Assembly (NCBI RefSeq): GCF_002285265.1
Contig: NZ_NSJB01000001.1
Coordinates: forward strand, 744,001-808,000
Reading direction: 5' to 3'
From: Vandammella animalimorsus
Lineage (GTDB): Bacteria; Pseudomonadota; Gammaproteobacteria; Burkholderiales; Burkholderiaceae_C
DNA: 64,000 nt
The notes under the pieces were generated by a model, which had not been told where the DNA came from, did no database searches, and saw only the letters and a list, made by a program, of their open reading frames with translations. A program made the translations under genes and the position numbers. Of the stretch, positions 1 to 64,000 are shown piece by piece. The first letter of the stretch is position 1, and each line of letters starts with the position of its first letter.

Positions 1-2505
1 TCCTTTGGCACCAACAACGTGGCCAACCACGGCGCCTACTGCGGCCAGTCCTACCGCGTGGGCACGGCCGCGGCGCTGGGCGACATCCCGGCCATGAAGC
101 ACGGCAAGCCCGATTGGAAGAACTCGCGCTTTGGCCTGTTTCTGGGCACCGCGCCCGCGCAGGCGGGCAACCCCTTCCAGCGCATGGGCCGCGAGCTGGC
201 CGAGGCGCGCTCGCGCGATGAGAAGACCTACCAATACGTGGTCGTCTCGCCGCTGCTGCCCACCTCCTCCAGCCACGCTGCGGGCGACAACAACCGCTGG
301 CTGCCCGTCAAGCCTGCCACCGACCTGGCGCTGGCCATGGGGCTGATCCGCTGGATCATCGACAACGAGCGTTTCGACGCCCAATTCCTCGCCCAGCCCG
401 GCCCTGCGGCCATGAGCGCTGCGGGCGAAGCCTCGTGGAGCAACGCCACCCACCTGCTCATCAACGACCCCAAGCACCCGCGCTACGGCCAGTTCCTGCG
501 CGGCGCCGACATGGGCTGGCCCATGCCCGCGCCCAAGGACGAGAAAACCCCGGCCGAGGACGTGTACGTCGTGCAACTGGCCGATGGCACGCTGGCGCCG
601 CACACCGTGGCCCAACCTGCCGAGCTGTTCGTCGAGCGCACCGTGGAAATCCTGCCGCCCGCGCCAGCCCCCGCGCCTGCTGCCGCTGCCGCCACTGCCG
701 CCGCAGGCCAGGCCGGCGCGCCTGCCGCCCCCGCCAAGCCTGAGGCCGCAGCCACCGCAACCGCAGCCGCAGCGCCCCTGCCGCCCGTGCCCGTGGCCGT
801 GTGCAGCTCGCTGTTCAAACTGCGCGAGCAGGCCCAGCTCAAAACGCTGCAAGAGTATTCCGAGCTGTGCGGCGTGCCGGTCAAGGACATCGAAGATCTG
901 GCGCGCGAATTCACCAGCCACGGCAAGCGCGCCGTGGCCAACTCCCACGGCGGCACCATGAGCGGCGCGGGCTTTTACACCGCCTACGCCATTGCCATGC
1001 TCAACAACCTGATCGGCAACCTCAACGTCAAAGGCGGCTGGGTGCTCGATGCAGGCCCCTTTGGCCCCTTCGGCCCCGGCCCGCGCTACAACTTCGCCAA
1101 GTTCGAGGGCATGGCCGCCGCCAAGGGCGTAACCCTCTCGCGCACGCGCTTTCCCTACGAGAAAACCAGCGAATTCAAGCGCAAGAAAGAAGCGGGCGAA
1201 AACCCCTACCCGGCCAAGGCCCCCTGGTACCCCGCGCCCGGCCCCATGAGCAGCGAAATGCTCGCCGCCGGCCTGATGGGCTACCCCTACGGCATCAAGG
1301 CCTGGATCAACCATATGAGCAACCCGGTGTACTCGATCTGCGGCTTCGAGCAGGCCCTGGTCGATGGCGTCAAGGACACGAAAAAGCTGCCGCTGTTCAT
1401 CTCCGTCGATCCCTTCATCAACGAGACCTCGGCGCTGGCCGACTACATCGTGCCCGACACCGTGACCTACGAAAGCTGGGGCATCGGCGCGCCCTGGGCC
1501 GACGTGATCGCCAAAACCTCCACCGTGCGCTGGCCGGTGGTGGAGCCGGCCACGGCCAAGACCGCCGATGGCCGCGCCATCAACTTCGAGACCTTCCTCT
1601 TTGCCGTGGCGAAAAAGCTCGGCCTGCCCGGCTTTGGCAAGAACGGCATGTCCACCAAGGACGGCCAGCCGCTGGATCTGGACACGCCCGAGCAATTCTT
1701 CCTGCGCGGCATGTGCAACATCGCCTACCAGGCCGGCAAGCCCGTGCCCGAGGCCAGCGACGACGACATCGCCATCACCGGCCTGACACGCTGGATGCCC
1801 GAGCTGGAGCAAAGCCTCGCGCCCGAGGAAGTGCGCCGCGTGGCCATGGTCATGAGCCGCGGCGGGCGCTTTGACAGCATCGACGCCGCCTGGAAGGACG
1901 ACCACATCAAGGCCGCCTACCTCAAGCCCGTGCAAATCTGGCACGAGCCACTGGCCAAGATGCGCCACTCCATGACCGGCGAGCGCTACAGCGGCTGCCC
2001 CACCTGGTACCCCACCCGCTTTGCCGACGGCAGCGCCATGCGCGAGCACTACCCGGAAAAGGACTGGCCGCTGACCATGAGCTCCTACAAATCCAACCTG
2101 ATGAGCTCCATGTCGATCGCCGCCTCGCGCCTGCGCCAGGTGCACCCGCACAACCCCATCTCCATCAACCGCGAGGATGCGCAGGCCCTGGGCATTGCCA
2201 ATGGCGACCACATCCGCGTCACCACCCCCGGCGGCTCGCTGCAAGGCGTAGCGCTGGTGCGCGGCGGCATCGCCAAAGGCGCCATCGCCATCGAATACGG
2301 CTACGGCCACACCCAACTGGGCACGGTGGCGCACCTGGTCGATGGCAAACCCACGGCGCACAACCCGCAGCATGGCCTGGGCGTGAACCTCAACCGCCTG
2401 GGCTTTACCGACCCGACCCGCCCGGCGCACGACAACGTCTGGATCGACTGGGTCTCCGGCGCCGTTGTGCGCCAGGGCCTGCCGGTGCGGGTGGAGAAGG
2501 TGTAA
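1..2505 (+). CDS. ttrA: Tetrathionate reductase subunit A-like molybdopterin oxidoreductase, 5' end outside window
   Basis: The reading frame is open from base 1, so the N-terminal part (twin-arginine signal, [4Fe-4S] and the first molybdopterin segments) lies upstream of the window; the GTG at 19 is not a credible start. The visible 834 codons hold the central and C-terminal parts of a DMSO-reductase-family enzyme, including the late molybdopterin dinucleotide-binding domain (text HNPISINREDAQALGIANGD). Long stretches such as ENPYPAKAPWYP and SVDPFINETSALADYIVPDT fit the TtrA/ArrA branch; TtrA reduces tetrathionate to thiosulfate at the periplasmic face with TtrB (Fe-S) and TtrC (quinol oxidase). 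In ttrBCA-type operons ttrA comes last, which agrees with no partner following here. An Ala/Pro-rich insert of about 45 residues near bases 655-800 is low-complexity and looks like a linker. PhsA- or SoeA-like activity cannot be excluded. Confidence 0.75.
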   Translation, partial: SFGTNNVANHGAYCGQSYRVGTAAALGDIPAMKHGKPDWKNSRFGLFLGTAPAQAGNPFQRMGRELAEARSRDEKTYQYVVVSPLLPTSSSHAAGDNNRWLPVKPATDLALAMGLIRWIIDNERFDAQFLAQPGPAAMSAAGEASWSNATHLLINDPKHPRYGQFLRGADMGWPMPAPKDEKTPAEDVYVVQLADGTLAPHTVAQPAELFVERTVEILPPAPAPAPAAAAATAAAGQAGAPAAPAKPEAAATATAAAAPLPPVPVAVCSSLFKLREQAQLKTLQEYSELCGVPVKDIEDLAREFTSHGKRAVANSHGGTMSGAGFYTAYAIAMLNNLIGNLNVKGGWVLDAGPFGPFGPGPRYNFAKFEGMAAAKGVTLSRTRFPYEKTSEFKRKKEAGENPYPAKAPWYPAPGPMSSEMLAAGLMGYPYGIKAWINHMSNPVYSICGFEQALVDGVKDTKKLPLFISVDPFINETSALADYIVPDTVTYESWGIGAPWADVIAKTSTVRWPVVEPATAKTADGRAINFETFLFAVAKKLGLPGFGKNGMSTKDGQPLDLDTPEQFFLRGMCNIAYQAGKPVPEASDDDIAITGLTRWMPELEQSLAPEEVRRVAMVMSRGGRFDSIDAAWKDDHIKAAYLKPVQIWHEPLAKMRHSMTGERYSGCPTWYPTRFADGSAMREHYPEKDWPLTMSSYKSNLMSSMSIAASRLRQVHPHNPISINREDAQALGIANGDHIRVTTPGGSLQGVALVRGGIAKGAIAIEYGYGHTQLGTVAHLVDGKPTAHNPQHGLGVNLNRLGFTDPTRPAHDNVWIDWVSGAVVRQGLPVRVEKV

Positions 2506-2519
2506 GCGCCTGCTCAAAG
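2506..2519 (+). repeat. Single end of the GAGCCTGTTCAAA repeat family
   Basis: The bases GCGCCTGCTCAAAG follow directly on the TAA stop of the upstream gene. The sequence matches the terminal repeat of the 165 bp family seen at 20061 and 62687, with one or two changes. Confidence 0.6.
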
Positions 2520-2560
2520 CGCCTTGCCGCAGCCGCATTCTGCGGGCCACGGCAAGGCGC
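2519..2560. repeat. 11 bp inverted repeat downstream of ttrA
   Basis: The arms GCGCCTTGCCG and CGGCAAGGCGC enclose a loop of about 20 bases. There is no T-run, so this is a stable RNA 3' hairpin rather than a classical terminator on its own. Confidence 0.6.
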
Positions 2561-2606
2561 CAGCAAGCTGCCAGCAAGCCGCCAACAAGGGCGGCAGACA
2601 AAAAAG

Positions 2607-2633
2607 CAAGCGGCCCGCATGGGCCGCTTTTTC
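2607..2633. terminator. Rho-independent terminator between ttrA and ppsA
   Basis: The stem AGCGGCCC/GGGCCGCT has loop GCAT, followed on the plus strand by TTTTTC and preceded by an A-rich stretch. It can therefore serve both convergent genes. Confidence 0.8.
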
Positions 2634-2647
2634 ATGGCTGCTCTTTG

Positions 2648-2695
2648 AGAGCCTGCTCAGAATCTCCGTCGCACCGAGATCGTTGAACAGGCTCT
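2648..2695. repeat. Short 48 bp copy of the repeat family with both ends
   Basis: It begins AGAGCCTGCTCAG and ends TTGAACAGGCTCT, the two inverted ends of the family, with only about 22 bases between them. It lies five bases downstream of the ppsA stop codon (minus strand). Confidence 0.7.
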
Positions 2696-2700
2696 GTGCG

Positions 2701-5100
2701 TCAGCCGGCCTTCTTGGCCAGTTGGTTCCAGGTGCTGACCACGCTGTCGGGGTTCAGCGAGATCGAGGAGATGCCCTGGTCTGCCAGCCATTGCGCAAAA
2801 TCCGGGTGGTCGCTGGGGCCCTGGCCGCAGATGCCCACGTACTTGCCCTGATCGCGGCAGGCCTTGATGGCGCGGGCCAGCATGAATTGCAGCGCCGGGT
2901 CGCGCTCGTCGAAGTCGGCCGCCAGCAGCTCCAGGCCGGAGTCGCGGTCCAGGCCCAGCGTCAGCTGCGTCAGGTCGTTGGAGCCGATGGAGAAGCCGTC
3001 GAAGTGCTGCAGGAACTGCTCGGCCAGGATGGCGTTGCTGGGCACCTCGCACATCATGATCAGGCGCAGGCCGTGCTCGCCGCGCTTGAGGCCGTTCTTG
3101 GCCAGCAGTTGCTCGACAGCGGCGGCCTGGCCCAGCGTGCGCACGAAGGGCACCATGATTTCCACGTTGGTCAGGCCCATGTCCTCGCGCACGCGCTTGA
3201 GGGCCTGGCATTCCATCTCGAAAGCGGCGCCAAAGTCCTCGCTGATGTAGCGCGTCGCGCCGCGAAAGCCCAGCATGGGGTTTTCCTCTTCGGGCTCGTA
3301 GCGGCTGCCGCCGATGAGCTTGCGGTATTCGTTGCTCTTGAAGTCCGACAGGCGCACGATGACCGGCTTGGGCCAGAAGGCCGCAGCGATGGTGGCCACG
3401 CCTTCGGCCACTTTATCGACGTAGAAGGCGCGCGGGCTGGCGTGGCCGCGCGCGACGCTTTCCACGGCTTTTTTCAGGTCGGCATCGACGTTGGGATAAT
3501 CCAGGATGGCCTTGGGGTGCACGCCGATGTTGTTGTTGATGATGAACTCCAGCCGCGCCAGGCCCACGCCTTCATTGGGCAGCTGGGCGAAGTCAAAGGC
3601 CAGCTGCGGGTTGCCCACGTTCATCATGATCTTGGTGCCGATGGCGGGCATTTCGCCGCGCTGCACTTCGGTGACCTCGGTCTCCAGCAGGCCGTCGTAA
3701 ATCTTGCCGGTGTCGCCCTCGGCGCAGCTGACGGTGACCAGCGCGCCGTCCTTGAGCCTGGCCGTGGCATCGCCGCAGCCGACCACGGCCGGGATGCCCA
3801 GCTCGCGCGCGATGATGGCCGCATGGCAGGTGCGCCCGCCGCGGTTGGTGACGATGGCGCTGGCGCGCTTCATCACCGGCTCCCAGTTGGGGTCGGTCAT
3901 GTCGGTCACCAGCACGTCGCCGGGCTGAACTTTTTCCATCTCGGCCACGTCGCTGACCAGGCGCACCGGGCCGGTGCCGATCTTCTGGCCAATGGCGCGC
4001 CCTTCGCTGAGCACCTGGCCGGTGCCCACCAGCTTGTAGCGCTGCTCGGCCCGGCCCTTTTGCTGGCTTTTGACGGTCTCCGGGCGGGCCTGCAGGATGT
4101 AGAGCTGGCCGTCGCCGCCGTCCTTGCCCCATTCGATGTCCATCGGGCGGCCATAGTGCTGCTCGATCACCAGGGCGTAGCGCGCCAGCTCCATCACCTC
4201 CTCATCGCTGAGGGCGTAGCGGTTGCGCTGCTCGGGCGGCACGTCCACGGTTTGCACCAAGCGGCCGCTGGCGGCCTTTTCCTCGGGCGTGGCAAACACC
4301 ATCTGGATCAGCTTGGAGCCCAGGTTGCGGCGGATCACGGCCTGCTTGCCCGCGCGCAGTGCGGGCTTGTGCACGTAGAACTCGTCCGGGTTCACGGCGC
4401 CTTGCACCACGGTCTCGCCCAGGCCGTAGCTGGCGGTGATGAAGACCACGTCCTCAAAGCCCGATTCGGTGTCGATGGTGAACATCACGCCAGCGGCGCC
4501 GGTGTCCGAGCGCACCATGCGCTGCACGCCGGCCGAGAGGGCCACCACGTCATGGGCAAAGCCCTTGTGCACGCGGTAGCTGATGGCGCGGTCGTTGTAG
4601 AGGCTGGCAAAGACTTCCTTGGTCTTGTCCAGCACGGCCTCGATGCCCACCACGTTCAGGAAAGTCTCCTGCTGGCCGGCGAAGGAGGCATCGGGCAAGT
4701 CCTCGGCCGTGGCCGAGGAGCGCACGGCAAACGAGGCCTGCGCATTGCCTGCGCTGAGCGTGGCAAAGGCCTCGCGGATGGCCTTTTCCAGCTCGGGCGG
4801 GAAGGGCTGGGCCTGGACCATGGCGCGGATTTGCGCGCCGGCCTCGGCCAGGGCGCGCACATCGTCCACGTCCAGCGCCGCCAGGCGCTGACTGATCTTC
4901 TCCGACAGGCCATCGTGCTTGAGAAACTCGCGGAAGGCATGGGCCGTGGTGGCAAAGCCGGTGGGCACGCGCACACCCTGCGGCAGCTGCGAGATCATCT
5001 CGCCCAGCGAGGCGTTCTTGCCGCCGACGACCTCGACGTCGCTCATCCTCAGGTTTTCAAACGGTACGACCAGGGCGGTCGCTGCAAAGCGTTCAGACAT
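2701..5100 (-). CDS. ppsA: Phosphoenolpyruvate synthase
   Basis: The enzyme makes PEP from pyruvate with ATP (giving AMP and phosphate) for gluconeogenesis in the cytoplasm. The 799-residue product has the expected order: an N-terminal ATP-grasp pyruvate-phosphate-dikinase domain ([14 protein letters not shown] near the start), the swivelling phosphohistidine domain with [14 protein letters not shown] (His near residue 426), and the C-terminal PEP/pyruvate-binding barrel with [14 protein letters not shown] and [17 protein letters not shown]. The start at 5100 gives [19 protein letters not shown], the usual N-terminus; a longer open frame to 5472 has no family support. The PpsR-type kinase/phosphatase gene often found divergent to ppsA in proteobacteria is not here; a multicopper oxidase occupies that side instead. 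Confidence 0.95.
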
Positions 5101-5515
5101 GGGAAGACTCCAGAAGTAAGAAAACGGTGTGCAGGCCTGGCGCACTGCGCCGGGCTCTGGCCGCCGCGGCCTAGCCTGGGCCCCGGCGGCAGCCATGCCC
5201 ACGGCGGGCACAGGCCCATCGGCGCACGCTTTGCTTGTTCTGTTTTTGGTGCAGCACGCATGGTGGTTAAGGCCGTGAGAAAGCAGGCGGGGCAGGCAAA
5301 TATCGGCAAATCCGTGGCCCGGCAGCCCCCAGGCACTGCCTGTGCGTGGGGCCGCCAGCCAAAGCGGCTTATTGTAGTGGGCGCTTCTGGCCTGCGCGCC
5401 GGCAACTGCCAGCGGGGCCACCGCCAAGATGGCGCACAATCCGGGGCCATCCGCAGGCTGGCAGCTCGACACTGCGCCACACAGGACATCTGCCCTTTTC
5501 CACCGATTCCCTCAC
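5101..5515. other. 415 bp divergent intergenic region, no gene seen
   Basis: This separates divergent ppsA and the multicopper oxidase gene and must hold both promoters. A TACAAT hexamer on the minus strand (5373-5378) is a possible -10 for ppsA, but no good -35 stands 17 bases before it. No convincing ORF, RNA or repeat was found. Confidence 0.4.
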
Positions 5516-7045
5516 ATGCCTTTGACCCATTTGCAGCAGCAGCGCCGCCGCCTCGTGCTCGGCCTGGGCGCCAGCGCCGCACTGGCCCCGCTGGGCCTGC
5601 GCGCGGCCATGGATTCGCATGCCGAGCTGGTCTATACCGGCCCCAGCGAGCTGGCCCCGCTCTCGGCCCTGCACAGGCACCGCGCGCACCAGCGCCTGCC
5701 GCGCCTGCCCAACCGCGCGCGCCGCCCGGGGCTGTTTCGCGGCCGCATCGTGGCCATGCCAGCACAGTTGCAGCTGGCCAAGCGCGGACGCACCGCCACG
5801 TACTGCTACAACCTGAGCACGCCCGGGCCGCTGGTGGAGGTCTATGAAGGCGACCGCGTCGAGATCGACTTCTTCAACCGCCTGCCGCAGCCCTCGACCA
5901 TCCACTGGCACGGGCTGGCCATCCCCGCCGACCAGGACGGCGCGCCGCAGGACTTCATCCCCGCCGGCGGGCACCGCCGCTACCAATTCACGCTGCCGCC
6001 GGGCAGCGCCGGCACGCACTGGTACCACCCGCACCCGCACATGCTCACGGCCGAGCAGGTCTACCGCGGCCTGGCCGGTGCGCTGATCGTGCGCGAGCGC
6101 AACGACCCGCTGCGCCACATCCCCGAGCAGGAGCTGTTCATCTCGGACCTCAAGCTCGGCCAGGATGGCCAGATCCTGCCCAACGACCGCGAGGACTGGA
6201 TGAACGGCCGCGAAGGCCAGTTCATCCTCATCAACGGCCGGCAACTGCCGCTCATCACGCTGGCCGGCACGCAGCGCTGGCGCATCTGGAACGCCTGCAG
6301 CGCGCGCTACCTGCGCCTGAGCCTGGACGGCGTGCCCTTCACCCAGGTGGGCACCGACGGCGGGCTGCTGGGCGCGCCTAGGCACAACCTGCAGGAGCTG
6401 CTGCTGGCGCCGGCCGAGCGCGCCGAAATCATCGTCAGCGCCCTGCCCGGCCAACAGCGCGCGCAACTGATCGCCGAGCCCTACGACCGCGGCGCCATGG
6501 GCCGCCTGGCCGGGCCCTCGCAGCGGCGCCTGCTGGCCGACATCGACATGCTGCTCTCGCCCCAGCACCCGGTGCTGGACATCCCCGACGTGCTGCGCCC
6601 CATCGCCGCGCTGCAAAACCCCACGGCGCAGCACATGGTGGCCTTCTCCGACTACGTGGACCTGCAGGCGGCGCCACCGGCCAACCCCTACGAGCGCCCC
6701 AAGGACATGCTGTTTCTCGTCAACGGCCAAGCCTACGACCTGCAGCGCGTGGACATCGAAGGCCAGCTCGGCGCCGTCGAGGAATGGACCCTGGTCAACG
6801 CCTCGGCCATGGGCATGGAGCACCCCTTCCACATCCACGGCGGGCACTTCCAGGTCATCGAGCGCGAATACCAGGGCCAGGTCACGCCCGAGCCTTTCCT
6901 GGCCTGGCGCGACACGCTCAACCTGCGCGCCGGCGAAAGCGCCCGCATCCGCATGCGCATCACCGAGCCGGGCCTGCGCATGTTCCACTGCCACATCCTC
7001 GAGCACGAAGACCTGGGCATGATGGGCAATCTGCTGGTGCGCTGA
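5516..7045 (+). CDS. Exported multicopper oxidase (CueO/bilirubin oxidase-like)
   Basis: The 509-residue protein belongs to the three-cupredoxin multicopper oxidases, which couple one-electron substrate oxidation to reduction of oxygen to water, usually in the periplasm. The N-terminus MPLTHLQQQRRRLVLGLG followed by a hydrophobic Ala/Leu segment is a likely Tat signal. All four copper-ligand blocks are present: HWHG at about residue 130, HWYHPHPH at about 168, HPFHIHGGH at about 436, and FHCHILEHEDLGMM at about 490, which supplies the type 1 copper Cys and Met. The ATG at 5516 was chosen because it places the signal peptide at the start; the frame is open 29 codons further upstream. No Met-rich CueO insert is obvious. 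The substrate is unknown; copper tolerance or metal oxidation are the common roles. No copper regulator or exporter lies nearby. Confidence 0.85.
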   Translation: MPLTHLQQQRRRLVLGLGASAALAPLGLRAAMDSHAELVYTGPSELAPLSALHRHRAHQRLPRLPNRARRPGLFRGRIVAMPAQLQLAKRGRTATYCYNLSTPGPLVEVYEGDRVEIDFFNRLPQPSTIHWHGLAIPADQDGAPQDFIPAGGHRRYQFTLPPGSAGTHWYHPHPHMLTAEQVYRGLAGALIVRERNDPLRHIPEQELFISDLKLGQDGQILPNDREDWMNGREGQFILINGRQLPLITLAGTQRWRIWNACSARYLRLSLDGVPFTQVGTDGGLLGAPRHNLQELLLAPAERAEIIVSALPGQQRAQLIAEPYDRGAMGRLAGPSQRRLLADIDMLLSPQHPVLDIPDVLRPIAALQNPTAQHMVAFSDYVDLQAAPPANPYERPKDMLFLVNGQAYDLQRVDIEGQLGAVEEWTLVNASAMGMEHPFHIHGGHFQVIEREYQGQVTPEPFLAWRDTLNLRAGESARIRMRITEPGLRMFHCHILEHEDLGMMGNLLVR

Positions 7046-7184
7046 CATGCCGCGCCAAGCCACTGCCATCTGCGCAAAAGAAACAATTCGCTAAAAAATG
7101 TATGCCGCACGCGCCCCGCAGGCGCGACAATCGCGCGCGGATACACAATTCATGGCTTTTTTGCACCGAAAGGAGAACTTCCCC

Positions 7185-9359
7185 ATGCGCCATTCACGCT
7201 CCACCCAACGGCCAGCGGCCCGCCCCGCGGCGCTGCTGATGAGCCTGCTGGCAGCCAGCCCCTGGGCCTTGGCGGCCGACCCCGTGCAAGTCGATTCCTA
7301 CCGTGGCTGGGGCCATGAAGGCCCGATGCAGCCGCCGGCCAGCAACAACGTCAACGCCCCGCGCTGGCTGCCTGGCAAGGCGCTGGAGCCCTACTACGAC
7401 AACATCCCGCGCCTGGATTCGGCCAACCCATCCGCAGGCACGCCCGAAGCGCGTCTGGCCGCCCTGCAGCGGCTGCTGGCCCACGCCACGCCGCCGGGCG
7501 GCAATGCGGTCGATTCCGGCGTTACCGGCGCCCCGGCGGCCGAGGCCGGCACCACGCTGATCAAGACCCTGCCCTCGCTGAACATCCCCAGTGGGGCCAA
7601 TGTGCTGTGCGAATACAACCGCGCCGGCGGCACCTGGCCCCAGGCCGGCGAGGCAGCCTGCAAGAACGGCATCGAAGGCGCTGTGATGTACGTGGCCGTA
7701 CACCTGCCCGCAGCGGGCTACAAGCTGCGCGTGCAGCAGGGCAACGACGGCGCGCTGATTGACGCCAACCGCGACGGCGGCGTGCACTACCGCCTGCTGG
7801 ATTACAGCCAGAAACTGGCCATCGGCGCCACCATCGGCACGCCCCAGGGCGGTTACGACGCGCCCAATTCCGCCGCGCTGCAAGAAGGGCTGTACAACCT
7901 GCGCGTGGCCTGGAACAACTGGGGCTCGGACGCAAACCTGAACGTGCAATGGGTCACCCCAGGCGGCGCGATCGAAGACATTCCGCCCAGCGCCCTGTTC
8001 GACCCCAGCGACCCGGCCACCTACATCGACGCCGTCGATGACGACTACACCAGCACCCCCATTCCGGCAGGCGTGGCCGCCACCATCGGGCCGGTATTGG
8101 CCAACGACAGCGTCAACCGCTCCCAGGCCACGCAAGCCAACGTGGCCAGCGCGGAGCTGACCGCCACCGTACCCGGCATCACCCTGAACGCCGATGGCAC
8201 GCTCGCCGTGGCCGGCACCACTGCCGTTGGCACCCACACGCTGAGCTACAAGATCTGCAACGCCGGCACAAAGCCCGATCCCCTGTGCGACACCGCCACC
8301 ATCAAGGTACGCATCGACCCGGACATCGATCCGCAGCCCGATAGCGGCAGCGCCAGCGCCGGCACCGCCAAACCCGATGCCGTGCCCAACATCGCCGCCA
8401 ATGACTTCGTCAACGGCCAGCCCGCCACGCTGGGCACAGGCGGCAATGCCACCGTGGCCACGGTCGGCGCCTGGCCCGCTGGCGTCACGCTTGACCCGAA
8501 CACGGGCGCCGTTGGCACCACGGCGGCCACGCCGGCGGGCGTGCACACGCTGGACTACAAGCTGTGCGACCGCGCAACGCCCACGCCCAATTGCCAGGAC
8601 AGCACGATCACGCTGACGGTCAATACCAGCATCGCGCCAACGCCCGACAGCGGCAGCGCCACCGCCGGCACCGCCAAGCCCGATGCCGTGCCCAACATCG
8701 CCGCCAATGACCGCATCAACGGCCAGCCCGCCACGCTGGGCGCCGGCGGCAATGCCACCGTGGCCACGGTCGGCGCCTGGCCCGCTGGCGTCACGCTTGA
8801 CCCGAACACGGGCGTCGTCGGCACCACGGCGGCCACGCCGGCTGGCGTGCACACGCTGAACTACAAGCTGTGCGACCGCGCCATGCCCACGCCCAATTGC
8901 ACCGACAGCACGATCACGCTGACGGTCTCGGCAACGCCTGTGGCCGCTGCGGACGACGTTCGCCCGCAGGCCCTGCCCGCCGGCACGGACGCCATCGTGG
9001 TCAACAACATCGTCCAAAACGACACCATCAATGGCCAGCCCGCCACGCTGGGCACCGGCGGCAATGCCACGGTTTCCATGGTGGGGACTTGGCCTGCGGG
9101 CATCACACTGGATGCGAACACGGGCGAAGTGCGCATGGCCGCATCGGTGCCTGCAGACAACTACACGCTGCAATACCAGCTGTGCGATCGCAGTACACCT
9201 GCCCAGTGCGTGCAGGCTGCGATCCGCTTCACGGTGAGCGCCGGCCCAGCGCCAGTGCCCGGCAATGCCACGCCCGTGCCCACCCTGGGCCATTGGATGC
9301 TGTGGCTGCTGAGCCTGGCCACGGCCGCCCTGGGGCTGGGCCGCCTGCGCCGCTTCTGA
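7185..9359 (+). CDS. Secreted repeat protein with IPTL-CTERM sorting signal
   Basis: A 724-residue surface or exported protein of unknown function. The start at 7185 follows AAAGGAGA at the right distance and opens an Sec-type signal (ALLMSLLAASPWALAA). The N-terminal 300 residues resemble no family I recognise. Residues from about 385 to 690 form three tandem modules of about 102-104 residues, each with NGQPATLG, GGNATV, WPAGVTLD, NTG and LCDR landmarks, built like Ig/cadherin-type adhesive domains; the first two are nearly identical even at DNA level. The C-terminus VPTLGHWMLWLLSLATAALG plus a basic GRLRRF end is an IPTL-CTERM signal, which exosortase systems recognise and cleave. No exosortase is in the window. 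It follows the oxidase gene by 139 bp, with a terminator after it. Confidence 0.8.
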   Translation: MRHSRSTQRPAARPAALLMSLLAASPWALAADPVQVDSYRGWGHEGPMQPPASNNVNAPRWLPGKALEPYYDNIPRLDSANPSAGTPEARLAALQRLLAHATPPGGNAVDSGVTGAPAAEAGTTLIKTLPSLNIPSGANVLCEYNRAGGTWPQAGEAACKNGIEGAVMYVAVHLPAAGYKLRVQQGNDGALIDANRDGGVHYRLLDYSQKLAIGATIGTPQGGYDAPNSAALQEGLYNLRVAWNNWGSDANLNVQWVTPGGAIEDIPPSALFDPSDPATYIDAVDDDYTSTPIPAGVAATIGPVLANDSVNRSQATQANVASAELTATVPGITLNADGTLAVAGTTAVGTHTLSYKICNAGTKPDPLCDTATIKVRIDPDIDPQPDSGSASAGTAKPDAVPNIAANDFVNGQPATLGTGGNATVATVGAWPAGVTLDPNTGAVGTTAATPAGVHTLDYKLCDRATPTPNCQDSTITLTVNTSIAPTPDSGSATAGTAKPDAVPNIAANDRINGQPATLGAGGNATVATVGAWPAGVTLDPNTGVVGTTAATPAGVHTLNYKLCDRAMPTPNCTDSTITLTVSATPVAAADDVRPQALPAGTDAIVVNNIVQNDTINGQPATLGTGGNATVSMVGTWPAGITLDANTGEVRMAASVPADNYTLQYQLCDRSTPAQCVQAAIRFTVSAGPAPVPGNATPVPTLGHWMLWLLSLATAALGLGRLRRF
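8338..9236 (+). repeat. Three tandem ~306-312 bp repeats within the IPTL-CTERM gene
   Basis: Units begin near 8338, 8644 and 8950. The offset between units 1 and 2 is 306 bases (102 codons) and between 2 and 3 about 312. Units 1 and 2 are almost identical over most of their length, consistent with a recent duplication; unit 3 is more diverged. The period keeps the reading frame. Confidence 0.8.
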
Positions 9360-9381
9360 AAGACTTGAGGGTCTTCTGACC

Positions 9382-9417
9382 AGCCCGCGCACGCCAGCCA
9401 TGGCGGCGCGGGCTTTT
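9382..9417 (+). terminator. Terminator of the IPTL-CTERM gene
   Basis: AGCCCGCGC pairs with GCGCGGGCT, with an additional inner GCC/GGC pair, and is followed by TTTTTGC. Confidence 0.8.
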
Positions 9418-9491
9418 TGCTGGCCCGTGCGTTAGCGCAGTTTCGATTCTGATGAAGACATTTCCTGCAAGCGCCGCCTTCTCTCGTTCTC

Positions 9492-9607
9492 GTCACACCC
9501 GCGAAGGCGGGTGTCCAGTCGTAACGCTGACGGGGGAAGCGCTGCCGTTGGCCAATCGCCCTCTCGTGCGCAAGGGTGGCGCTGGATGCCCGCCTTCGCG
9601 GGCATGA
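9492..9607. repeat. Inverted pair of REP-type palindromes
   Basis: Two 26-27 bp units built on the core CCCGCGAAGGCGGG, one at 9492-9518 (GTCACACCCGCG...GTCCAG) and the other inverted at 9582-9607 (CTGGATGCCCGCC...ATGAC), 63 bases apart. Each is a hairpin in itself and the pair folds into a larger one, the arrangement of a REP/BIME cluster. Confidence 0.75.
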
Positions 9608-9703
9608 CGAAAGCGACCTGCGAGATGGCGATGCCAGTCAGCGGCCAGGTCTTGGATTTGTCAACGTTCAAGCAGAACACGCTCTAAGCCCGCGGGCGGG
9701 CGC

Positions 9704-10684
9704 TCAGCGCGTCACCGGCGTCAAGGCGCGGCCGGTTTCGAAGAAGGCAATCAGGTTGTCGGCAGCCAGTTGGGCCATGGCCAGGCGCGTGCGGCGCGAG
9801 GCGCTGGCGATATGAGGGGTCAGCACGACTCTGTCCAGCGCCAGCAGCTCGGGCGCGAGCTGGGGCTCGTGCTCGAACACATCCAGGCCAGCTGCTGCAA
9901 TCTGGCGCTGAGCCAGGGCGCGGGCCAGGGCCCGGTCGTCCACGATGCCGCCGCGCGCGATGTTCACCAGCGTGGCGCTGGGCTTCATCAGGGCAAGCTC
10001 GCGCGCGCCGATCAGGTGGTGCGCGGCCGGGGTGTAGGGCAGCGCCAGCAGCACGTGGTCGGCCTGGGCCAGCAGCTCTTGCTTGGTGCTGGCGTAGCGC
10101 GCGCCCAGTGCGGCTTCGGTAGCGGCAGGCAGGCGCCTGCGGTTGTGGTAGAGCAGCTGCATGCCAAAGCCGTGCACGGCGCGGCGCGCGATGGCCTGGC
10201 CGATGCGGCCCATGCCGATGATACCCAGCGTGCTGCCGTGCACGTCCGCCCCCAGCAGCATGTCAAAGCGCCAGGACTTCCAGTGGCCGGCGCGCAGAAA
10301 GCGCTCGGCCTCGGTAATGCGCCGCGCCGCGGCCAGCAGCAGCGCAAAGCCAAAGTCGGCGGTGGTTTCGGTGAGCACGTCCGGGGTGTTGCTGGCGCAC
10401 ACGCCTGCGGCTTGAAGCGCCGCCACGTCCAGATTGTTATAGCCAACGGCCATATTGGCCACCATGCGCAGGCCCGGCACTTGGGCCAGTACGGCTTGGT
10501 CAACGGTTTGCGCGCCAGTGAGCAAGGCGCCCTGCTTGCCGTGCAGGCGCTGGATGAAGGCCTCGCCCGTCCAAGGCTCTGGGCCTTCGTTGGCTTCGAC
10601 CTCGAAATGCGCGCGCAGTTGCTGCAGCACTTCGTCAAAGGTGGGGCTGGCCACCAGCACCCGTGGTTTGCTTGCAGGGGCCAT
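9704..10684 (-). CDS. D-2-hydroxyacid dehydrogenase (GhrB-like glyoxylate/hydroxypyruvate/2-ketogluconate reductase)
   Basis: The 326-residue protein is a complete member of the NAD(P)-dependent D-isomer 2-hydroxyacid dehydrogenases. The cofactor loop GMGRIG lies at residues 157-162, and the catalytic Arg, Glu and His fall at about 244 (NIARGG), 273 (FEHEP) and 291 (LTPHIAS). The basic NRRR just after the second beta strand (181-184) suggests NADPH preference, as in glyoxylate/2-ketogluconate reductases. Cytoplasmic. It is the last gene of the minus-strand run alaA-hom-antiporter; only 28 bases separate it from the antiporter stop codon, and that gap is filled by a repeat-family end. The exact substrate cannot be told from sequence. 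Confidence 0.85.
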   Translation of the reverse strand: MAPASKPRVLVASPTFDEVLQQLRAHFEVEANEGPEPWTGEAFIQRLHGKQGALLTGAQTVDQAVLAQVPGLRMVANMAVGYNNLDVAALQAAGVCASNTPDVLTETTADFGFALLLAAARRITEAERFLRAGHWKSWRFDMLLGADVHGSTLGIIGMGRIGQAIARRAVHGFGMQLLYHNRRRLPAATEAALGARYASTKQELLAQADHVLLALPYTPAAHHLIGARELALMKPSATLVNIARGGIVDDRALARALAQRQIAAAGLDVFEHEPQLAPELLALDRVVLTPHIASASRRTRLAMAQLAADNLIAFFETGRALTPVTR

Positions 10685-10696
10685 GTGCGCTCCCGA

Positions 10697-10712
10697 GACT
10701 TTGAACAGGCTC
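10697..10712 (-). repeat. Single end of the GAGCCTGTTCAAA repeat family
   Basis: On the minus strand the antiporter stop TAA is followed with no gap by GAGCCTGTTCAAAGTC. It lies in the 28 bp between that stop and the next start codon. Confidence 0.75.
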
Positions 10713-12206
10713 TTACAGGTACCAGAGCAAGGTCTGCAGCATGAACAGCGGCGTGAGGATGCACACGGCCCATGCCACGTAGCCGAAGAAGCTGGGCATG
10801 GGCACGCCGCGGTGCTCGGCGATGGCCTTGACCATCAGGTTCGGGGCGTTGCCGATGTAGCTCAGCGCGCCCATGAACACCGCCCCGGCGGAGATGCCCG
10901 TCAGCGTGGCCGCCAGCGTGGTCGTGAGCGTCTGCGCATCGCCGCCGGCGGAGTTGAAGAACACCAGGTAGGTCGGGGCATTGTCCAAAAAGCCGCTGAG
11001 CACGCCGGTGGCCCAGAAGTACATGGCCGGGATGGGCTGACCATCGGCGCCGGTGACGGCCTGCACCACGGGCGCGAACGGGCCATGCACGCCCGCCTGC
11101 AGCATGGCGATGACCGGGATGATGGTCAGGAAGATGCCGGCAAAGAGCTTGGCGACCTCCAGCATTGGCTCCCAGTTGAACTGGTTCGATTCGTGGATGT
11201 GGCGCGCGGTGAGCTTGAGCGAGGCCAGCGTGATGCCCACAAAGCCCAGATCGCGCAGCAGGCTTTGCAGGCCGACCTCGGTGCCCATGATGTCGAAGGT
11301 GATGCCCGGCTTCCAGATGCCGCTCATCAGCACCAGCGCGACGATGCCGGCCAGCCAGAAGAAGTTCGCGCTGCCTTCGATGCGCAGGCTGTCGCTGTCG
11401 GTGGGCGTGGGATCAAAGCGCGAGCGCCCCTCGGTGCGGTAGAACCAGCTGTCGAGCAGGTAGAAGATCACCAGCAGCGCCACCACCAGGAACAGCGTCT
11501 CGGCCCAGATGTGCTGCATGGTCCAGAAAAACGGCACCCCCTTGAGAAAGCCCAGGAACAGCGGCGGATCACCCAGCGGCGTGAGCGAGCCGCCGATGTT
11601 GGAGACTAAAAAGATGAAGAACACCACCACGTGCACCCGGTGCTTGCGGTCGTCGTTGGCGCGCAGCAGCGGGCGGATCAGCAGCATCGAGGCGCCAGTG
11701 GTGCCCATGAGGCTGGCCAGCAGCGTGCCCAGCGCCAGGATGGCGGTATTGAGCGCCGGGGTGCCGCGCAGGTTGCCGCGCAGATAAATGCCGCCCGAGA
11801 CGGTGAACAAGGCCGTCAGCAGCAGCACGAAGGGGATGTACTCGGCCAGCAGCGCATGCACCACATTGGCCAGCGCCGCATGCCAGCCGTGGAGCACGGC
11901 AAAGGGCAGCAAAAAGGCCAGCGCCCAGGCCGCCGTGATCTTGCCGTAATGCCCGTGCCACAGCCTGGGCGCCAGCAACGGCAGGATGGCGATGGACAGC
12001 AGCACGCCGGCAAACGGCACGCCCCACCACAGGCCCAGCGCCGCGCCATCCAGGCTGGCCGCCTGCGCGGCACCGGGCAGCAAAGCCCAGCAGGCCAGCA
12101 GCCAGCAAAGCAGGCGCGCGCCCAGCGCCCGAGCGGTATCGGGCTTGGGGGCGCACTGGCAGCGGCGGGCAAATGGCAAAGGCATCAGGGGCAATGAGGC
12201 TGGCAT
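10713..12206 (-). CDS. Sodium:proton antiporter / citrate-transporter-like membrane protein (CitMHS_2 type)
   Basis: A 497-residue inner-membrane protein of the ion-transporter superfamily with about 11-12 hydrophobic segments. Typical family text includes GVPFAGVLLSIAILPLLAP near the N-terminus, GTTGASMLLIRPLLRAN, SNIGGSLTPLGDPPLFLGF and ALSYIGNAPNLMVKAIAE near the C-terminus; the two half-repeats with discontinuous helices are recognisable. The first segment ends in PGAAQAA and could be a cleaved signal or the first helix. The start at 12206 follows a weak GAGA; the frame is open 23 codons upstream, and an ATG at 12185 is also possible. Proteins like this are usually annotated as sodium:proton antiporters, but no member-specific residue settles ion or substrate. 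Confidence 0.75.
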   Translation of the reverse strand: MPASLPLMPLPFARRCQCAPKPDTARALGARLLCWLLACWALLPGAAQAASLDGAALGLWWGVPFAGVLLSIAILPLLAPRLWHGHYGKITAAWALAFLLPFAVLHGWHAALANVVHALLAEYIPFVLLLTALFTVSGGIYLRGNLRGTPALNTAILALGTLLASLMGTTGASMLLIRPLLRANDDRKHRVHVVVFFIFLVSNIGGSLTPLGDPPLFLGFLKGVPFFWTMQHIWAETLFLVVALLVIFYLLDSWFYRTEGRSRFDPTPTDSDSLRIEGSANFFWLAGIVALVLMSGIWKPGITFDIMGTEVGLQSLLRDLGFVGITLASLKLTARHIHESNQFNWEPMLEVAKLFAGIFLTIIPVIAMLQAGVHGPFAPVVQAVTGADGQPIPAMYFWATGVLSGFLDNAPTYLVFFNSAGGDAQTLTTTLAATLTGISAGAVFMGALSYIGNAPNLMVKAIAEHRGVPMPSFFGYVAWAVCILTPLFMLQTLLWYL

Positions 12207-12240
12207 GTGTATGTTTTTCTCTGGCCCCGCAGGGCGCGCA

Positions 12241-12282
12241 GGCAAGGCGGCCGCCTTGCAAAAAAAGCCCGGCAAGCCGGGC
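12241..12282 (-). terminator. Terminator after hom, with an adjacent palindrome
   Basis: On the minus strand GCCCGG-CTTG-CCGGGC is followed by TTTTTTT (12260-12282). Immediately beyond it is the perfect 18 bp palindrome GCAAGGCGGCCGCCTTGC. It should separate hom transcription from the antiporter gene. Confidence 0.75.
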
Positions 12283-12326
12283 GTGATGAAGGAAATGGCT
12301 GGCGAAGCGAGGATCTCGAACAGCCT

Positions 12327-13661
12327 TTAGTTCAACTCTTCCTTGCGCAGGCGCACCACTGAGCCCAGCACCGTGGGCAGGCCCTGGATTTTCTCCAGCG
12401 CCTCGTTCATCGTGCCCTCGCGCGTGCGGTGGGTGAGGATGATCAGGTCGGTCTGGTCCGCGCCCTCGCCCAGCAGATCGTCCGATTCGCGCTGCAGCAT
12501 GGCGTCGATGCTGATGCCATGCTCGGAGAGGATGGTGGTGATGCGCGCCAGCACGCCCGGCTCGTCGAGCACGCGCGCGCGCAGGTAGTAGCTGGTGACG
12601 ACTTCTTCGATCGGCAGCACGGGCAGGCTGCCCTGCGCGGCCTCCAGGCTGGCGGACTGAAAGCCCAGCACCGGCGTGTAGTGGCTGGGGTCTGCGCCGT
12701 ACAGGCGGGCGATGTCCACCAGGTCGGCAATCACCGCGCTGGCCGTAGGCTCGGAGCCTGCGCCCTGGCCGTAGTACAGCGTGGTGCCCAGGGCATCGCC
12801 GTTGACGACGACGGCGTTCATCGCCCCTTCCACACTGGCGAGCAGGCGGCGCGTGGGCACCAGCGCGGGGTGTACGCGCAGCTCGATGCCCTTGTCCATG
12901 CGGCGGGCGATGCCCAGCAGCTTGATGCGGTAGCCCAGCTGCTCGGCGTATTGAATGTCGATCTTTTCCAGCTTGGTGATGCCCTCGACGTGGGCCTTGT
13001 CGAACTGCACCGGCACGCCAAAGGCGATCGAGCACATCAGCGCAGTCTTGTGGGCGGCGTCGATGCCCTGGATGTCGAAGGTCGGATCGGCCTCGGCGTA
13101 GCCCAGGCGCTGGGCCTCCTTGAGCACGGTGGCGAAGTCCAGCCCCTTGTCGCGCATTTCGGAGAGGATAAAGTTGGTCGTGCCGTTGACGATGCCCGCC
13201 ACCCAGTTGATGCGGTTGGCCACCAGGCCTTCGCGCAGCGCCTTGATGATGGGGATGCCCCCGGCCACGGCGGCCTCGTAGGCGACGATCACGCCCTTGC
13301 GCGCGGCGGCGGCGAAGATTTCCGCGCCGTGCACGGCCAGCAATGCCTTGTTGGCGGTGACCACGTGCTTGCCCGCCTCGATGGCGGCCAACACCAGGGT
13401 CTTGGCAATGCCGTAGCCGCCGATGAGCTCGATTACCACATCCACGTCATCGCGCGCCACCACCTGCGCGGCGTCGCTGACGACCTCCACGCCATCACCG
13501 ACGATGCTGCGCGCGCGCTGGGTGTCCAGATCGGCCACCACGGTGATGGCGATCTCCCGACCGGCGCGGCGGCTGATTTCTTCCTGATTGCGTTTGAGAA
13601 CCGTGAATGTGCCGGCGCCAACGGTGCCGATGCCCAGCAGGCCTACTCGGATGCGAGTCAT
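12327..13661 (-). CDS. hom: Homoserine dehydrogenase
   Basis: NAD(P)H-dependent reduction of aspartate semialdehyde to homoserine, the branch-point step for threonine and methionine. The 444-residue monofunctional enzyme starts with the Rossmann sequence RVGLLGIGTVGAGTFTVL, has the catalytic/substrate region with GIVNGTTNFILSEM and EADPTFDIQGIDAAHK (the Asp and Lys of the hydride-transfer site), and ends in a regulatory ACT domain from about residue 350 (YYLRARVLDEPGVLARI), expected to bind threonine for feedback control. It is 57 bp downstream of alaA and probably cotranscribed with it, as in many Burkholderiales. A decayed repeat-family end (GGCTGTTCGAGATC on the minus strand) adjoins the TAA stop. 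Confidence 0.95.
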   Translation of the reverse strand: MTRIRVGLLGIGTVGAGTFTVLKRNQEEISRRAGREIAITVVADLDTQRARSIVGDGVEVVSDAAQVVARDDVDVVIELIGGYGIAKTLVLAAIEAGKHVVTANKALLAVHGAEIFAAAARKGVIVAYEAAVAGGIPIIKALREGLVANRINWVAGIVNGTTNFILSEMRDKGLDFATVLKEAQRLGYAEADPTFDIQGIDAAHKTALMCSIAFGVPVQFDKAHVEGITKLEKIDIQYAEQLGYRIKLLGIARRMDKGIELRVHPALVPTRRLLASVEGAMNAVVVNGDALGTTLYYGQGAGSEPTASAVIADLVDIARLYGADPSHYTPVLGFQSASLEAAQGSLPVLPIEEVVTSYYLRARVLDEPGVLARITTILSEHGISIDAMLQRESDDLLGEGADQTDLIILTHRTREGTMNEALEKIQGLPTVLGSVVRLRKEELN

Positions 13662-13718
13662 GTGTGAAAAAAGAGGAAAAGAAAAAAGAGGAAATCGAGC
13701 TGTGGGCGCTGTGGCCCC

Positions 13719-14999
13719 TCAGGCCGATGGCACGGCCGAAGCCTTGCCCGCTGCGCGCTGGCCCGCATGCTGCCGGCTGCTCTTGCGTTCGCGCACGGTT
13801 TTCAAAAAGCGGGCGATGCGCTCGATGGCCTCGCGCAGGTCCGGCTCGTGCGGCAGGAAGACGATGCGGAAATGGTCCGGGTGCGGCCAGTTGAAGCCCG
13901 TGCCCTGCACCAGCATGACGCGCGTTTCCTTGAGCAGCTCAAGAAAGAACAGGCGGTCGTCGGTGATTGGATAGACCTGCAGATCCAGCTTGGGGAACAT
14001 GTACAGCGTGGCCTGAGGTTTGACACAGCTGACGCCCGGAATGGCGCTGATGAGCTCGTAGGCCAGGTCGCGCTGGCGCCTCAGGCGCCCGCCCTCGCCG
14101 GTGAGCTCATGGATGCTTTGGTAGCCGCCCAGCGCCGTCTGGATGGCCCATTGCCCGGGCACGTTGGAGCACAGCTTCATGTTGGCCAGCATGTCCAGGC
14201 CTTCGATGTAGTCGCGCGCGCAGCCCTTGTCGCCCGAGACCACCATCCAGCCGGCGCGGTAGCCGCAGGAGCGGTAGCTCTTGGACAGCGAGTTGAAGGT
14301 CAGCGTCAGCACGTCGCTGCTGAGGCTGGCCAGCGCCGTGTGCGTGTGGCCGTCGTAGAGCACCTTGTCGTAGACCTCGTCCGAGAGGATGACCAGGCCA
14401 TGCTCGCGCGCGATCTCCACGATGCCCAGCAGCGTCTGCAGCGAATAGATGACGCCCGTGGGGTTGTTGGGGTTGATGACGACGATGCCCTTGGTGCGCG
14501 GCGTGATCTTGCGGCGGATGTCGTCCAGGTCGGGCTCCCAGTTGTTGGCCTCGTCGCACAGATAGTGCACCGGCGTGCCGCCCGAGAGATTGGTCACCGC
14601 CGTCCACAGCGGGTAGTCCGGCGCGGGCAGCAGCAACTCATCGCCATCGTCAAGCAAGGCATTGGTGGCCATGGCGATCAATTCGCTGGCGCCGTTGCCC
14701 AAGTAAATATCGTCAAGCGTCACGCCCACGATGCCTTGGCGCTGGGTCTCGTGCATCACGGCCTTGCGCGCGGCAAAAATGCCCTTGCTGTCCGAATAGC
14801 CTGCCGACGCCGGCAGGTTGCGGATCATGTCCTGCTGCACCTCCTCGGGCGCATCGAAGCCAAACGGCGCCAGATTGCCGATGTTGAGCTTGATGATCTT
14901 CTGGCCCTCGTCCTCCATGCGCCGCGCCTCATCGACGATCGGCCCCCGGATGTCGTACAGCACATTGGCCAGCTTGGCGGATTTGTGAATGGGTTTCAT
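13719..14999 (-). CDS. alaA: Alanine transaminase (AlaA-type PLP aminotransferase)
   Basis: A fold-type I class I/II aminotransferase of 426 residues making alanine from pyruvate and glutamate. N-terminal MKPIHKSAKLANVLYDIRGP and LNIGNLAPFGFDAPEEV are characteristic of the AlaA group. PLP-site landmarks follow: NPNNPTGV, the Asp in LSDEVYDKVLY, and the Schiff-base Lys in NSLSKSYRSCGYRAGW. The start at 14999 gives the standard N-terminus; the frame is open about 31 codons further upstream but that part is low-complexity. It is the first gene of the minus-strand run with hom. Its C-terminal tail (SSRQHAGQRAAGKASA) is slightly longer than in E. coli AlaA. Confidence 0.9.
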   Translation of the reverse strand: MKPIHKSAKLANVLYDIRGPIVDEARRMEDEGQKIIKLNIGNLAPFGFDAPEEVQQDMIRNLPASAGYSDSKGIFAARKAVMHETQRQGIVGVTLDDIYLGNGASELIAMATNALLDDGDELLLPAPDYPLWTAVTNLSGGTPVHYLCDEANNWEPDLDDIRRKITPRTKGIVVINPNNPTGVIYSLQTLLGIVEIAREHGLVILSDEVYDKVLYDGHTHTALASLSSDVLTLTFNSLSKSYRSCGYRAGWMVVSGDKGCARDYIEGLDMLANMKLCSNVPGQWAIQTALGGYQSIHELTGEGGRLRRQRDLAYELISAIPGVSCVKPQATLYMFPKLDLQVYPITDDRLFFLELLKETRVMLVQGTGFNWPHPDHFRIVFLPHEPDLREAIERIARFLKTVRERKSSRQHAGQRAAGKASAVPSA

Positions 15000-15195
15000 G
15001 GCAGTGTGAATCAGGCGCCGCACTCGGCATCGGCAGGCAGCGCAGCCAGCGGCGGCCCTGCCCAGGCGCCAGCCCCGAACAGGCCGGCGCAAAAATCGTA
15101 AAACCTATAATTTGAACACAGATGGCCCAGCCCCCGGGCCGATTTTCGTGCACTCTTGCCATGGGCCTGCGGCCGCCGCCGCTGCCCGCACCGCC

Positions 15196-15594
15196 ATGAA
15201 ACTCCACGCCGACCTGCCCCTTGCCAGCTCCATCATCGCCTACGGCGAGGGCTGGCTGCAGCTGCCCCAAGAGCGGCTTGAGCACAGCCTGCTGCTCAGC
15301 GGCGAAGGCTGGCATCAGCCCTGGGACTGCCCCCGCTTCGACGCCTTGCAGCCAGCGCATCTGCAGGCCCTGGCAGACGCCGCCGGCCAGCACCAGGCCC
15401 AGGTCGTGCTGCTGGGCAGCGGCGCGCGCACCCGCTTTCCCGCCACGGCATGGCTGCGCCCATTCATCACGCAGCAGTTGGGGCTGGAAGTCATGGACAC
15501 GGCCGCCGCCTGCCGCACCTTCAACATCCTGGTCGGGGAAGGGCGCCGGGTGCTCGCCGGGCTCATTCTCGAGCGCAGCGCCGAGTCGATGTAG
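15196..15594 (+). CDS. Mth938/DUF498-domain protein (NDUFAF3-like)
   Basis: A 132-residue single-domain protein of the Mth938/DUF498 family: start MKLHADLPLASSIIAYGEGW, then the conserved VVLLGSGARTRFP and a C-terminal DTAAACRTFNILVGEGRRV. Homologues include the mitochondrial complex I assembly factor NDUFAF3, but the bacterial role is not established. The start at 15196 was chosen over an in-frame upstream ATG at 15112 because the family begins at MKLH. It stands alone between divergent alaA and a long non-coding stretch before bcp. Confidence 0.8.
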   Translation: MKLHADLPLASSIIAYGEGWLQLPQERLEHSLLLSGEGWHQPWDCPRFDALQPAHLQALADAAGQHQAQVVLLGSGARTRFPATAWLRPFITQQLGLEVMDTAAACRTFNILVGEGRRVLAGLILERSAESM

Positions 15595-16246
15595 GGGTCT
15601 GCGAACATCCGCGCCCGCAATGTCGCGGCGATGTCAGTCGCGAATGCGCTACAATCGCAGGTTGCGCCGGGCCTGCAAATGCGGCTGCGGCAAATGCAAG
15701 CGAGACCAGCAACCAGAGAAAGAGCAACAAGAAGATTTGACTGCAAGGGCGTCACGGGATTGGCCAACAACCACCCATCTGCAAATGGTTTGCCTGGCTT
15801 GAACCCCTTGGCGCGTGGCCTGCCTCAGCGGGCGGCCCTTGAACCTTGAGCCCCCTTGGCCCGCCATAGCCTCAGCGCCCGTGGCTTGCGGCCGGGCAAA
15901 TCCCCTTGCGCACACACTGCACAGCCTTGCTCACCTTGGCCGTGCCTGCACTGTACTCACTGGTTGCGGGGCCCGCCTGCATGCGCCGCATGCTTGCATG
16001 GCAGCGACTTGCTGCAGCGAAATCGTCAAAAACGCCGAAATGCGCCGTTGCACTTTTTGCAGACTGCGCATCTTTGCGGGCCGCTTTTGGGTTGTCAAGC
16101 TTTTTTTGCAATTTCGCGCACGGTTCGACATGTTTCAACGACACCTCGGGTTTGCCTCGATGCGGCCTGCCTGTCTTGCCCCCGGCAAGGCGGCGCGGCC
16201 CCAGCGCGGTCAATGCCTTGCCCCAGATTGAGAGAAACTGATAGAT
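15595..16246. other. 652 bp region without a recognisable gene
   Basis: The longest gap in the window. A TACAAT hexamer at 15650-15655 is a possible -10 but lacks a clear -35. Several short ORFs on both strands overlap here, none with a good ribosome binding site or family resemblance; their GC distribution does not single out one frame. The segment 16020-16130 is noticeably more AT-rich (TTTTTTGC runs) than its surroundings. A small RNA, a long bcp leader or decayed sequence are all possible. Confidence 0.4.
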
Positions 16247-16738
16247 ATGGCGATCGTTGTCAATAAACCTCTTCCTGAGTTTGAAGCCAGCGCAACTGGC
16301 GGTGTGACGGTGAGCAACACCTCACACAACGGCCAGATCATGATTCTTTATTTCTATCCCAAGGACAATACGCCCGGCTGCACGACCGAGGCCATGCAGT
16401 TTCGCGACAAGTACGACAAGTTCACCAAGCTCGGCGCGGTGGTGTTTGGCGTCTCGCGCGACAACATGAAGTCGCACGATGGCTTCAAGGAAAAGCTGGA
16501 GCTGCCCTTCGAGCTGATTGCCGACACCGAGGAGAAGATGTGCCACATGTTCGGCGTGGTCAAGAACAAGATCATGTACGGCAAAAAGGTCAAGGGCATC
16601 GAGCGCAGCACCTTCCTGGTCGCCCCGGACGGCACGCTGGCGCAGGAGTGGCGCGGCCTGAAGGTGCCCGGCCACGTCGATGAAGTGCTCAAGGCCGTCA
16701 AGGCCCTGAAGAAAGCCACGGAAAAACAGGCCGCATAA
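16247..16738 (+). CDS. bcp: Thiol peroxidase, Bcp/PrxQ-type peroxiredoxin
   Basis: A 163-residue cytoplasmic thioredoxin-fold peroxidase reducing hydroperoxides. The peroxidatic cysteine is Cys45 in PKDNTPGCTTEAMQF. The resolving cysteine of E. coli Bcp at position 50 is replaced by Met here; the only other cysteine is Cys99 (EEKMCHMFGV), which E. coli Bcp also has but does not need. The enzyme therefore probably works as a 1-Cys or intermolecular type. A GAGAGAAACTGATAG segment precedes the ATG. The stop TAA is followed at once by a 73 bp copy of the repeat family, then ppa. Confidence 0.9.
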   Translation: MAIVVNKPLPEFEASATGGVTVSNTSHNGQIMILYFYPKDNTPGCTTEAMQFRDKYDKFTKLGAVVFGVSRDNMKSHDGFKEKLELPFELIADTEEKMCHMFGVVKNKIMYGKKVKGIERSTFLVAPDGTLAQEWRGLKVPGHVDEVLKAVKALKKATEKQAA

Positions 16739-16811
16739 AGCGCCTGTTCAATCTCTCTGCGCGGCGGGCAATGCTTGTTGCCCACTCGCGCCGGGATCTT
16801 GAACAGACTCC
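16739..16811. repeat. 73 bp shortened copy of the repeat family
   Basis: It starts AGCGCCTGTTCAATCTC directly after the bcp TAA and ends GATCTTGAACAGACTCC. Read from its right end on the minus strand it matches the first ~40 bases of the 62687 copy (TGTTCAA.ATC.CGGCGCGAGTGGGCAA.AAGC), then jumps to the other inverted end, so the middle of the element is deleted. Confidence 0.75.
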
Positions 16812-16876
16812 AGGCCCCTGCCGCAAGGTTGTGGCCCCTTTCCCCCATCCCCTTCAACCACAAGCGCAAGACCACC

Positions 16877-17401
16877 ATGTCCCTGAGCAAAGTCCCCGCC
16901 GGCAGCAAGGCCCCGGAAGTGTTCAACGTCATCATTGAAATTCCGCAGAACGCCGACCCGATCAAGTACGAGGTCGACAAGGAAACGGGCGCGATTTTTG
17001 TCGACCGCTTCATCAACACGGCCATGTTCTATCCGGCCAATTACGGCTACGTGCCGCAAACGCTCTCGGGCGACGGCGACCCGGTGGACGTGCTGGTGCT
17101 CACGCCCTACCCGCTGCAGCCCGGCGTGGTCGTGCCCTGCCGCGCGCTGGGCATGCTGCGCATGGAAGACGAGTCCGGCGTCGATGCCAAGGTGCTGGCC
17201 GTGCCGACGGAAAAAATCCTGCCGGCCTACGCCCACATGAAGAGCATCACCGATGTCAACGAGGGCACGCTCAATGCCATCAGCCATTTCTTCGAGCACT
17301 ACAAGGACCTGGAAAAAGGCAAATGGGTCAAGGTCCTGGGCTGGGCAGGCATTGAGGAGGCCCACAAGGAAATCAGCGATGGCATCGCCAACGTGAAGTG
17401 A
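16877..17401 (+). CDS. ppa: Inorganic pyrophosphatase
   Basis: A family I soluble pyrophosphatase of 174 residues hydrolysing PPi to phosphate, pulling biosynthetic reactions forward. Active-site text is complete: [30 protein letters not shown] (the acidic metal-binding cluster) and [13 protein letters not shown]. The start at 16877 gives the normal [11 protein letters not shown]-terminus; the open frame upstream runs through the repeat-family copy and is not coding. A bidirectional terminator follows 52 bases after the stop. Confidence 0.95.
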
Positions 17402-17453
17402 TGGCACAGCGCCGGGCTTGAGCATGCCCGCCGTCAACCGTCAGTCAAAAAAC

Positions 17454-17489
17454 AAGCCGGTGGCGCTGCATGCGCCCACCGGCTTTTTT
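17454..17489. terminator. Bidirectional terminator after ppa
   Basis: AAGCCGGTGG-CGC pairs with GCG-CCCACCGGCTT around a TGCAT-type loop, with TTTTTTG to the right and AAAAAAC to the left, so it serves convergent ppa and the cyclase-family gene. Confidence 0.8.
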
Positions 17490-17508
17490 GTGTTCGCCCC
17501 AGCTCTGA

Positions 17509-17523
17509 GGAGCCTGTTCAAAC
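17509..17523. repeat. Single end of the repeat family overlapping a stop codon
   Basis: GGAGCCTGTTCAAAC on the plus strand. The TGA stop of the minus-strand cyclase-family gene is the TGA inside TTTGAACAGGCTCC, so the element end supplies the last codons and the stop. Confidence 0.65.
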
Positions 17524-18318
17524 CAAGGTCATGACACGCGCCAGGCCGCCAGAGCAGCCCGCGATCTTGGCCACCGCCACCACCAGCGTGGCCCCCGCGG
17601 CCGGGACTTGCTCCAGATTGGTGATGGCCTCCAGCCCCCAGCGCCCCGATGGCAGCCACATGCGATGGGCGGCAAAGTCTGCCGAGGCGCCATAGTCCAG
17701 CGACAAGGTGTCCACGGCGATGCCCGCTGCCTGGCTGTTTTCCATCAGGTACTGCACGGCATCGGGGTGAAAGCCCGGAAAGTGCATCACGCCCGCCTCG
17801 TCGGCATTGCGAAAGCGCTCGCTCGCAGCCAGTTTGTCCCAGCCCGACATCATGGCCACGCAGGCCTGGGGAGGCAGCGGACCGTGCGCAGCTTCCCAGG
17901 CCTGGATGTCCTCGGGCGTGAGCTGTGCGTCGGCATCGGCAGCGGCCCGCTCGCGGATGTCCACCACGCACAGGGGCACGACCAGATTGCCCACGGGGAT
18001 TTCCGCGATCGACTGGCCATCGGCGCTGAAATGCAGCGGCGCATCCACGTGCGTGCCAATGTGCTCGTGCAGGCGCAGCTCGCTGAGGTTGAAGCCGTGC
18101 TCGTCAAAGTGGTAGCGCGCCTGGCGAAACAGCTCCTGCTGGCCGAAAAAGGTCGGGAAGTCCTCATCCAGCGCATGGGTCATGTCCAGCACCATCTCAT
18201 GGCCGCTGCGCAGCGCCGCCGGGGCCTGGGCCACCTGGGCATCCACCTCTGCCTGGCTATGCCGCCCCTGCGCCAGCATTTGTTTCTTGACGGTTTCAAT
18301 GACGCACGCATGGCACAT
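17518..18318 (-). CDS. Cyclase-family metal-dependent hydrolase (KynB/PF04199-like)
   Basis: A 266-residue protein of the family that includes kynurenine formamidase KynB and isatin hydrolase. The metal motif HxGTHxDxP is intact (His86, His90, Asp92). An N-terminal extension of about 40 residues starts MCHACVIETVKKQM, whose CxxC could bind metal. The start at 18318 has a strong AAGGAGGGCAGCC upstream. Tryptophan-catabolism neighbours (kynA, kynU) are absent, and the length exceeds KynB (about 210 residues), so the substrate is uncertain. The C-terminal end was set by the repeat-family end overlapping its stop. Confidence 0.75.
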   Translation of the reverse strand: MCHACVIETVKKQMLAQGRHSQAEVDAQVAQAPAALRSGHEMVLDMTHALDEDFPTFFGQQELFRQARYHFDEHGFNLSELRLHEHIGTHVDAPLHFSADGQSIAEIPVGNLVVPLCVVDIRERAAADADAQLTPEDIQAWEAAHGPLPPQACVAMMSGWDKLAASERFRNADEAGVMHFPGFHPDAVQYLMENSQAAGIAVDTLSLDYGASADFAAHRMWLPSGRWGLEAITNLEQVPAAGATLVVAVAKIAGCSGGLARVMTLV

Positions 18319-18456
18319 GGCTGCCCTCCTTGTTGCTTTGAATGTCCCCCGCCTCTTGGCAGGCTGAGGGCACAGTGTGCCCGCCCCTTGCCGACTTTGA
18401 TATAGATGCTTATACCGAAGCGCGCATGTGGGGGCGCAGGCCGTGGCGGCTGCGCA

Positions 18457-20013
18457 TCACAGCGCGTGCAGCACATCCTCGGCCGTCAAGCGCCGGCCCC
18501 AAGCATCAGCGCCTTCGCGCCCCAGGGCGCGCTGCGCCGCCTGGCCGTGCAGCCAGACTGCCGCACAGGCCGCCGCCAATGCCGGCATGCCCTGGGCCAG
18601 CCAGGCCGCCACCATGCCGGCCAGCACATCGCCCGTGCCGCCGGTGGCCAGCTCAGGCGGCGCATTGCTGTTGATGAGCACGCGGCCATCGGGCGCGGCA
18701 ATCACGGTATCGGCCCCCTTGAGCACGACCACAGCCTGGGCCAGGCGCGCGGCCTGCGCGGCCCGCTCGGGCTTGCTGCCGGCCAGGTCAGGGAACAAGC
18801 GGGCAAACTCGCCCTCGTGCGGCGTCAGCACCGCCGTGGCGGCCCGGTTGGCCGCCAGGGCCTGGAACAAGGCCTGCGGCTGCTGGGCGAAAACCGTCAG
18901 CGCATCGGCATCCAGCACCAGGGCCTTGCCGCGCTGCGCTGCGGCCAGCACGGCCTGGCGCGTCAGCGCCTGCACCCCGGCGCCCGGGCCGATGGCGCAG
19001 ACCTGGGCGCGCGCATCGTCCAGCAGCGCGCCCAGCTGCTGCGCATCGGCAAAGGGCTGCACCATGCTGGCCTGCAGCGCCTGGGCATAGACGGGCCAGA
19101 CCGGCTGCGGCGCCAGCACCGTCACCAGCCCCGCGCCGCTGCGCTGCGCCGCCTGGGCGCACAGCCGCGCAGCGCCAGTCAGCCGCGCTCCGCCCAGCAC
19201 CAGCACATGGCCGCGATGGTATTTGTGGCCTTGCGCCGCCGGCCGCGGCATCAGCCCCTGCCACAGGCTGGGCGCATTGCGCCACAACGTGGGCGCAGGC
19301 TGGATCGGCACATCATCGGCAATGCCGATGTCGGCCAGCACCAGCTCGCCGCACAGCGCGCGGCCCGGGTACAGCCAATGCCCGGGCTTGGCGCGAAAGA
19401 AGCTCACCGTCAGCGCCGCAGCGGCCACCGGCCCCTGCGGCTGGCCGCTGGCGCCATCCAGGCCGCTGGGCACATCCACCGCGCACACCGGCAGGCCGCT
19501 GGCCGCCAGTTGCTGCACCAGATCGGCGGCCAGGCCATCGAGCGGCCGGCACAGGCCGGCGCCGAACAGTGCATCAATGGCGATGTCGCACTGCGCGGGG
19601 TCGAAGGCTGCGGCCTCCTCGGTCACGCCCTGCCACTGGCTGGCGGCCCAGGCCGCATCGCCGCGCAGGCGCTCCATCTGACCGAGCAGGAACACGCGCA
19701 CCGGCCAGCCGCGCCCGCGCAGCCACTGCGCCGCCACAAAACCATCGCCGCCGTTGTTGCCCGGCCCGCACAGCACGGCCACGCGGCAGGGCTGCCAGCG
19801 CCTGGCCACGGCCAGCGCCACGGCCTGCCCGGCGCGGCGCATCAGCTCAATGCCGGGCACGCCACTGGCGATGGTGGCGGCATCGGCCTGGCCCATTTGC
19901 GCCGGGGTCAGCAGCAACTGCCGGTGATGGCGCTGCTGCGCTGCAGGCTGCGGCGCGGCATCGTCCAAGGGGCTGGGCTGCGCGGCCAGGCTGCGCGGTG
20001 GTGTACGGCTCAT
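18457..20013 (-). CDS. nnr: Bifunctional NAD(P)H-hydrate repair enzyme
   Basis: A 518-residue fusion repairing damaged NADHX/NADPHX. The N-terminal YjeF-N epimerase domain (about 40-245) has CGPGNNGGDGFVAAQWL and VDVPSGLDG; the C-terminal ADP-dependent dehydratase (about 260-518) has LTPHEGEFARLFP, the Lys in VVLKGADTVI and the GTGDVLAGMVA phosphate-binding loop. This is the standard bacterial Nnr architecture. The start at 20013 (MSRTPPRSLAAQPS) follows AAAGGAAATTCGC; the first 35 residues are a low-complexity extension. It is divergent from yggT, with a full copy of the repeat element between. Confidence 0.92.
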   Translation of the reverse strand: MSRTPPRSLAAQPSPLDDAAPQPAAQQRHHRQLLLTPAQMGQADAATIASGVPGIELMRRAGQAVALAVARRWQPCRVAVLCGPGNNGGDGFVAAQWLRGRGWPVRVFLLGQMERLRGDAAWAASQWQGVTEEAAAFDPAQCDIAIDALFGAGLCRPLDGLAADLVQQLAASGLPVCAVDVPSGLDGASGQPQGPVAAAALTVSFFRAKPGHWLYPGRALCGELVLADIGIADDVPIQPAPTLWRNAPSLWQGLMPRPAAQGHKYHRGHVLVLGGARLTGAARLCAQAAQRSGAGLVTVLAPQPVWPVYAQALQASMVQPFADAQQLGALLDDARAQVCAIGPGAGVQALTRQAVLAAAQRGKALVLDADALTVFAQQPQALFQALAANRAATAVLTPHEGEFARLFPDLAGSKPERAAQAARLAQAVVVLKGADTVIAAPDGRVLINSNAPPELATGGTGDVLAGMVAAWLAQGMPALAAACAAVWLHGQAAQRALGREGADAWGRRLTAEDVLHAL

Positions 20014-20060
20014 GCGAATTTCCTTTGCCCTTGGCGGGCGTTGGCGCACAGAAGGCTTCA

Positions 20061-20225
20061 AGAGCCTGTTCAAAGTCTTGGCGCGAGCGGGCAACAAGTG
20101 GTTTGGGATGGGCTGCAAGGCGCAAAACGCAGCCATAGCTGGGGCTATGGCGAGGCTTTGCGGGCGCAGCAGACCCCGCCCAAATCCACTTTCTTGCCAG
20201 CGTGCAGAGACTTGGAACAGGCTCT
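20061..20225. repeat. Full 165 bp copy (A) of the inverted-end repeat element
   Basis: Ends are AGAGCCTGTTCAAAGTCT and AGACTTGGAACAGGCTCT, inverted and nearly matching over 18 bases. The interior shares long identical blocks with the copy at 62687, including TTTGGGATGGGCTGCAAGGC and CATAGCTGGGGCTATGGCGA; the latter can fold as CATAGC/GCTATG. No ORF is carried. This copy lies between the divergent starts of nnr and yggT, so it can influence either promoter. No clear target duplication is seen. Confidence 0.85.
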
Positions 20226-20238
20226 AAGATCGCGCGCC

Positions 20239-20865
20239 ATGCTGTTGCTCACTATTTTTTCGTTCGTACTGTATTCGATCGCCTGCGCCATCGCCGGCGC
20301 TTGCCTGCTGCGGGTACTGCTGCAAGCACAACGTATCGGTTTCAGCCACCACCCGCTGGGTCAGCTGCTGCTGGCGCTGACGGACTGGTTGGTGCGCCCG
20401 GCGCGCCGCGTGCTGCGCCCGCAGGGCCGCTGGGATTGGCTGACGCTGCTGCTGGCCTACGCCGTGCTGCTGGCGCATTGGCTGCTGATGTGGCTGCTGC
20501 AGCAACTGCTGGCCGGTGGCCTACTACCTTGGAGCCTGTTCGCGCTGGCGCCGCTGCAGGCCTTGTTCTCGCTGCTGCGCCTGGGCCTGTATCTGGCGCT
20601 GACCCTCTTGGTGTTATACGTGGCGCTGTTCTGGGCGCAGCCAAGAGGACACTGGCTGCACCACCTGAGCGAACTTCTTTGCACCCCCTGGCTGGCCCCG
20701 CTGCGCCGCCTGCTGCCCACGGCCGGCGGCATCGATTTCTCACCCATGGCCCTGGGCCTGCTGCTGGCCATCGCCCTGATGGTGCTGAGGTGGCTGGAGT
20801 TCTCAATCATTGCCCCCGCCTTGTTCAGCCAGCCGCTGCCCAGACTTGCCATCCCTTTTGGATGA
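20239..20865 (+). CDS. yggT: YggT-family integral membrane protein
   Basis: A 208-residue inner-membrane protein with four to six hydrophobic segments and the two-fold internal repeat of the YggT family: [20 protein letters not shown]...[14 protein letters not shown] in the first half and [20 protein letters not shown]...DFSPM in the second. Function is unresolved; YggT has been linked to osmotic or ion homeostasis. The start at 20239 is 14 bases beyond the repeat element and has no clear Shine-Dalgarno; the frame is open far upstream but upstream sequence is antisense to nnr. It leads the run yggT-gloA-pdxH-GNAT. Confidence 0.8.
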
Positions 20866-20918
20866 TGCGCACGTCAAGCCATTTTTTTGCCACTCCCCCA
20901 CGATCCATCAAGACTGCC

Positions 20919-21335
20919 ATGCAATTTCTCCACACCATGCTGCGCGTAGGCGACCTGCAACGCTCCATCGACTTCTACACCCAGGTCATGGGCATGCAGC
21001 TGCTGCGCACTTCCGAAAACCCCGAATACCGCTACACCCTGGCCTTTCTCGGCTTCGGGGGCGGCAACCCGGCCCAGGCCGAGCTGGAGCTGACCTACAA
21101 CTGGGGCACCGAGCGCTACGAGATGGGCACGGCCTACGGCCACATTGCCCTGGGCGTGCCCGATGCCTACGCCGCCTGCGAGCGCATCCGCCAGGCCGGC
21201 GGCAAGATCACGCGCGAGCCCGGCCCGGTCAAGGGCGGCACCACCGTCATCGCCTTCGTGGAAGACCCGGACGGCTACAAGATTGAATTAATAGAAAGAA
21301 AAAACGCCCAGGCCACTGGCGGGGGCCTGCGATGA
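20919..21335 (+). CDS. gloA: Glyoxalase I (lactoylglutathione lyase)
   Basis: Converts the methylglyoxal-glutathione hemithioacetal to S-lactoylglutathione. The 138-residue protein aligns with E. coli GloA and keeps the four metal ligands His5, Glu57, His75 and Glu123, in the blocks [32 protein letters not shown] and DGYKIELI. The residue spacing is that of the Ni-dependent short form. The start at 20919 matches the family exactly. Its stop overlaps the pdxH start (ATGA), so the two are translationally coupled. Confidence 0.95.
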
Positions 21336-22042
21336 GCGCCGCGCCCGGCAATCCACCGCCCCAGGCCACGCAGAGCGCCGGCCTGGACCTGGCCGCCATG
21401 CGCCAGAACTACACCCTGGCCGAGCTGTGCGAGCAGCAGGCCCCGGCCGAGCCGGCAGCGCTGTTCGATGCCTGGCTGCAGCAGGCCGTGCAGGCCCAGC
21501 TGCACGAGCCCAATGCCATGACGCTGGCCACCGTGGGCAGCGACCTGCGCCCCAGCGCGCGCATCGTGCTGCTCAAGGGGCATGACGCGCGCGGCCTGGT
21601 CTGGTTCACCAATTACCACAGCCGCAAAGGGCAAGAGCTGGCCGGCAACCCGCAGGCCGCGCTGCTGTTTTACTGGGGCCCGCTGCAGCGCAGCGTGCGC
21701 GTCGAAGGCGTGGTGGAAAAAATCGCAGATGAAGACAGCGCCAGCTACTTCGACAGCCGCCCGCTGGCCTCGCGCATTGGCGCCCTGGCCAGCGAGCAAA
21801 GCCAGCCCGTGGCCAGCCGCCAGGCGCTCGATGAGGCCTTCGCCCGCATCGAGGCCGAGCTCGCCGCCAGCGGCCAGGCGCCGCAGCGCCCGCCCTTCTG
21901 GGGCGGCTACCGGCTGCGGCCCAGCTACTGGGAGTTCTGGCAAGGCCGCAGCGGCCGCCTGCACGACCGCATCGCCTACCTGCGCCCGGCGCAGGGCGAT
22001 GGCGCAGCCGCCACCTGGCAACGCCAGCGGCTGGCGCCCTGA
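21332..22042 (+). CDS. pdxH: Pyridoxine/pyridoxamine 5'-phosphate oxidase
   Basis: FMN-dependent last step to pyridoxal 5'-phosphate. The 236-residue protein has [10 protein letters not shown]-like text ([19 protein letters not shown]), [24 protein letters not shown] for FMN binding, [17 protein letters not shown], and the C-terminal signature FWGGYRLRP...[15 protein letters not shown]. The start overlaps the gloA stop by four bases. Slightly longer than E. coli PdxH by a short Gln/Ala-rich N-terminus. Confidence 0.95.
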
Positions 22043-22050
22043 TGCCTTGC

Positions 22051-22066
22051 GGCCCTGTTCAAAGAT
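22051..22066 (+). repeat. Single end of the repeat family
   Basis: GGCCCTGTTCAAAGATCC begins eight bases after the pdxH stop codon; it differs from the consensus end at one or two positions. Confidence 0.5.
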
Positions 22067-22122
22067 CCAGATGAATGGCTCCGATGAACGGCCTCAATCA
22101 CAGACCCACAGTCAAAGCCCAC

Positions 22123-22644
22123 ATGCCCAGCCAATCCGCCACCACCGCCGCCCCGGCAGCCCAGCTGCACATTCGCGAAGCCACGCCGCAGGATTGCGCC
22201 CTGATCCTGCGCTTCATCCGTGAGCTGGCGCGCTACGAAAAGGCCGAGCAGGCCGTGCAGGCCAGCGAAGAACAGTTGCAGCGCACGCTGTTTTGCGCGC
22301 AGCCGGCGGTGTTCGCACTGATCCTGCAGGCAGGCGACGAGCCCATGGGCTTTGCCGTCTATTTCTTCAACTACTCGACCTGGCAGGGCCGCCACGGCCT
22401 GTACCTCGAAGACCTGTACGTCACGCCCGAGGGGCGCGGCCTGGGCGGGGGCAAGGCGCTGCTGCAGCATCTGGCGCGCATCGCCCTCGAGCGCGACTGC
22501 GGCCGCTTCGAGTGGAGCGTGCTGGACTGGAACACCCCGGCCATCGAGTTCTACGAGCGCCTGGATGCCCAGCCGCAGCGCGAATGGCTGCGCTACCGCC
22601 TCAGCGGCGCGGCGCTGCAGGCCCTGGCTGGCCAGCGCACTTGA
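22123..22644 (+). CDS. GNAT-family N-acetyltransferase (SSAT-like)
   Basis: A 173-residue acetyl-CoA-dependent transferase. The acetyl-CoA binding motif is LEDLYVTPEGRGLGGGKALL (Q/RxxGxG/A variant RGLGGG), and the surrounding text YFFNYSTWQGRHGLYLEDLY and SVLDWNTPAIEFYERL is that of the diamine/spermidine acetyltransferase (SAT) group. A polyamine or related amine substrate is therefore likely but unproven. Starts at 22075 and 22123 are both in frame with weak ribosome binding sites; 22123 leaves a short tail before the domain. It is the last gene of the plus-strand run and converges on cls, 25 bases apart. Confidence 0.8.
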   Translation: MPSQSATTAAPAAQLHIREATPQDCALILRFIRELARYEKAEQAVQASEEQLQRTLFCAQPAVFALILQAGDEPMGFAVYFFNYSTWQGRHGLYLEDLYVTPEGRGLGGGKALLQHLARIALERDCGRFEWSVLDWNTPAIEFYERLDAQPQREWLRYRLSGAALQALAGQRT

Positions 22645-22669
22645 GCCAGCGCCGGCGCGCCCGAGCAGC

Positions 22670-24112
22670 TCACAGCATCGGCGAGAACACCCGCATCGAG
22701 GCCTCGGCCAGCTCGCTGGCAAAGCCGATCTCCCGCTGCGCGGGCACGGCGCGCGAGTGGGCCACGTCCTGGCGGAACTGCTCGGCCAGGGCCTGGTTGA
22801 AGTGCGCGCAGAACACGGCCACGCCCACTTCGTAGTTCAGGCGAAAGCTGCGGATGTCGAAATTGGCCGTGCCGATGAAGCCAAACTGGTCGTCGATCAC
22901 CAGCGTCTTGGAGTGCAGCATGCCATCGTCGTACTCCCAGACCTTCACGCCGGCGGCCACCAGCTCGTCGAAGTACGAGCGCGCCGCCAGCGTCACCAGG
23001 CGCGAGTCGGACTGGCGCGGCACCAGCACCTGCACATCCACGCCGCTGAGCGCGGCGCTGGTCAGCGCGGTCATCGCCGCCTCGCTGGGCACGAAGTACG
23101 GCGTGGTCAGCAGCACGCGCTCGCGCGCGTCGTGGATGGCCTCGATGTAGCAGCGGTGGATGGGCTCGAGCGGGTTGTTGGGCCCCGAGGTCAGCACCTG
23201 CACGTTGTAGGGCCCGATTTCGCTGACGGGCAGCAGGCTGCGCCAGTCGGGCATCTCCTGCTCCAGCGGGCGGCCGGTGGCATAGACCCAGTCCTCCAGG
23301 AACACCACCTGCAGCCAGAAGGCCGGGTTGCCCTGCAGCTGCACGTGCACGTCGTGGTAGGCGTCGGCGCGGATGCGCTTGTCCTCCTCATCGGTGATGT
23401 TCACGCCGCCGGTGAAGGCCAGCGTGCCATCGCAGACCACGATCTTGCGGTGCGTGCGGTAGTTGATGACCGGGCGCCAGCGCCGGCCAAAGCGCGTGTC
23501 GTGAAAGCGCGCGAACTGCACGCCCGCATCCAGCATGGGCTTCACGAAGCTCTTGCGCAGCCGCTTGGAGCCCAGCGCATCGACCAGCAGCCGCACCTGC
23601 ACGCCCTCGCGGGCCTTGGCAATCAGCAGGTCGCGCAGCCGCGTGCCGGTCTGGTCGGGCTCGAAGATGTAGTACTCCAGGTGCACGTGCTGGCGCGCCT
23701 GGGCCACGGCCTCGAAGATGGCGTCGAAAGTCTGCGCGCCGCTGGTGAGCAATTGCACCGATTGCGCGCTGCAAGGGTAGATGCCGGTGCTGGCAATGCC
23801 CAGGCGCGCCAGCAGGCGCAGGGTGTCGGGCGAGCTGTGCGTGCGCTGCTTGAGCGCCTCCAGATCGCCGCTGACGTAACCGGCCATCTGGTGGCGCAGG
23901 CGGCGCATTTGCTGCTTGCGCAGGCGCTGCGGGCCGAACATATAAAAGATGAAAAAGCCCGCATAGGGCAGCAGGGCCAGGGCCAGAATCCAGCCGATGG
24001 TGGCCTCCGGCGGGCGCTTTTGCAGCACCACCCAGACCACCAGCACCAGCACGTACAAGCCCCAGGCCGCCGCCAGGGCCGCAATCAACGGGCCCGTCCA
24101 ATCGAACTGCAT
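22670..24112 (-). CDS. cls: Cardiolipin synthase (phospholipase D family)
   Basis: A 480-residue membrane enzyme joining two phosphatidylglycerols into cardiolipin. Two N-terminal transmembrane helices (about 8-30 and 40-58) precede two PLD domains with intact HKD motifs: HRKIVVCDGTLAFTGG and HSKTLVIDDQFGFIGTANFD. Length and layout match bacterial ClsA. The start at 24112 has AGGAGATGCC just upstream. It is 31 bases downstream of the tadA fusion gene, probably in one operon with it and the permease. The FIFYMFGPQRLRKQQMRRLR segment after helix 2 is typical of the family. Confidence 0.92.
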   Translation of the reverse strand: MQFDWTGPLIAALAAAWGLYVLVLVVWVVLQKRPPEATIGWILALALLPYAGFFIFYMFGPQRLRKQQMRRLRHQMAGYVSGDLEALKQRTHSSPDTLRLLARLGIASTGIYPCSAQSVQLLTSGAQTFDAIFEAVAQARQHVHLEYYIFEPDQTGTRLRDLLIAKAREGVQVRLLVDALGSKRLRKSFVKPMLDAGVQFARFHDTRFGRRWRPVINYRTHRKIVVCDGTLAFTGGVNITDEEDKRIRADAYHDVHVQLQGNPAFWLQVVFLEDWVYATGRPLEQEMPDWRSLLPVSEIGPYNVQVLTSGPNNPLEPIHRCYIEAIHDARERVLLTTPYFVPSEAAMTALTSAALSGVDVQVLVPRQSDSRLVTLAARSYFDELVAAGVKVWEYDDGMLHSKTLVIDDQFGFIGTANFDIRSFRLNYEVGVAVFCAHFNQALAEQFRQDVAHSRAVPAQREIGFASELAEASMRVFSPML

Positions 24113-24143
24113 GGCATCTCCTCCTCGTAGTCGGCTTTCATCG

Positions 24144-25559
24144 TCACTGGCCGCAAGCGCCGCCAGCGGCATTGTGCGCCAGCCACCTTCGGTGCGCGGC
24201 GTCGATGGCCTGCGGCGGCGGCAGGCCGGGCCAGGCAGCCGGGCCTGCCGGCTGCAGCGCCAGCTGCCACTGGCGCTGTGGCGGCAAGGCAATGGGCGGC
24301 GCGGCCAAGTGGGCCGGCGCTTGCAGCTGCGCGGCCAGCCAGTGGCGCGCATGGGCGGCGCTGGGGTATGGCGCGGCCGCCTGCTGCAGCAGGGCTGCAT
24401 CGGTGCCGGCGGGCAGGCAGCGGCGCAGGTGCGCCGCCACGCACCAGCGCTTGTCCATGCGGCCAGGGGCGATGGGCCAGAGCGGCGGCTGCGCGGCGGG
24501 CGCACTTTGCGCTGGCATCTTCTGCTCGGACATCTTCTGCGCGGGCAGCAGGCGCAGCCAGCCGGCCAGGCGCTCGGGCTCGGCCTGCGCCAGGGCCTGG
24601 AGCAAGGCCGGGGCCAGGCTGGGGCCTGCGCCTTCCAGGCTCACCAGCGTGAACTGCCGCAGGCCCAGCGCATCCAGCAGCTGCAGCAGGATGCGCGCAT
24701 GGCGGGCCGCATCGTGCCAGGGGCTTTTCTTGGGCTTGTCGCTGCGCCCCCAGCCCACCAGATCGGGGGCCAGCACCGGATAGGCGCCGCGCGGCAAGGC
24801 CTGCAGCAACGGCGCCCACCAGGCGCTCCAGTGCCAGGGCGGGTGCAGCAGCAGCAGCGCCGTGCGCGGCTGGGCGGGCTGGGCATTGGGCAAACCTTGG
24901 GGCAGGCTTTCGGGCAAATATTGGTAATGCAGGCGCAGCCCCTGCAACTCGGGCAAGGCGCTGGTGTAGTGGCCCGCCGCAGGGCATGGCGCAAAGCAGG
25001 CCTCTGGCGTGCGCAAGGCGTCGTCGCGCAGCGGTTGGATGGCCTGGGCCTGCTGGCGGCGGCGCTGCTGGAAGAACTGCTCCAGCAGCGCGGCGCACTC
25101 ATCGGCCAGCACGCCGCGCACCAGCTGGGTGTGGTGGTTCAGCCCCGGGTGGGCGAACAAATCCAGCACCGAGCCCGCAGCGCCCGTCTTGGGCTCGCTG
25201 GCGCCGAAGACCACGCAGGCCAGGCGAGCCTGGAACACCGCGCCGCTGCACATGGCGCAGGGCTCCAGCGTCACATACAGCGTGCAATCGCCCAGCCGGT
25301 GGTTGCCCAGCTGGGCCGCGCCTTCGCGCAGCGCCAGCATTTCGGCATGGGCGCTGGGGTCGGCCAACTGGCGCGTGCGGTTGTGGTTGCGCGCCAGCAG
25401 CTGGCCATCGCGCACCAGCACCGCGCCCACAGGCACCTCGCCTTCGGCGGCGGCCTGCTCTGCCTCGGCCAGGGCCAGGCGCATCCAGTGCGCGTGCCCG
25501 GCATCGGGCATGGCGGCGGCGCTGGGCGAAGGCATGGACGCTGGGGTGGGCGAATTCAT
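24144..25559 (-). CDS. tadA: tRNA adenosine(34) deaminase fused to an alpha/beta-hydrolase-like domain
   Basis: Residues about 20-168 are a complete TadA, which makes inosine at the wobble position of tRNA-Arg(ACG): His71 and Glu73 in SAHAEM and Cys101/Cys104 in LEPCAMC bind zinc and activate water. Residues about 200-471 resemble an alpha/beta hydrolase, closest in layout to the haloalkane-dehalogenase/epoxide-hydrolase branch: LLLLHPPWHWSAWW (oxyanion region), APDLVGWGRSDKP and TLVSLEGAGPSLA. At the nucleophile elbow the expected Ser or Asp is Glu309, so hydrolase activity is doubtful. The C-terminal third is Ala/Pro-rich. Stand-alone TadA is about 150-170 residues. The start (25559) overlaps the permease stop by four bases. 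Confidence 0.88.
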   Translation of the reverse strand: MNSPTPASMPSPSAAAMPDAGHAHWMRLALAEAEQAAAEGEVPVGAVLVRDGQLLARNHNRTRQLADPSAHAEMLALREGAAQLGNHRLGDCTLYVTLEPCAMCSGAVFQARLACVVFGASEPKTGAAGSVLDLFAHPGLNHHTQLVRGVLADECAALLEQFFQQRRRQQAQAIQPLRDDALRTPEACFAPCPAAGHYTSALPELQGLRLHYQYLPESLPQGLPNAQPAQPRTALLLLHPPWHWSAWWAPLLQALPRGAYPVLAPDLVGWGRSDKPKKSPWHDAARHARILLQLLDALGLRQFTLVSLEGAGPSLAPALLQALAQAEPERLAGWLRLLPAQKMSEQKMPAQSAPAAQPPLWPIAPGRMDKRWCVAAHLRRCLPAGTDAALLQQAAAPYPSAAHARHWLAAQLQAPAHLAAPPIALPPQRQWQLALQPAGPAAWPGLPPPQAIDAAHRRWLAHNAAGGACGQ

Positions 25560-28180
25560 TGCACCAAGGCCCGAAGACTGCTGCTGACCGAGCGACGCAA
25601 GATGCCGCGCAGCCCCCACCAACCGGCCAACAAGGCCAGCAGCGCGCCAGCCACGGCGCTGAGCAAGGGCGCCCACAACGGCCAGCGCCAGGTGAAGTCA
25701 AATACGTAATGCGCCAGCGCCCAGGCGATGGCGATGGCCGCTACGCTGGCCAGCAGCCCGGCCAGCGCGCCCACGCCGGCCAGCTCGGCGCGCTGCACGC
25801 GCCGCAGCAGCGCGGCGCTGGCGCCCATGGCGCGCATGATGGTGTATTCGCGCGCGCGCTCCTCGCGCGTGGCGGTCACAGCCGCAAACAGCACCACCAT
25901 GCCGGCGGCCAGCGCAAAGCCAAACAGCAACTCCACAGCGCGGCTGACCTGGCCCAGCACCTGCTGCACCTGCTGCAGCGTGGCCGAGAGGTCGATGTTG
26001 GTGATGTTGGGAAACTGCCGCACCAGCGCGTTGTCGAACCCCGGCGTGGCCGGCGCGCGGTAGGCGCTGAGGTAGCTCACGGGCAGGCCCGGCATTTCCG
26101 CCAGCGGAAACAGCACGAAGAAGTTGGCGTTCATGCTCGCCCAATCGACCTTGCGCACCGAGGTCACCTCGGCCTCGTGCGGCAGGCCGCCGATGTCAAA
26201 GCGCAGCCGGTCGCCCAGCGCAATGCCCAGGCGCTGGGCGATGCCCTCTTCGATGCTCAGGCCCTGGGCCTGGCCGGGCAGCCAGCGCCCGGCCACGATC
26301 TGGTTGTCGCGCGGCAGCTCGGTGCTGTGGCTGAGGTTGAACTCGCGCTCGACCTGGCGGCGCGCCTGCTCGTCGCTGTAATCGCTGGCGCGCACGGCGC
26401 GGCCATTGATGGCCATCAGCCGGCCGCGCACCATCGGGTACCACTGGTAGTCGCGCACCCCGGCCTGCTGCAAGGCCTGGCGGAAGGCCTGCGCCTGCTC
26501 GGGCTGGATGTTGATGACGAAGCGGTCGTTGGCCTCGGCCGGCGTGGCCTGGCGCCAGCTCTGAATCAAATCGGTGCGCAACAGCACCAGCAGCACCAGC
26601 GCCAGCAGGCCCACCGCCAGGCTGCCGACCTGCAGCACGGCAAACAACGGCCGCGCCGCCAGCTGGCGCGTGGCCAGCATCAGCCAGCGCGGCGCCCTGC
26701 CCTCGCGCACCACCCAGCGCAGCAGCTTCAGCGCCAGCGCAGCCAGCGCGGCAAACAGCAGCAATGCCAGGGCAAAGCCGCCCACGGCGATGGCGCCCAG
26801 ACGCCAGTTGCCGCTGACCAGAAACAGCAGCGCGGCAAAGCCGGCCAGGCCGGCGAGCACCACGCTGCGCGATGCGCCCTTGAGAGCGCCCAGATCGCGG
26901 CGCAGCACGCGCAGCGGCGGCACCTGCGCCAATTGCAGCACCGGCGCCAGGCCAAAGGCCATCAGCAGGCTCAAGCCCATGCCCAGGCCCAACAGCGCCG
27001 GCCAGGCGCTGGCCGCGGGCAGCTGCACCTGCAGCAGATCGGCCAGCATGTGCACGAACAGCGCATGTACGCCATAGCCCAGCGCCACGCCCAGCAGGCT
27101 GGCCAGCACAGCGGCCACGGCGAACTCCACCAGGTAGGCGGCCATGATGGCGCGCTGGCTCAGGCCCAGCACGCGCCACAGCGCGGCGGCATCGAGGTGG
27201 CGCTGCGCGAAGGAGCGCGCCGCCAGCGCCACGCCCACGGCCGAGAGCAGCGCCGAGAGCAAGGCCACCAGGCGCAAAAAGGATTCGGCGCGCTCGAGCG
27301 TGCGCTGCATCTGCGGGCTGCTGCCCTCCAGCGTCAGCAGGCGCAGGCCGCGCTGCGTGCCGGCGTCCAGCAGCGCCTGCATTTGGCGCTCGAAACCTTG
27401 CACCGCGCTGTCGGCCTGGCCGGCCACCAGCAGGCGCCAGTTCAGGCGGCTGGCTGGCTGCACCAGGGCCGTGGCATCGAGCTGCGCCATGCCGATCATG
27501 ACGCGCGGGGCAAAGTTCAGAAAGCCCGCGCCGCGGTCGGGCTCCTGCGCGATGACGCCGCTGACGACAAAGGCCGCATCGCCCAGGTGCAGGGTGTCGC
27601 CCAGGCCGATTTCCAGATTGGCCAGCAGCGCCGCATCGGCCCAGGCCTGGCCCGGCGGCGGGCCGCCGGCGACCACCTGCCCGGCGGCGGCCAGCGCCGC
27701 GGGCGTGGTCTGCGCATCCCATTGCCGGGCTATGCGCAGCGCGCCGCGCAGCGGGTAGGCCGGCTCCACGGCCTTGAGCGAGACCAGCCGGCTGGCGCCG
27801 CCCTGGGCATCGTCGGCGCGCGCCATGGTGGGAAAGACCACCGTCACGGCCGTTTGCAGGCCCAGCGCCTGGGCCTGCTGGCGCCAGGCCGGCTCGATGC
27901 CGTGGTCGCTGGCCAGCACGGCATCGGCGGCCAGCAACTGGCGCGCATCGCGCTGCAGGCCGGCCTGCAGCCGATCGGCAAAAAAGGCCACGGCGCACAG
28001 CGCCGCCACGGCCAGCAGCACGGCCAGCAGCAGCACCGTCAGCTCACCGGCGCGCCAGTCGCGCTGCAGGCTTTTCAGACCCAGCGCCACAGGGCGCATG
28101 GCCGGGCTTGAGCTTGAGCTTGAGCTTGAAGCCGTGCCGGGCGCGGCATGGCGCACATCAGGCGATTGAGAGGTTTCCAT
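25556..28180 (-). CDS. FtsX-like ABC transporter permease (YbbP type)
   Basis: An 874-residue inner-membrane permease of the MacB/FtsX superfamily, subgroup with ten transmembrane helices as in E. coli YbbP: one helix at the N-terminus (TVLLLAVLLAVAALCAVAFFAD), a large periplasmic domain, three helices around the first FtsX domain, a central pair, a second periplasmic domain and a C-terminal FtsX domain (REYTIMRAMGASAALLRRVQ). The ATP-binding partner (YbbA/LolD-like) is not adjacent. The start at 28180 leaves a Ser-rich leader of 27 residues encoded partly by a hexanucleotide repeat; an ATG at about 28099 (MRPVALGLKSL) would remove it and is a plausible alternative. First gene of the operon with tadA and cls. 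Confidence 0.85.
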   Translation of the reverse strand: METSQSPDVRHAAPGTASSSSSSSSPAMRPVALGLKSLQRDWRAGELTVLLLAVLLAVAALCAVAFFADRLQAGLQRDARQLLAADAVLASDHGIEPAWRQQAQALGLQTAVTVVFPTMARADDAQGGASRLVSLKAVEPAYPLRGALRIARQWDAQTTPAALAAAGQVVAGGPPPGQAWADAALLANLEIGLGDTLHLGDAAFVVSGVIAQEPDRGAGFLNFAPRVMIGMAQLDATALVQPASRLNWRLLVAGQADSAVQGFERQMQALLDAGTQRGLRLLTLEGSSPQMQRTLERAESFLRLVALLSALLSAVGVALAARSFAQRHLDAAALWRVLGLSQRAIMAAYLVEFAVAAVLASLLGVALGYGVHALFVHMLADLLQVQLPAASAWPALLGLGMGLSLLMAFGLAPVLQLAQVPPLRVLRRDLGALKGASRSVVLAGLAGFAALLFLVSGNWRLGAIAVGGFALALLLFAALAALALKLLRWVVREGRAPRWLMLATRQLAARPLFAVLQVGSLAVGLLALVLLVLLRTDLIQSWRQATPAEANDRFVINIQPEQAQAFRQALQQAGVRDYQWYPMVRGRLMAINGRAVRASDYSDEQARRQVEREFNLSHSTELPRDNQIVAGRWLPGQAQGLSIEEGIAQRLGIALGDRLRFDIGGLPHEAEVTSVRKVDWASMNANFFVLFPLAEMPGLPVSYLSAYRAPATPGFDNALVRQFPNITNIDLSATLQQVQQVLGQVSRAVELLFGFALAAGMVVLFAAVTATREERAREYTIMRAMGASAALLRRVQRAELAGVGALAGLLASVAAIAIAWALAHYVFDFTWRWPLWAPLLSAVAGALLALLAGWWGLRGILRRSVSSSLRALVQ
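28106..28129. repeat. Hexanucleotide tandem repeat (gcttga x4) in the permease 5' coding region
   Basis: Four exact units; on the coding strand they read as alternating AGC/TCA serine codons, giving a run of eight serines with flanking codons. Copy-number change would alter Ser-tract length without shifting frame. Confidence 0.8.
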
Positions 28181-28306
28181 CGGACGAACCCTTTGCGGGC
28201 GGCATGGGGCGGCGCTGCGCGCCCCGGGCATTGTTCAGCATGGCGCGCATGAGCGCATGGGCGCATGGGGGCATGCAAAGGCGCACAGCGGCGTGCGGCG
28301 CGCCGG

Positions 28307-28366
28307 CTGGCTCTGGGCAGCTCTGGGCAGCTCTGGGCAGCTCTGGGCGGCTCTGGGCGGCTCTGG
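28307..28366. repeat. 10 bp tandem repeat (ctctgggcag/g), five full units plus a partial
   Basis: Units at 28311, 28321, 28331, 28341 and 28351, then ctctgg; the last two full units carry G for A at position 9. It lies in the 224 bp between the sppA stop and the permease start. Confidence 0.9.
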
Positions 28367-28404
28367 CGCGCCAGCATGCCATGACCTGGGCGCGCAAACT
28401 AAGC

Positions 28405-29496
28405 TCACTGCAATTGCGGGCCCTGGGCGCGCAGGGCCTGGGCGGCCTCTTGCCCCAGGCTGCTGCCCAGGGCCTGGCCGGCGGTGCTGCCCAGCTGGCG
28501 CACCAGCTTGTCGGCCAGGCCCTTGCGCTGCGTGTAATCAATGATCTTGTCTTGCTTGACCACGTCTCGGGCCACGGAGTACACCGAGCCTGTGCCATCG
28601 GCCAGGCCCAGCGCGATGGCCTGCTCGCCCGTCCAGACCAGGCCGCTGAACAGCTCGGGCGACTCCTTCAGGCGCGCGCCGCGCCCTTCGCGCACCACGG
28701 CGATGAATTGCGCGTGGATCTGGCGCAGCATGGTCTTGGCGTGGGCCACGTCGGCCGGATCCTGCGGGCTGAAGGGGTCGAGAAAGCCCTTGTGCTCGCC
28801 GGCCGAGAGCAGGCGGCGCTCGACGCCGAGCTTGTCCATGGCGCCGGTAAAGCCAAAGCCGTTCATCAGCACGCCGATGCTGCCGACCATGCTGGCCTTG
28901 TCCACGTAGATGCGGTCGGCGGCCACGGCCACGTAATAGGCCGCCGAGGCGCCCAGCTCGCCGATCACGGCGTACACCGGCTTGCTGTGCTTGGCCTTCA
29001 GGCGCAGGATTTCATCGCGCAGGATGCCGGCCTGCACCGGGCTGCCGCCGGGGGAGTTGATCTGCAGCAGCACGGCCTTGGCGTTGGGCGCCTCGAAGGC
29101 TTTTTGCAGCGAGCGGTAGAGGTTGCCGGCGCTGGCCTCCTCCTCGTCGGCGATCAGCCCCTTGATGTGCACCACGGCCGTGTGGGCCTCGGCCAGCGGG
29201 GCCTGCAGCACGGTTTTCTGCAGCACGCTCCAGGTGATGAAGCCCAGGTAGCCCAGGAAGATCAGCGTGAAGAAAATGCGCCAGTGCCGCGCGGCGCGCT
29301 GCTCCTTGATGCTGGCCATGGCCAGCTTTTCCAGCACGCTGCGCTCCCAGTGGGCATCGCCGGGGCCGCCCTTGGCGGTTTTTTTCCTCGCGCCATGGGC
29401 CTGCGCGGCGGCAGGGTCGCCACCGGGGCGCTCGGCCCAGACGTCGCTGCCGCTGCCCGCGGCGGTGGGGGAAGAGGATGCGTCGTACGGTTGCAT
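28405..29496 (-). CDS. sppA: S49 signal peptide peptidase
   Basis: A 363-residue membrane-anchored serine protease degrading cleaved signal peptides. It has a cytoplasmic N-terminus, one transmembrane helix (about 70-90, IFFTLIFLGYLGFITWSVL), and a single S49 catalytic domain: the oxyanion segment INSPGGSP, nucleophile Ser in GELGASAAYYVAVAAD, and general-base Lys in GEHKGFLDPF. The length is that of the short, single-domain SppA rather than the double-length E. coli SppA67K. The start codon abuts the Rieske gene stop (TGAATG), indicating translational coupling. Confidence 0.92.
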   Translation of the reverse strand: MQPYDASSSPTAAGSGSDVWAERPGGDPAAAQAHGARKKTAKGGPGDAHWERSVLEKLAMASIKEQRAARHWRIFFTLIFLGYLGFITWSVLQKTVLQAPLAEAHTAVVHIKGLIADEEEASAGNLYRSLQKAFEAPNAKAVLLQINSPGGSPVQAGILRDEILRLKAKHSKPVYAVIGELGASAAYYVAVAADRIYVDKASMVGSIGVLMNGFGFTGAMDKLGVERRLLSAGEHKGFLDPFSPQDPADVAHAKTMLRQIHAQFIAVVREGRGARLKESPELFSGLVWTGEQAIALGLADGTGSVYSVARDVVKQDKIIDYTQRKGLADKLVRQLGSTAGQALGSSLGQEAAQALRAQGPQLQ

Positions 29497-29874
29497 TCAG
29501 AACTCCACGGGTTCGAGCGCGCCTTGCGGGTGCCAGTACACCTGGCCGCCCTGCTCGCTCAGTTCAATCTGGGTCAAAGGCCCCTGGCAGGGCCCGCCGG
29601 CGCAGGCGCCGGTGGCCGCATCATAGGCCGCGCCGTGGTGGGCGCAGATCAGCCACTGGCCGCTGTCGTCGAGGAATTGGCCGCGCGGGTAGTCCATCTC
29701 CATGGCCACGTGGGTGCAGCGGTTCAGATAGGCGCGCGGCTGGCCGGCCACGCGCACGGCAAAGGCCTGCTGCTGCTGGCCCTGGTAGCGCACCTCGAAC
29801 ACCACGGCCGGGCCGCCTTCGGCCAGAGCCTGGCTGCTGCACAGCGGCTGCGGGGGCAGTGCGCCGCCTCTCAT
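29497..29874 (-). CDS. Rieske [2Fe-2S] protein
   Basis: A 125-residue small ferredoxin-like protein with one Rieske cluster: ligands Cys53/His55 (CTH) and Cys77/His80 (CAHH). The spacing between the ligand pairs is 21 residues, within the range of stand-alone Rieske proteins. No transmembrane helix or catalytic partner. It overlaps the HAD gene stop by four bases (ATGA) and abuts sppA, so HAD-Rieske-sppA is one operon. This three-gene order recurs in Burkholderiales, but its electron-transfer partner is not known. Confidence 0.88.
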   Translation of the reverse strand: MRGGALPPQPLCSSQALAEGGPAVVFEVRYQGQQQQAFAVRVAGQPRAYLNRCTHVAMEMDYPRGQFLDDSGQWLICAHHGAAYDAATGACAGGPCQGPLTQIELSEQGGQVYWHPQGALEPVEF

Positions 29875-30566
29875 GGGCGGCGCCCCGGCTCGGCGTGTTG
29901 CTCCAGCCACTGGCGCAGCATGGCCACGGAGTCGGCCACGGCCAGCGGCGCGAACTGCTGCAGGCCATCGCCGGCATGGGCCCCATAGGCCACGCCCACG
30001 CTGGGGCAGCCGGCGTTGCGCGCCATTTGCAGATCGTGGCTGGTGTCGCCAATCATCAGCAGGCGCGTGGGCGCCACGTCGTGCACCTGCATCAGCTCCT
30101 GCAGCATCAGCGGATTGGGCTTGCCGGCGGTTTCGTCGGCGGTGCGCGAGTCGTCGAACAGGCCGTGCAGATCGTGGCTGGCCAGCACGTGGTCCAGGCC
30201 GCGGCGGCTCTTGCCCGTGGCCACGGCCAGCAAGAAGCCGCGCGCCTTGAGGGCGTGCAGCAGCTCCAGCGCGCCGTCAAACAGCACGATCTCGTCCTGC
30301 TGCTGCACGTAGTGGTAGCGGTAGCGGCGCGCCAGCTCGGCATAGGCACTGGGCGGCACATCGGGCGCGGCCCGCGCCAGCGCGCTGCCCAGCTCCATGC
30401 CGATGACCCAGCGCGCCTGCTGCTCATCGGGCGGCGTGCCGCCCACGTCGCGCACGGCCTGCTGGATGCAGCGCGCAATCAGCGCGGTGGAGTCGAACAA
30501 GGTCCCGTCCCAGTCGAAGGCGATCAAATCCACGGGCCGGGGCCCGGTGTGCAATGCAGCGTTCAT
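29871..30566 (-). CDS. HAD-IA hydrolase, phosphoglycolate phosphatase-like
   Basis: A 231-residue haloacid-dehalogenase phosphatase. Motif I is DWDGTLFDS (nucleophile and acid Asp), motif II is the Thr in VATGKS, motif III the Lys in AGKPNPLML, and motif IV IGDTSHDLQMARNAGCPSVGV. The cap between motifs I and II is the helical C1 type of the Gph/PGP group. Substrate is not fixed by sequence. First gene of the operon with the Rieske protein and sppA. Confidence 0.88.
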   Translation of the reverse strand: MNAALHTGPRPVDLIAFDWDGTLFDSTALIARCIQQAVRDVGGTPPDEQQARWVIGMELGSALARAAPDVPPSAYAELARRYRYHYVQQQDEIVLFDGALELLHALKARGFLLAVATGKSRRGLDHVLASHDLHGLFDDSRTADETAGKPNPLMLQELMQVHDVAPTRLLMIGDTSHDLQMARNAGCPSVGVAYGAHAGDGLQQFAPLAVADSVAMLRQWLEQHAEPGRRP

Positions 30567-30869
30567 GGCAAAGGCAAAAAAAGTCGGCCCGCCGCGCCTA
30601 TGCCTACAGTTGCGGCTGCGGTGGGCAAACCGAGCATTATGCGGCCGGATGCACGCCCGCTCTGCAGCGCCGGCCCAAAGGCTTGGCGCGAATGGCCGCC
30701 AATGGATGAACGACAGGTGGACGATGGGCCGCAAGGCCGCCCCGCCTTGCAGGCACCACGCAAACATGGCTGGGGCCATTGGCGAGGCGGTGCGGGCCGC
30801 TGCAGGCCGCACCGATCCACGCCCTCATCCGCTTGATGGCCCCATCGCGCCAGGGCTTTGAACAGGCGC
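30567..30869. other. 303 bp between dnaB and the HAD gene
   Basis: About two thirds of it is the decayed repeat-family copy at 30672-30869. The rest, next to the HAD start, must contain the promoter of the HAD-Rieske-sppA operon; AATGCTCGGTTTGCC-type sequence on the minus strand offers no clear sigma-70 site. Confidence 0.4.
30672..30869 (-). repeat. Decayed ~198 bp copy (C) of the repeat element
   Basis: On the minus strand it starts GCGCCTGTTCAAAG immediately after the dnaB stop TAA. Further in it keeps the family landmarks in order: CCTCGCCAATGGCCCCAGCCAT (compare CCTCGCCATAGCCCCAGCTAT), a CTTGCGGCCCATC block, and ATTCGCGCCAAGCCTTTGGGCC near the far end. Individual bases differ widely, so it is an old copy. 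Confidence 0.6.
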
Positions 30870-32342
30870 TTACATCGGCCCCGTGTCTTCGTGCAGGCTG
30901 AGGTTCTCGAAGCGGGTCTGGTCTTTCTGGAAGTACAGGTTCACGGTGCCGGTGGGGCCGTTGCGCTGCTTGCCGATGATGATCTCGGCCTGGTTGGGGG
31001 CGGTGCTTTTTTCCTTGTTGTAGTAGTCGTCGCGGTAGATGAACATGATGACGTCGGCGTCCTGCTCGATGGCGCCCGATTCGCGCAGGTCGCTCATCAT
31101 GGGGCGCTTGTCGGTGCGCTGCTCGACGCTGCGGTTGAGCTGCGAGAGCGCAATCACCGGGCATTGCAGCTCCTTGGCCAGCATCTTCAGCCCGCGCGAG
31201 ATCTCGCCCAGCTCGGTGGCGCGGTTTTCGTCCGAGGAATTGCCCGAGCCGCTCATGAGCTGCAGGTAGTCCACCACGATCAGGCCCAGCTTGCCGCACT
31301 GGCGCGCCAGGCGGCGCGCGTTGGCGCGCAGCTCGGTGGGCGTCAGTCCCGGGGTCTCGTCGATGTGCAGCGAGACGTTGCGCAGCCGCTCGACCGCCTC
31401 GGTCAGGCGCGGCCATTCCTCGTCGAGCAGCTTGCCGGTGCGCAGGCGCTGCTGGTTGATGCGGCCAATGGAGCCGACGATGCGCACCGCCAGCTGCGAG
31501 GCGCCCATTTCCATCGAGAAGATGGCCACGGGCATGCTCTCGCGCAGCGCCACGTGCTCGGCGATGTTGATGGCAAACGCGGTTTTGCCCATCGAAGGGC
31601 GCGCCGCCAGCACGATCAGGTCGCCCGGCTGCAGGCCGCTGGTCATGCGGTCCAGATGGCTGAAGCCCGTGGGCACGCCGGTGATGTCGTGCGGGCTTTG
31701 CGCCATTTCCTCAACCTGGTCCAGCAGGTTCACCACCAGGCCGTCGAGCGATTGAAAGCCCTGCTTCATGCGCGAGCTTTCCTCGGCGATGCCGAAGATC
31801 TTGGCCTCGGCCTCGTCCAGGATGCGGCTGACCTCGCGCCCCTTGGGGCTGAAGGCGTTGGAGGCGATCTCGTCGCTGGCGGCAATCAGCTTGCGCAGGA
31901 TGGCGCGCTCACGAATGATTTCCGCATAGCGGCGGATGTTGGCGGCGCTGGGCACGTACTGCGCCAGCGAGTTCAGATAGGCGATGCCGCCCACTTCCTC
32001 GGCCTTGCCGATGCCGCGCAGGTGCTCGAACACCGTCACCACGTCCGCCGGGCGGTCGTTCTCCAGCAGCGCGGCGATGGCCTGGAAGATTTGCTGGTGC
32101 TCGCTGCGGTAGAAGTCCGACTGCTTGAGCAGGTCGGAGACGCGCTCCCAGACCTGGTTGTCCAGCAGCAGTCCGCCGAGCACGCTTTGCTCGGCCTCCA
32201 CCGACTGCGGCGGCAGGCGCAGATCGGCCACCTGCGGATCAGCGCCCTGCCCCAGCGGGCCCGGGGGCATGCCGCCGCGCACCGGCTGCTCGGAAAAATC
32301 CATCACTTCGACGCCCATGGCGCCACTGCCCTTCTCATCCAT
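30870..32342 (-). CDS. dnaB: Replicative DNA helicase DnaB
   Basis: The hexameric 5'-3' helicase of the replisome, 490 residues. The N-terminal primase-interacting domain (LRLPPQSVEAEQSVLGGLLL) is followed by the RecA-like ATPase with Walker A ARPSMGKTAFA, Walker B LIVVDYLQLMSG and the C-terminal REIGRLNRSVEQRTDKRPMMSDLRESG-type block (here SQLNRSVEQRTDKRP). A 45-residue leader precedes the domain; starts at 32342 and 32318 are both possible. It follows rplI with 270 bases between, in the common order rpsF-rpsR-rplI-dnaB. Confidence 0.95.
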   Translation of the reverse strand: MDEKGSGAMGVEVMDFSEQPVRGGMPPGPLGQGADPQVADLRLPPQSVEAEQSVLGGLLLDNQVWERVSDLLKQSDFYRSEHQQIFQAIAALLENDRPADVVTVFEHLRGIGKAEEVGGIAYLNSLAQYVPSAANIRRYAEIIRERAILRKLIAASDEIASNAFSPKGREVSRILDEAEAKIFGIAEESSRMKQGFQSLDGLVVNLLDQVEEMAQSPHDITGVPTGFSHLDRMTSGLQPGDLIVLAARPSMGKTAFAINIAEHVALRESMPVAIFSMEMGASQLAVRIVGSIGRINQQRLRTGKLLDEEWPRLTEAVERLRNVSLHIDETPGLTPTELRANARRLARQCGKLGLIVVDYLQLMSGSGNSSDENRATELGEISRGLKMLAKELQCPVIALSQLNRSVEQRTDKRPMMSDLRESGAIEQDADVIMFIYRDDYYNKEKSTAPNQAEIIIGKQRNGPTGTVNLYFQKDQTRFENLSLHEDTGPM

Positions 32343-32438
32343 TGACTCTCACCATTTCCATGTTGTCCCGCCACGGCCGGCACGCCGGCAGCGCGCCGCA
32401 TCTTACGCAGGCTGGGCGGCGCTGTCACCGCACAAGCC

Positions 32439-32480
32439 TGTGCATGGGCCTGGGACAGGCCGTGCACAAGCTGTGGATAA
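32439..32480 (-). promoter_or_regulatory. DnaA box and adjacent palindrome upstream of dnaB
   Basis: TGTGGATAA at 32472-32480 is an exact complement of the consensus DnaA box TTATCCACA. Just before it is the imperfect palindrome TGTGCATGGGCCTG ... CAGGCCGTGCACA (32439-32468). Both lie about 100-140 bases upstream of the dnaB start, so DnaA control of dnaB is plausible; one box alone can also occur by chance. Confidence 0.5.
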
Positions 32481-32530
32481 GCTGTGCCCAAAAGTCTGCC
32501 CTCTCCACCACGCCAACGGCAGGCGGCAAA

Positions 32531-32559
32531 GAAAAAACCGCCTCTTGCGAGGCGGCTTT
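32531..32559 (-). terminator. Terminator after rplI
   Basis: On the minus strand GCCGCCTC-GCAA-GAGGCGG is followed by TTTTTTC. It separates the ribosomal protein operon from dnaB. Confidence 0.85.
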
Positions 32560-32612
32560 CCATGGCAGCTGGCGCAGGGCGCCTTGCCCCGGCCGGCTGC
32601 ACGCGGGCGCTG

Positions 32613-33065
32613 TCAGGCACTTTCGCCGTAGACGGCCACGGTGATTTCCACGTCCACGTCGGTGTGCAGGGCCACGACCACGGTGGAATCGCCCACGGTC
32701 TTGATCGGGCCAGCCGGCAGGCGCACCTGCGACTTGTGCACGTCATAGCCTTGCTTGACCAGCTCGGCGGCGATGTCGTGGTTGGTCACGGAGCCGAACA
32801 GGCGGCCGTCCACACCGGCCTTTTGCGACAGGCGCACGGTCTGGCCAGCGAGCTTCTCGCCCAGGGCCTGGGCGGCGGCCAGCTTTTCGGCAGCGGCCTT
32901 TTCCAGCTCGGCGCGGCGGGCCTCGAACTCGGCCTTGGCAGCGGCGGTGGCGCGGCGGGCGCGGCCGGTGGGGATCAGGAAGTTGCGGGCGTAGCCGTCC
33001 TTGACGGTCACGATCTCACCCAGGTTGCCCAGGTTGACGACTTTTTCCAGAAGAATGATTTGCAT
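32613..33065 (-). CDS. rplI: 50S ribosomal protein L9
   Basis: A 150-residue two-domain L9: N-terminal rRNA-binding domain with [32 protein letters not shown], a long connecting helix rich in Ala/Glu/Lys, and the C-terminal domain with [13 protein letters not shown]. Last gene of the rpsF-rpsR-rplI operon; 17 bases downstream of rpsR. Confidence 0.98.
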
Positions 33066-33082
33066 GGTGTGCTCCGCCTATC

Positions 33083-33364
33083 TCAGATTTTGTGCTGGTC
33101 GGTGTAGGGCAGCAGGGCCAAGAAGCGCGCGCGCTTGATGGCAGTGTTGAGCTGGCGCTGGTAGATGGCGCGCGTGCCGGTCAGGCGGGCGGGGATGATC
33201 TTGCCGTTCTCGGCGATGAAATCGCGCAGGGTGTCCACGTCCTTGTAGTCGATCTCTTCCACACCGGCGACGGTGAAGCGGCAGAAACGCTTGCGACGAA
33301 ACAGCAGGTTCTGGTTGTTGCGCTTGGGGCGGCGGTCTTTGTTGAAACGCTTGGGTCCAGCCAT
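33083..33364 (-). CDS. rpsR: 30S ribosomal protein S18
   Basis: A 93-residue S18 with the expected [20 protein letters not shown] and [22 protein letters not shown] blocks; pairs with S6 on the small subunit platform. It follows rpsF by only 69 bases, leaving no room for priB, which sits here in many betaproteobacteria. Confidence 0.98.
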
Positions 33365-33433
33365 GATGGGCTCCTGATGAAATCTTGATGAATACAGCTG
33401 TCTGGGGATGCAGGCTCAAGCAGCCTTGCCCGC

Positions 33434-33808
33434 TCAGGCCTTCTGCTCGGCCTCGGCGGCCTGCGCGCTCTTGCGCGCTTCCTCGCGCTCGACGGTCTTC
33501 ATCATCGAGGAAGGTGCGGTCTCGGCCTTTTTCTTCTGCACCGTCAGCTGGCGCAGCACGGCATCGTTGAAGCGGAAGGCGTGGTAGAGCTCGTCCATCA
33601 CGGCCTGGCCGGCCTCGATGTTCAGGCACAGGTAGTGCGCCTTGGAGAGCTTGTTGATCGGGTAGGCCAGCTGGCGGCGGCCCCAGTCTTCCTCGCGGTG
33701 GATCTTGCCGCCGCCTTCGGTGACCATGCTCTTGTAGCGCTCCAGCATGGCTGGCACCTGCTCGCTCTGGTCCGGGTGGATCAGCAAAATGATTTCATAG
33801 TGACGCAT
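33434..33808 (-). CDS. rpsF: 30S ribosomal protein S6
   Basis: A 124-residue S6: [22 protein letters not shown] start, [21 protein letters not shown] core, and an Ala/Glu/Lys-rich tail. First gene of the ribosomal protein operon; preceded on its 5' side by the 3' end of mutL transcription with a 123 bp gap. Confidence 0.98.
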
Positions 33809-33931
33809 CGTTGAACTCCCTTGTGGAATGAACTGCCACCCGCAGCGTCAAACAGCGGCTGTGGCAAGGAAACCGCGCATTATACATACGGATGCGGTGC
33901 ATCGCGGCGGCGGCGGGCGCGCAATACCCAG

Positions 33932-36076
33932 TCAGCGCCCGCGCAGGAACAGCTGATCGAGCTCGGCCATGCGCAGCTGGCGCCAGGTGGGGCGGCCGTG
34001 GTTGCATTGGTCCGAGCGCGGCGTGGCCTCCATCTGGCGCAGCAGGGCATTCATTTCCTCGATGCCCAGCTGGCGGTTGGCGCGCACCGAGCCGTGGCAG
34101 GCCATGGTGGCCAGCACCTCGTCGCGCGCGCGCTGCAGCACGGCGCTGCGCTGGGTGGGCGGCGCTGCGGCCAGCGCGCCCTGCCCTTCAGCGGCGTCGC
34201 TGTCTGGCGCGGCCTGCGTGCCCAGGTCTTCGTGCTGGGCCAGCTCGGCCAGCACGCTGCGCGCCAGCTCGACGGGGTCGGCCTGGCGAAGCTCTGAGGG
34301 GATGGAGCGCACCGCCAGCCGCTGCGCCGCCAGCGGCGTGACTTCCAGGCCCAGCTGCACCAGCAGCTGGGCGTGCTTTTCCGCCGTGGCCATCTCCAGC
34401 GCGGTGGCGGCAAAGGCAGCGGGCAGCAGCAGCGGCTGGCTGGGGATGTGGGCATCGTGCAGCGCCTGTTTGAGGCGCTCGTACACGATGCGCTCGTGCG
34501 CGGCGTGCATGTCCACGATCACCAGGCCGTGCTGGTTCTGCGCCAGGATGTAGACGCCGTGCAGCTGCGCCAGCGCCCGCCCCAGCGGCCATTCGGGCTG
34601 CGCCTCGGCCCCGGCTTCAGCCTGGGCGGGCCAGGGCCTAACCGGCTCGTGCAGCGCCAGCGCCGCAGCGCCTGCAGCGCCCGCGACGGGCATGGCATAG
34701 GCTGCCGCGCCTGGCGCTTTGGGCTGCTGGGCCAGGTGCTCCGCCGTGGCAGCGGTCTCGCCCACAGGGTTTGTGGCACTCGCATTGCCGCCATCGCCCC
34801 ACAGCGCGGCCAGGGTCTGGCGGGTTTTTTCGATGTCGGCCGCAAAGCCCAGGCGGCGCTGCTGCGCCAGCGGCAGGGGCGGCCGCGCCGCCATGGGCTG
34901 GGCCATGCCGCCCGGCGCGGCCAGGGCCCCGGCGGCATCGACTCCAGCGGCAACTCCAGCAGCAGCGCCGCTCGCCGCGCCTGCCAGCGCCCGCGAAGGC
35001 GCCAGCGCGCGCTCCAGCGCGTGGCGCACGGCGGCGTGCACCACGCGCCCATCGCGAAAGCGCACTTCGATCTTGGTCGGGTGCACGTTCACGTCCACCT
35101 GCTGCGGGTCGATCTCGACGTAGAGCACGTACACCGGCTGGCGCTGGCCGTGCAGCACGTCCTCGTAGGCGGCGCGCGCGGCGTGCGCCAGGGTTTTCTC
35201 GCGCACGAAGCGCCCGTTGACGAAGCTGTACTGCTGATCGGCGCGCGCGCGCGAGTGGGTCGGCATGCCGGCGCGGCCATAGACGGCCACGCCCGCCTCC
35301 TCATGCGCGACGGGCACCGAATGGGCCATGAACTCCGCGCCCATGACATCGGCAATGCGCCGCTCCCACTGCGCCTGCTCCAGCAGCTTGAAGCCGGCCG
35401 GCGCTGGCTGCGCCCGATCCTGCGGCTGCAGCGACGGCTGCGGCGGCTCCTGCGCCGGCACGGCGCGCCACTGGTGCTGCAGCTTGCCGCCGTGCCAGAT
35501 GGCAAAGCCCACGTCGGGCCGCGCCAGCGCATGGCGGCGCACGGTTTCCACGCAGTGCGCCAGCTCGGTGTTTTCGGCTTTGAGAAACTTGCGCCGCGCC
35601 GGCGTGGCGAAGAACAGCTCCTGCACGTCCACCGTCGTGCCCACGGCCCGCGCGGCCGGCTCAAGCTCGCCGCTGGCCGCGTCGATCATCATGGCCTGGG
35701 GCTGGCTGGCCGTGCGCGAGACGATGCGCAGCTGCGCCACCGAGCCAATGGCGGCCAGCGCCTCGCCGCGAAAGCCCATGGTGGTGACCGACTCCAGATC
35801 GTCCAGGCTGCGGATCTTGCTGGTGGCATGGCGGCGGATGGCCAGCGGCAGGTCCGAGGCAGGCATGCCGCGGCCGTTGTCCTCCAGCACGATGTGGCGG
35901 ATGCCGCCGGCCAGCAGCCGCAGCTGGATCTCGCTGGCGCCGGCGTCCAGGGCGTTGTCCAGCAGCTCGCGCACCACCGAGGCCGGGCGCTCGACCACCT
36001 CGCCGGCCGCAATCTGGCTGATGAGGGTGTCGGGCAAGTCCGCAATGGGGCGGTATGAGGAGGTGGGAATGCGCAT
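33932..36076 (-). CDS. mutL: DNA mismatch repair protein MutL
   Basis: A 714-residue MutL. The N-terminal GHKL ATPase (1-340) has IAAGEVVERPASVVRELLDN, the DNGRGM and TMGFRGEAL loops and VNVHPTKIEVRF. A variable Ala/Pro/Gly-rich linker (about 360-500) joins the C-terminal dimerisation/endonuclease domain. The nuclease metal motif is present as DMHAAHERIVYE (Met in place of the usual Gln), with supporting ACHGSVRANR and CNHGRPT, so this is a MutL that nicks DNA itself, as expected for a species using a mutH-independent pathway. Downstream of rlmE on the same strand with a 98 bp gap containing a 7 bp tandem repeat. Confidence 0.96.
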   Translation of the reverse strand: MRIPTSSYRPIADLPDTLISQIAAGEVVERPASVVRELLDNALDAGASEIQLRLLAGGIRHIVLEDNGRGMPASDLPLAIRRHATSKIRSLDDLESVTTMGFRGEALAAIGSVAQLRIVSRTASQPQAMMIDAASGELEPAARAVGTTVDVQELFFATPARRKFLKAENTELAHCVETVRRHALARPDVGFAIWHGGKLQHQWRAVPAQEPPQPSLQPQDRAQPAPAGFKLLEQAQWERRIADVMGAEFMAHSVPVAHEEAGVAVYGRAGMPTHSRARADQQYSFVNGRFVREKTLAHAARAAYEDVLHGQRQPVYVLYVEIDPQQVDVNVHPTKIEVRFRDGRVVHAAVRHALERALAPSRALAGAASGAAAGVAAGVDAAGALAAPGGMAQPMAARPPLPLAQQRRLGFAADIEKTRQTLAALWGDGGNASATNPVGETAATAEHLAQQPKAPGAAAYAMPVAGAAGAAALALHEPVRPWPAQAEAGAEAQPEWPLGRALAQLHGVYILAQNQHGLVIVDMHAAHERIVYERLKQALHDAHIPSQPLLLPAAFAATALEMATAEKHAQLLVQLGLEVTPLAAQRLAVRSIPSELRQADPVELARSVLAELAQHEDLGTQAAPDSDAAEGQGALAAAPPTQRSAVLQRARDEVLATMACHGSVRANRQLGIEEMNALLRQMEATPRSDQCNHGRPTWRQLRMAELDQLFLRGR

Positions 36077-36130
36077 GGTACGTGTCGCTGGTCAATGGTC
36101 GGTGCTTGGCGTCGTGCGATGGGCCAATAG

Positions 36131-36165
36131 CAGATGACAGATGACAGATGACAGATGGCAGATGG
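36131..36165. repeat. 7 bp tandem repeat (cagatga/cagatgg), five units
   Basis: Three cagatga units then two cagatgg units, contiguous. Located between the rlmE stop and the mutL start. Confidence 0.9.
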
Positions 36166-36174
36166 CGTGGGCGA

Positions 36175-36885
36175 TCAACCCTGGCTGCCGCGCAGGCCCT
36201 GGCCGATCAGAAAGACCTCGGCCGAGCGGCTGCGCGAGGCCTTGGGCTTGTAGGGCCGGCTTTTGCGAAAAATCTGGCGAAACAGCGCCACCAGCTCGTC
36301 GTAGCCGGGGCCGTGAAACACCTTGGCCACCATGGCGCCATCGCTGCGCAGATGCGCCTGCGCAAAGTCCACGGCCATTTCCACCAGCGTCTGCACGCGC
36401 GCGCCATCGGTGGCGGCATGGCCGCTGAGGTTGGGCGCCATGTCGGAGACCACCAAGTCCACGGCCCGGCCCTGCACGGCCTGCTGCAGGCGCTGCAGCA
36501 CCTCGTCCTGCTGGAAATCGCCCTGGATGAAATGCACGCCGGCCACCGGCTCCATGGGCAGCAGGTCCACCCCCACCACCAGCGGCGCAGCGGCTGCGCC
36601 CTGGCCTGCCGCGCCGCCCTCGGCCGGCGTGCGCCCCAGCGCCAGCTTGCGGCTTAAGTACTGGCACCAAGCGCCGGGGGCGCAGCCCAGATCGACCACC
36701 ACGCGCGCGCCCTTGAGCAGCTGAAACTCCTGATCGAGCTCCTGCAGCTTGTACGCCGCGCGGGCGCGGTAGCCCTCCTTCTGCGCCAGCTTGACGTAAG
36801 GGTCGTTGAGGTGGTCGTGCAGCCAGGTCTTGTTGACCTTGCCGGTCTTGCCCGCGTTGCCCGCACGACTGTGCTTGCCCGTCAT
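36175..36885 (-). CDS. rlmE: 23S rRNA (uridine(2552)-2'-O)-methyltransferase
   Basis: RlmE/FtsJ methylates U2552 in the A-loop of 23S rRNA during late 50S assembly. The 236-residue protein has HDHLNDPYVKLAQKEGYRARAAYKL, SAM motif I VVDLGCAPGAWCQYL, the catalytic Asp in VVSDMAPNLSG and Lys in GAMVAKVFHG. An insert of about 15 Gly/Ala residues follows motif I. In relatives rlmE directly precedes ftsH; here mutL follows and ftsH is about 20 kb away. It is divergent from yhbY, the usual partner on that side. Confidence 0.95.
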   Translation of the reverse strand: MTGKHSRAGNAGKTGKVNKTWLHDHLNDPYVKLAQKEGYRARAAYKLQELDQEFQLLKGARVVVDLGCAPGAWCQYLSRKLALGRTPAEGGAAGQGAAAAPLVVGVDLLPMEPVAGVHFIQGDFQQDEVLQRLQQAVQGRAVDLVVSDMAPNLSGHAATDGARVQTLVEMAVDFAQAHLRSDGAMVAKVFHGPGYDELVALFRQIFRKSRPYKPKASRSRSAEVFLIGQGLRGSQG

Positions 36886-36930
36886 GAATCGATGCTCTCC
36901 AGATTGCGCCTTGCGATATGGTCAAAGAGG

Positions 36931-36957
36931 GCGGCCAGGCTCTGAGAGCCTGGCCGC
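36931..36957. promoter_or_regulatory. Perfect 27 bp palindrome between rlmE and yhbY
   Basis: GCGGCCAGGCTCT-G-AGAGCCTGGCCGC, 13 bp arms around one base. It ends 18 bases before the chosen yhbY start and overlaps the likely promoter region; GATAAT at 36963-36968 could be a -10. It may be an operator, or a hairpin in the yhbY leader. Confidence 0.5.
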
Positions 36958-36975
36958 ATGGCCGATAATCATGCC

Positions 36976-37446
36976 ATGACTGCCTTGACCCTGACCCCGG
37001 CCCAGCGCCGCAGCCTGCGCGCCGATGCCCACCACCTCGACCCGGTCGTTCTCATCGGCGCGGAGGGCCTGAGCCCCGCCGTCGAAAAGGAGGTCCAGGC
37101 CGCCCTGCAAGCCCATGGCCTGATCAAGATCCGCGTCTTCAACGACGACCGCCAGTTGCGCGAGCAGTACCTGCAGCAGCTGTGCGAGCAGCTGGGCGCT
37201 GCCGCCGTGCAGCACATCGGCAAGCTGCTGGTGCTCTGGCGCCCGCAGGCGCCCAAGGCCCGCGCGGCGGGCACGGGCGGCAAGGCCCCCACCGATGTCA
37301 AGGTCGTCAAGCCCGGCAAGCGCGCCGGCCAGCGCCCGGAGATCAAGCACGTGCGCGTGCTGGGCAACCAGCGCCTGACCGCCGGCGGCAACGTCAAGAA
37401 GGCCAAGCCGCGCCAAAGCTCGGCCAAGAAGAAGTCGCTCGATTGA
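36976..37446 (+). CDS. yhbY: YhbY-family RNA-binding protein (CRM domain)
   Basis: A CRM-domain protein associated with pre-50S ribosomes. The domain occupies residues 1-95 (LTPAQRRSLRADAHHLDPVV, LIGAEGLSPAV, ALQAHGLIKIRVFNDDR, GAAAVQHIGKLLVLWRP). A Lys/Arg-rich tail of about 60 residues (ending RQSSAKKKSLD) extends beyond E. coli YhbY (97 residues), a common betaproteobacterial form. An ATG at 36958 is also in frame, but 36976 fits the family. It overlaps the next gene by one base (TGATG). Confidence 0.92.
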   Translation: MTALTLTPAQRRSLRADAHHLDPVVLIGAEGLSPAVEKEVQAALQAHGLIKIRVFNDDRQLREQYLQQLCEQLGAAAVQHIGKLLVLWRPQAPKARAAGTGGKAPTDVKVVKPGKRAGQRPEIKHVRVLGNQRLTAGGNVKKAKPRQSSAKKKSLD

Positions 37447-38258
37447 TGCAGGCCGCCGCCCCCCCCAACACCGCCGCCATGCACCCGCAGCGCGCCCCGG
37501 CGCCGGCCGCCACGCGGCATGTGCTGTGCATGAAATGGGGCAGCAAATACGGCCCTGAATACGTCAACCGCCTCTACGCCATGGCGCAGCGCCACCTGCA
37601 GGGGCCGTTTCGCTTTATCTGCCTGACCGACGATGTGCAGGGCATCCGCCCCGAGGTCGAGTGCTTTCCCATCCCCGAGCTGGACTGGCAGCGCTACCCG
37701 CGCCAGCCCGACCGCGCCTGGAAGAAGCTGGCCACGTTCTCGCCCGATCTGCGCGAGCGCTACGGCCTGCAGGGCGTGGCGCTGTTTCTCGATCTGGACG
37801 TGGTGGTCGTCGGCCCGCTCGATGACTTCTTCACCCTGCCCGGGCCGTTTCGCATCATCCACGACTACCCACGGCCCTGGAAGCGCCACCGCATCACCGG
37901 CAACTCCTCCGTCTACCGCTTCGAGATCGGCGCGCACCCGGACGTGCTGGAATACTTCCAGCGCAACGTGGCCCAGGTGCAGCAGCAGTTTCGCAATGAG
38001 CAGGCCTATCTGTCGGACTACCTGCACCGCCAGGGCCAGCTGGCCTATTGGCCAGAGCCCTGGTGCCCCAGCTTCAAGTACCACGGCATCCCCGCCTGGC
38101 CGAGCAACTACTGGCGCGAGCCCTTCATCCCCGAGCAGGCCAGAATCGTCATCTTCCACGGTGAATGCAATCCGCCCGATGCCCTGGCCGGCCGGCGCAA
38201 CCGCCGCTTTCGCTACATCCGCCCGGCCCGCTGGATTGCCAAGCACTGGCGCGAGTGA
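37446..38258 (+). CDS. Putative glycosyltransferase-like protein
   Basis: A 270-residue cytoplasmic protein without signal or membrane segments. The text VALFLDLDVVVVGPLDDFF contains a DxD motif in the setting of nucleotide-sugar transferases with a GT-A fold, and RFICLTDD ahead of it is typical of the same fold. Residues 1-25 are low-complexity and an internal start is possible. It begins on the yhbY stop (TGATG), so it is likely translated by coupling. No polysaccharide genes are near, so the acceptor is unknown. Confidence 0.6.
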   Translation: MQAAAPPNTAAMHPQRAPAPAATRHVLCMKWGSKYGPEYVNRLYAMAQRHLQGPFRFICLTDDVQGIRPEVECFPIPELDWQRYPRQPDRAWKKLATFSPDLRERYGLQGVALFLDLDVVVVGPLDDFFTLPGPFRIIHDYPRPWKRHRITGNSSVYRFEIGAHPDVLEYFQRNVAQVQQQFRNEQAYLSDYLHRQGQLAYWPEPWCPSFKYHGIPAWPSNYWREPFIPEQARIVIFHGECNPPDALAGRRNRRFRYIRPARWIAKHWRE

Positions 38259-38360
38259 ACACTGGCGCGCATCAAGCCCACTGCCCTGCCCTGCCGCCCT
38301 GCCCGCCACCATCGGGCCATCGCCCTGGCGCGCGGCCCATGGCCGATCTGAACCCTCCAC

Positions 38361-39275
38361 ATGCCCGTCAACGCCCACCCCACAACAGATGCCGCCGCCG
38401 CTGCCAGTGCCGCGCCTTCCAAAGCCAAACGCTGGGCCTTGCTGGCCTTTTTGAGCCTGAACACGCTGCTGTTTTGCAGCCTGGGCAGCTGGCAGGTGCA
38501 GCGCCTGGGCTGGAAAAAAGAGCTGATCGCGCGCGTGCAGGCGCGTGTGCAGGCCAGCCCCGAGGCCCCGCCCGCCCCCGCGCAATGGCCGCAGCTGGGC
38601 GCTGACGACGAATACCGACGCCTGCAACTGGCCGGCCAGTTGCTGACCGAGCGCAGTATCCCCGTCTATGCCAACACCGACCTGGGGCCGGGCTACTGGC
38701 TCATGGCGCCGCTGCAACTGGCGTCGCAGCCTGCCGATGCCAGCGCAGACACCAATGCCAGCACAAATGCCAGCACTGGCGCGCGCGCTGCAACGCCCGC
38801 CGTGGTCTGGATCAACCGCGGCTTCATCCCCACGGCCATGCGCCACAGCCCGGACTACGCCCGCCTGAGCGCACCGGCCGCCGAGGCCCAGCGCAGCGTG
38901 CAGGTCACCGGCCTGCTGCGCCTGCCGCCGCGCCCGCACTGGTTCTCGCGCGACAACCGCCCGGCCGAGCAGCGCTGGTACCAGCGCAACCCGGCCGAGC
39001 TATCGGCCGCGCAGGCCCTGCCCGCCCAGGTGACAGCGCCTTATTTCGTCGATGCGCAGCAGATCGAACCCAGCCACACGCTGCCCAGCGCTGGGGGCAG
39101 CGCCGCCCAGGCCTGGCCGCGCCCGGGGCTGACGCAGCTGCAGTTTCGCAACAACCACCTGAGCTACGCGCTGACCTGGTTCACGCTGGCCCTGCTCAAC
39201 ATCGCCGCGCTGATCTACCTGCTGTTCTTCGAGCCGCGCCGCGCGCCCCCAGACCCACGCGGCCCTGCCGACTGA
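38361..39275 (+). CDS. SURF1-family cytochrome oxidase assembly protein
   Basis: A 304-residue inner-membrane protein with the SURF1 layout: an N-terminal helix (ALLAFLSLNTLLFCSLGSWQVQRL, the conserved G.WQ..R element), a periplasmic domain with YRRLQLAGQLLTERSIPVY and WINRGFIP, and a C-terminal helix (LSYALTWFTLALLNIAALIYLLFF). SURF1 helps insert heme a into cytochrome c oxidase. In relatives it usually sits among ctaCDGE genes; here none is close. An Ala/Asn/Ser/Thr-rich insert (about 125-145, NASTNAST) is unusual. It is on the plus strand 102 bases after the glycosyltransferase-like gene. Confidence 0.85.
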   Translation: MPVNAHPTTDAAAAASAAPSKAKRWALLAFLSLNTLLFCSLGSWQVQRLGWKKELIARVQARVQASPEAPPAPAQWPQLGADDEYRRLQLAGQLLTERSIPVYANTDLGPGYWLMAPLQLASQPADASADTNASTNASTGARAATPAVVWINRGFIPTAMRHSPDYARLSAPAAEAQRSVQVTGLLRLPPRPHWFSRDNRPAEQRWYQRNPAELSAAQALPAQVTAPYFVDAQQIEPSHTLPSAGGSAAQAWPRPGLTQLQFRNNHLSYALTWFTLALLNIAALIYLLFFEPRRAPPDPRGPAD

Positions 39276-39312
39276 ATGCGCCGCGCCATTGATGCATCGA
39301 CGCATTGGCGCA

Positions 39313-39933
39313 TCAGCGGTTTTCGATCACCACCAGGCGCGAGAGATTGAGCGCATTGACCGGGCGCACCGATTCGATGCGCCAGTCGTAGCGCTCGATG
39401 TGCTGGTCGTAGGCAAAGTCCGAATCGAAGCCAATGCGCTTGGTGAAAGGCTTGGCCATGCGTTCGAGCACGCGCCACACCGGCCCGGCGTTGGAGAAGT
39501 GGTTCAGCACCACGATGCGCCCGCCCGGGCGGCACACGCGCCGCACCTCACGGATGAAAGCCCGCGGATCGGGCGTGACCGAATAGGTATAGGGCAAGCT
39601 CACGCAATCGAATTGCCCGTCGGCAAACGGCAGCGATTCGCCATTGGCCACCAGCAGCGTCACCGGCGCGGCGCGCGCCGGATCCACGCGGCCGCGCGCC
39701 TTTTGCAGCATGCCGGGCGACAAATCCACGCCGGTGACCGGCACATGCGCCGGGTACAGCGGCAGCAGCAGGCCCGTGCCCACGCCGATTTCCAGAATGC
39801 TCTGCGGCGGGCGGCGCTGCAGCTCCTGCGCCAGCGCGCGGCGGCCTGGCTCCAGCACCAGACCAAACAATTTGTCGTATATCTGCGCGTACTGGTCGTA
39901 GCGGTCGCGCACGTCTTTGAGCGTCGTTTTCAA
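39313..39933 (-). CDS. Class I SAM-dependent methyltransferase (PmtA-like)
   Basis: A 206-residue methyltransferase. SAM motif I is ILEIGVGTGLLLPLYP, followed by VTGVDLSPGMLQKA, and the C-terminal ERYDWRIESVRPVNA tail. The overall pattern is closest to bacterial phosphatidylethanolamine N-methyltransferases of the Rhodobacter/PmtA type, but the substrate is not certain. The start codon is TTG at 39933: an in-frame TGA lies two codons upstream and no ATG/GTG precedes the SAM motif sensibly. A GGTGA sits four bases before it. A different-frame ATG just upstream is not used. Confidence 0.8.
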   Translation of the reverse strand: MKTTLKDVRDRYDQYAQIYDKLFGLVLEPGRRALAQELQRRPPQSILEIGVGTGLLLPLYPAHVPVTGVDLSPGMLQKARGRVDPARAAPVTLLVANGESLPFADGQFDCVSLPYTYSVTPDPRAFIREVRRVCRPGGRIVVLNHFSNAGPVWRVLERMAKPFTKRIGFDSDFAYDQHIERYDWRIESVRPVNALNLSRLVVIENR

Positions 39934-40197
39934 TTTTCACCATCATGGGGCTTGAAAAGCCGCCAATCCGCCAAGAACTGCAGGCCGCTGCGCCAAACAT
40001 GCCCTGCGTTGGCATGCGCACGGCGCAGGCCCGCGCGAAAAAGCGCCGAGTATAGGCCCCCGGCCAGCCCATTGGCCGCGCCCTGGCGCGGCCATTGATC
40101 TGCGCCGACAATGGGCCACGGGCCATGAGCCCCGCAGTCTCGCCCGCGCCGGGCACGCGCGCCGGCATCCCATCCCCTTCACCGCCAAGGCCACGCC

Positions 40198-41229
40198 ATG
40201 ACCATGACCACCCAGGAAATCCGCTCCGTCCTCACCATCAGCCTGCTGGCCGCCTATGCCGACAGCGACAAGCACGCGCGCGAGCGCGAGGAGATCCGCC
40301 GCATCGCCGAGGGGCTGAGCCAGGCCGATGAAGTCAACCTGCCCACGCTGTACCAGGACGTGCTGCTCAAGCGCACCAACCTGGCGCAGGCCATTGCCGG
40401 GCTGCCCAGCATGGAAAGCCGCCAGCTGGCCTACGAGATGGCCGTGTGCGTCTGCGATGCCGACGGCAGCACCAGCGAGCGCGAACGCGCCTTCCTGGGC
40501 GAGCTGCACCAGGCGCTGGGGCTGGAGCAGCAATTTGCCCAGCAAACCCTGCACGACGGCGAGGCCATGGCCCAGGCGCCGCTGCAAACGGCCACTGGCG
40601 CGCCCGTGGCCGCCGCCAGCGCCCTGGCTGCCCCGATAACGCCCCAGACAGCGGCCCCGGCAGCGGCCCCGGCCCAGCCGGCTGGGCGCCCCAGCACGCT
40701 CGACGAGCAGGCCATGAAGCAAAAAATCCTGCGCGCCGCCACGCTCAATGGCGCCATCGAGCTGCTGCCCGAGTCGCTCTCGACCATGGCCATCATCCCG
40801 CTGCAAATGCGCCTGGTCTATCAGATCGGCCAGAGCTACGGCTACGAGCTGGACAAGGGCCACATCCGCGACTTCCTGGCCACCATCGGCGTGGGCATGA
40901 CCTCGCAATACCTGGAGCAGGCCGGGCGCAAGCTGCTGGGCGGCCTGCTGGGCAAAGCCGGCAAGGGGCTGCTGGGCGGGCTGGGCAAGCAGGCCGTCAG
41001 CTCCGGCATGAGCTTTGCCGCCACCTACGCGCTGGGCCACGTCGCCAACCAGTACTACGCCGCCGGGCGCAGCATCTCGGCGCAAATGCTCAAGGACAGC
41101 TACGCCCACATGCTGCAGGACGGCCGCCAGCTGCACACGCAGTACCTGCCGGACATGCGCCAGCAGGCGCAGGGCCTGAACGCCACGCGGCTCATGTCGC
41201 TGGTGCGCGGCAACAGCCAGGCGTTTTAA
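40198..41229 (+). CDS. TerB-like and DUF697/YcjF-like domain protein
   Basis: A 343-residue protein in two parts. Residues 1-115 resemble a TerB-type all-helical domain with acidic metal-binding-like positions (AAYADSDKHARERE, VCDADGSTSERERAFL). After an Ala/Pro linker (about 120-165), residues 190-343 carry the YcjF/DUF697 pattern: IPLQMRLVYQIGQSYGYELD, a Gly-rich LGGLLGKAGKGLLGGLG segment that may associate with the membrane, and a helical end. The combination occurs in proteobacteria with unknown role. Its TAA stop is directly followed by a decayed repeat-family copy. Confidence 0.65.
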   Translation: MTMTTQEIRSVLTISLLAAYADSDKHAREREEIRRIAEGLSQADEVNLPTLYQDVLLKRTNLAQAIAGLPSMESRQLAYEMAVCVCDADGSTSERERAFLGELHQALGLEQQFAQQTLHDGEAMAQAPLQTATGAPVAAASALAAPITPQTAAPAAAPAQPAGRPSTLDEQAMKQKILRAATLNGAIELLPESLSTMAIIPLQMRLVYQIGQSYGYELDKGHIRDFLATIGVGMTSQYLEQAGRKLLGGLLGKAGKGLLGGLGKQAVSSGMSFAATYALGHVANQYYAAGRSISAQMLKDSYAHMLQDGRQLHTQYLPDMRQQAQGLNATRLMSLVRGNSQAF

Positions 41230-41368
41230 GCGGCTGGATGTAAAGCTCGGCGCGAAGGGGCGGCAGCGGCTTGGGCCCGGCTGCAAGGCGCAAAGGCGGC
41301 GCAATGGCGCAGCACCGCAGGCCAGCCCGATCTGCTGCGTGGCCTGCCGTGCAAGGCATCCGAATGCG
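41230..41368 (+). repeat. Decayed copy (D) of the repeat element filling a convergent gap
   Basis: Between two stop codons (TAA at 41227-41229 and, on the other strand, the codon at 41369-41371) the sequence retains CTCGGCGCGAAGGGG, GCGGCTTGGG..CGGCTGCAAGGCGCAAA and, near the right end, GCCGTGCAAGGCATCCGAA in the same order as copy B (62687), with the central hairpin lost. Confidence 0.55.
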
Positions 41369-42025
41369 TCAGCAGCGGCCAGCCGCGCGCCGTGCCAGCG
41401 CGCGGTCCACGAAGCCCAGCCGGTCCTGGCCCCAGTAGCGCACGCCGTCCAGCACGTAGGTGGGCGCGCCGAAGATGCCCTGCTCCAAAGCCTCCTGCGT
41501 GTACTGGCGGTACAGGGCCTGGGTGGCGGGGGCTTGCTCCAGCGCCTGCAGGGCCGCGCCGTCGTAGCCGTTTTCATTGGCCACGGCGATGCGCACTTCG
41601 GCCCGGGCGGTGTCGCGCTCCTCCAGCCACAGCGCGCGCAGCAGCGCGTGCGAGAGGGGCTGCACGTCCAGCCCCTGGGCCTGGGCGGCGATCAGCATCC
41701 AGCCGGCGTGCTTGTTCCAGTGGGGGTCGGGGTGCGCGCCTTGCGGGTAATGGCGCGGCTGCAGCACGATGGGCAGGCCCAGGTATTCGCTCCAGCGGGC
41801 CAGTTCTTCCTGGTGGTAGCTGCGCCGCGCCGCGGGCCGGGTGCGCAGCGGAATGCCACCGGTCTGCGGCACCACGGCCTGGAAGTCAAACGGCTTGAAG
41901 ACCAGGCGCACGCGGTGGCGGCGCACGATGTCTTGCAGCTGCGGGCCGGCAAAGTAGGCCCAGGGGGAGGAAAGGCTGTAGTAGCAGGCCAGCGTGGCGC
42001 TGCCTTCGGGGGTGTCGGTGGTCAT
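41369..42025 (-). CDS. DsbA-fold 2-hydroxychromene-2-carboxylate isomerase-like protein
   Basis: A 218-residue thioredoxin-fold protein of the DsbA/HCCA-isomerase (GST kappa) family. It opens YYSLSSPWAYFAGPQL, where the catalytic Ser of the family replaces Cys of DsbA, and ends GIFGAPTYVLDGVRYWGQDRL, the cis-Pro region and C-terminal helix. Members isomerise naphthalene-pathway intermediates or act as glutathione transferases; no aromatic catabolism genes are near, so the substrate is open. The start at 42025 is preceded by a 13 bp tandem repeat. Confidence 0.85.
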   Translation of the reverse strand: MTTDTPEGSATLACYYSLSSPWAYFAGPQLQDIVRRHRVRLVFKPFDFQAVVPQTGGIPLRTRPAARRSYHQEELARWSEYLGLPIVLQPRHYPQGAHPDPHWNKHAGWMLIAAQAQGLDVQPLSHALLRALWLEERDTARAEVRIAVANENGYDGAALQALEQAPATQALYRQYTQEALEQGIFGAPTYVLDGVRYWGQDRLGFVDRALARRAAGRC

Positions 42026-42034
42026 GGCAAGGCG

Positions 42035-42072
42035 GTGAGGGGCTGCGTGAGGGGGCTGCGTGAGGGGGCTGC
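42035..42072. repeat. 13 bp tandem repeat (gtgagggggctgc), three units
   Basis: One 12-base and two 13-base units just upstream of the isomerase start (minus strand). It falls inside the 5' untranslated region or the promoter of that gene. Confidence 0.85.
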
Positions 42073-42114
42073 GGCAGGCAGCCATCAAGGGAAAAACTAT
42101 GGGCCTGTCTCAGC

Positions 42115-43689
42115 TCAAGGCTGGGTGGGGGGCGGCACGTACCAGCGCGTGTCCTTGAGTTCGGGCTCGTCGTGCGCCAGCAGGCGCTGCCAGTGGGCCT
42201 GGGCATCGAGCGTGAACAGGTCGCTGGCGATGGCCGCGGCCAGGCGGCGCGCGCCAATGCCCAGGCCGGGGATGTCGCCGGCCAGCGCGCCGTGGCTGAG
42301 GGTGCTGCCCCAGTTGAACAGGTGCATGCGCGCCAGCGCCTGGGCCACCTCCGGCGGCTGGCCGGCCGTGGCGCGCAGCTCGAAGCCGGGCCCCAGGTAG
42401 GGAAAGCGCGCGGCTTCGGCGTGGCTGGCGGCTTCGTCCGCGGGCACGTGCTGCGCCCAGGTGTCGATGGCGCTGGCGTAGGGGGCCAGTTCGGGGCGGT
42501 CGAGCAGGTTGACGTCAAAGCCGGTGCCGAAGATCACGGCGTCGAAGCGCTGCGGGCCTTGCGGCGTGGTGACGCGCACGCCGTGCGCATCGGGCGCCAC
42601 GTCCAGCCAGTTCTGGCCCAGTTGCAGGCTGAAGGCGGCGTGGGCGTCGCAACGGCGCACGGTCTCCCACGGCGGGGGCACTTGCTCGCTGAAGATGTAG
42701 GTGTAAAAGCGCCAGCGCTGCGCGTCGTCGAGCCGCTCGAAGCCGTGGAAGAAGCCGGGAAACGAGGTCCATTTGCTCTTGTTGACCTGCGGCAGCTGGG
42801 CGCGGCGGGCAAATTGCGTCACGCGCGCGCCGGCCTCCAGCGCGCAGGCGGCGTTGTCGAAGGCCGAGGCGCCCACGCCCAGCACGCCCACGTGGCGGCC
42901 GGCCAGCGCGGCGAAGTCGATGGCATCGGCGCTGTGGAATACGCGGCCGGCGGCCAGGGGGTCATCGCGGCGCAGGCTGGGGTAATGCGGCCAGCGCGGC
43001 GCGCCGCTGCCGTCGCGGCCCAGGGCCAGCACCAGCTTGCGGGTGTAGACGGTTTGCTCGCCCTGCGGGCCGTGCAGGCGCACGCGCAGCAGCGGGCCTT
43101 CGTGCGCCACGTCCAGCAGCTGCACGCCGTTTTCCACCGGCAGGCCCACGGTGTCGCGCACCCACAGCAGGTAGTCGCGCCAGTCCAGCCGGCCCACCTT
43201 GTGCAGCGTGGCCCAGCCGTCAGCGCCGTGCTGCGCTTCGTACCAGGCGCGAAAGCTCAGGCTGGGCACGCCCAGATCGGGGCCGGTCAGGTGCTTGGGG
43301 CTGCGCAGCGTGAGCATGCGCGCGTAGGTGCCCCAGGGGCCTTCGTGCCCGCGCGCGGCGCGGTCGATGAGGCGGATGCGGCCGATGCCTTCGCGCAGCA
43401 GGGCGAAGGCCGCGGTCTGGCCGCACATGCCGGCGCCGGCGATGAGCACGTCCAGCGCATGGCCGCCGCCGGGCTGCGCTGCGGGCAGCGACCAGTCCGG
43501 CACGGGCCAGTTCAGCCGGGCCAGATCGGCGCGCGCCTGCTGCGCCAGGCGCGCCAGCGCAGCCGTATCGCGCGCGCTGGCCAGGGCCTGCGGCGGCACG
43601 GGCGGCAGGGCGCGCTCGGCCCGGGTGGCCTCTGGCGCGCTGGCGCGGGAGGGGGGAAGGGTTGAAAGCTCGGTTTGCGGCATGGGCAT
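42115..43689 (-). CDS. FAD/NAD(P)-dependent flavin monooxygenase
   Basis: A 524-residue class B-type flavoprotein. The FAD Rossmann motif is DVLIAGAGMCGQTAAFALLR (about residue 78), the second NADPH-binding motif is GVLGVGASAFDNAACALEAG (about 265), and the C-terminal segment has FGTGFDVNLLDRPEL. The lengthy N-terminus (1-70) is unusual but the motifs are intact. Similar proteins act in siderophore or amine oxidation or in steroid/alkane Baeyer-Villiger reactions; none of these can be chosen here. It lies 10 bases downstream of the Bug protein gene, probably in one operon. Confidence 0.75.
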   Translation of the reverse strand: MPMPQTELSTLPPSRASAPEATRAERALPPVPPQALASARDTAALARLAQQARADLARLNWPVPDWSLPAAQPGGGHALDVLIAGAGMCGQTAAFALLREGIGRIRLIDRAARGHEGPWGTYARMLTLRSPKHLTGPDLGVPSLSFRAWYEAQHGADGWATLHKVGRLDWRDYLLWVRDTVGLPVENGVQLLDVAHEGPLLRVRLHGPQGEQTVYTRKLVLALGRDGSGAPRWPHYPSLRRDDPLAAGRVFHSADAIDFAALAGRHVGVLGVGASAFDNAACALEAGARVTQFARRAQLPQVNKSKWTSFPGFFHGFERLDDAQRWRFYTYIFSEQVPPPWETVRRCDAHAAFSLQLGQNWLDVAPDAHGVRVTTPQGPQRFDAVIFGTGFDVNLLDRPELAPYASAIDTWAQHVPADEAASHAEAARFPYLGPGFELRATAGQPPEVAQALARMHLFNWGSTLSHGALAGDIPGLGIGARRLAAAIASDLFTLDAQAHWQRLLAHDEPELKDTRWYVPPPTQP

Positions 43690-43699
43690 GTCAGTGCGT

Positions 43700-44758
43700 T
43701 CAGTTGATCTGCACCTTGGCGGCCTTGACCACCTCGGCCCACTTGCGGCGATTGTCCCGCACCGTGACGGCGAACTGCGCCGGCGTTTCAACGCGCACGG
43801 CATTGCCCATGGATTCGATGCGCTCGCGCATCGCAGGCTGTTGCAGCACGCCCGTGATGGCGGCGTTGAGGCGCTGCACGATGGGCGCGGGCGTGCCCTT
43901 GGGGGCGAACACGCCAAACCAGATGGCGCTGTCAAAGCCCTGCGTGCCGGGCAGGCCGCTGTCGGCAATGGGCGGCACGTCGGCCACGGCCGGCACGCGC
44001 TGGGCCGTGGTCACGCCCAGCAGGCGCACCTTGCCGGCCTTGGCGTGCGGCAGCACGGTCTGCACCTGGTTCATGATGCAGCAGGTTTCGCCGCGCAGCA
44101 CGGCACCGATGGCGTCCGGCCCGCCCTTGTAGGGCACGTGCACCATGTCCAGCCCCAGGCGCGAGTTGAACTCGGCAAAGGCCATGTGCGTGCCCGTGCC
44201 GTTGCCGGTGGAGGCAAAGTTGTACTTGCCCGGATGGGCCTTGATCTCGGCCACGAACTCGGCCAGGCTCTTCACGTCGATGACCTCGGGGTTGATGGTC
44301 AGCACGTTGGAGACATCGTTGATCGGCGCCACGGGCACGAAGTCGGCCTCCACATCGAAGGGCAGATTCTTGTACAGCGCGGCATTGCTGCCATGCGTGG
44401 CCGCCGTGCCAAAGGCCAGTGTGTAGCCATCGGGCCTGGCGCGCGCGACGAACTCGCTGGCGATGTTGCCGGCCGCGCCCGGCTTGTAATCGATGATGAC
44501 CGGCTGGCCCAGGGCCTTGGCCAGCGGCTCCTGAATCAGCCGCGCGATCACGTCCACGCCAGAGCCGGCGGGAAAAGCCATGATGAGTGTGATGGGCTGC
44601 GCGGGCCAGTTGGCGACTGACTGTGCCGCCTGCGTGGCTGTTTGCTCAGGCAGCTTTTGCCCGCCGCTGGCCCAGGCAGAAACGGCCAGCGTGGCCGCGC
44701 CGCCCAGCAAGGCCAATGCGCCCAGCGCAGCGCGGCGATTGATGTTGCGAATGTTCAT
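43700..44758 (-). CDS. Bug-family tripartite tricarboxylate transporter substrate-binding protein
   Basis: A 352-residue periplasmic protein with signal NRRAALGALALLGGAATLAVSAWA and the Bug/TctC core: ITLIMAFPAGSGVDVIARLI, KPGAAGNIASEFVARARPDGYTL and VPYKGGPDAIGAVLRGE. It would present a carboxylate or related solute to a TctAB permease; no permease genes are in the window, which is usual for the many orphan Bug proteins of Burkholderiales. Divergent from ilvD; the start region has a purine-rich AGTGACTCTCC context but no strong Shine-Dalgarno. Likely cotranscribed with the flavin monooxygenase. Confidence 0.88.
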   Translation of the reverse strand: MNIRNINRRAALGALALLGGAATLAVSAWASGGQKLPEQTATQAAQSVANWPAQPITLIMAFPAGSGVDVIARLIQEPLAKALGQPVIIDYKPGAAGNIASEFVARARPDGYTLAFGTAATHGSNAALYKNLPFDVEADFVPVAPINDVSNVLTINPEVIDVKSLAEFVAEIKAHPGKYNFASTGNGTGTHMAFAEFNSRLGLDMVHVPYKGGPDAIGAVLRGETCCIMNQVQTVLPHAKAGKVRLLGVTTAQRVPAVADVPPIADSGLPGTQGFDSAIWFGVFAPKGTPAPIVQRLNAAITGVLQQPAMRERIESMGNAVRVETPAQFAVTVRDNRRKWAEVVKAAKVQIN

Positions 44759-45046
44759 AGTGACTCTCCATCAGCGCCCGCCCAACCGGGGCGCCCGTGC
44801 AGCGCATTGTGGTCCAGGCTACACAACGGCAGAGCATGAGCTTATATCGCGCGCCAATGGCAAGCTGCGGGCAGCGCAGCCTGCCCCAAGGCGCCTGGGC
44901 CCGATCGCGCACTGGAAGAAACCGCGCCAAGACCAGACAGCCCCGCGCAAGCCCGGCCCAGGCCACGGCAGGCGGCACAATAGACACTTTTCGTGAGCGG
45001 GCCCCGCCCGCCCGCGCATCGCCCCTGCCCCACCCCGAGAAAGACC

Positions 45047-46792
45047 ATGAGCGAGCACAAAACCATCCCCATCCGCCCCGCCAACGAGCGCAGCGCCCAC
45101 ATCACCCAGGGCAAATCGCGCGCGCCCAACCGCTCCATGTACTACGCGCTGGGCTATACCGAGAGCGATTTCGACAAGCCCATGGTCGGCATCGCCAACG
45201 GCCACTCCACCATCACGCCCTGCAACGCAGGCCTGCAACGCCTGGCCGATGCGGCTGTGGAGGGCATCCGGCAAGCGGGCGGCAACCCGCAAATCTTCGG
45301 CACGCCCACGATCTCCGACGGCATGTCCATGGGCACCGAGGGCATGAAGTACTCGCTGGTCAGCCGCGAAGTCATCGCCGATTGCATCGAGACCTGCGTG
45401 GGCGGGCAGTGGATGGACGGCGTGCTGGTCATCGGCGGCTGCGACAAGAACATGCCCGGCGGCATGATGGGCATGCTGCGCGCCAACGTGCCGGCCATCT
45501 ACGTTTACGGTGGCACCATCCTGCCCGGGCGCTACAAGGGGCAGGACCTGAACATCGTCAGCGTGTTCGAGGCCGTGGGCCAGAACGCCGCCGGCAACAT
45601 GAGCGATGAGGAATTGAAAGAAATCGAGCAGCGCGCCATCCCCGGCAACGGCTCGTGCGGCGGCATGTACACGGCCAACACCATGTCCAGCGCCTTCGAG
45701 GCCCTGGGCATGAGCCTGCCCTACTCCTCCACCATGGCCAACCCGCACGACGAGAAGCAAAACTCCGCCAAGGAATCGGCCCAGGTGCTGCTGCAAGCCA
45801 TCCGCAACAACCTGCGCCCGCGCGACATCGTCACCCGCAAGGCGCTGGAAAACGCCGTGGCCGTCATCATGGCCACGGGCGGCTCCACCAACGCCGTGCT
45901 GCACTTTCTGGCCATCGCCCACGCCGCCGGCATCGAGGATTGGAGCATCGACGACTTCGAGCGCATCCGCAAAAAAGTGCCCGTGATCTGCGACCTCAAA
46001 CCCTCGGGCAAATACATGGCCGTCGACCTGCACCGCGCAGGCGGCATTCCGCAGGTCATGAAAATCCTGCTCAACGCGGGCCTGCTGCACGGCGACTGCA
46101 TGACCATCACCGGCAAGACCATCGCCGAAACCCTGGCCGACGTGCCCGATGCGCCCCGCGCCGATCAGGACGTCATCCGCCCCATCGACAAACCCCTGTA
46201 CGCCCAGGGCCACCTGGCCATCCTGCGCGGCAACCTCAGCCCCGAAGGCGCGGTGGCCAAGATCACCGGCCTGAAAAACCCCGCCATCACCGGCCCCGCG
46301 CGCGTGTTCGACGACGAGCAATCGGCCCTGCAAGCCATTCTGGAAGGCAAGATCAAGGCCGGTGACGTGATGGTGCTGCGCTACCTCGGCCCCAAAGGCG
46401 GCCCCGGCATGCCCGAAATGCTCGCCCCCACCGGCGCGCTCATCGGCGCGGGCCTGGGCGAGAGCGTGGGCCTGATCACCGACGGGCGCTTCTCCGGCGG
46501 CACCTGGGGCATGGTGGTCGGCCACGTCGCCCCCGAAGCCTACGTGGGCGGCACCATCGGGCTGGTGCGCGAGGGCGACACCATCACCATCGACGCCAAG
46601 CAACTGCTGCTGCAAGTGCACGTCAGCGACGAGGAATTGGCCGAGCGCCGCAAGCACTGGCGGCAACCCGCGCCGCGCTACACCCGCGGCGTGCTGGCCA
46701 AATTCGCCCACAACGCCGCCAGCGCCAGCCGCGGCGCGGTGCTCGACGCCTGGGATGCGCCCGCCCCCGGCGGCCAGGCCGGCCAGGGCTGA
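45047..46792 (+). CDS. ilvD: Dihydroxy-acid dehydratase
   Basis: Dehydrates dihydroxyisovalerate and dihydroxymethylvalerate in branched-chain amino acid synthesis. The 581-residue enzyme keeps the iron-sulfur ligand regions ([25 protein letters not shown] and [14 protein letters not shown]) and the C-terminal [23 protein letters not shown]. It is of the longer type. The start at 45047 is preceded by GAGAAAGACC. A strong terminator follows the stop. The 288 bp between the Bug gene and ilvD contains no gene and no visible LysR regulator, which often stands there. Confidence 0.95.
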
Positions 46793-46833
46793 TGCAAGCT
46801 GCACTGCCCCTGCAGTGCAGCCCAGGCCAGATG

Positions 46834-46882
46834 CAAAAAGCGTCCAGAGGGGGCAGTTCAGCCCCCCTCTGGACGCTTTTTC
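46834..46882. terminator. Strong bidirectional terminator between ilvD and qor
   Basis: AAAAAGCGTCCAGAGGGGG pairs with CCCCCTCTGGACGCTTTTT; perfect 14 bp GC stem with A-run to the left and T-run to the right, serving both convergent genes. Confidence 0.9.
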
Positions 46883-46904
46883 TTTGCCTTTCGCAGACCT
46901 TCTT

Positions 46905-47885
46905 TTAAGGCAGCAAGATGGTCGAGCCCGTGGTCTTGCGCGCCTCCAGCGCCTGGTGTGCCTGCTGCACGTCCTGCAGCGCAAAGCGCTGTTCGATGTG
47001 GATATTCACCGCGCCCTGCTGCACGACGGCGAACAAGTCGTCGGCCATGGCCTGGGTGCGCTGGCGCGAGCTGGTGTGCGTGAACAGCGTCTGGCGCGTC
47101 ACGAACAGCGACTTGGCCGCCAGCACGGCCGGGGCGAACGGCGGCACCGGGCCCGAGGCATTGCCGAAGCTGACCATCAGCCCAAAGGCGCGCAGGCAGG
47201 CCAGCGAGCCTTCCCAGGTGTCCTTGCCGACCGAGTCATACACGATCTTCACGCCCTGGCCCTGCGTGATCTCTTGCACGCGGGCGACGAAATCCTCGCG
47301 CCGGTAGTTGATGGCGTGGGCCGCGCCGTTGGCCAGCGCCAGTGCGCATTTCTCGTCCGTGCCGGCCGTGGCAATGAGCTGCAGGCCCAGGTGCCGGGCC
47401 CACTGGCAGGCAATCAGGCCCACTCCCCCTGCGGCGGCGTGAAACAGCACGTGGTCGCCCGGCTCCAGCCCCTCCATCGGGCGGCATTTCTTCAGCAGAT
47501 ACTGCGCCGTCAGGCCCTTGAGCATCATTGCCGCACCGGTCTCGAAGGAGATCTCATCGGGCAGACGGCAGACGTTCTGCGCCGGCATGACGCGCTCTTG
47601 CGTGTAGCTGCCCATGGGCCCGGTCGCATAGGCCACCCGATCGCCCACGCGCAAATGCTCCACCCCCGGCCCCACGGCCAGCACCTCGCCTGCAGCCTCC
47701 ATGCCCAGCGCCAGCGGCAGCTCATTGGGGTACAGGCCTGTGCGGTGGTACACGTCGATGAAGTTCACGCCGATGGCCTTGTGCCGCACATGCACCTGCC
47801 CGGCCTGCACGGGCGGCAGCGGCAGATCCACCAGCTTCATTTGCTCGGGCCCTCCGAACTGGGCGATTTGCACCGTCATTGCCAT
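46905..47885 (-). CDS. qor: NADPH:quinone oxidoreductase (zinc-independent MDR family)
   Basis: A 326-residue medium-chain dehydrogenase/reductase. The GroES-like half has GVNFIDVYHRTGLYPN and the cofactor half AGGVGLIACQWARHLGLQLIATAG, with KGLTAQYLLKK typical of QOR proteins. Zn ligands are absent as expected. It should reduce quinones by one electron with NADPH. 81 bases after the SDR gene, with a 13 bp tandem repeat in between. Confidence 0.9.
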   Translation of the reverse strand: MAMTVQIAQFGGPEQMKLVDLPLPPVQAGQVHVRHKAIGVNFIDVYHRTGLYPNELPLALGMEAAGEVLAVGPGVEHLRVGDRVAYATGPMGSYTQERVMPAQNVCRLPDEISFETGAAMMLKGLTAQYLLKKCRPMEGLEPGDHVLFHAAAGGVGLIACQWARHLGLQLIATAGTDEKCALALANGAAHAINYRREDFVARVQEITQGQGVKIVYDSVGKDTWEGSLACLRAFGLMVSFGNASGPVPPFAPAVLAAKSLFVTRQTLFTHTSSRQRTQAMADDLFAVVQQGAVNIHIEQRFALQDVQQAHQALEARKTTGSTILLP

Positions 47886-47910
47886 AGTCGTTCCATTTCC
47901 TCTTGGTCAA

Positions 47911-47972
47911 ACGCTCAAAACAAACGCTCAAAACAAACGCTCAAAACAAACGCTCAAAACAAACGCTCAAAA
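47911..47972. repeat. 13 bp tandem repeat (acgctcaaaacaa), five units
   Basis: The word cgctc recurs at 47912, 47925, 47938, 47951 and 47964, an exact 13-base period. The array lies between the qor start and the SDR stop; that stop codon (47967-47969) is inside the last unit. Confidence 0.95.
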
Positions 47973-48800
47973 CGTACCTGGATAGGCGCCCCCATCGATC
48001 AGCCAGTTCTGCCCGTTCACATAGGCCGCCTGCTGGCTGCAGAGAAAGGCGCAGATGGCGCCGAACTCCTCGGCCGTGCCAAAGCGCCCGGCCGGGATCA
48101 GCGCCCGCTGCTGCGCGCACAAGTCCTCATCGCTCAGGCCCAGGCGCTGGGCCTGGGCGTGCATGGTGCTGCGCAGGCGCTCGGTGTCGAACTTGCCCGG
48201 CAGCAGGTTGTTGATCGTCACCCCCTGCGCGGCCAGGGGCGAACGCGCCAGCCCGGCCACGAAGCCCGTCAGCCCGCTGCGCGCGCCGTTGGACAGGCCC
48301 AGCACATCGATGGGCGCCTTCACCGCGCTGGAGGTGATGTTCACGATGCGGCCAAAGCCGCGCCCGGCCATGCCATCGAGCACTGCCTTGATCAGCTCGA
48401 TCGGGGTCAGCATATTGGCCTGCAGCGCCGCCAGCCACTGCGCCTGCTCCCACTGGCGGAAGTCGCCCGGCGGCGGCCCGCCGGCATTGGTCACCAGGAT
48501 GTCGAAATCCATGCCCGGCCCGCCTTCGAGGGCAAAAATCTGCTCGCGCCCGGCTGGCGTGGTCACGTCCGCGGCCACTGGCAGCACCTGCGGCTGCGGC
48601 GCATGCGCATCGCTGTGCTGCTGCGCATACCAGCGCGCCAGCTTGCGCAGCTCATCGGCCGCCTTGCCCAGCCGCACCGCGCCACGGGCGTTGACGACCA
48701 CGTTCACGCCCTCTTGCACCAGCGCCTTGGCACAGCCCAGGCCCAGCCCGGCGCTGGAGCCACACACCAGGGCCCAGCGCCCTTCAATCCCCAATTTCAT
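47967..48800 (-). CDS. Atypical SDR-family oxidoreductase lacking the YxxxK motif
   Basis: A 277-residue short-chain dehydrogenase with cofactor-binding VCGSSAGLGLGCAKALVQEG and the structural LVTNAGGPPPGDF. In the position of the catalytic Tyr-x-x-x-Lys the text is APIDVLGLSNGARSGLTGF: Ser of the catalytic triad (ITSSA) is there, but the Tyr/Lys pair is replaced. This is a known variant subgroup; it may bind rather than reduce a substrate, or use other residues. The start at 48800 follows AAAGGAAAACGCTGC. Upstream sits a single repeat-family end. Confidence 0.82.
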   Translation of the reverse strand: MKLGIEGRWALVCGSSAGLGLGCAKALVQEGVNVVVNARGAVRLGKAADELRKLARWYAQQHSDAHAPQPQVLPVAADVTTPAGREQIFALEGGPGMDFDILVTNAGGPPPGDFRQWEQAQWLAALQANMLTPIELIKAVLDGMAGRGFGRIVNITSSAVKAPIDVLGLSNGARSGLTGFVAGLARSPLAAQGVTINNLLPGKFDTERLRSTMHAQAQRLGLSDEDLCAQQRALIPAGRFGTAEEFGAICAFLCSQQAAYVNGQNWLIDGGAYPGTF

Positions 48801-48817
48801 CGCAGCGTTTTCCTTTG

Positions 48818-48832
48818 CTTTGAACAGGCTCT
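48818..48832 (-). repeat. Single end of the repeat family upstream of the SDR gene
   Basis: CTTTGAACAGGCTCT on the plus strand, 18 bases before the SDR start codon. On the minus strand it reads TGAGAGCCTGTTCAAAG; no coding frame known to end at that TGA was found. Confidence 0.6.
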
Positions 48833-49000
48833 CACACCCTTGGGATGCCCTGCATGCCAAGCGCGCCGCGCCCGAGACGGGCGCAAGCCGCGCATTGTGC
48901 CAAGGGAAAGCTGTTGCACGAACGAGAGGCGCACAGTCTGCGCGAATCTGCCAAGGCACGCGGCACGGCGATTCGCACAGAGCTTGTGCTGCACAAGCGC

Positions 49001-51373
49001 TTACCTTTTCAGCCCCTGCAACTTGGCAAAGGCCGATTGCATGGCCGATTGCGGTTGGGCCTGGCGCGGGGCGTTGCGGTTGCCAGCGGGGCTGCGGCCG
49101 CGTTCGCCGCGCGCGCCAGCGCCTTGGCTGTGGCTGGCGGCGCTGGTGTCCAGGCGCATGGTCAGGCTGATGCGCTTGCGCGGCACGTCCACTTCCAGCA
49201 CCTTGACTTTGACGACCTGGCCGGTCTTGACGATTTCGCGCGCGTCGGCGACGAATTTGTTGGCCAGTTGGCTCACGTGCACCAGCCCGTCCTGGTGCAC
49301 GCCCAGATCGACGAAGGCGCCGAACTGGGCGACGTTGCTGACCGTGCCTTCGAGCACCATGTCGGGTTTCAGGTCGGCAATGTCCTGCACGCCTTCGTTG
49401 AAGCGCGCCACAACGAAGTCCGGGCGCGGGTCGCGGCCGGGTTTTTCCAGCTCGGTGAGGATGTCCTTGACGGTGATGGCGCCAAAGCCTTCGCGCGCGA
49501 ATTGCTCGGGCTTGAGGCTTTTGAGCAGGGCGGTGTCGCCCATGATTTGCTCGACGGATTTGCCCGTGCCGTCCAGGATGGCCTGCACCACGGGGTAGGT
49601 TTCGGGGTGCACGCCGGTCATGTCCAGCGGGTTGTCGCCGCCGCGGATGCGCAAGAAACCCGCGCTTTGCTCGAAGGCTTTGGGCCCCAGGCCGGTGACT
49701 TTGAGCAGTTGCTGGCGGTTCTTGAACGCGCCGTGCGATTCGCGCCAGCGCACGACCGAGCGCGCCACGGAGGCGCTCAGGCCCGAGACGCGCGAGAGCA
49801 GCGGCACGCTGGCGGTGTTCAGGTCCACGCCCACGCCGTTGACGCAGTCCTCCACCACTGCGCCCAAGGTGCGGGCCAGCTCAGTCTGGTTCACATCGTG
49901 CTGGTACTGGCCCACGCCGATGGATTTGGGGTCGATCTTGACCAGCTCGGCCAGCGGGTCTTGCAGGCGGCGGGCGATGCTGGCTGCGCCGCGCAGGCTC
50001 ACATCCACATCGGGCATTTCCTCGCTGGCAAAGGCGCTGGCGGAATAGACCGAGGCCCCGGCCTCGCTGACGACGACTTTCTGCACGCGCTGGCCGGCCT
50101 TGTCGGCCAGCAGCTTGACCAGCTCACCGGCGAGCTTGTCCGTCTCGCGGCTGGCCGTGCCGTTGCCGATGGCGATCAGCGCCACCTGGTGCTTGGCGCA
50201 CAGCGCCGCCAGGGTGTGCAGGCTGCCTTGCCAGTCGCGGCGCGGCTCGTGCGGGTAGACGGTGGCCGTGTCCAGCAGCTTGCCGGTGGCGTCCACCACG
50301 GCGACTTTGACGCCGGTGCGGATGCCCGGATCCAGCCCCATCACGGTGTGCGCACCCGCAGGCGCGGCCAGCAGCAAATCGCGCAAGTTGTCGGCAAAGA
50401 CCTTGATGGCCACGGCCTCGGCCGCTTCGCGCAGGCGGGCGAACAAATCGCGCTCCAGCGACAGGCTGAGTTTGACGCGCCAGGTCCAGGCCACCACCTT
50501 GCGCAGCCAGTCGTCGGCCGGGCGGCCCTGGTGGCTCCACTTCAGTTGCAGGGCGATGTGGCCTTCGGCCAGGCTGGGCTGGCCCGCTTCGGGCTCTTGC
50601 GGCTGGGCCAGACGCAGGTGCAGGATGTCCTGCGCACGACCACGGAACACGGCCAGGGCGCGGTGCGAGGGCACCTTGGCGATCGGCTCTTCGTATTCGT
50701 GGTAGTCCTTGAACTTGGCGATTTCCGGGTCTTGCGGGTTCTTGCCCTCGATCAAGCGGCTGCTGAGCACGCCGCCTTCCCACAGCCACTGGCGCATGGC
50801 TTGCACCAGCGCCGCGTCCTCGGCCCAGCGCTCGGCCAGGATGTCGCGCGCGCCGTCGAGCACGGCCTGTACGGTGGTGAAGTCGCTGCCATCCTCGCCT
50901 TTTTCGGCTTTGACGTAAGGCTGCGCGGCCTCGGCGGGGGTGAGACTCGGGTCGGCAAACAGCGCATCGGCCAGCGGCTCCAGCCCGGCCTCGCGCGCGA
51001 TCTGGCCCTTGGTGCGGCGCTTGGGCTTGTAGGGCAGGTACAGGTCTTCCAGCTCCTGCTTGGTCTGCACCTGGGCGATGGAGGCGGCCAGTTGGGGCGT
51101 GAGCTTGCCTTGCTCCTCAATGCTCTTGAGCACTGCCCGGCGGCGCTCTTGCAGCTCGCGCAAGTAGCCCAGGCGCTCTTGCAGCGTGCGCAGTTGGGCG
51201 TCGTCCAGAGCGCCAGTGGCTTCCTTGCGGTAGCGCGCGATGAAGGGCACGGTCGCGCCTTCGTCCAGCAGCTTGACGGCCGCTTGAACCTGGCGCACAG
51301 CCGCGCCCAGCTCTTTTGCAATCAATTGCTCGATGGCCTGTTGGGTACTGGGGTCGATGGCTGCAGAAGACAT
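49001..51373 (-). CDS. tex: Tex-family RNA-binding transcription accessory protein
   Basis: A 790-residue cytoplasmic protein with the full Tex layout: helical N-terminal region ([20 protein letters not shown]), YqgF-like RNase H fold domain ([20 protein letters not shown]), helix-hairpin-helix pair ([18 protein letters not shown] and [15 protein letters not shown]), and S1 domain ([20 protein letters not shown]). A basic Gly/Ser/Arg tail follows. Tex binds RNA and influences transcription. The start at 51373 ([17 protein letters not shown]) fits the family; open frame further upstream encodes a Lys-Pro repeat derived from a hexanucleotide array and is not expected to be translated. Confidence 0.95.
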
Positions 51374-51707
51374 GGCAAATCGGTCGGGAGTCTGGCGGCA
51401 CGAAGCCGCATGCAAAGGCTTGAGGCGCTTGGAAAAAAGCTGCTCAAAAAACGAAAAGCGCGTGAGTGTGCCACAAGGCCAGCGCAGCCCAACGCCACCC
51501 AGAGCGCCACCCAGCCCCGGCGGCCTGCCGCAGCCATCGCACGCGTGCAGGCCTGGGATGCCTGCACGCATTGCGCAGGCATGGCACTCCAGGCCAGCCG
51601 GGGAAATCCCGCTGCCCAATACACCGTCGCTGAGTAACAATTGCTTTGGCTTTGGCTTTGGCTTTGGCTTTGGCTCCCTCACATCCCCATTGAAGGAGTT
51701 TTCTCAC
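51374..51707. other. 334 bp divergent region between tex and a lipoprotein gene
   Basis: It must hold both promoters. The only visible structure is the ctttgg repeat at 51644 and a ribosome binding site (GAAGGAGTT) at 51691-51699 for the lipoprotein gene. Confidence 0.4.
51644..51673. repeat. Hexanucleotide tandem repeat (ctttgg), five units
   Basis: Five exact units 35-65 bases upstream of the lipoprotein ATG, a position typical for promoter-spacing or leader repeats. The units are flanked by further partial matches. Confidence 0.9.
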
Positions 51708-52868
51708 ATGCGCACCACATTGCTCTCCCCCCTGATTGCTTCGGCCGTGGCGCTGCTGTGCGCCTGCGGCGGCGGCAGCGATGAGGCCCCAGGCCCTGAC
51801 GCCAACCCGGGCCCTGGCAGCCACCAGCCGGGCACGCCCGATGCCGATCTGATCACGGCCCAGCCACGCGCGCGGCTGGCGCTGCTGTGGGGCCCGCTGC
51901 GCCCGGTCAGCGACGCGGCCCGCATGCAGCAGGCCGGTTGCGTGGATGGCCCAAGCGGCACGGAGGGCGGCCCGCTGCTGGGCCACACCCAGGCGCTGGC
52001 GCCGGCCCATGCCAGCGCCGCCTTGCTGACGCTGGAGCAAGGCGCCTGCGACAGGCAATGGCGCCTGCGGCGCCTGGATCTGGGCAACGGCCAGATGCAC
52101 ACCGTGTACACGGCGGCCCGGCCCGATTTTTCTGCGGCGCAGCCGCAGTCGCTGCTCTCGCCCAGCGCCGTGCTGGATCTGGGCCAGGGGCGCTACCTGA
52201 TTGCCGATTCGGACATTTTCACCGGCGGGCTGGGCATCACCCGGCGCGACAAGCCCGGTTTTGGTAATGGCCTTTGGCTGCTGCACGCCAATGGCCAGCT
52301 GCAACAGTTGGCAGGCTTTGCCACGCCCAACCAGCCAGGCGCGCCGGGACTCTTCCAGGATGGACAAAGGCCTGCGGCCAGTTTTTCATCGCTGACGGCG
52401 CTGTGCGCCTCGCACGAGCCGCAGCGCTTTTACGCGCTGGATGCCGGCGTGCTGCGCAGCATCGACCTCGATGGCCGGGTGACGACGCTGCGGCATGGGC
52501 CAGAGGGCCGGCAGTTGCAGGGGCTGGTGTGCGGCGTGGCTGGGCAGGCGCTGGCCGCACTGCGCCCGGAGGGCGATGCGCCACAGCAGGTAACGGCCGT
52601 GGAGCTGCCCAGCGGGCAGCAATACAGCCTGCCCAGGGCAGACTTTGCCTGGCTGGTATCGCTGGCTGGCAATGGGCGGGCCTGGCGGCGCGACCCCGAT
52701 CAACCTGGCAAGCTGCAGCTGTATGACCTGCAGCGCGCGCAGCCGATCGAAGGCACGACCGTGCATGCCCAGCACCCGCAACTGCAGGGCCTGGCATTCG
52801 CCGCCGGCGACGGCCAGACGCTGTACTACGCGGGCCGGCAGGCCCTGCTGCGCGTGCAGGCCGATTGA
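51708..52868 (+). CDS. Putative lipoprotein with beta-propeller (NHL-like) repeats
   Basis: A 386-residue exported protein. The signal peptide ends LLCAC with a lipobox-type Cys followed by GGGSDE; the Ala/Pro/Gly-rich linker after it is common for outer-membrane lipoproteins. The rest has repeating blocks such as GLWLLHANGQLQQLAGF, RFYALDAGVLRSIDLDGRV and QTLYYAGRQALLRVQ that fit a propeller of the NHL/SMP-30 kind. Function is unknown. GAAGGAGTT precedes the ATG at 51708; a longer open frame to 51333 lacks any signal. It is preceded by a hexanucleotide array. Confidence 0.7.
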   Translation: MRTTLLSPLIASAVALLCACGGGSDEAPGPDANPGPGSHQPGTPDADLITAQPRARLALLWGPLRPVSDAARMQQAGCVDGPSGTEGGPLLGHTQALAPAHASAALLTLEQGACDRQWRLRRLDLGNGQMHTVYTAARPDFSAAQPQSLLSPSAVLDLGQGRYLIADSDIFTGGLGITRRDKPGFGNGLWLLHANGQLQQLAGFATPNQPGAPGLFQDGQRPAASFSSLTALCASHEPQRFYALDAGVLRSIDLDGRVTTLRHGPEGRQLQGLVCGVAGQALAALRPEGDAPQQVTAVELPSGQQYSLPRADFAWLVSLAGNGRAWRRDPDQPGKLQLYDLQRAQPIEGTTVHAQHPQLQGLAFAAGDGQTLYYAGRQALLRVQAD

Positions 52869-52935
52869 GCGGGCGCTGCGAGCACGCGGCAACGCGCCAG
52901 CGCCCGCCGTAGCCTGCGTGCATGCCAAGGACCGC

Positions 52936-53012
52936 GCGCCTGTTCAAAACAAAACAAAGCAAAAGCCCGCGCGAGCGGGCTTTTGCTTTGTTTTGTTTTG
53001 TTTTGAACAGGC
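52936..53012. terminator. Bidirectional terminator framed by repeat-family ends
   Basis: The outer arms GCGCCTGTTCAAAAC and GTTTTGAACAGGC are the two ends of the repeat family. Inside, AAAGCAAAAGCCCGC pairs with GCGGGCTTTTGCTTT around GCGA, a classical terminator in both directions. The right end touches the glmM stop codon. It separates the convergent lipoprotein and glmM genes. Confidence 0.8.
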
Positions 53013-54344
53013 TCAGCCCTGCAGCACGCTGGCCAGGCGCTCGGCCCAGTGTTGCGCCAAGGCCGGATCCTGGGCTTCGACCATCAGGCGCAGCACCGGC
53101 TCGGTGCCGCTGGGGCGCACCAGCAGGCGGCCCTGGCCTTGCAGCGCAGCCTCGGCTTCGCGCATGGCGTTTTGGAAGGCCGCGTGCTGTTGCCAGGCGT
53201 CGCGGTCGGCCAGGCGCACGTTGATCATGGTCTGCGGGAACAGCTGCACGCCCTGCAGCGCCTGGGCCACGCTGTGGCCGCTGCGCACCACTTGCTGCAG
53301 CACCTGCAGCGCGCTGATGATGCCGTCGCCGGTGGTGTGCCGGTCCAGCGCCAGTAGGTGGCCGGAGCTTTCGCCGCCGAGCACCCAGCCATTGCGCTGC
53401 AGGGCCTCGATGACGTAGCGGTCGCCGACCTTGGCGCGCTGCATCGGGATGCCCAGGCGGGCAAAGGCCTGTTCGATGGCCAGGTTGGTCATCAGCGTGC
53501 CGACTACGCCCTGCACCGGCTCGCCGGCCTCCAGCCTGGCGCGCGCCATCAGGTACAGCAGCTCATCGCCATTGAACAGCCGCCCGCTGGCGTCAACCAG
53601 TTGCAGGCGGTCGGCATCGCCATCGAGCGCAATGCCGTAGTCGGCGCCGCTGGCGCGCACGCGCTCGATCAGCGCCTGCGGCGCGGTGGCGCCCACGTCC
53701 TGGTTGATGTTGAAGCCATCGGGCTCAGCCCCCATGGCGATGACTTCGGCGCCCAGCTCGTGAAACACCTTGGGCGCGCACTGGTAGGCCGCGCCGTGGG
53801 CGGCATCGACCACCAGCTTCAGCCCCTTGAGGCTGAGCTCGGTGGGGAAGGTGCTTTTGCAGAACTCGATGTAGCGCCCGGCCGCGTCGGTCATGCGCCG
53901 CGCCTTGCCCAGCGCGGCCGAGGGGGCCCACTGCGGCGGCAGGGCCAGGCCGCGCTCGACCTCTTCCTCCCACTCATCGGGCAGCTTGCTGCCCTGGGCG
54001 CTGAAGAATTTGATGCCGTTGTCCTCAAAGGGGTTGTGGCTGGCGCTGATGACCACGCCCAGATCGGCGCGCACGGCGCGCGTCAGGTAGGCCACGGCCG
54101 GGGTCGGGATGGGGCCGAGCAGCACCACGTCCACGCCGGCGGAGTTGAAGCCCGATTCCAACGCGCTTTCGAGCATGTAGCCAGAGATGCGCGTGTCCTT
54201 GCCGATGAGCACCGTCGCGGCGGCGTTGCCGGCCTTGAGCAGGCGGCCCACGGTGTGGCCCAGGTGCAGGATGAAGTCGGGGGTGATAGGGCTGCGACCG
54301 ACGGTGCCGCGAATGCCGTCGGTGCCGAAATACTGTTTGCTCAT
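53013..54344 (-). CDS. glmM: Phosphoglucosamine mutase
   Basis: Converts glucosamine-6-P to glucosamine-1-P for UDP-GlcNAc synthesis. The 443-residue enzyme has the phosphoserine loop [16 protein letters not shown], the metal-binding DGDADR region, GGESSGH and the C-terminal [15 protein letters not shown]. Begins [16 protein letters not shown]. Follows folP by 100 bases on the same strand, as in the conserved ftsH-folP-glmM order. Confidence 0.97.
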
Positions 54345-54444
54345 GCGCCGCTATTGTGGGGCAGGGTTTTGGCCTGCCAACGCCAGGCCAGAGGGCGGAA
54401 ACCTTTGATTACGATTCTTGCCGCCAGCCGCCCTGCCCTATGGC

Positions 54445-55422
54445 TCAGCGCCATTGCTCAGCCCCGCCGTCCTGGCCCTGGGCCTGCATGGCCTGCCAGA
54501 CCTTGAGCGCATCGGCGGTGGCGGCCACGTCGTGCACGCGCACGATGCGCGCGCCGCGCTCCACGGCCAGCAGCGCGGCGGCCACGCTGGCGGCCTGGCG
54601 CTGGCCCACATCGCGGCCAGTCACCGCGCCCAGCGAGGATTTGCGCGACCAGCCCGCCAGCAGCGGGTAGCCCAGTTGCAGCAGCCTGGTCTGCTGCGCC
54701 AGCAGCGCGAAGTTCTGCGCCACGGTCTTGCCAAAGCCAATGCCGGGGTCGAGCACGATGCGCTCGGCAGCCACGCCGGCCTGGCGCAGCGCCTGGGCGC
54801 GCCCGGCCAGAAAGCCCTGCACCGTGGCCACGGCATCGCCGGTCAGCGGCTCGCGCTGCATGGTCTCGGGCTCGCCGTGCATGTGCATCAGGCACACGCC
54901 GCAGCGCGGGTGCTCGGCCACGGCCTGCAACGCGCCAGGCTGGCGCAGCGCCCAGATGTCGTTGACGATGTCCGCGCCCAGCGCCAGGGCCGCGCGCATG
55001 ACCTCGGGCTTGTAGGTATCGACCGAGATGGGCACGCCCAGGCGCACGGCCTCGGCCAGCACAGGCTGCAGGCGGCGCAGCTCCTCCTCCAGCGGCACGG
55101 CCGCGCTGCCCGGGCGCGAGGATTCGGCGCCGATGTCCAGAATGTCCGCGCCCTCCCCGATCAGCTGCTCGCAATGGCGCAGCGCGGCGCTGACGCTGGC
55201 ATGCCGGCCACCATCGGAAAAGGAATCGGGCGTGAGGTTGACGATGCCCATAAGCAACGGGCGCTGCAGGCTCAACGCGTGGCGGGCGGTCTGCCAGATG
55301 GCTGGCGCGCCGCGCTGGCCACTGGCCTGATGCGCGGCCTGATTAGTGGCGTGATCGCTGGCCGGGGCGCAGGGCTGCGCAGAGCTGGGGGCGCTGTTGG
55401 GCACGGTGGGGCATGGCTCCAT
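54445..55422 (-). CDS. folP: Dihydropteroate synthase
   Basis: Condenses p-aminobenzoate with dihydropterin pyrophosphate, the sulfonamide target. The 325-residue protein has the pterin-binding signature LLMGIVNLTPDSFSDGG, DIGAESSRPGS, and CLMHMHGEPETMQ, VLDPGIGFGKT, GWSRKSSLG. A 45-residue low-complexity leader precedes the domain, so the start is uncertain; ATGs at 55422 and slightly upstream are possible. Its usual upstream neighbour ftsH is separated by an inserted gene. Confidence 0.92.
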   Translation of the reverse strand: MEPCPTVPNSAPSSAQPCAPASDHATNQAAHQASGQRGAPAIWQTARHALSLQRPLLMGIVNLTPDSFSDGGRHASVSAALRHCEQLIGEGADILDIGAESSRPGSAAVPLEEELRRLQPVLAEAVRLGVPISVDTYKPEVMRAALALGADIVNDIWALRQPGALQAVAEHPRCGVCLMHMHGEPETMQREPLTGDAVATVQGFLAGRAQALRQAGVAAERIVLDPGIGFGKTVAQNFALLAQQTRLLQLGYPLLAGWSRKSSLGAVTGRDVGQRQAASVAAALLAVERGARIVRVHDVAATADALKVWQAMQAQGQDGGAEQWR

Positions 55423-55540
55423 GATGCGGCAGGGCGCCCATGTGGCGGTGGCCAAGCCATCGCCGGGGCGCCCCGCTCGGGAAAGTGAGGGGAAGCAGGC
55501 CTGCGCAAGCCGCAGGCTGAACTCGTGCAGAAACTTTGAA

Positions 55541-55568
55541 AGGCCTTTCCCCCTACGGGAGAAGGCCT
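55541..55568 (-). terminator. Hairpin downstream of the inserted gene
   Basis: AGGCCTT and AAGGCCT arms around a loop, followed on the minus strand by TTTC. The poor T-run makes terminator function uncertain; poly-A/poly-T sequence at 55569-55590 lies on the other side. Confidence 0.4.
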
Positions 55569-55646
55569 GAAAAAAAGGGAAAAAAACTGGGGGGTGGGCC
55601 CAAAAGGCATACAAGCCCTGCGCCTTGATTGCCCATCCCGCATTGC

Positions 55647-56438
55647 TTATTTCAATTCCAGCCCGTTTTTGGTAATGTGCATCAAATCGGGATCGATACC
55701 GCCGCTCTTCAGGCTTTGCCGCGCCAGTTTCGCCGCTTCGCTGCGCCCTTGCGGATCGTTTGCCAATTTTGCCTGCGCATAGATCTGCACAAACGTCATC
55801 CACAGCATGCCTTCGGCAGCGCGCTGTTTTTGTTCGTCATTCATCGCCAGCACGGTTTGATCCTCGCTCATCGCCGCGCGCAATTGCGTATATAGCCCGC
55901 TATTGGGCTTCTCTGTGCCTTCGTGCTGATGGATGGCTCCGTAATTGACGGCAAGCCAGAGCGTCATCGCGGTGGCAAGGCTGTCGGGGGGCAGGCCGTT
56001 TGCTTTGATCTGTTGGCGCATCAAATCCATCGCCCCCCAGTTGCGCATCGCGCGAATATCGGCAAGCGTTTGTGCATCTGCTCCGTTTTTCTGTGCATGG
56101 GCATAAAAATCAGTGAGGAAATCTTCCATGACCGCCGCACTCACGGCCGCAGAGTGCCGATATTCATACGCCGAGGGGTTGAGTTTCGGCTTAGGCGCAA
56201 CTTCTTTTTTATCGCTGCTTGTTTCGCTTTTTTTCCCACTGCTGCGGCTGCTGTAGCGTTGCGACAGTTTTCGGTTGTAATCGACGGTTTGTTGGTACAT
56301 CCGTGCGCGCGACCAATCGGCGTAACCGCCGCCCGGGTCTGACCATGAAAACGTTCCGCCGTAATAGGCAGATGCCTGCCCAGCGAGCAACAGCCCGAGC
56401 GCCAACCCGCCAATGCACCGAAAAGCCTTGTTTTTCAT
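55647..56438 (-). CDS. Hypothetical exported protein of low GC, inserted between ftsH and folP
   Basis: A 263-residue protein with a clear signal peptide (AFRCIGGLALGLLLAGQASA) and a strong GGAGGTGA site before the ATG at 56438. After a Ser/Lys-rich stretch (about 65-95), NPSAYEYRHSAAVSAAVMEDFLTDF and DQTVLAMNDEQKQRAAEGML mark a helical domain. The text recalls the DUF6683-type exported proteins, but the match is from memory and tentative. Base composition is visibly lower than its neighbours (33/60 and 28/60 G+C in two lines counted, while flanking genes are near 65-70%), which suggests transfer. No mobile gene accompanies it. Confidence 0.7.
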   Translation of the reverse strand: MKNKAFRCIGGLALGLLLAGQASAYYGGTFSWSDPGGGYADWSRARMYQQTVDYNRKLSQRYSSRSSGKKSETSSDKKEVAPKPKLNPSAYEYRHSAAVSAAVMEDFLTDFYAHAQKNGADAQTLADIRAMRNWGAMDLMRQQIKANGLPPDSLATAMTLWLAVNYGAIHQHEGTEKPNSGLYTQLRAAMSEDQTVLAMNDEQKQRAAEGMLWMTFVQIYAQAKLANDPQGRSEAAKLARQSLKSGGIDPDLMHITKNGLELK

Positions 56439-56555
56439 CTTCACCTCCTGAAAACTCTCCTGAAACAACGCCGCCGCATGATGCGGCTGGCAGCTTGCAC
56501 TTCAGCTCGCAGCGCAACACCCCAAATGGGAATGGGCGCTGCGCTGGGGCTGGAG

Positions 56556-56698
56556 TTTAGGGCCTGTTGAGATTTGGCGTTGCGGCGGTGTTTTCGGTCA
56601 AAACTGTGCAACTGCCACATTGAAAACGCTTGCAAGGCGCTCATGCCTTGCAAGCGTTTTCTTCTTGCGTCTGAATGGCTGTTTCAACAGCCCTTAGA
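56556..56698. repeat. 143 bp inverted-end element downstream of ftsH
   Basis: The ends TTTAGGGCCTGTTGAGA and TTTCAACAGCCCTTAGA are inverted with few mismatches. They resemble, but are not the same as, the GAGCCTGTTCAAA family. The element encloses the ftsH terminator. Confidence 0.5.
56621..56663 (-). terminator. Terminator after ftsH
   Basis: GAAAACGCTTGCAAGGC and GCCTTGCAAGCGTTTTC pair perfectly over 17 bases around GCTCAT; the A/T ends make it usable in both directions. Confidence 0.85.
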
Positions 56699-56706
56699 CC
56701 CAGTTC

Positions 56707-58644
<1,938 letters not shown>

Positions 58645-59011
58645 GCCACTGCTCCTGAGTACTGAGTAATCGTGCCGCTGCCGCCATTGGGCCAGCTACC
58701 CAGGCCTGGCGGCGCTGATCGCCTGGGTCGGAAAAAGAGGTTGAGGAAAAACAAAAGGCGCGCTACACCGCTCTGGGCGTGCCCCGCGCGCTGCCAACAG
58801 GCACCAGGGCCAACTGCTCTGCGTTGTGTCACAGCCATAGCCCATGTGCGGGGCATTCTATGCTTTTCAAGCCGCTCAGACAGGTGAAGGGTTACTGCGC
58901 CGCAGGGGGTATTGCAGGGCGGGTTTCAGGGCCTTTGAACCGACCTTCAACAGGGCTTCAACAGGCCTTGGAGCGCCCTGCCCCAGCGGGCGATGCATTG
59001 GCTTGCCCGCC
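58645..59011. other. 367 bp region between ftsH and recQ, no gene seen
   Basis: No ORF is convincing. It contains the ftsH promoter. CAACAGG repeats at about 58940-58970 (CTTCAACAGGGCTTCAACAGG) resemble fragments of the inverted-end elements, but are too short to assign. Confidence 0.35.
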
Positions 59012-60892
59012 TCAACTGCTGGCGCACACGCGCAGCAGCTCTTGCCCGTAGGCGTCGAGCTTTTTCTGCCCCACGCCGGAGATGGCGCTGAGCGCCTGCA
59101 GGCTGCGGGGGTTTTCGCTGGCAATGGCCAGCAAGGTGGCATCGGCAAAGACCACGAAGGCCGGCAGCTGGTGCTGCTGGGCCACTTCGCGCCGCCAGGC
59201 CTTGAGCGCCTCAAAGCGCTGGCGGCTGGCATCGTCCAGCGCGGCCAGGCGCTCTTGGCGGCTTTGGCGCTCGCTGCCGCTCTGGGTGCCCTGGGCGGCG
59301 CTGCGCCGGGCCTGGCGCTCGATGCGGCGTAGCTGCAGCGGGCGCTGGCCGGCCAGCACGCTGCGGGCCGCCGGGCCCAGGCGCAGGGTGTTGAAGGCCT
59401 GGGCATCGGCCACAACGGCGTCGATGGCAATCAGCTGCCGCACGACGCTGCCCCATTCGCGCTCGCCGATCTCCTGGCCAATGCCGAAGGTGCTCAAGCC
59501 CTGGTGGCCGTATTGCTCGACCTTGGGCGTGGCCTTGCCGCGCAGAATGTCGATCAGGTGCCCCGCGCCGAAGTGAATGCCGCTTTTTTGCTGCACGCGG
59601 TAGATGCAGCTGAGCAGCTTGCGCGCCGCATCGGTGGCGTCCCAGGTGGCCGGCGGGTTCAGGCAGTTGTCGCAATTGCCGCAGGGCTGGGCCTGCTCGC
59701 CAAAGTAAGCCAGCAGGCGCTGGCGGCGGCATTCGGTGGTCTCGGCCATGGCCAGCAGCGCATCGAGTTTGGCGCGCATGACCTGCCGATAGGCCTCGCT
59801 GGCCGGGCTTTGCGGGTCGTCGATCATGCGCCGCTGGTTGACCACGTCGGCCAGGCCATAGGCCATCCAGGCATCGGCGGGCTCGCCGTCGCGCCCGGCA
59901 CGGCCCGTCTCCTGGTAGTAGCCCTCGATGTTCTTGGGCATGTCCAGATGCGCCACGAAGCGCACGTCGGGCTTGTCGATGCCCATGCCAAAGGCGATGG
60001 TGGCCACCATCACCAGCGCGTCCTCGCGCAGAAAGCGGTCCTGATGGCGCTGGCGCACATCGGGCGGCAGGCCGGCGTGGTAGGGCAAGGCGTCAATGCC
60101 CTGCTCCAGCAGCCACTGGGCGGTGTCCTCAACCTTCTTGCGGCTTTGGCAATAGACGATGCCGGCATCGCCCTCGTGCTCGTCCTCGATGAAGCGCAGC
60201 AGCTGGCGGCGCGCATCGCTCTTTTCCACCACTTGGTAGAAGATGTTGGGGCGGTCGAAGCTGCTGATGAACTGCCGCGCCTGCTGCAACTGCAGGCGCT
60301 CGATGATGTCGGCGCGGGTGATGGCATCGGCCGTGGCCGTCAGCGCAATGCGCGGCACCGTGGGGTAGCGCTCGTGCAGCAGGCTGAGCTGGCGGTACTC
60401 GGGGCGAAAGTCATGGCCCCATTGGCTCACGCAGTGCGCCTCGTCGATGGCAAACAGCGCCAATTGGCCGCGTTGGTACAAGCCATCGAGAAACTCCAGA
60501 AAGCCCGGCGTGGTGATGCGCTCGGGCGCCACGTACAGCAGGCAGGTCTGGCCACGCCAGGCGCGCGCCTGCACGGCCTGGGCCTGGGAAAAGTCCAACG
60601 CCGAATGCAGGCCATCGGCGGCCACGCCCACCTCCTGCAGCGCGCGCACCTGGTCGTGCATCAGCGCAATCAGCGGCGAGACCACGATGCTCATTCCCTT
60701 GCCCTGCTCGCGCCGGGCAATCGCCGGGATCTGGTAGCACAGCGACTTGCCGCCGCCAGTGGGCATCAGCACCAGCGCATCGCCACCAGCTATCACGGTG
60801 TCGATGATCTGGGCCTGCAGCCCGCGAAACTGCGGGTAGCCAAACACCTGTTGCAGGATTTGCAGCGCCTGCGGGCAATCGGAACTGGACAC
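59012..60892 (-). CDS. recQ: ATP-dependent DNA helicase RecQ
   Basis: A 626-residue superfamily 2 helicase: Walker [23 protein letters not shown] box ([18 protein letters not shown]), aromatic-rich loop, helicase C domain with [18 protein letters not shown] and GRAGRDG, RecQ zinc-binding domain ([12 protein letters not shown] and CGNCDNC), winged-helix and C-terminal HRDC domain. The start is GTG at 60892; an in-frame TGA two codons upstream rules out a longer start. Divergent from the AEC transporter gene. Confidence 0.95.
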
Positions 60893-61234
60893 GGCTCAAC
60901 CCCAAGCGGCACGGCCGCCAGGCCGCGCCCACATCAAAAAAGCCCGCCATTATGAAAGCATCGCGCCCAGCGCCAAAGGCTCATGGCGCAGCGTTGGCCA
61001 GATTCGGCTTGCGCAGCGGTTTGCCAAGGCACAGGCCGCAGATGCAAGGCGCAAATACGCGCAAGTGCGCGCAAGCTCGGGCGCCTTGCACACCGCTTCA
61101 ACGCAGCAGCTGCGCAGGCTTGAGCAAAAACACCGCCGCAATACGGCAAGCCCAACAGCCCCTACACTTGCCGCCGCGCTGGCGCAGCGCCCCGCTTGCG
61201 CCGCCTTGCCATCCATGCCCACGGTGCCCCTCGC
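60893..61234. other. 342 bp divergent region between recQ and an AEC transporter gene
   Basis: No further gene or repeat was recognised. It must hold both promoters; no good -35/-10 pair was found. Confidence 0.35.
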
Positions 61235-62221
61235 GTGTCCTCCATTCTTGCCATCATCTTCCCCGTGTTTGGCCTGATCCTGGCCGGCTGGCTGTGCCGC
61301 CGCCTGCGGGTGCTGGGCCCGGCCGCCGCTGCCGAGCTGGGGCGCTTTGTGGTCTGGCTGGCCCTGCCGGCCATGCTGTTTCTCATCATGGCCAAGGCCG
61401 ACTGGCGCCAGCTGTACCAGCCGGCCTTCACGGCCACCTTCGCGCTGGCCGGCCTGGGCCTGTTTGCCGCCGTGGCCGCCGTGCAGCGCTGGCGCGGCCG
61501 CAGCCTGGCCGATGCCAGCGTCGATGCCCTCGCCGCGGCCTACCCCAACACCGGCTACATGGGCTTTCCGCTGACCTTTTTGCTCGCCGGCCAGGCCTCG
61601 CTGGTGCCCACCACCATCGCCACCATGCTGGTGGTGTGCGTGATGTTCGGCCTGGCCATCTTGCTGATCGAATACGCCCGCCTGCCCGCCGGGCAGCGCC
61701 AGCCCTGGCTGCTGCTGCCGCGCATCACCTGGTCGCTGCTGAAAAACCCCTTGATCGCCGCGCCGCTGGCTGGCGCCCTGTATGCCGCCACCGGCTGGCC
61801 GCTGCCGGTCAGCGGCGCACAATTGCTGCAACTGCTCGCGGGCGCGGCCAGCCCCTGCGCGCTGGTCAGCCTGGGGCTGTTCCTGGCCAGCCCGGCCGCA
61901 TCGGCCGGCAGCGCCGCGCCCCAGGCGCTGGGCGACCGGCAGGCCAGCGCACTGGCCTGGCAATTGACGGCCGTCAAACTCCTGCTGCTGCCGCTGCTGA
62001 CCTGGGCGCTGGGCGCCTGGGTCTTCCAGCTGCCGGCCACGCCGCTGCTGCTGGCCGTGCTGCTGGCCGCCCTGCCCACCGGCACCGGCCCCTACATGCT
62101 GGCCGACCTGTACGGGCGCGACGGCAGCGTGACGGCGCGCACCGTGCTGTTTTCCACCATCGCCTCAGTGGCCACACTGGCCGCCCTGATCCACTGGATG
62201 GGGCCTGCGGCGATGGAATAG
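61235..62221 (+). CDS. AEC-family (auxin efflux carrier-like) permease
   Basis: An inner-membrane transporter of about 328 residues with ten hydrophobic segments and the AEC pattern: IIFPVFGLILAGWLCRRL at the start, AYPNTGYMGFPLTFLLAGQ, ASPCALVSLGLFLA and PTGTGPYMLADLYGRD near the C-terminus. Bacterial members export malonate, malate or other organic acids; the substrate is not known here. The start was set at the GTG 61235 (MSSILAII); a TTG at 61196 is further upstream. Sixteen bases separate it from the low-GC small gene. Confidence 0.85.
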   Translation: MSSILAIIFPVFGLILAGWLCRRLRVLGPAAAAELGRFVVWLALPAMLFLIMAKADWRQLYQPAFTATFALAGLGLFAAVAAVQRWRGRSLADASVDALAAAYPNTGYMGFPLTFLLAGQASLVPTTIATMLVVCVMFGLAILLIEYARLPAGQRQPWLLLPRITWSLLKNPLIAAPLAGALYAATGWPLPVSGAQLLQLLAGAASPCALVSLGLFLASPAASAGSAAPQALGDRQASALAWQLTAVKLLLLPLLTWALGAWVFQLPATPLLLAVLLAALPTGTGPYMLADLYGRDGSVTARTVLFSTIASVATLAALIHWMGPAAME

Positions 62222-62237
62222 GCACGGAGGCGCACCA

Positions 62238-62534
62238 ATGGCTGTCAATCAGGTTCTGGCCCCTGGCGTGGCTGTGGGCGATGTCGTACTGCTGAAGAAA
62301 ATCCCTGATTGGCTGGTCTCAGATTCCAGCCTGGAGGAATTCTTCCGATTCATGCGCTATATCGGGCGCAAATCGCTGGTCACGGAAATCGACCCATACG
62401 GCTATTACTGGCTTGGCTTTGGCAGCACGCAGCAAAGGCCGGATGGGGCCATCTATACCGGCGACTCTTTCTGTGTGACGGGCAATTGCATACAAAAATG
62501 CACCGACTTTGATTTCAATTGGCTTGAGCCATGA
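62238..62534 (+). CDS. Small hypothetical protein, low GC
   Basis: A 98-residue acidic protein with no signal or membrane segment. GGAGG at 62226-62230 gives a proper ribosome binding site. The text DPYGYYWLGFGSTQQRPDG and YTGDSFCVTGNCIQ shows aromatic-rich beta strands. Composition is well below the neighbours (25/60 G+C in one line counted). Its size, acidity and isolation would fit an orphan immunity protein, but this is only inference. Its stop overlaps the next small ORF by four bases (ATGA). Confidence 0.6.
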   Translation: MAVNQVLAPGVAVGDVVLLKKIPDWLVSDSSLEEFFRFMRYIGRKSLVTEIDPYGYYWLGFGSTQQRPDGAIYTGDSFCVTGNCIQKCTDFDFNWLEP

Positions 62535-62635
62535 CCAGAGACAACAATCCAATGCTGCCCCCTCCTGATACCCATCAAAGGTTCAAATATTTCACGCAGG
62601 CCACTGAGGAACAGCAAGGCGCTACTGCCCACTGA
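62531..62635 (+). CDS. 34-residue small ORF coupled to the preceding gene
   Basis: It starts on the ATGA overlap with the 98-residue gene and ends at TGA 62633-62635, giving a hydrophilic peptide (begins MTRDNNPMLPPP). A terminator follows directly, so the two ORFs form a closed unit. Too short for family recognition; it may also be the decayed start of a longer gene. Confidence 0.4.
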   Translation: MTRDNNPMLPPPDTHQRFKYFTQATEEQQGATAH

Positions 62636-62643
62636 TTGACTGA

Positions 62644-62683
62644 GTCGATTTCAAACTTCGTTTTGAGATCGACTGGTTTTTTT
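62644..62683 (+). terminator. Terminator of the small low-GC unit
   Basis: GTCGATTTCAAA pairs with TTTTGAGATCGAC around CTTCG, followed by TGGTTTTTTT. It ends four bases before the full repeat copy. Confidence 0.85.
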
Positions 62684-62686
62684 CTT

Positions 62687-62849
62687 AGAGCCTGTTCAAA
62701 ATCTCGGCGCGAGTGGGCAAGAAGCGGTTTGGGATGGGCTGCAAGGCGCAAAACGCAGCCATAGCTGGGGCTATGGCGAGGCTTTGCAACGCAGCAGAGC
62801 GCCCAAATCCGCTCTCTTGACCGCCGTGCAAAGATTTTGAACAGGCTCT
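62687..62849. repeat. Full 163 bp copy (B) of the inverted-end repeat element
   Basis: Ends AGAGCCTGTTCAAAATCT and AGATTTTGAACAGGCTCT are perfect inverted repeats apart from the internal bases. The interior matches copy A at 20061 over long blocks, including TTTGGGATGGGCTGCAAGGC and CATAGCTGGGGCTATGGCGA. On the right it touches the stop codon of the next gene (minus strand TAA then GAGCCTG). TTA stands on both sides of GAGCC...GGCTC, a possible 3 bp target duplication. Confidence 0.9.
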
Positions 62850-63442
62850 TACATGTTTTGACGACGCTGGGCGTCAAGAATGCTCCGAAAAACCTGCTGC
62901 ACATTGGTTTTGATGTGCAGCTCTGGCGTGGCGGCGGCCCCGGGCCAGCCGGAGGGGAGCTGGATCAAGGCAGGGCTGCCCAAGGCGATGGTGCCGCTGC
63001 CGTCGGCACGCTCGGTTTGGGTGATGGGTGGCAATGTGCGCAAGGGGTGCGATTGCACTTTCTGACCATTGAAGCCGCTGACAACGAGGATGCGCTCGTT
63101 GGTCAGTGCGTAATGCGTATGCGCCCGCAGGCGGGCATCCCACCAAAAACGCCCGGCGATGAGGTACAGCCCGACGAGCACAAAGGGGATGCCCCAGAGT
63201 TTGAAGATCAGGGGCATATCCATACTCAGGGCGTTGATCTCCCAAGCAATGGCAAAGCCGCCCCAAAGCAGGGAAAACGGAATCAGCACTGCGTCGGCGG
63301 GGCGCAGCATCAAGCCTTGACGAGGGCTGTCGTGCCACAGCACTTGCTCATCAGGAGCGAGCTGGCGCCGCAAAGCTTCAGGCAAGACTCCGGACGAGAG
63401 ATCCGCAGCCGCAGAGGTAGAAGACGGATATCCATCGTGCAT
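62849..63442 (-). CDS. PH-domain-like membrane protein
   Basis: A 197-residue protein with two central hydrophobic segments (DAVLIPFSLLWGGFAIAWEI and FKLWGIPFVLVGLYLIAGRF) and a C-terminal domain, HYALTNERILVVSGFNGQKV, that is typical of bacterial PH-like (bPH) domain proteins. AAAGGAGCAGCC precedes the ATG at 63442. GC content is moderately low (31/60 in one line). Role unknown. Its stop is followed immediately by the full repeat element. Confidence 0.7.
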   Translation of the reverse strand: MHDGYPSSTSAAADLSSGVLPEALRRQLAPDEQVLWHDSPRQGLMLRPADAVLIPFSLLWGGFAIAWEINALSMDMPLIFKLWGIPFVLVGLYLIAGRFWWDARLRAHTHYALTNERILVVSGFNGQKVQSHPLRTLPPITQTERADGSGTIALGSPALIQLPSGWPGAAATPELHIKTNVQQVFRSILDAQRRQNM

Positions 63443-63489
63443 GGCTGCTCCTTTGGCGGAGAGTAGAGCCTCAAAGCCTGCGCCAAGCC

Positions 63490-64000
63490 TCAATGCCCTG
63501 CCCCGCCCAGCTGCGCATCGGGCTTGACGCGGTGCAGCAGCGCCAGCATGTCGCCTTCGATGCGCGCCAGCGCCTCGGGCGTGTGGCCTTCAAAGCGCAG
63601 CACCAGCACGGGCGTGGTGTTGCTGGCGCGGATCAGGCCGAAGCCGTCGGGCCAGTCCACGCGCAGGCCGTCGATGGTGTTGACCTGCGCGGGGGCGCTG
63701 AAGGTATCGGCCGCCAGCGCTTGCAGCGCGGCGGCCAGGCGGTGCGGCTCGCCTTCGGCGCAGGGCACGTTCAGCTCGGGCGTGCTGTGGCTGCTGGGCA
63801 AGGCGTTCAGCACGGCGCTGGGGTCGGGGTGGCGGCTCAAGATTTCCAGCAGGCGGGCGGCGGCGTAGGTGCCGTCGTCAAAGCCGTACCAGCGCTCTTT
63901 GAAAAAGATGTGGCCGCTCATCTCGCCGCCCAGCGGGGCATCGACTTCCTTCATCCTGGCCTTGACGAGCGAGTGGCCCGTCTTGTGCATCAGCGGCACG
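63490..64000 (-). CDS. Phosphomannomutase/phosphoglucomutase, 5' end outside window
   Basis: The reading frame runs off the right edge; the visible 169 residues are the C-terminal part of an alpha-D-phosphohexomutase. Present are the sugar-binding loop GGEMSGHIFFKERW with FDDGTYAAARLLE and the phosphate-binding domain 4 text RASNTTPVLVLRFEGHT. The pattern is that of AlgC/ManB bifunctional PMM/PGM rather than GlmM (which is separate at 53013). Makes mannose-1-P or glucose-1-P for surface polysaccharides. Confidence 0.88.
   Translation of the reverse strand, partial: VPLMHKTGHSLVKARMKEVDAPLGGEMSGHIFFKERWYGFDDGTYAAARLLEILSRHPDPSAVLNALPSSHSTPELNVPCAEGEPHRLAAALQALAADTFSAPAQVNTIDGLRVDWPDGFGLIRASNTTPVLVLRFEGHTPEALARIEGDMLALLHRVKPDAQLGGAGH

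Follow-up and report, generated by a model that had tools for sequence, protein, structure and literature searches.

A foldback MITE with a TNA target as the likely source of repeat ends at stop codons in Vandammella animalimorsus

Background

In a 64,000-nucleotide stretch of DNA from Vandammella animalimorsus (the window), copies of the short sequence GMGCCTGTTCAAA lie at or beside the stop codons of several genes, which raises the question of why a repeat should so often begin where a gene ends. A sequence-only reading of the window held this abutment to be hard to ascribe to chance, and proposed that an element targets 3′ ends, acts in 3′-end formation or mRNA protection, or spread by taking the place of gene ends. 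Members of the IS427 and IS1031 groups of the IS5 family generate 3-bp TNA target duplications, a pattern that fits the stop codons TAA and TGA but not TAG. Both groups are mentioned in passages of PMC2516522 and PMC7031236. Bacterial miniature inverted-repeat transposable elements (MITEs) such as RUP, BOX, Correia/NEMIS and MITEPsy1 are described in parts of PMC3049150, PMC2229807 and PMC3189936; according to these passages they share with the element described here a length below 200 bp, inverted ends, a target duplication, a strong hairpin and, as proposed mobiliser, an insertion sequence (IS) with similar ends. MITEPsy1 is there noted to duplicate CTAG or YTAA, so that stop codons occur within its target as well.

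Results and discussion

The repeat ends belong to a 161-bp foldback element

Matches to GMGCCTGTTCAAA with up to two mismatches number nineteen in the window, where 3.25 were expected and none of 100 shuffles reached nineteen, and the genome as a whole contains 58 exact ends, against none for the reversed control. The ends are those of a 161-bp imperfect palindrome, intact at 62688..62848 (+), which carries GAGCCTGTTCAAAATC at both ends, encodes no transposase and has a GC content of 58 %, against 68 % for the window. The intact copy folds at −96.4 kcal/mol (z −9.25), and the palindrome is very stable, at −96 kcal/mol (z −9) and −92 kcal/mol (z −10). The same insertion occurs in the relative G007. 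The intact copy is flanked by a TNA target duplication (TTA on the plus, TAA on the minus strand) at 62685-62687 and 62849..62851, of which the latter TAA doubles as the stop codon of a gene called at 62849-63310 (−), a weak call with a score of 15 and no Pfam match. Further full-length or diverged copies were observed at 20062..20224 (+; 163 bp, 88 % identical, flanked by CAA/TAA with no identical duplication, and retained as right-end parts only in G007 and G008), 30674..30869 (+; model positions 8-159, 38 bits) and 41242..41359 (+; very decayed, 32 bits, between convergent genes and also present in G007).

The search of the window's own genome yielded 40 distinct best matches of 63, with 40 of 127 candidates scored, while the copies of G007, G009, G005 and G008 derive from the matches listed for these genomes and their numbers are lower bounds. 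Among the fetched loci of the five genomes 121 copies were distinguished, of which 92 have both ends (the 29 copies lacking an end were excluded), and 64 of these 92 are flanked by identical 3-bp sequences, the other 28 being left out of the target-site analysis. A search of the PLSDB plasmid database gave one partial match. The presence of multiple copies with inverted ends, target duplications, occupied and empty sites among relatives, and ends matching those of an autonomous IS identifies the element as a MITE.

That IS, 848 bp in length and found in G007 and G009, has the ends GARCCTGTTCAAAATCTTT, and the stretch it has in common with the MITE is only 14-16 bp per end. Its IS5-type transposase is split over two frames, with a DDE half matching NF033580 (157.9 bits) and PF01609 (107.9 bits), both above their cut-offs, and an N-terminal half matching PF13340, where NF033580 on its own falls below its cut-off. 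Nine of the thirty transposase loci were inspected as whole IS copies, and a TNA duplication was observed for five of these nine; none of the five lies exactly on a called stop. In the TNA duplication, the short inverted ends and the DUF4096 and DDE parts in two frames, the system resembles IS5-family TNA elements, and it differs from them in that the window element lacks a transposase and has so little in common with the IS. The draft genome of the window itself yielded no transposase of this type. On the basis of the matching ends and targets, the 848-bp IS is likely to be the mobiliser of the MITE, acting in trans.

The target sequence accounts for most insertions at stop codons

The 64 identical flanks comprise TGA (21), TCA (19), TTA (13), TAA (9) and TTG (2), such that 62 of 64 conform to the TNA duplication of the IS5 family. 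With the two TTG flanks (one event, not TNA) and six repeats of the same events left out, 56 independent events were obtained, of which 29 fall on a stop codon, 26 are intergenic and one is coding, TAG stops being barred from this set by construction. Among 11,038 background TNA sites, 7967 are coding, and stops constitute 292 of the remaining 3071 (9.5 %). In the genome as a whole, eleven of the 58 exact ends lie directly after a called stop (p 3e-19), a position occupied by 0.19 % of random non-coding positions. The gene calls come from our own finder, and at least one stop with an element directly beside it escaped this finder (locus L134 of G007).

A palindromic preference, CTNAG, is evident in 13 of the 26 intergenic insertions, from which sites alone the motif was derived, against 6.5 % of the background and 13 % of background stops. 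When each event was compared with the TNA sites of its own intergenic stretch, 28 of 45 were at the stop, where 11.8 were expected unweighted and 19.1-21.6 when weighted by the motif; this control drops ten of 55 events, one of them a stop insertion, in which the stretch exceeds 1200 bases or has no TNA stop. Stop abutment is thus mostly explained, since the CTNAG preference and the same-stretch control together give 19-22 of the 28, and a 1.3-1.5-fold excess at stops (p 0.0003-0.003) is left over. The abutment is real and needs no 3′-end-forming role, and the main cause of insertion at gene ends is the target sequence, in that the duplicated TNA matches every stop codon except TAG. The proposal that insertion targets 3′ ends therefore holds in so far as insertions fall on gene ends, with the TNA target mainly responsible.

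The ends are thus very probably the terminal inverted repeats of a foldback MITE that an IS5-family transposase mobilises in trans, with the TNA target explaining the stops. The transposase would cut at TNA, best within CTNAG, and duplicate the TNA; in these genomes TAA and TGA stops lie within CTNAG more often than the remaining non-coding TNA do, and we infer that insertions in coding sequences would be lost by selection. Insertion on a stop codon duplicates the stop, so that the gene ends as before and the element follows from the first base after it. Copies later decay, often by internal deletion, into lone or end-to-end ends beside the stop.

Stop-associated sites in the window and its relatives

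The general pattern reported for the sites in the window stands, although several of its details are inexact. Ends directly following a TAA stop, as had been claimed, occur at 2506..2518 (+; one mismatch), after a molybdopterin-binding-domain gene ending at 2505; at 10700..10712 (−), after a citrate-transporter-like gene (10713-12083, −); at 30857-30869, where the right end of the old diverged copy follows a DnaB-domain gene (30870-32342, −); and at 62848, where the intact copy adjoins the stop. The first of these was not found in the aligned G007 and G008 sequences, and the second is preserved in G007 and decayed in G008. At 16740..16810 a 71-bp end-to-end derivative, its end bearing one mismatch, starts one base past the stop (16736-16738) of an AhpC/TSA-family gene, rather than without a gap at 16739; it is missing from G007 and G008, both of which have the same stop. 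A 46-bp end-to-end derivative at 2649..2694, present in G007 and absent from G008, lies six and not five bases from the ppsA-like stop (2701-2703). The distance of eight bases past the pdxH-like stop is correct for 22051..22063 (+), a weak lone end with two mismatches that is similar in G007 and G008, and the decayed form placed near hom (12326) is weak, with six of its bases absent in G007. A further lone end follows a TGA at 48819..48831 (−), upstream of a called gene start, and has an altered form in G007. Lone ends seem mostly to be decayed copies; at one site, the element measures 161 bp in G009 and 29 bp in G000.

A TGA formed within the end was correctly recognised at two sites. The 79-bp element at 52936..53014, in which the family ends surround (AAAAC)n and a GC-rich terminator-like hairpin, lies between convergent genes and supplies the GA of its end to the TGA stop of a phosphomannomutase-like gene (53013-54344, −). 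At 17510..17522 (+), an exact end sequence contains the TGA stop of a cyclase-like gene (17518-18246, −), and the reading direction of this gene is outward through the end. As the same TGA with a diverged flank occurs in G007 and G008, this site need not be an insertion and may be a remnant or a chance match.

Guidance, function and replacement as alternatives

Guidance to gene 3′ ends by more than the letters of the target, be it termination of transcription or translation, DNA structure at the coding boundary or a host factor, would account for the excess at stops that is left by the motif and same-stretch controls, and for the fact that, of the 41 insertions no more than 120 bases from a stop, 29 lie exactly on it (46 % expected; p 0.001). 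Within 0-20 bases, however, a share of 74 % at the stop already follows from the motif, and 29 of 33 were observed (p 0.05). Guidance by termination would also be expected to include TAG, yet the stops hit by two-ended copies without the TNA filter are TGA (23), TAA (16) and TAG (0), where TAG is the stop of 39 of the 510 called genes; this comparison (P ~0.05, by hand) is weak, some of the 39 hits being one event. Such guidance is considered unlikely.

Retention at stops because the hairpin is a useful 3′ untranslated region (UTR), blocking exonucleases or forming transcript ends, would fit the stability of the palindrome and its double compensatory changes. Within the genus these number 64 among 28 divergent copies (shuffle mean 32) and 80 among all 92 copies (shuffle mean 17), in each case exceeding all 300 shuffles. 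They are not taken to prove an RNA function, since positions 3 and 14 of the ends, by which subfamilies are distinguished, account for 36 of the 80; about 25 more are in the apical stem. The relative at 52936-53014 clearly qualifies in a terminator scan, with a GC-rich stem and T run. The intact copy, in contrast, offers one weak internal stem of eight pairs followed by TGCGTTTTGC, which passes a loose scan where about one site is expected in shuffles of the region, and copies decay by deletion. The end facing the gene shows no orientation bias (13:16), convergent neighbours flank 9 of 25 copies against about 30 % expected (83 convergent and 392 tandem pairs), and copies at stops do not differ in preservation from intergenic copies (p 0.50). 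The orientation and the lack of a convergent excess rule out a strand-specific or convergent-gene role, and the suggested part in 3′-end formation, drawing no support from these comparisons, is improbable.

Spread by replacement of gene ends could be read from a decayed remnant in G007, at which one gene tail ends with PHVNRP instead of TF, and from the stop spanned by 17510-17522. For duplicated copies it is contradicted, as a TAA or TGA that stands in frame within the duplication must be an old stop that predates the insertion, and relatives without the element use the same codon (L126, L127 and L134 of G007 against G000, C12 of G000 against G008, and the window site at 16740), which rules out insertional replacement at these genes. 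Six of ten scanned abutting genes, encoding two thiolases, a FAD oxidase, an EngA-type GTPase, a class I tRNA synthetase and a TonB receptor, also keep a Pfam domain to within 31 residues of the C-terminus. Replacement, conceivable for rare decayed copies, is highly improbable as the mode of spread. Chance proximity in a compact genome, with which the three of nineteen window matches inside called genes (36354, 42325 and 53583) agree in number, is excluded by the eleven exact ends at distance 0 and the 29 of 56 events at stops.

The hairpin core occurs beyond the genus

The 85-bp hairpin core (62722..62806, +) is common to elements with other ends in other genera. It recurs between at least five end types, and a sample of 141 genera of the family yielded it in 64. 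Eight of 24 core-bearing elements in other genera adjoin a called stop, and those with other ends do land on TAG. Across genera the core shows strong compensatory changes, which also speak for a useful 3′ UTR; this covariation may also reflect upkeep of a DNA palindrome or inter-arm copying errors, besides selection on RNA. No Rfam match was obtained at the gathering score in the window, nor at E ≤0.1 in nine core loci. On a speculative and rather unlikely reading, the core rather than the ends would be the persistent unit, travelling between the ends of different IS5-type transposases across much of the family. With transposases whose targets contain stop codons, it would be installed directly after the stops of many unrelated genes as a ready-made 3′ UTR with a selected function at the DNA or RNA level.

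Conclusions

From the known MITEs the TNA-targeting MITE differs in not being AT-rich in itself, in its insertion on stops and in a core common to unlike end types. QMITE2 of Coxiella is likewise found mainly in 3′ untranslated regions and has changed one gene end in frame, while its duplications vary from 7 to 11 nt and exact stop-codon targeting is not described in the relevant passages of PMC5896051. No account of stop-codon targeting by TNA elements was found in the open-licence literature. A transposon with a stop codon as its duplicated target can enter the last codon of a gene without changing the protein, and some 50 % of the clean insertions coincide exactly with a gene end and leave the protein as it was. 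This rule predicts where such elements gather and which genes escape them. Genes that carry an identical structured 3′ UTR and matched genes that lack it constitute a natural set for the study of 3′-UTR effects, and a core common to unlike ends raises the question of which part of a MITE is conserved, and for what reason.

Element structure and candidate mobiliser

The end motif GMGCCTGTTCAAA has 19 matches in the window against 3.25 expected (at most two mismatches), and 58 exact ends occur genome-wide, with no matches to the reversed control pattern. Many inward-oriented ends pair approximately 161 bp apart, delimiting a palindromic, non-autonomous MITE with an intact copy at 62688-62848; in such pairs one end continues as AATCTCGGCGCGAGTGGGC and its partner as AATCTTTGCACGGCGGTC, or as close variants. 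A search of its own genome (G000) with this copy, in which 40 of 127 candidates were scored and matches covered the element wholly or in part, gave 63 rows, the first 40 being distinct places (74-100 % identity) and nearly all others opposite-strand repeats, because the MITE is palindromic. The 161-bp query matched 16 of 40 genomes, including its own. G007, the nearest relative among the genomes compared, is approximately 93 % identical over most of the window. Two further repeats occur in the window: an inverted repeat of a different family (CCCGCGAAGGCGGG; 9484-9616), sequence like which is found on contig C3 of G000 at a stop-adjacent site where G007 carries a MITE (locus G007_L127), and three direct repeats, each some 298 bases long (8324-9239), within the gene at 7239-9359.

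We infer that the MITE is moved by an 848-bp IS5-family insertion sequence (IS), with which it has 14-16 bp in common at each end and nothing notable inside. Five of the nine IS copies inspected (one in G007 and four in G009) are 848 bp long, carry GARCCTGTTCAAAATCTTT at the ends and are flanked by an identical TNA duplication; none of these five clean insertions coincides exactly with a called stop codon. One 848-bp copy encodes DUF4096 and DDE domains in two adjacent frames and matches the IS5_3 transposase model. DUF4096 matches were found in six of the nine genus genomes searched and none in G000, while the DDE half has one copy in G007 (99 % identity) and was not found in G000 or G008. 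Closely spaced IS ends of the same type at G009 C1:437-4055 (overlapping loci L209, L225 and L231), where one copy has unequal flanks, suggest nested or rearranged insertions.

Insertion at stop codons

Intact MITE copies are, as a rule, flanked on either side by TNA, a target which includes the stop codons TAA and TGA. A profile of the MITE, run over the extracted loci of five genomes (G000, G007, G009, G005 and G008), recovered 121 copies, 92 of them two-ended and 64 with identical 3-bp flanks (TGA 21, TCA 19, TTA 13, TAA 9, TTG 2). The 62 TNA-flanked rows collapse to 56 independent events. Empty sites were reconstructed by script with the flanks rejoined, and genes were called with a codon-usage finder trained on the G000 loci. 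Twenty-nine events fall exactly at a stop codon, twenty-six are intergenic and one is coding; the 29 represent a lower count, since at least one abutting stop was overlooked by the gene finder (G007_L134, position 5513). Of 11038 background TNA sites across these loci, 7967 are coding and 292 of the other 3071 are stop codons, giving a 5.5-fold excess over non-coding sites (p 7e-16) and bearing out the sequence-only reading that such abutment exceeds chance. With the duplication filter removed, 39 of the 92 two-ended copies contact a called stop (G000 11/29, G007 18/40, G005 5/8, G009 4/11, G008 1/4; TGA 23, TAA 16, TAG 0).

The sole coding insertion (G000 C1:641172-641333; L054 3973-4134) falls at the beginning of a gene resembling non-ribosomal peptide synthetases, whose condensation-domain match does not start until profile position 103.

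The first explanation proposed, that insertion targets 3' ends, holds in so far as stops are favoured. The twenty-six intergenic insertions show a palindromic preference for C preceding and G following the TNA, with both present in thirteen, against 6.5 % of background sites and 13 % of background stops. Weighting the background by this motif raises the expected stop share from 9.5 % to 16-18 %. Among insertions up to 20 bases beyond a stop, 29/33 sit exactly at it where the motif predicts 74 % (p 0.05); over 0-120 bases, 46 % is predicted and 29/41 observed (p 0.001). In the fairest test, which set every event against the TNA sites in the intergenic stretch where it lies, 28 of 45 are at the stop, with 11.8 expected without the motif and 19.1-21.6 with it (p 0.0003-0.003). 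The target letters, together with the exclusion of coding regions, thus explain most of the pattern, leaving a residual 1.3-1.5-fold excess at stops unaccounted for after both controls.

An action on RNA at gene ends, in 3'-end formation or mRNA protection, draws on the folding of each strand into a single long hairpin (-96.4 and -91.9 kcal/mol; z -9.3 and -10.4) and on double compensatory changes among copies, which exceed those of all 300 shuffles, although 36 of the 80 sit at two end positions marking subfamilies. Against such a role, the element lies either way round relative to the gene (13:16), copies that abut a stop are no better preserved (p 0.50), convergent neighbours (9/25) do not exceed the expectation from 83 convergent and 392 tandem pairs, and the terminator-like stem of the intact copy is weak. 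The 79-bp element at 52936-53014, where family ends surround an (AAAAC)n/GC-rich hairpin between convergent genes, has a strong terminator-like stem; the AAAAC repeats of its G007 counterpart are shorter by 10 bp.

Spread by replacement of gene ends is not supported for the insertions themselves, as an in-frame TAA or TGA inside the duplication is a stop predating the insertion and relatives lacking the element at the site share the gene ends. The stops at G007_L127 and G007_L134 are identical in G000, which lacks the MITE there, as is the TGA on G000 C12 in G008, which has no copy at that site, and the gene end at 16740 in the window is identical in G007 and G008 without the element; for the TAA at G007_L126, the corresponding codon of G000 is TGA. 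A young copy at a TAA in G007_L120 adjoins an older one also present in G000. Pfam domains end within 31 residues of the C-terminus in six of the ten abutting genes scanned (two thiolases, an FAD oxidase, an EngA-type GTPase, a class I tRNA synthetase and a TonB receptor), while the remaining four (a solute-binding protein, a weak TPR match, an efflux protein and an MFS transporter) are uninformative on the gene end. In one contrary case, a deletion in G007 has fused a gene to a remnant end, giving the tail PHVNRP where G000 has TF.

At 20062-20224 only parts of the right end are left in G007 and G008, and at the site of one 161-bp G009 copy, G000 has two ends separated by three bases. Judging from this pair of examples, lone ends and end-to-end forms are probably decay products for the most part. 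Chance or great age may account for the ends at 17510 and 22051 and for the trace near hom.

A core shared across genera

Other genera match only the middle of the MITE. The 85-bp core (62722-62806) matched 78 of 200 family genomes sampled, in 64 of 141 genera (own included), while a similar core from another genus, used as query, matched four of 299 genomes phylum-wide: G000, two of the family and one from a different family of the same order. At least five distinct terminal repeats are found around the core (window; loci L071-L094 and L237-L262), with the ends GARCCTGTTCA, GGCRACGCTGAACAAGTCCC, GGRNYCTCTKCACGAA, GGAACGYGTTTACG, GAGGYTGTGAGT and GGAACCTCTGAAYAACTCCC. Among 35 aligned cores, compensatory changes on both sides occur in 15 of 22 pairs (58 such cells, versus 10 under shuffling and 6-13 with partners slid), and several internal-loop letters are invariant or almost so; the core has no Rfam match. 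Outside the five genomes, identical 3-bp duplications were found at two loci only (L073 and L089). Of 31 elements there that have an end pattern no more than 110 bases from the core, twelve have such an end directly at a called stop. As L071 and L241 represent a single locus and six elements (three of the twelve) come from other genomes of the window's genus, the count for other genera is 8/24, with stops called by a gene finder trained on the window's genus.

Comparison with known elements

In the available text of published accounts, BOX, RUP and SPRITE are over-represented between convergent genes (PMC3049150), bacterial MITEs are summarised (PMC2229807), MITEPsy1 targets CTAG or YTAA (PMC3189936), QMITE2 lies mainly in 3' untranslated regions (PMC5896051) and MITE functions and insertion preferences are reviewed (PMC10969869); as far as that text extends, none of the five presents a duplicated target that is a stop codon. 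The element is an IS5-type MITE whose target rule puts copies on stop codons and whose core is common to unlike ends.
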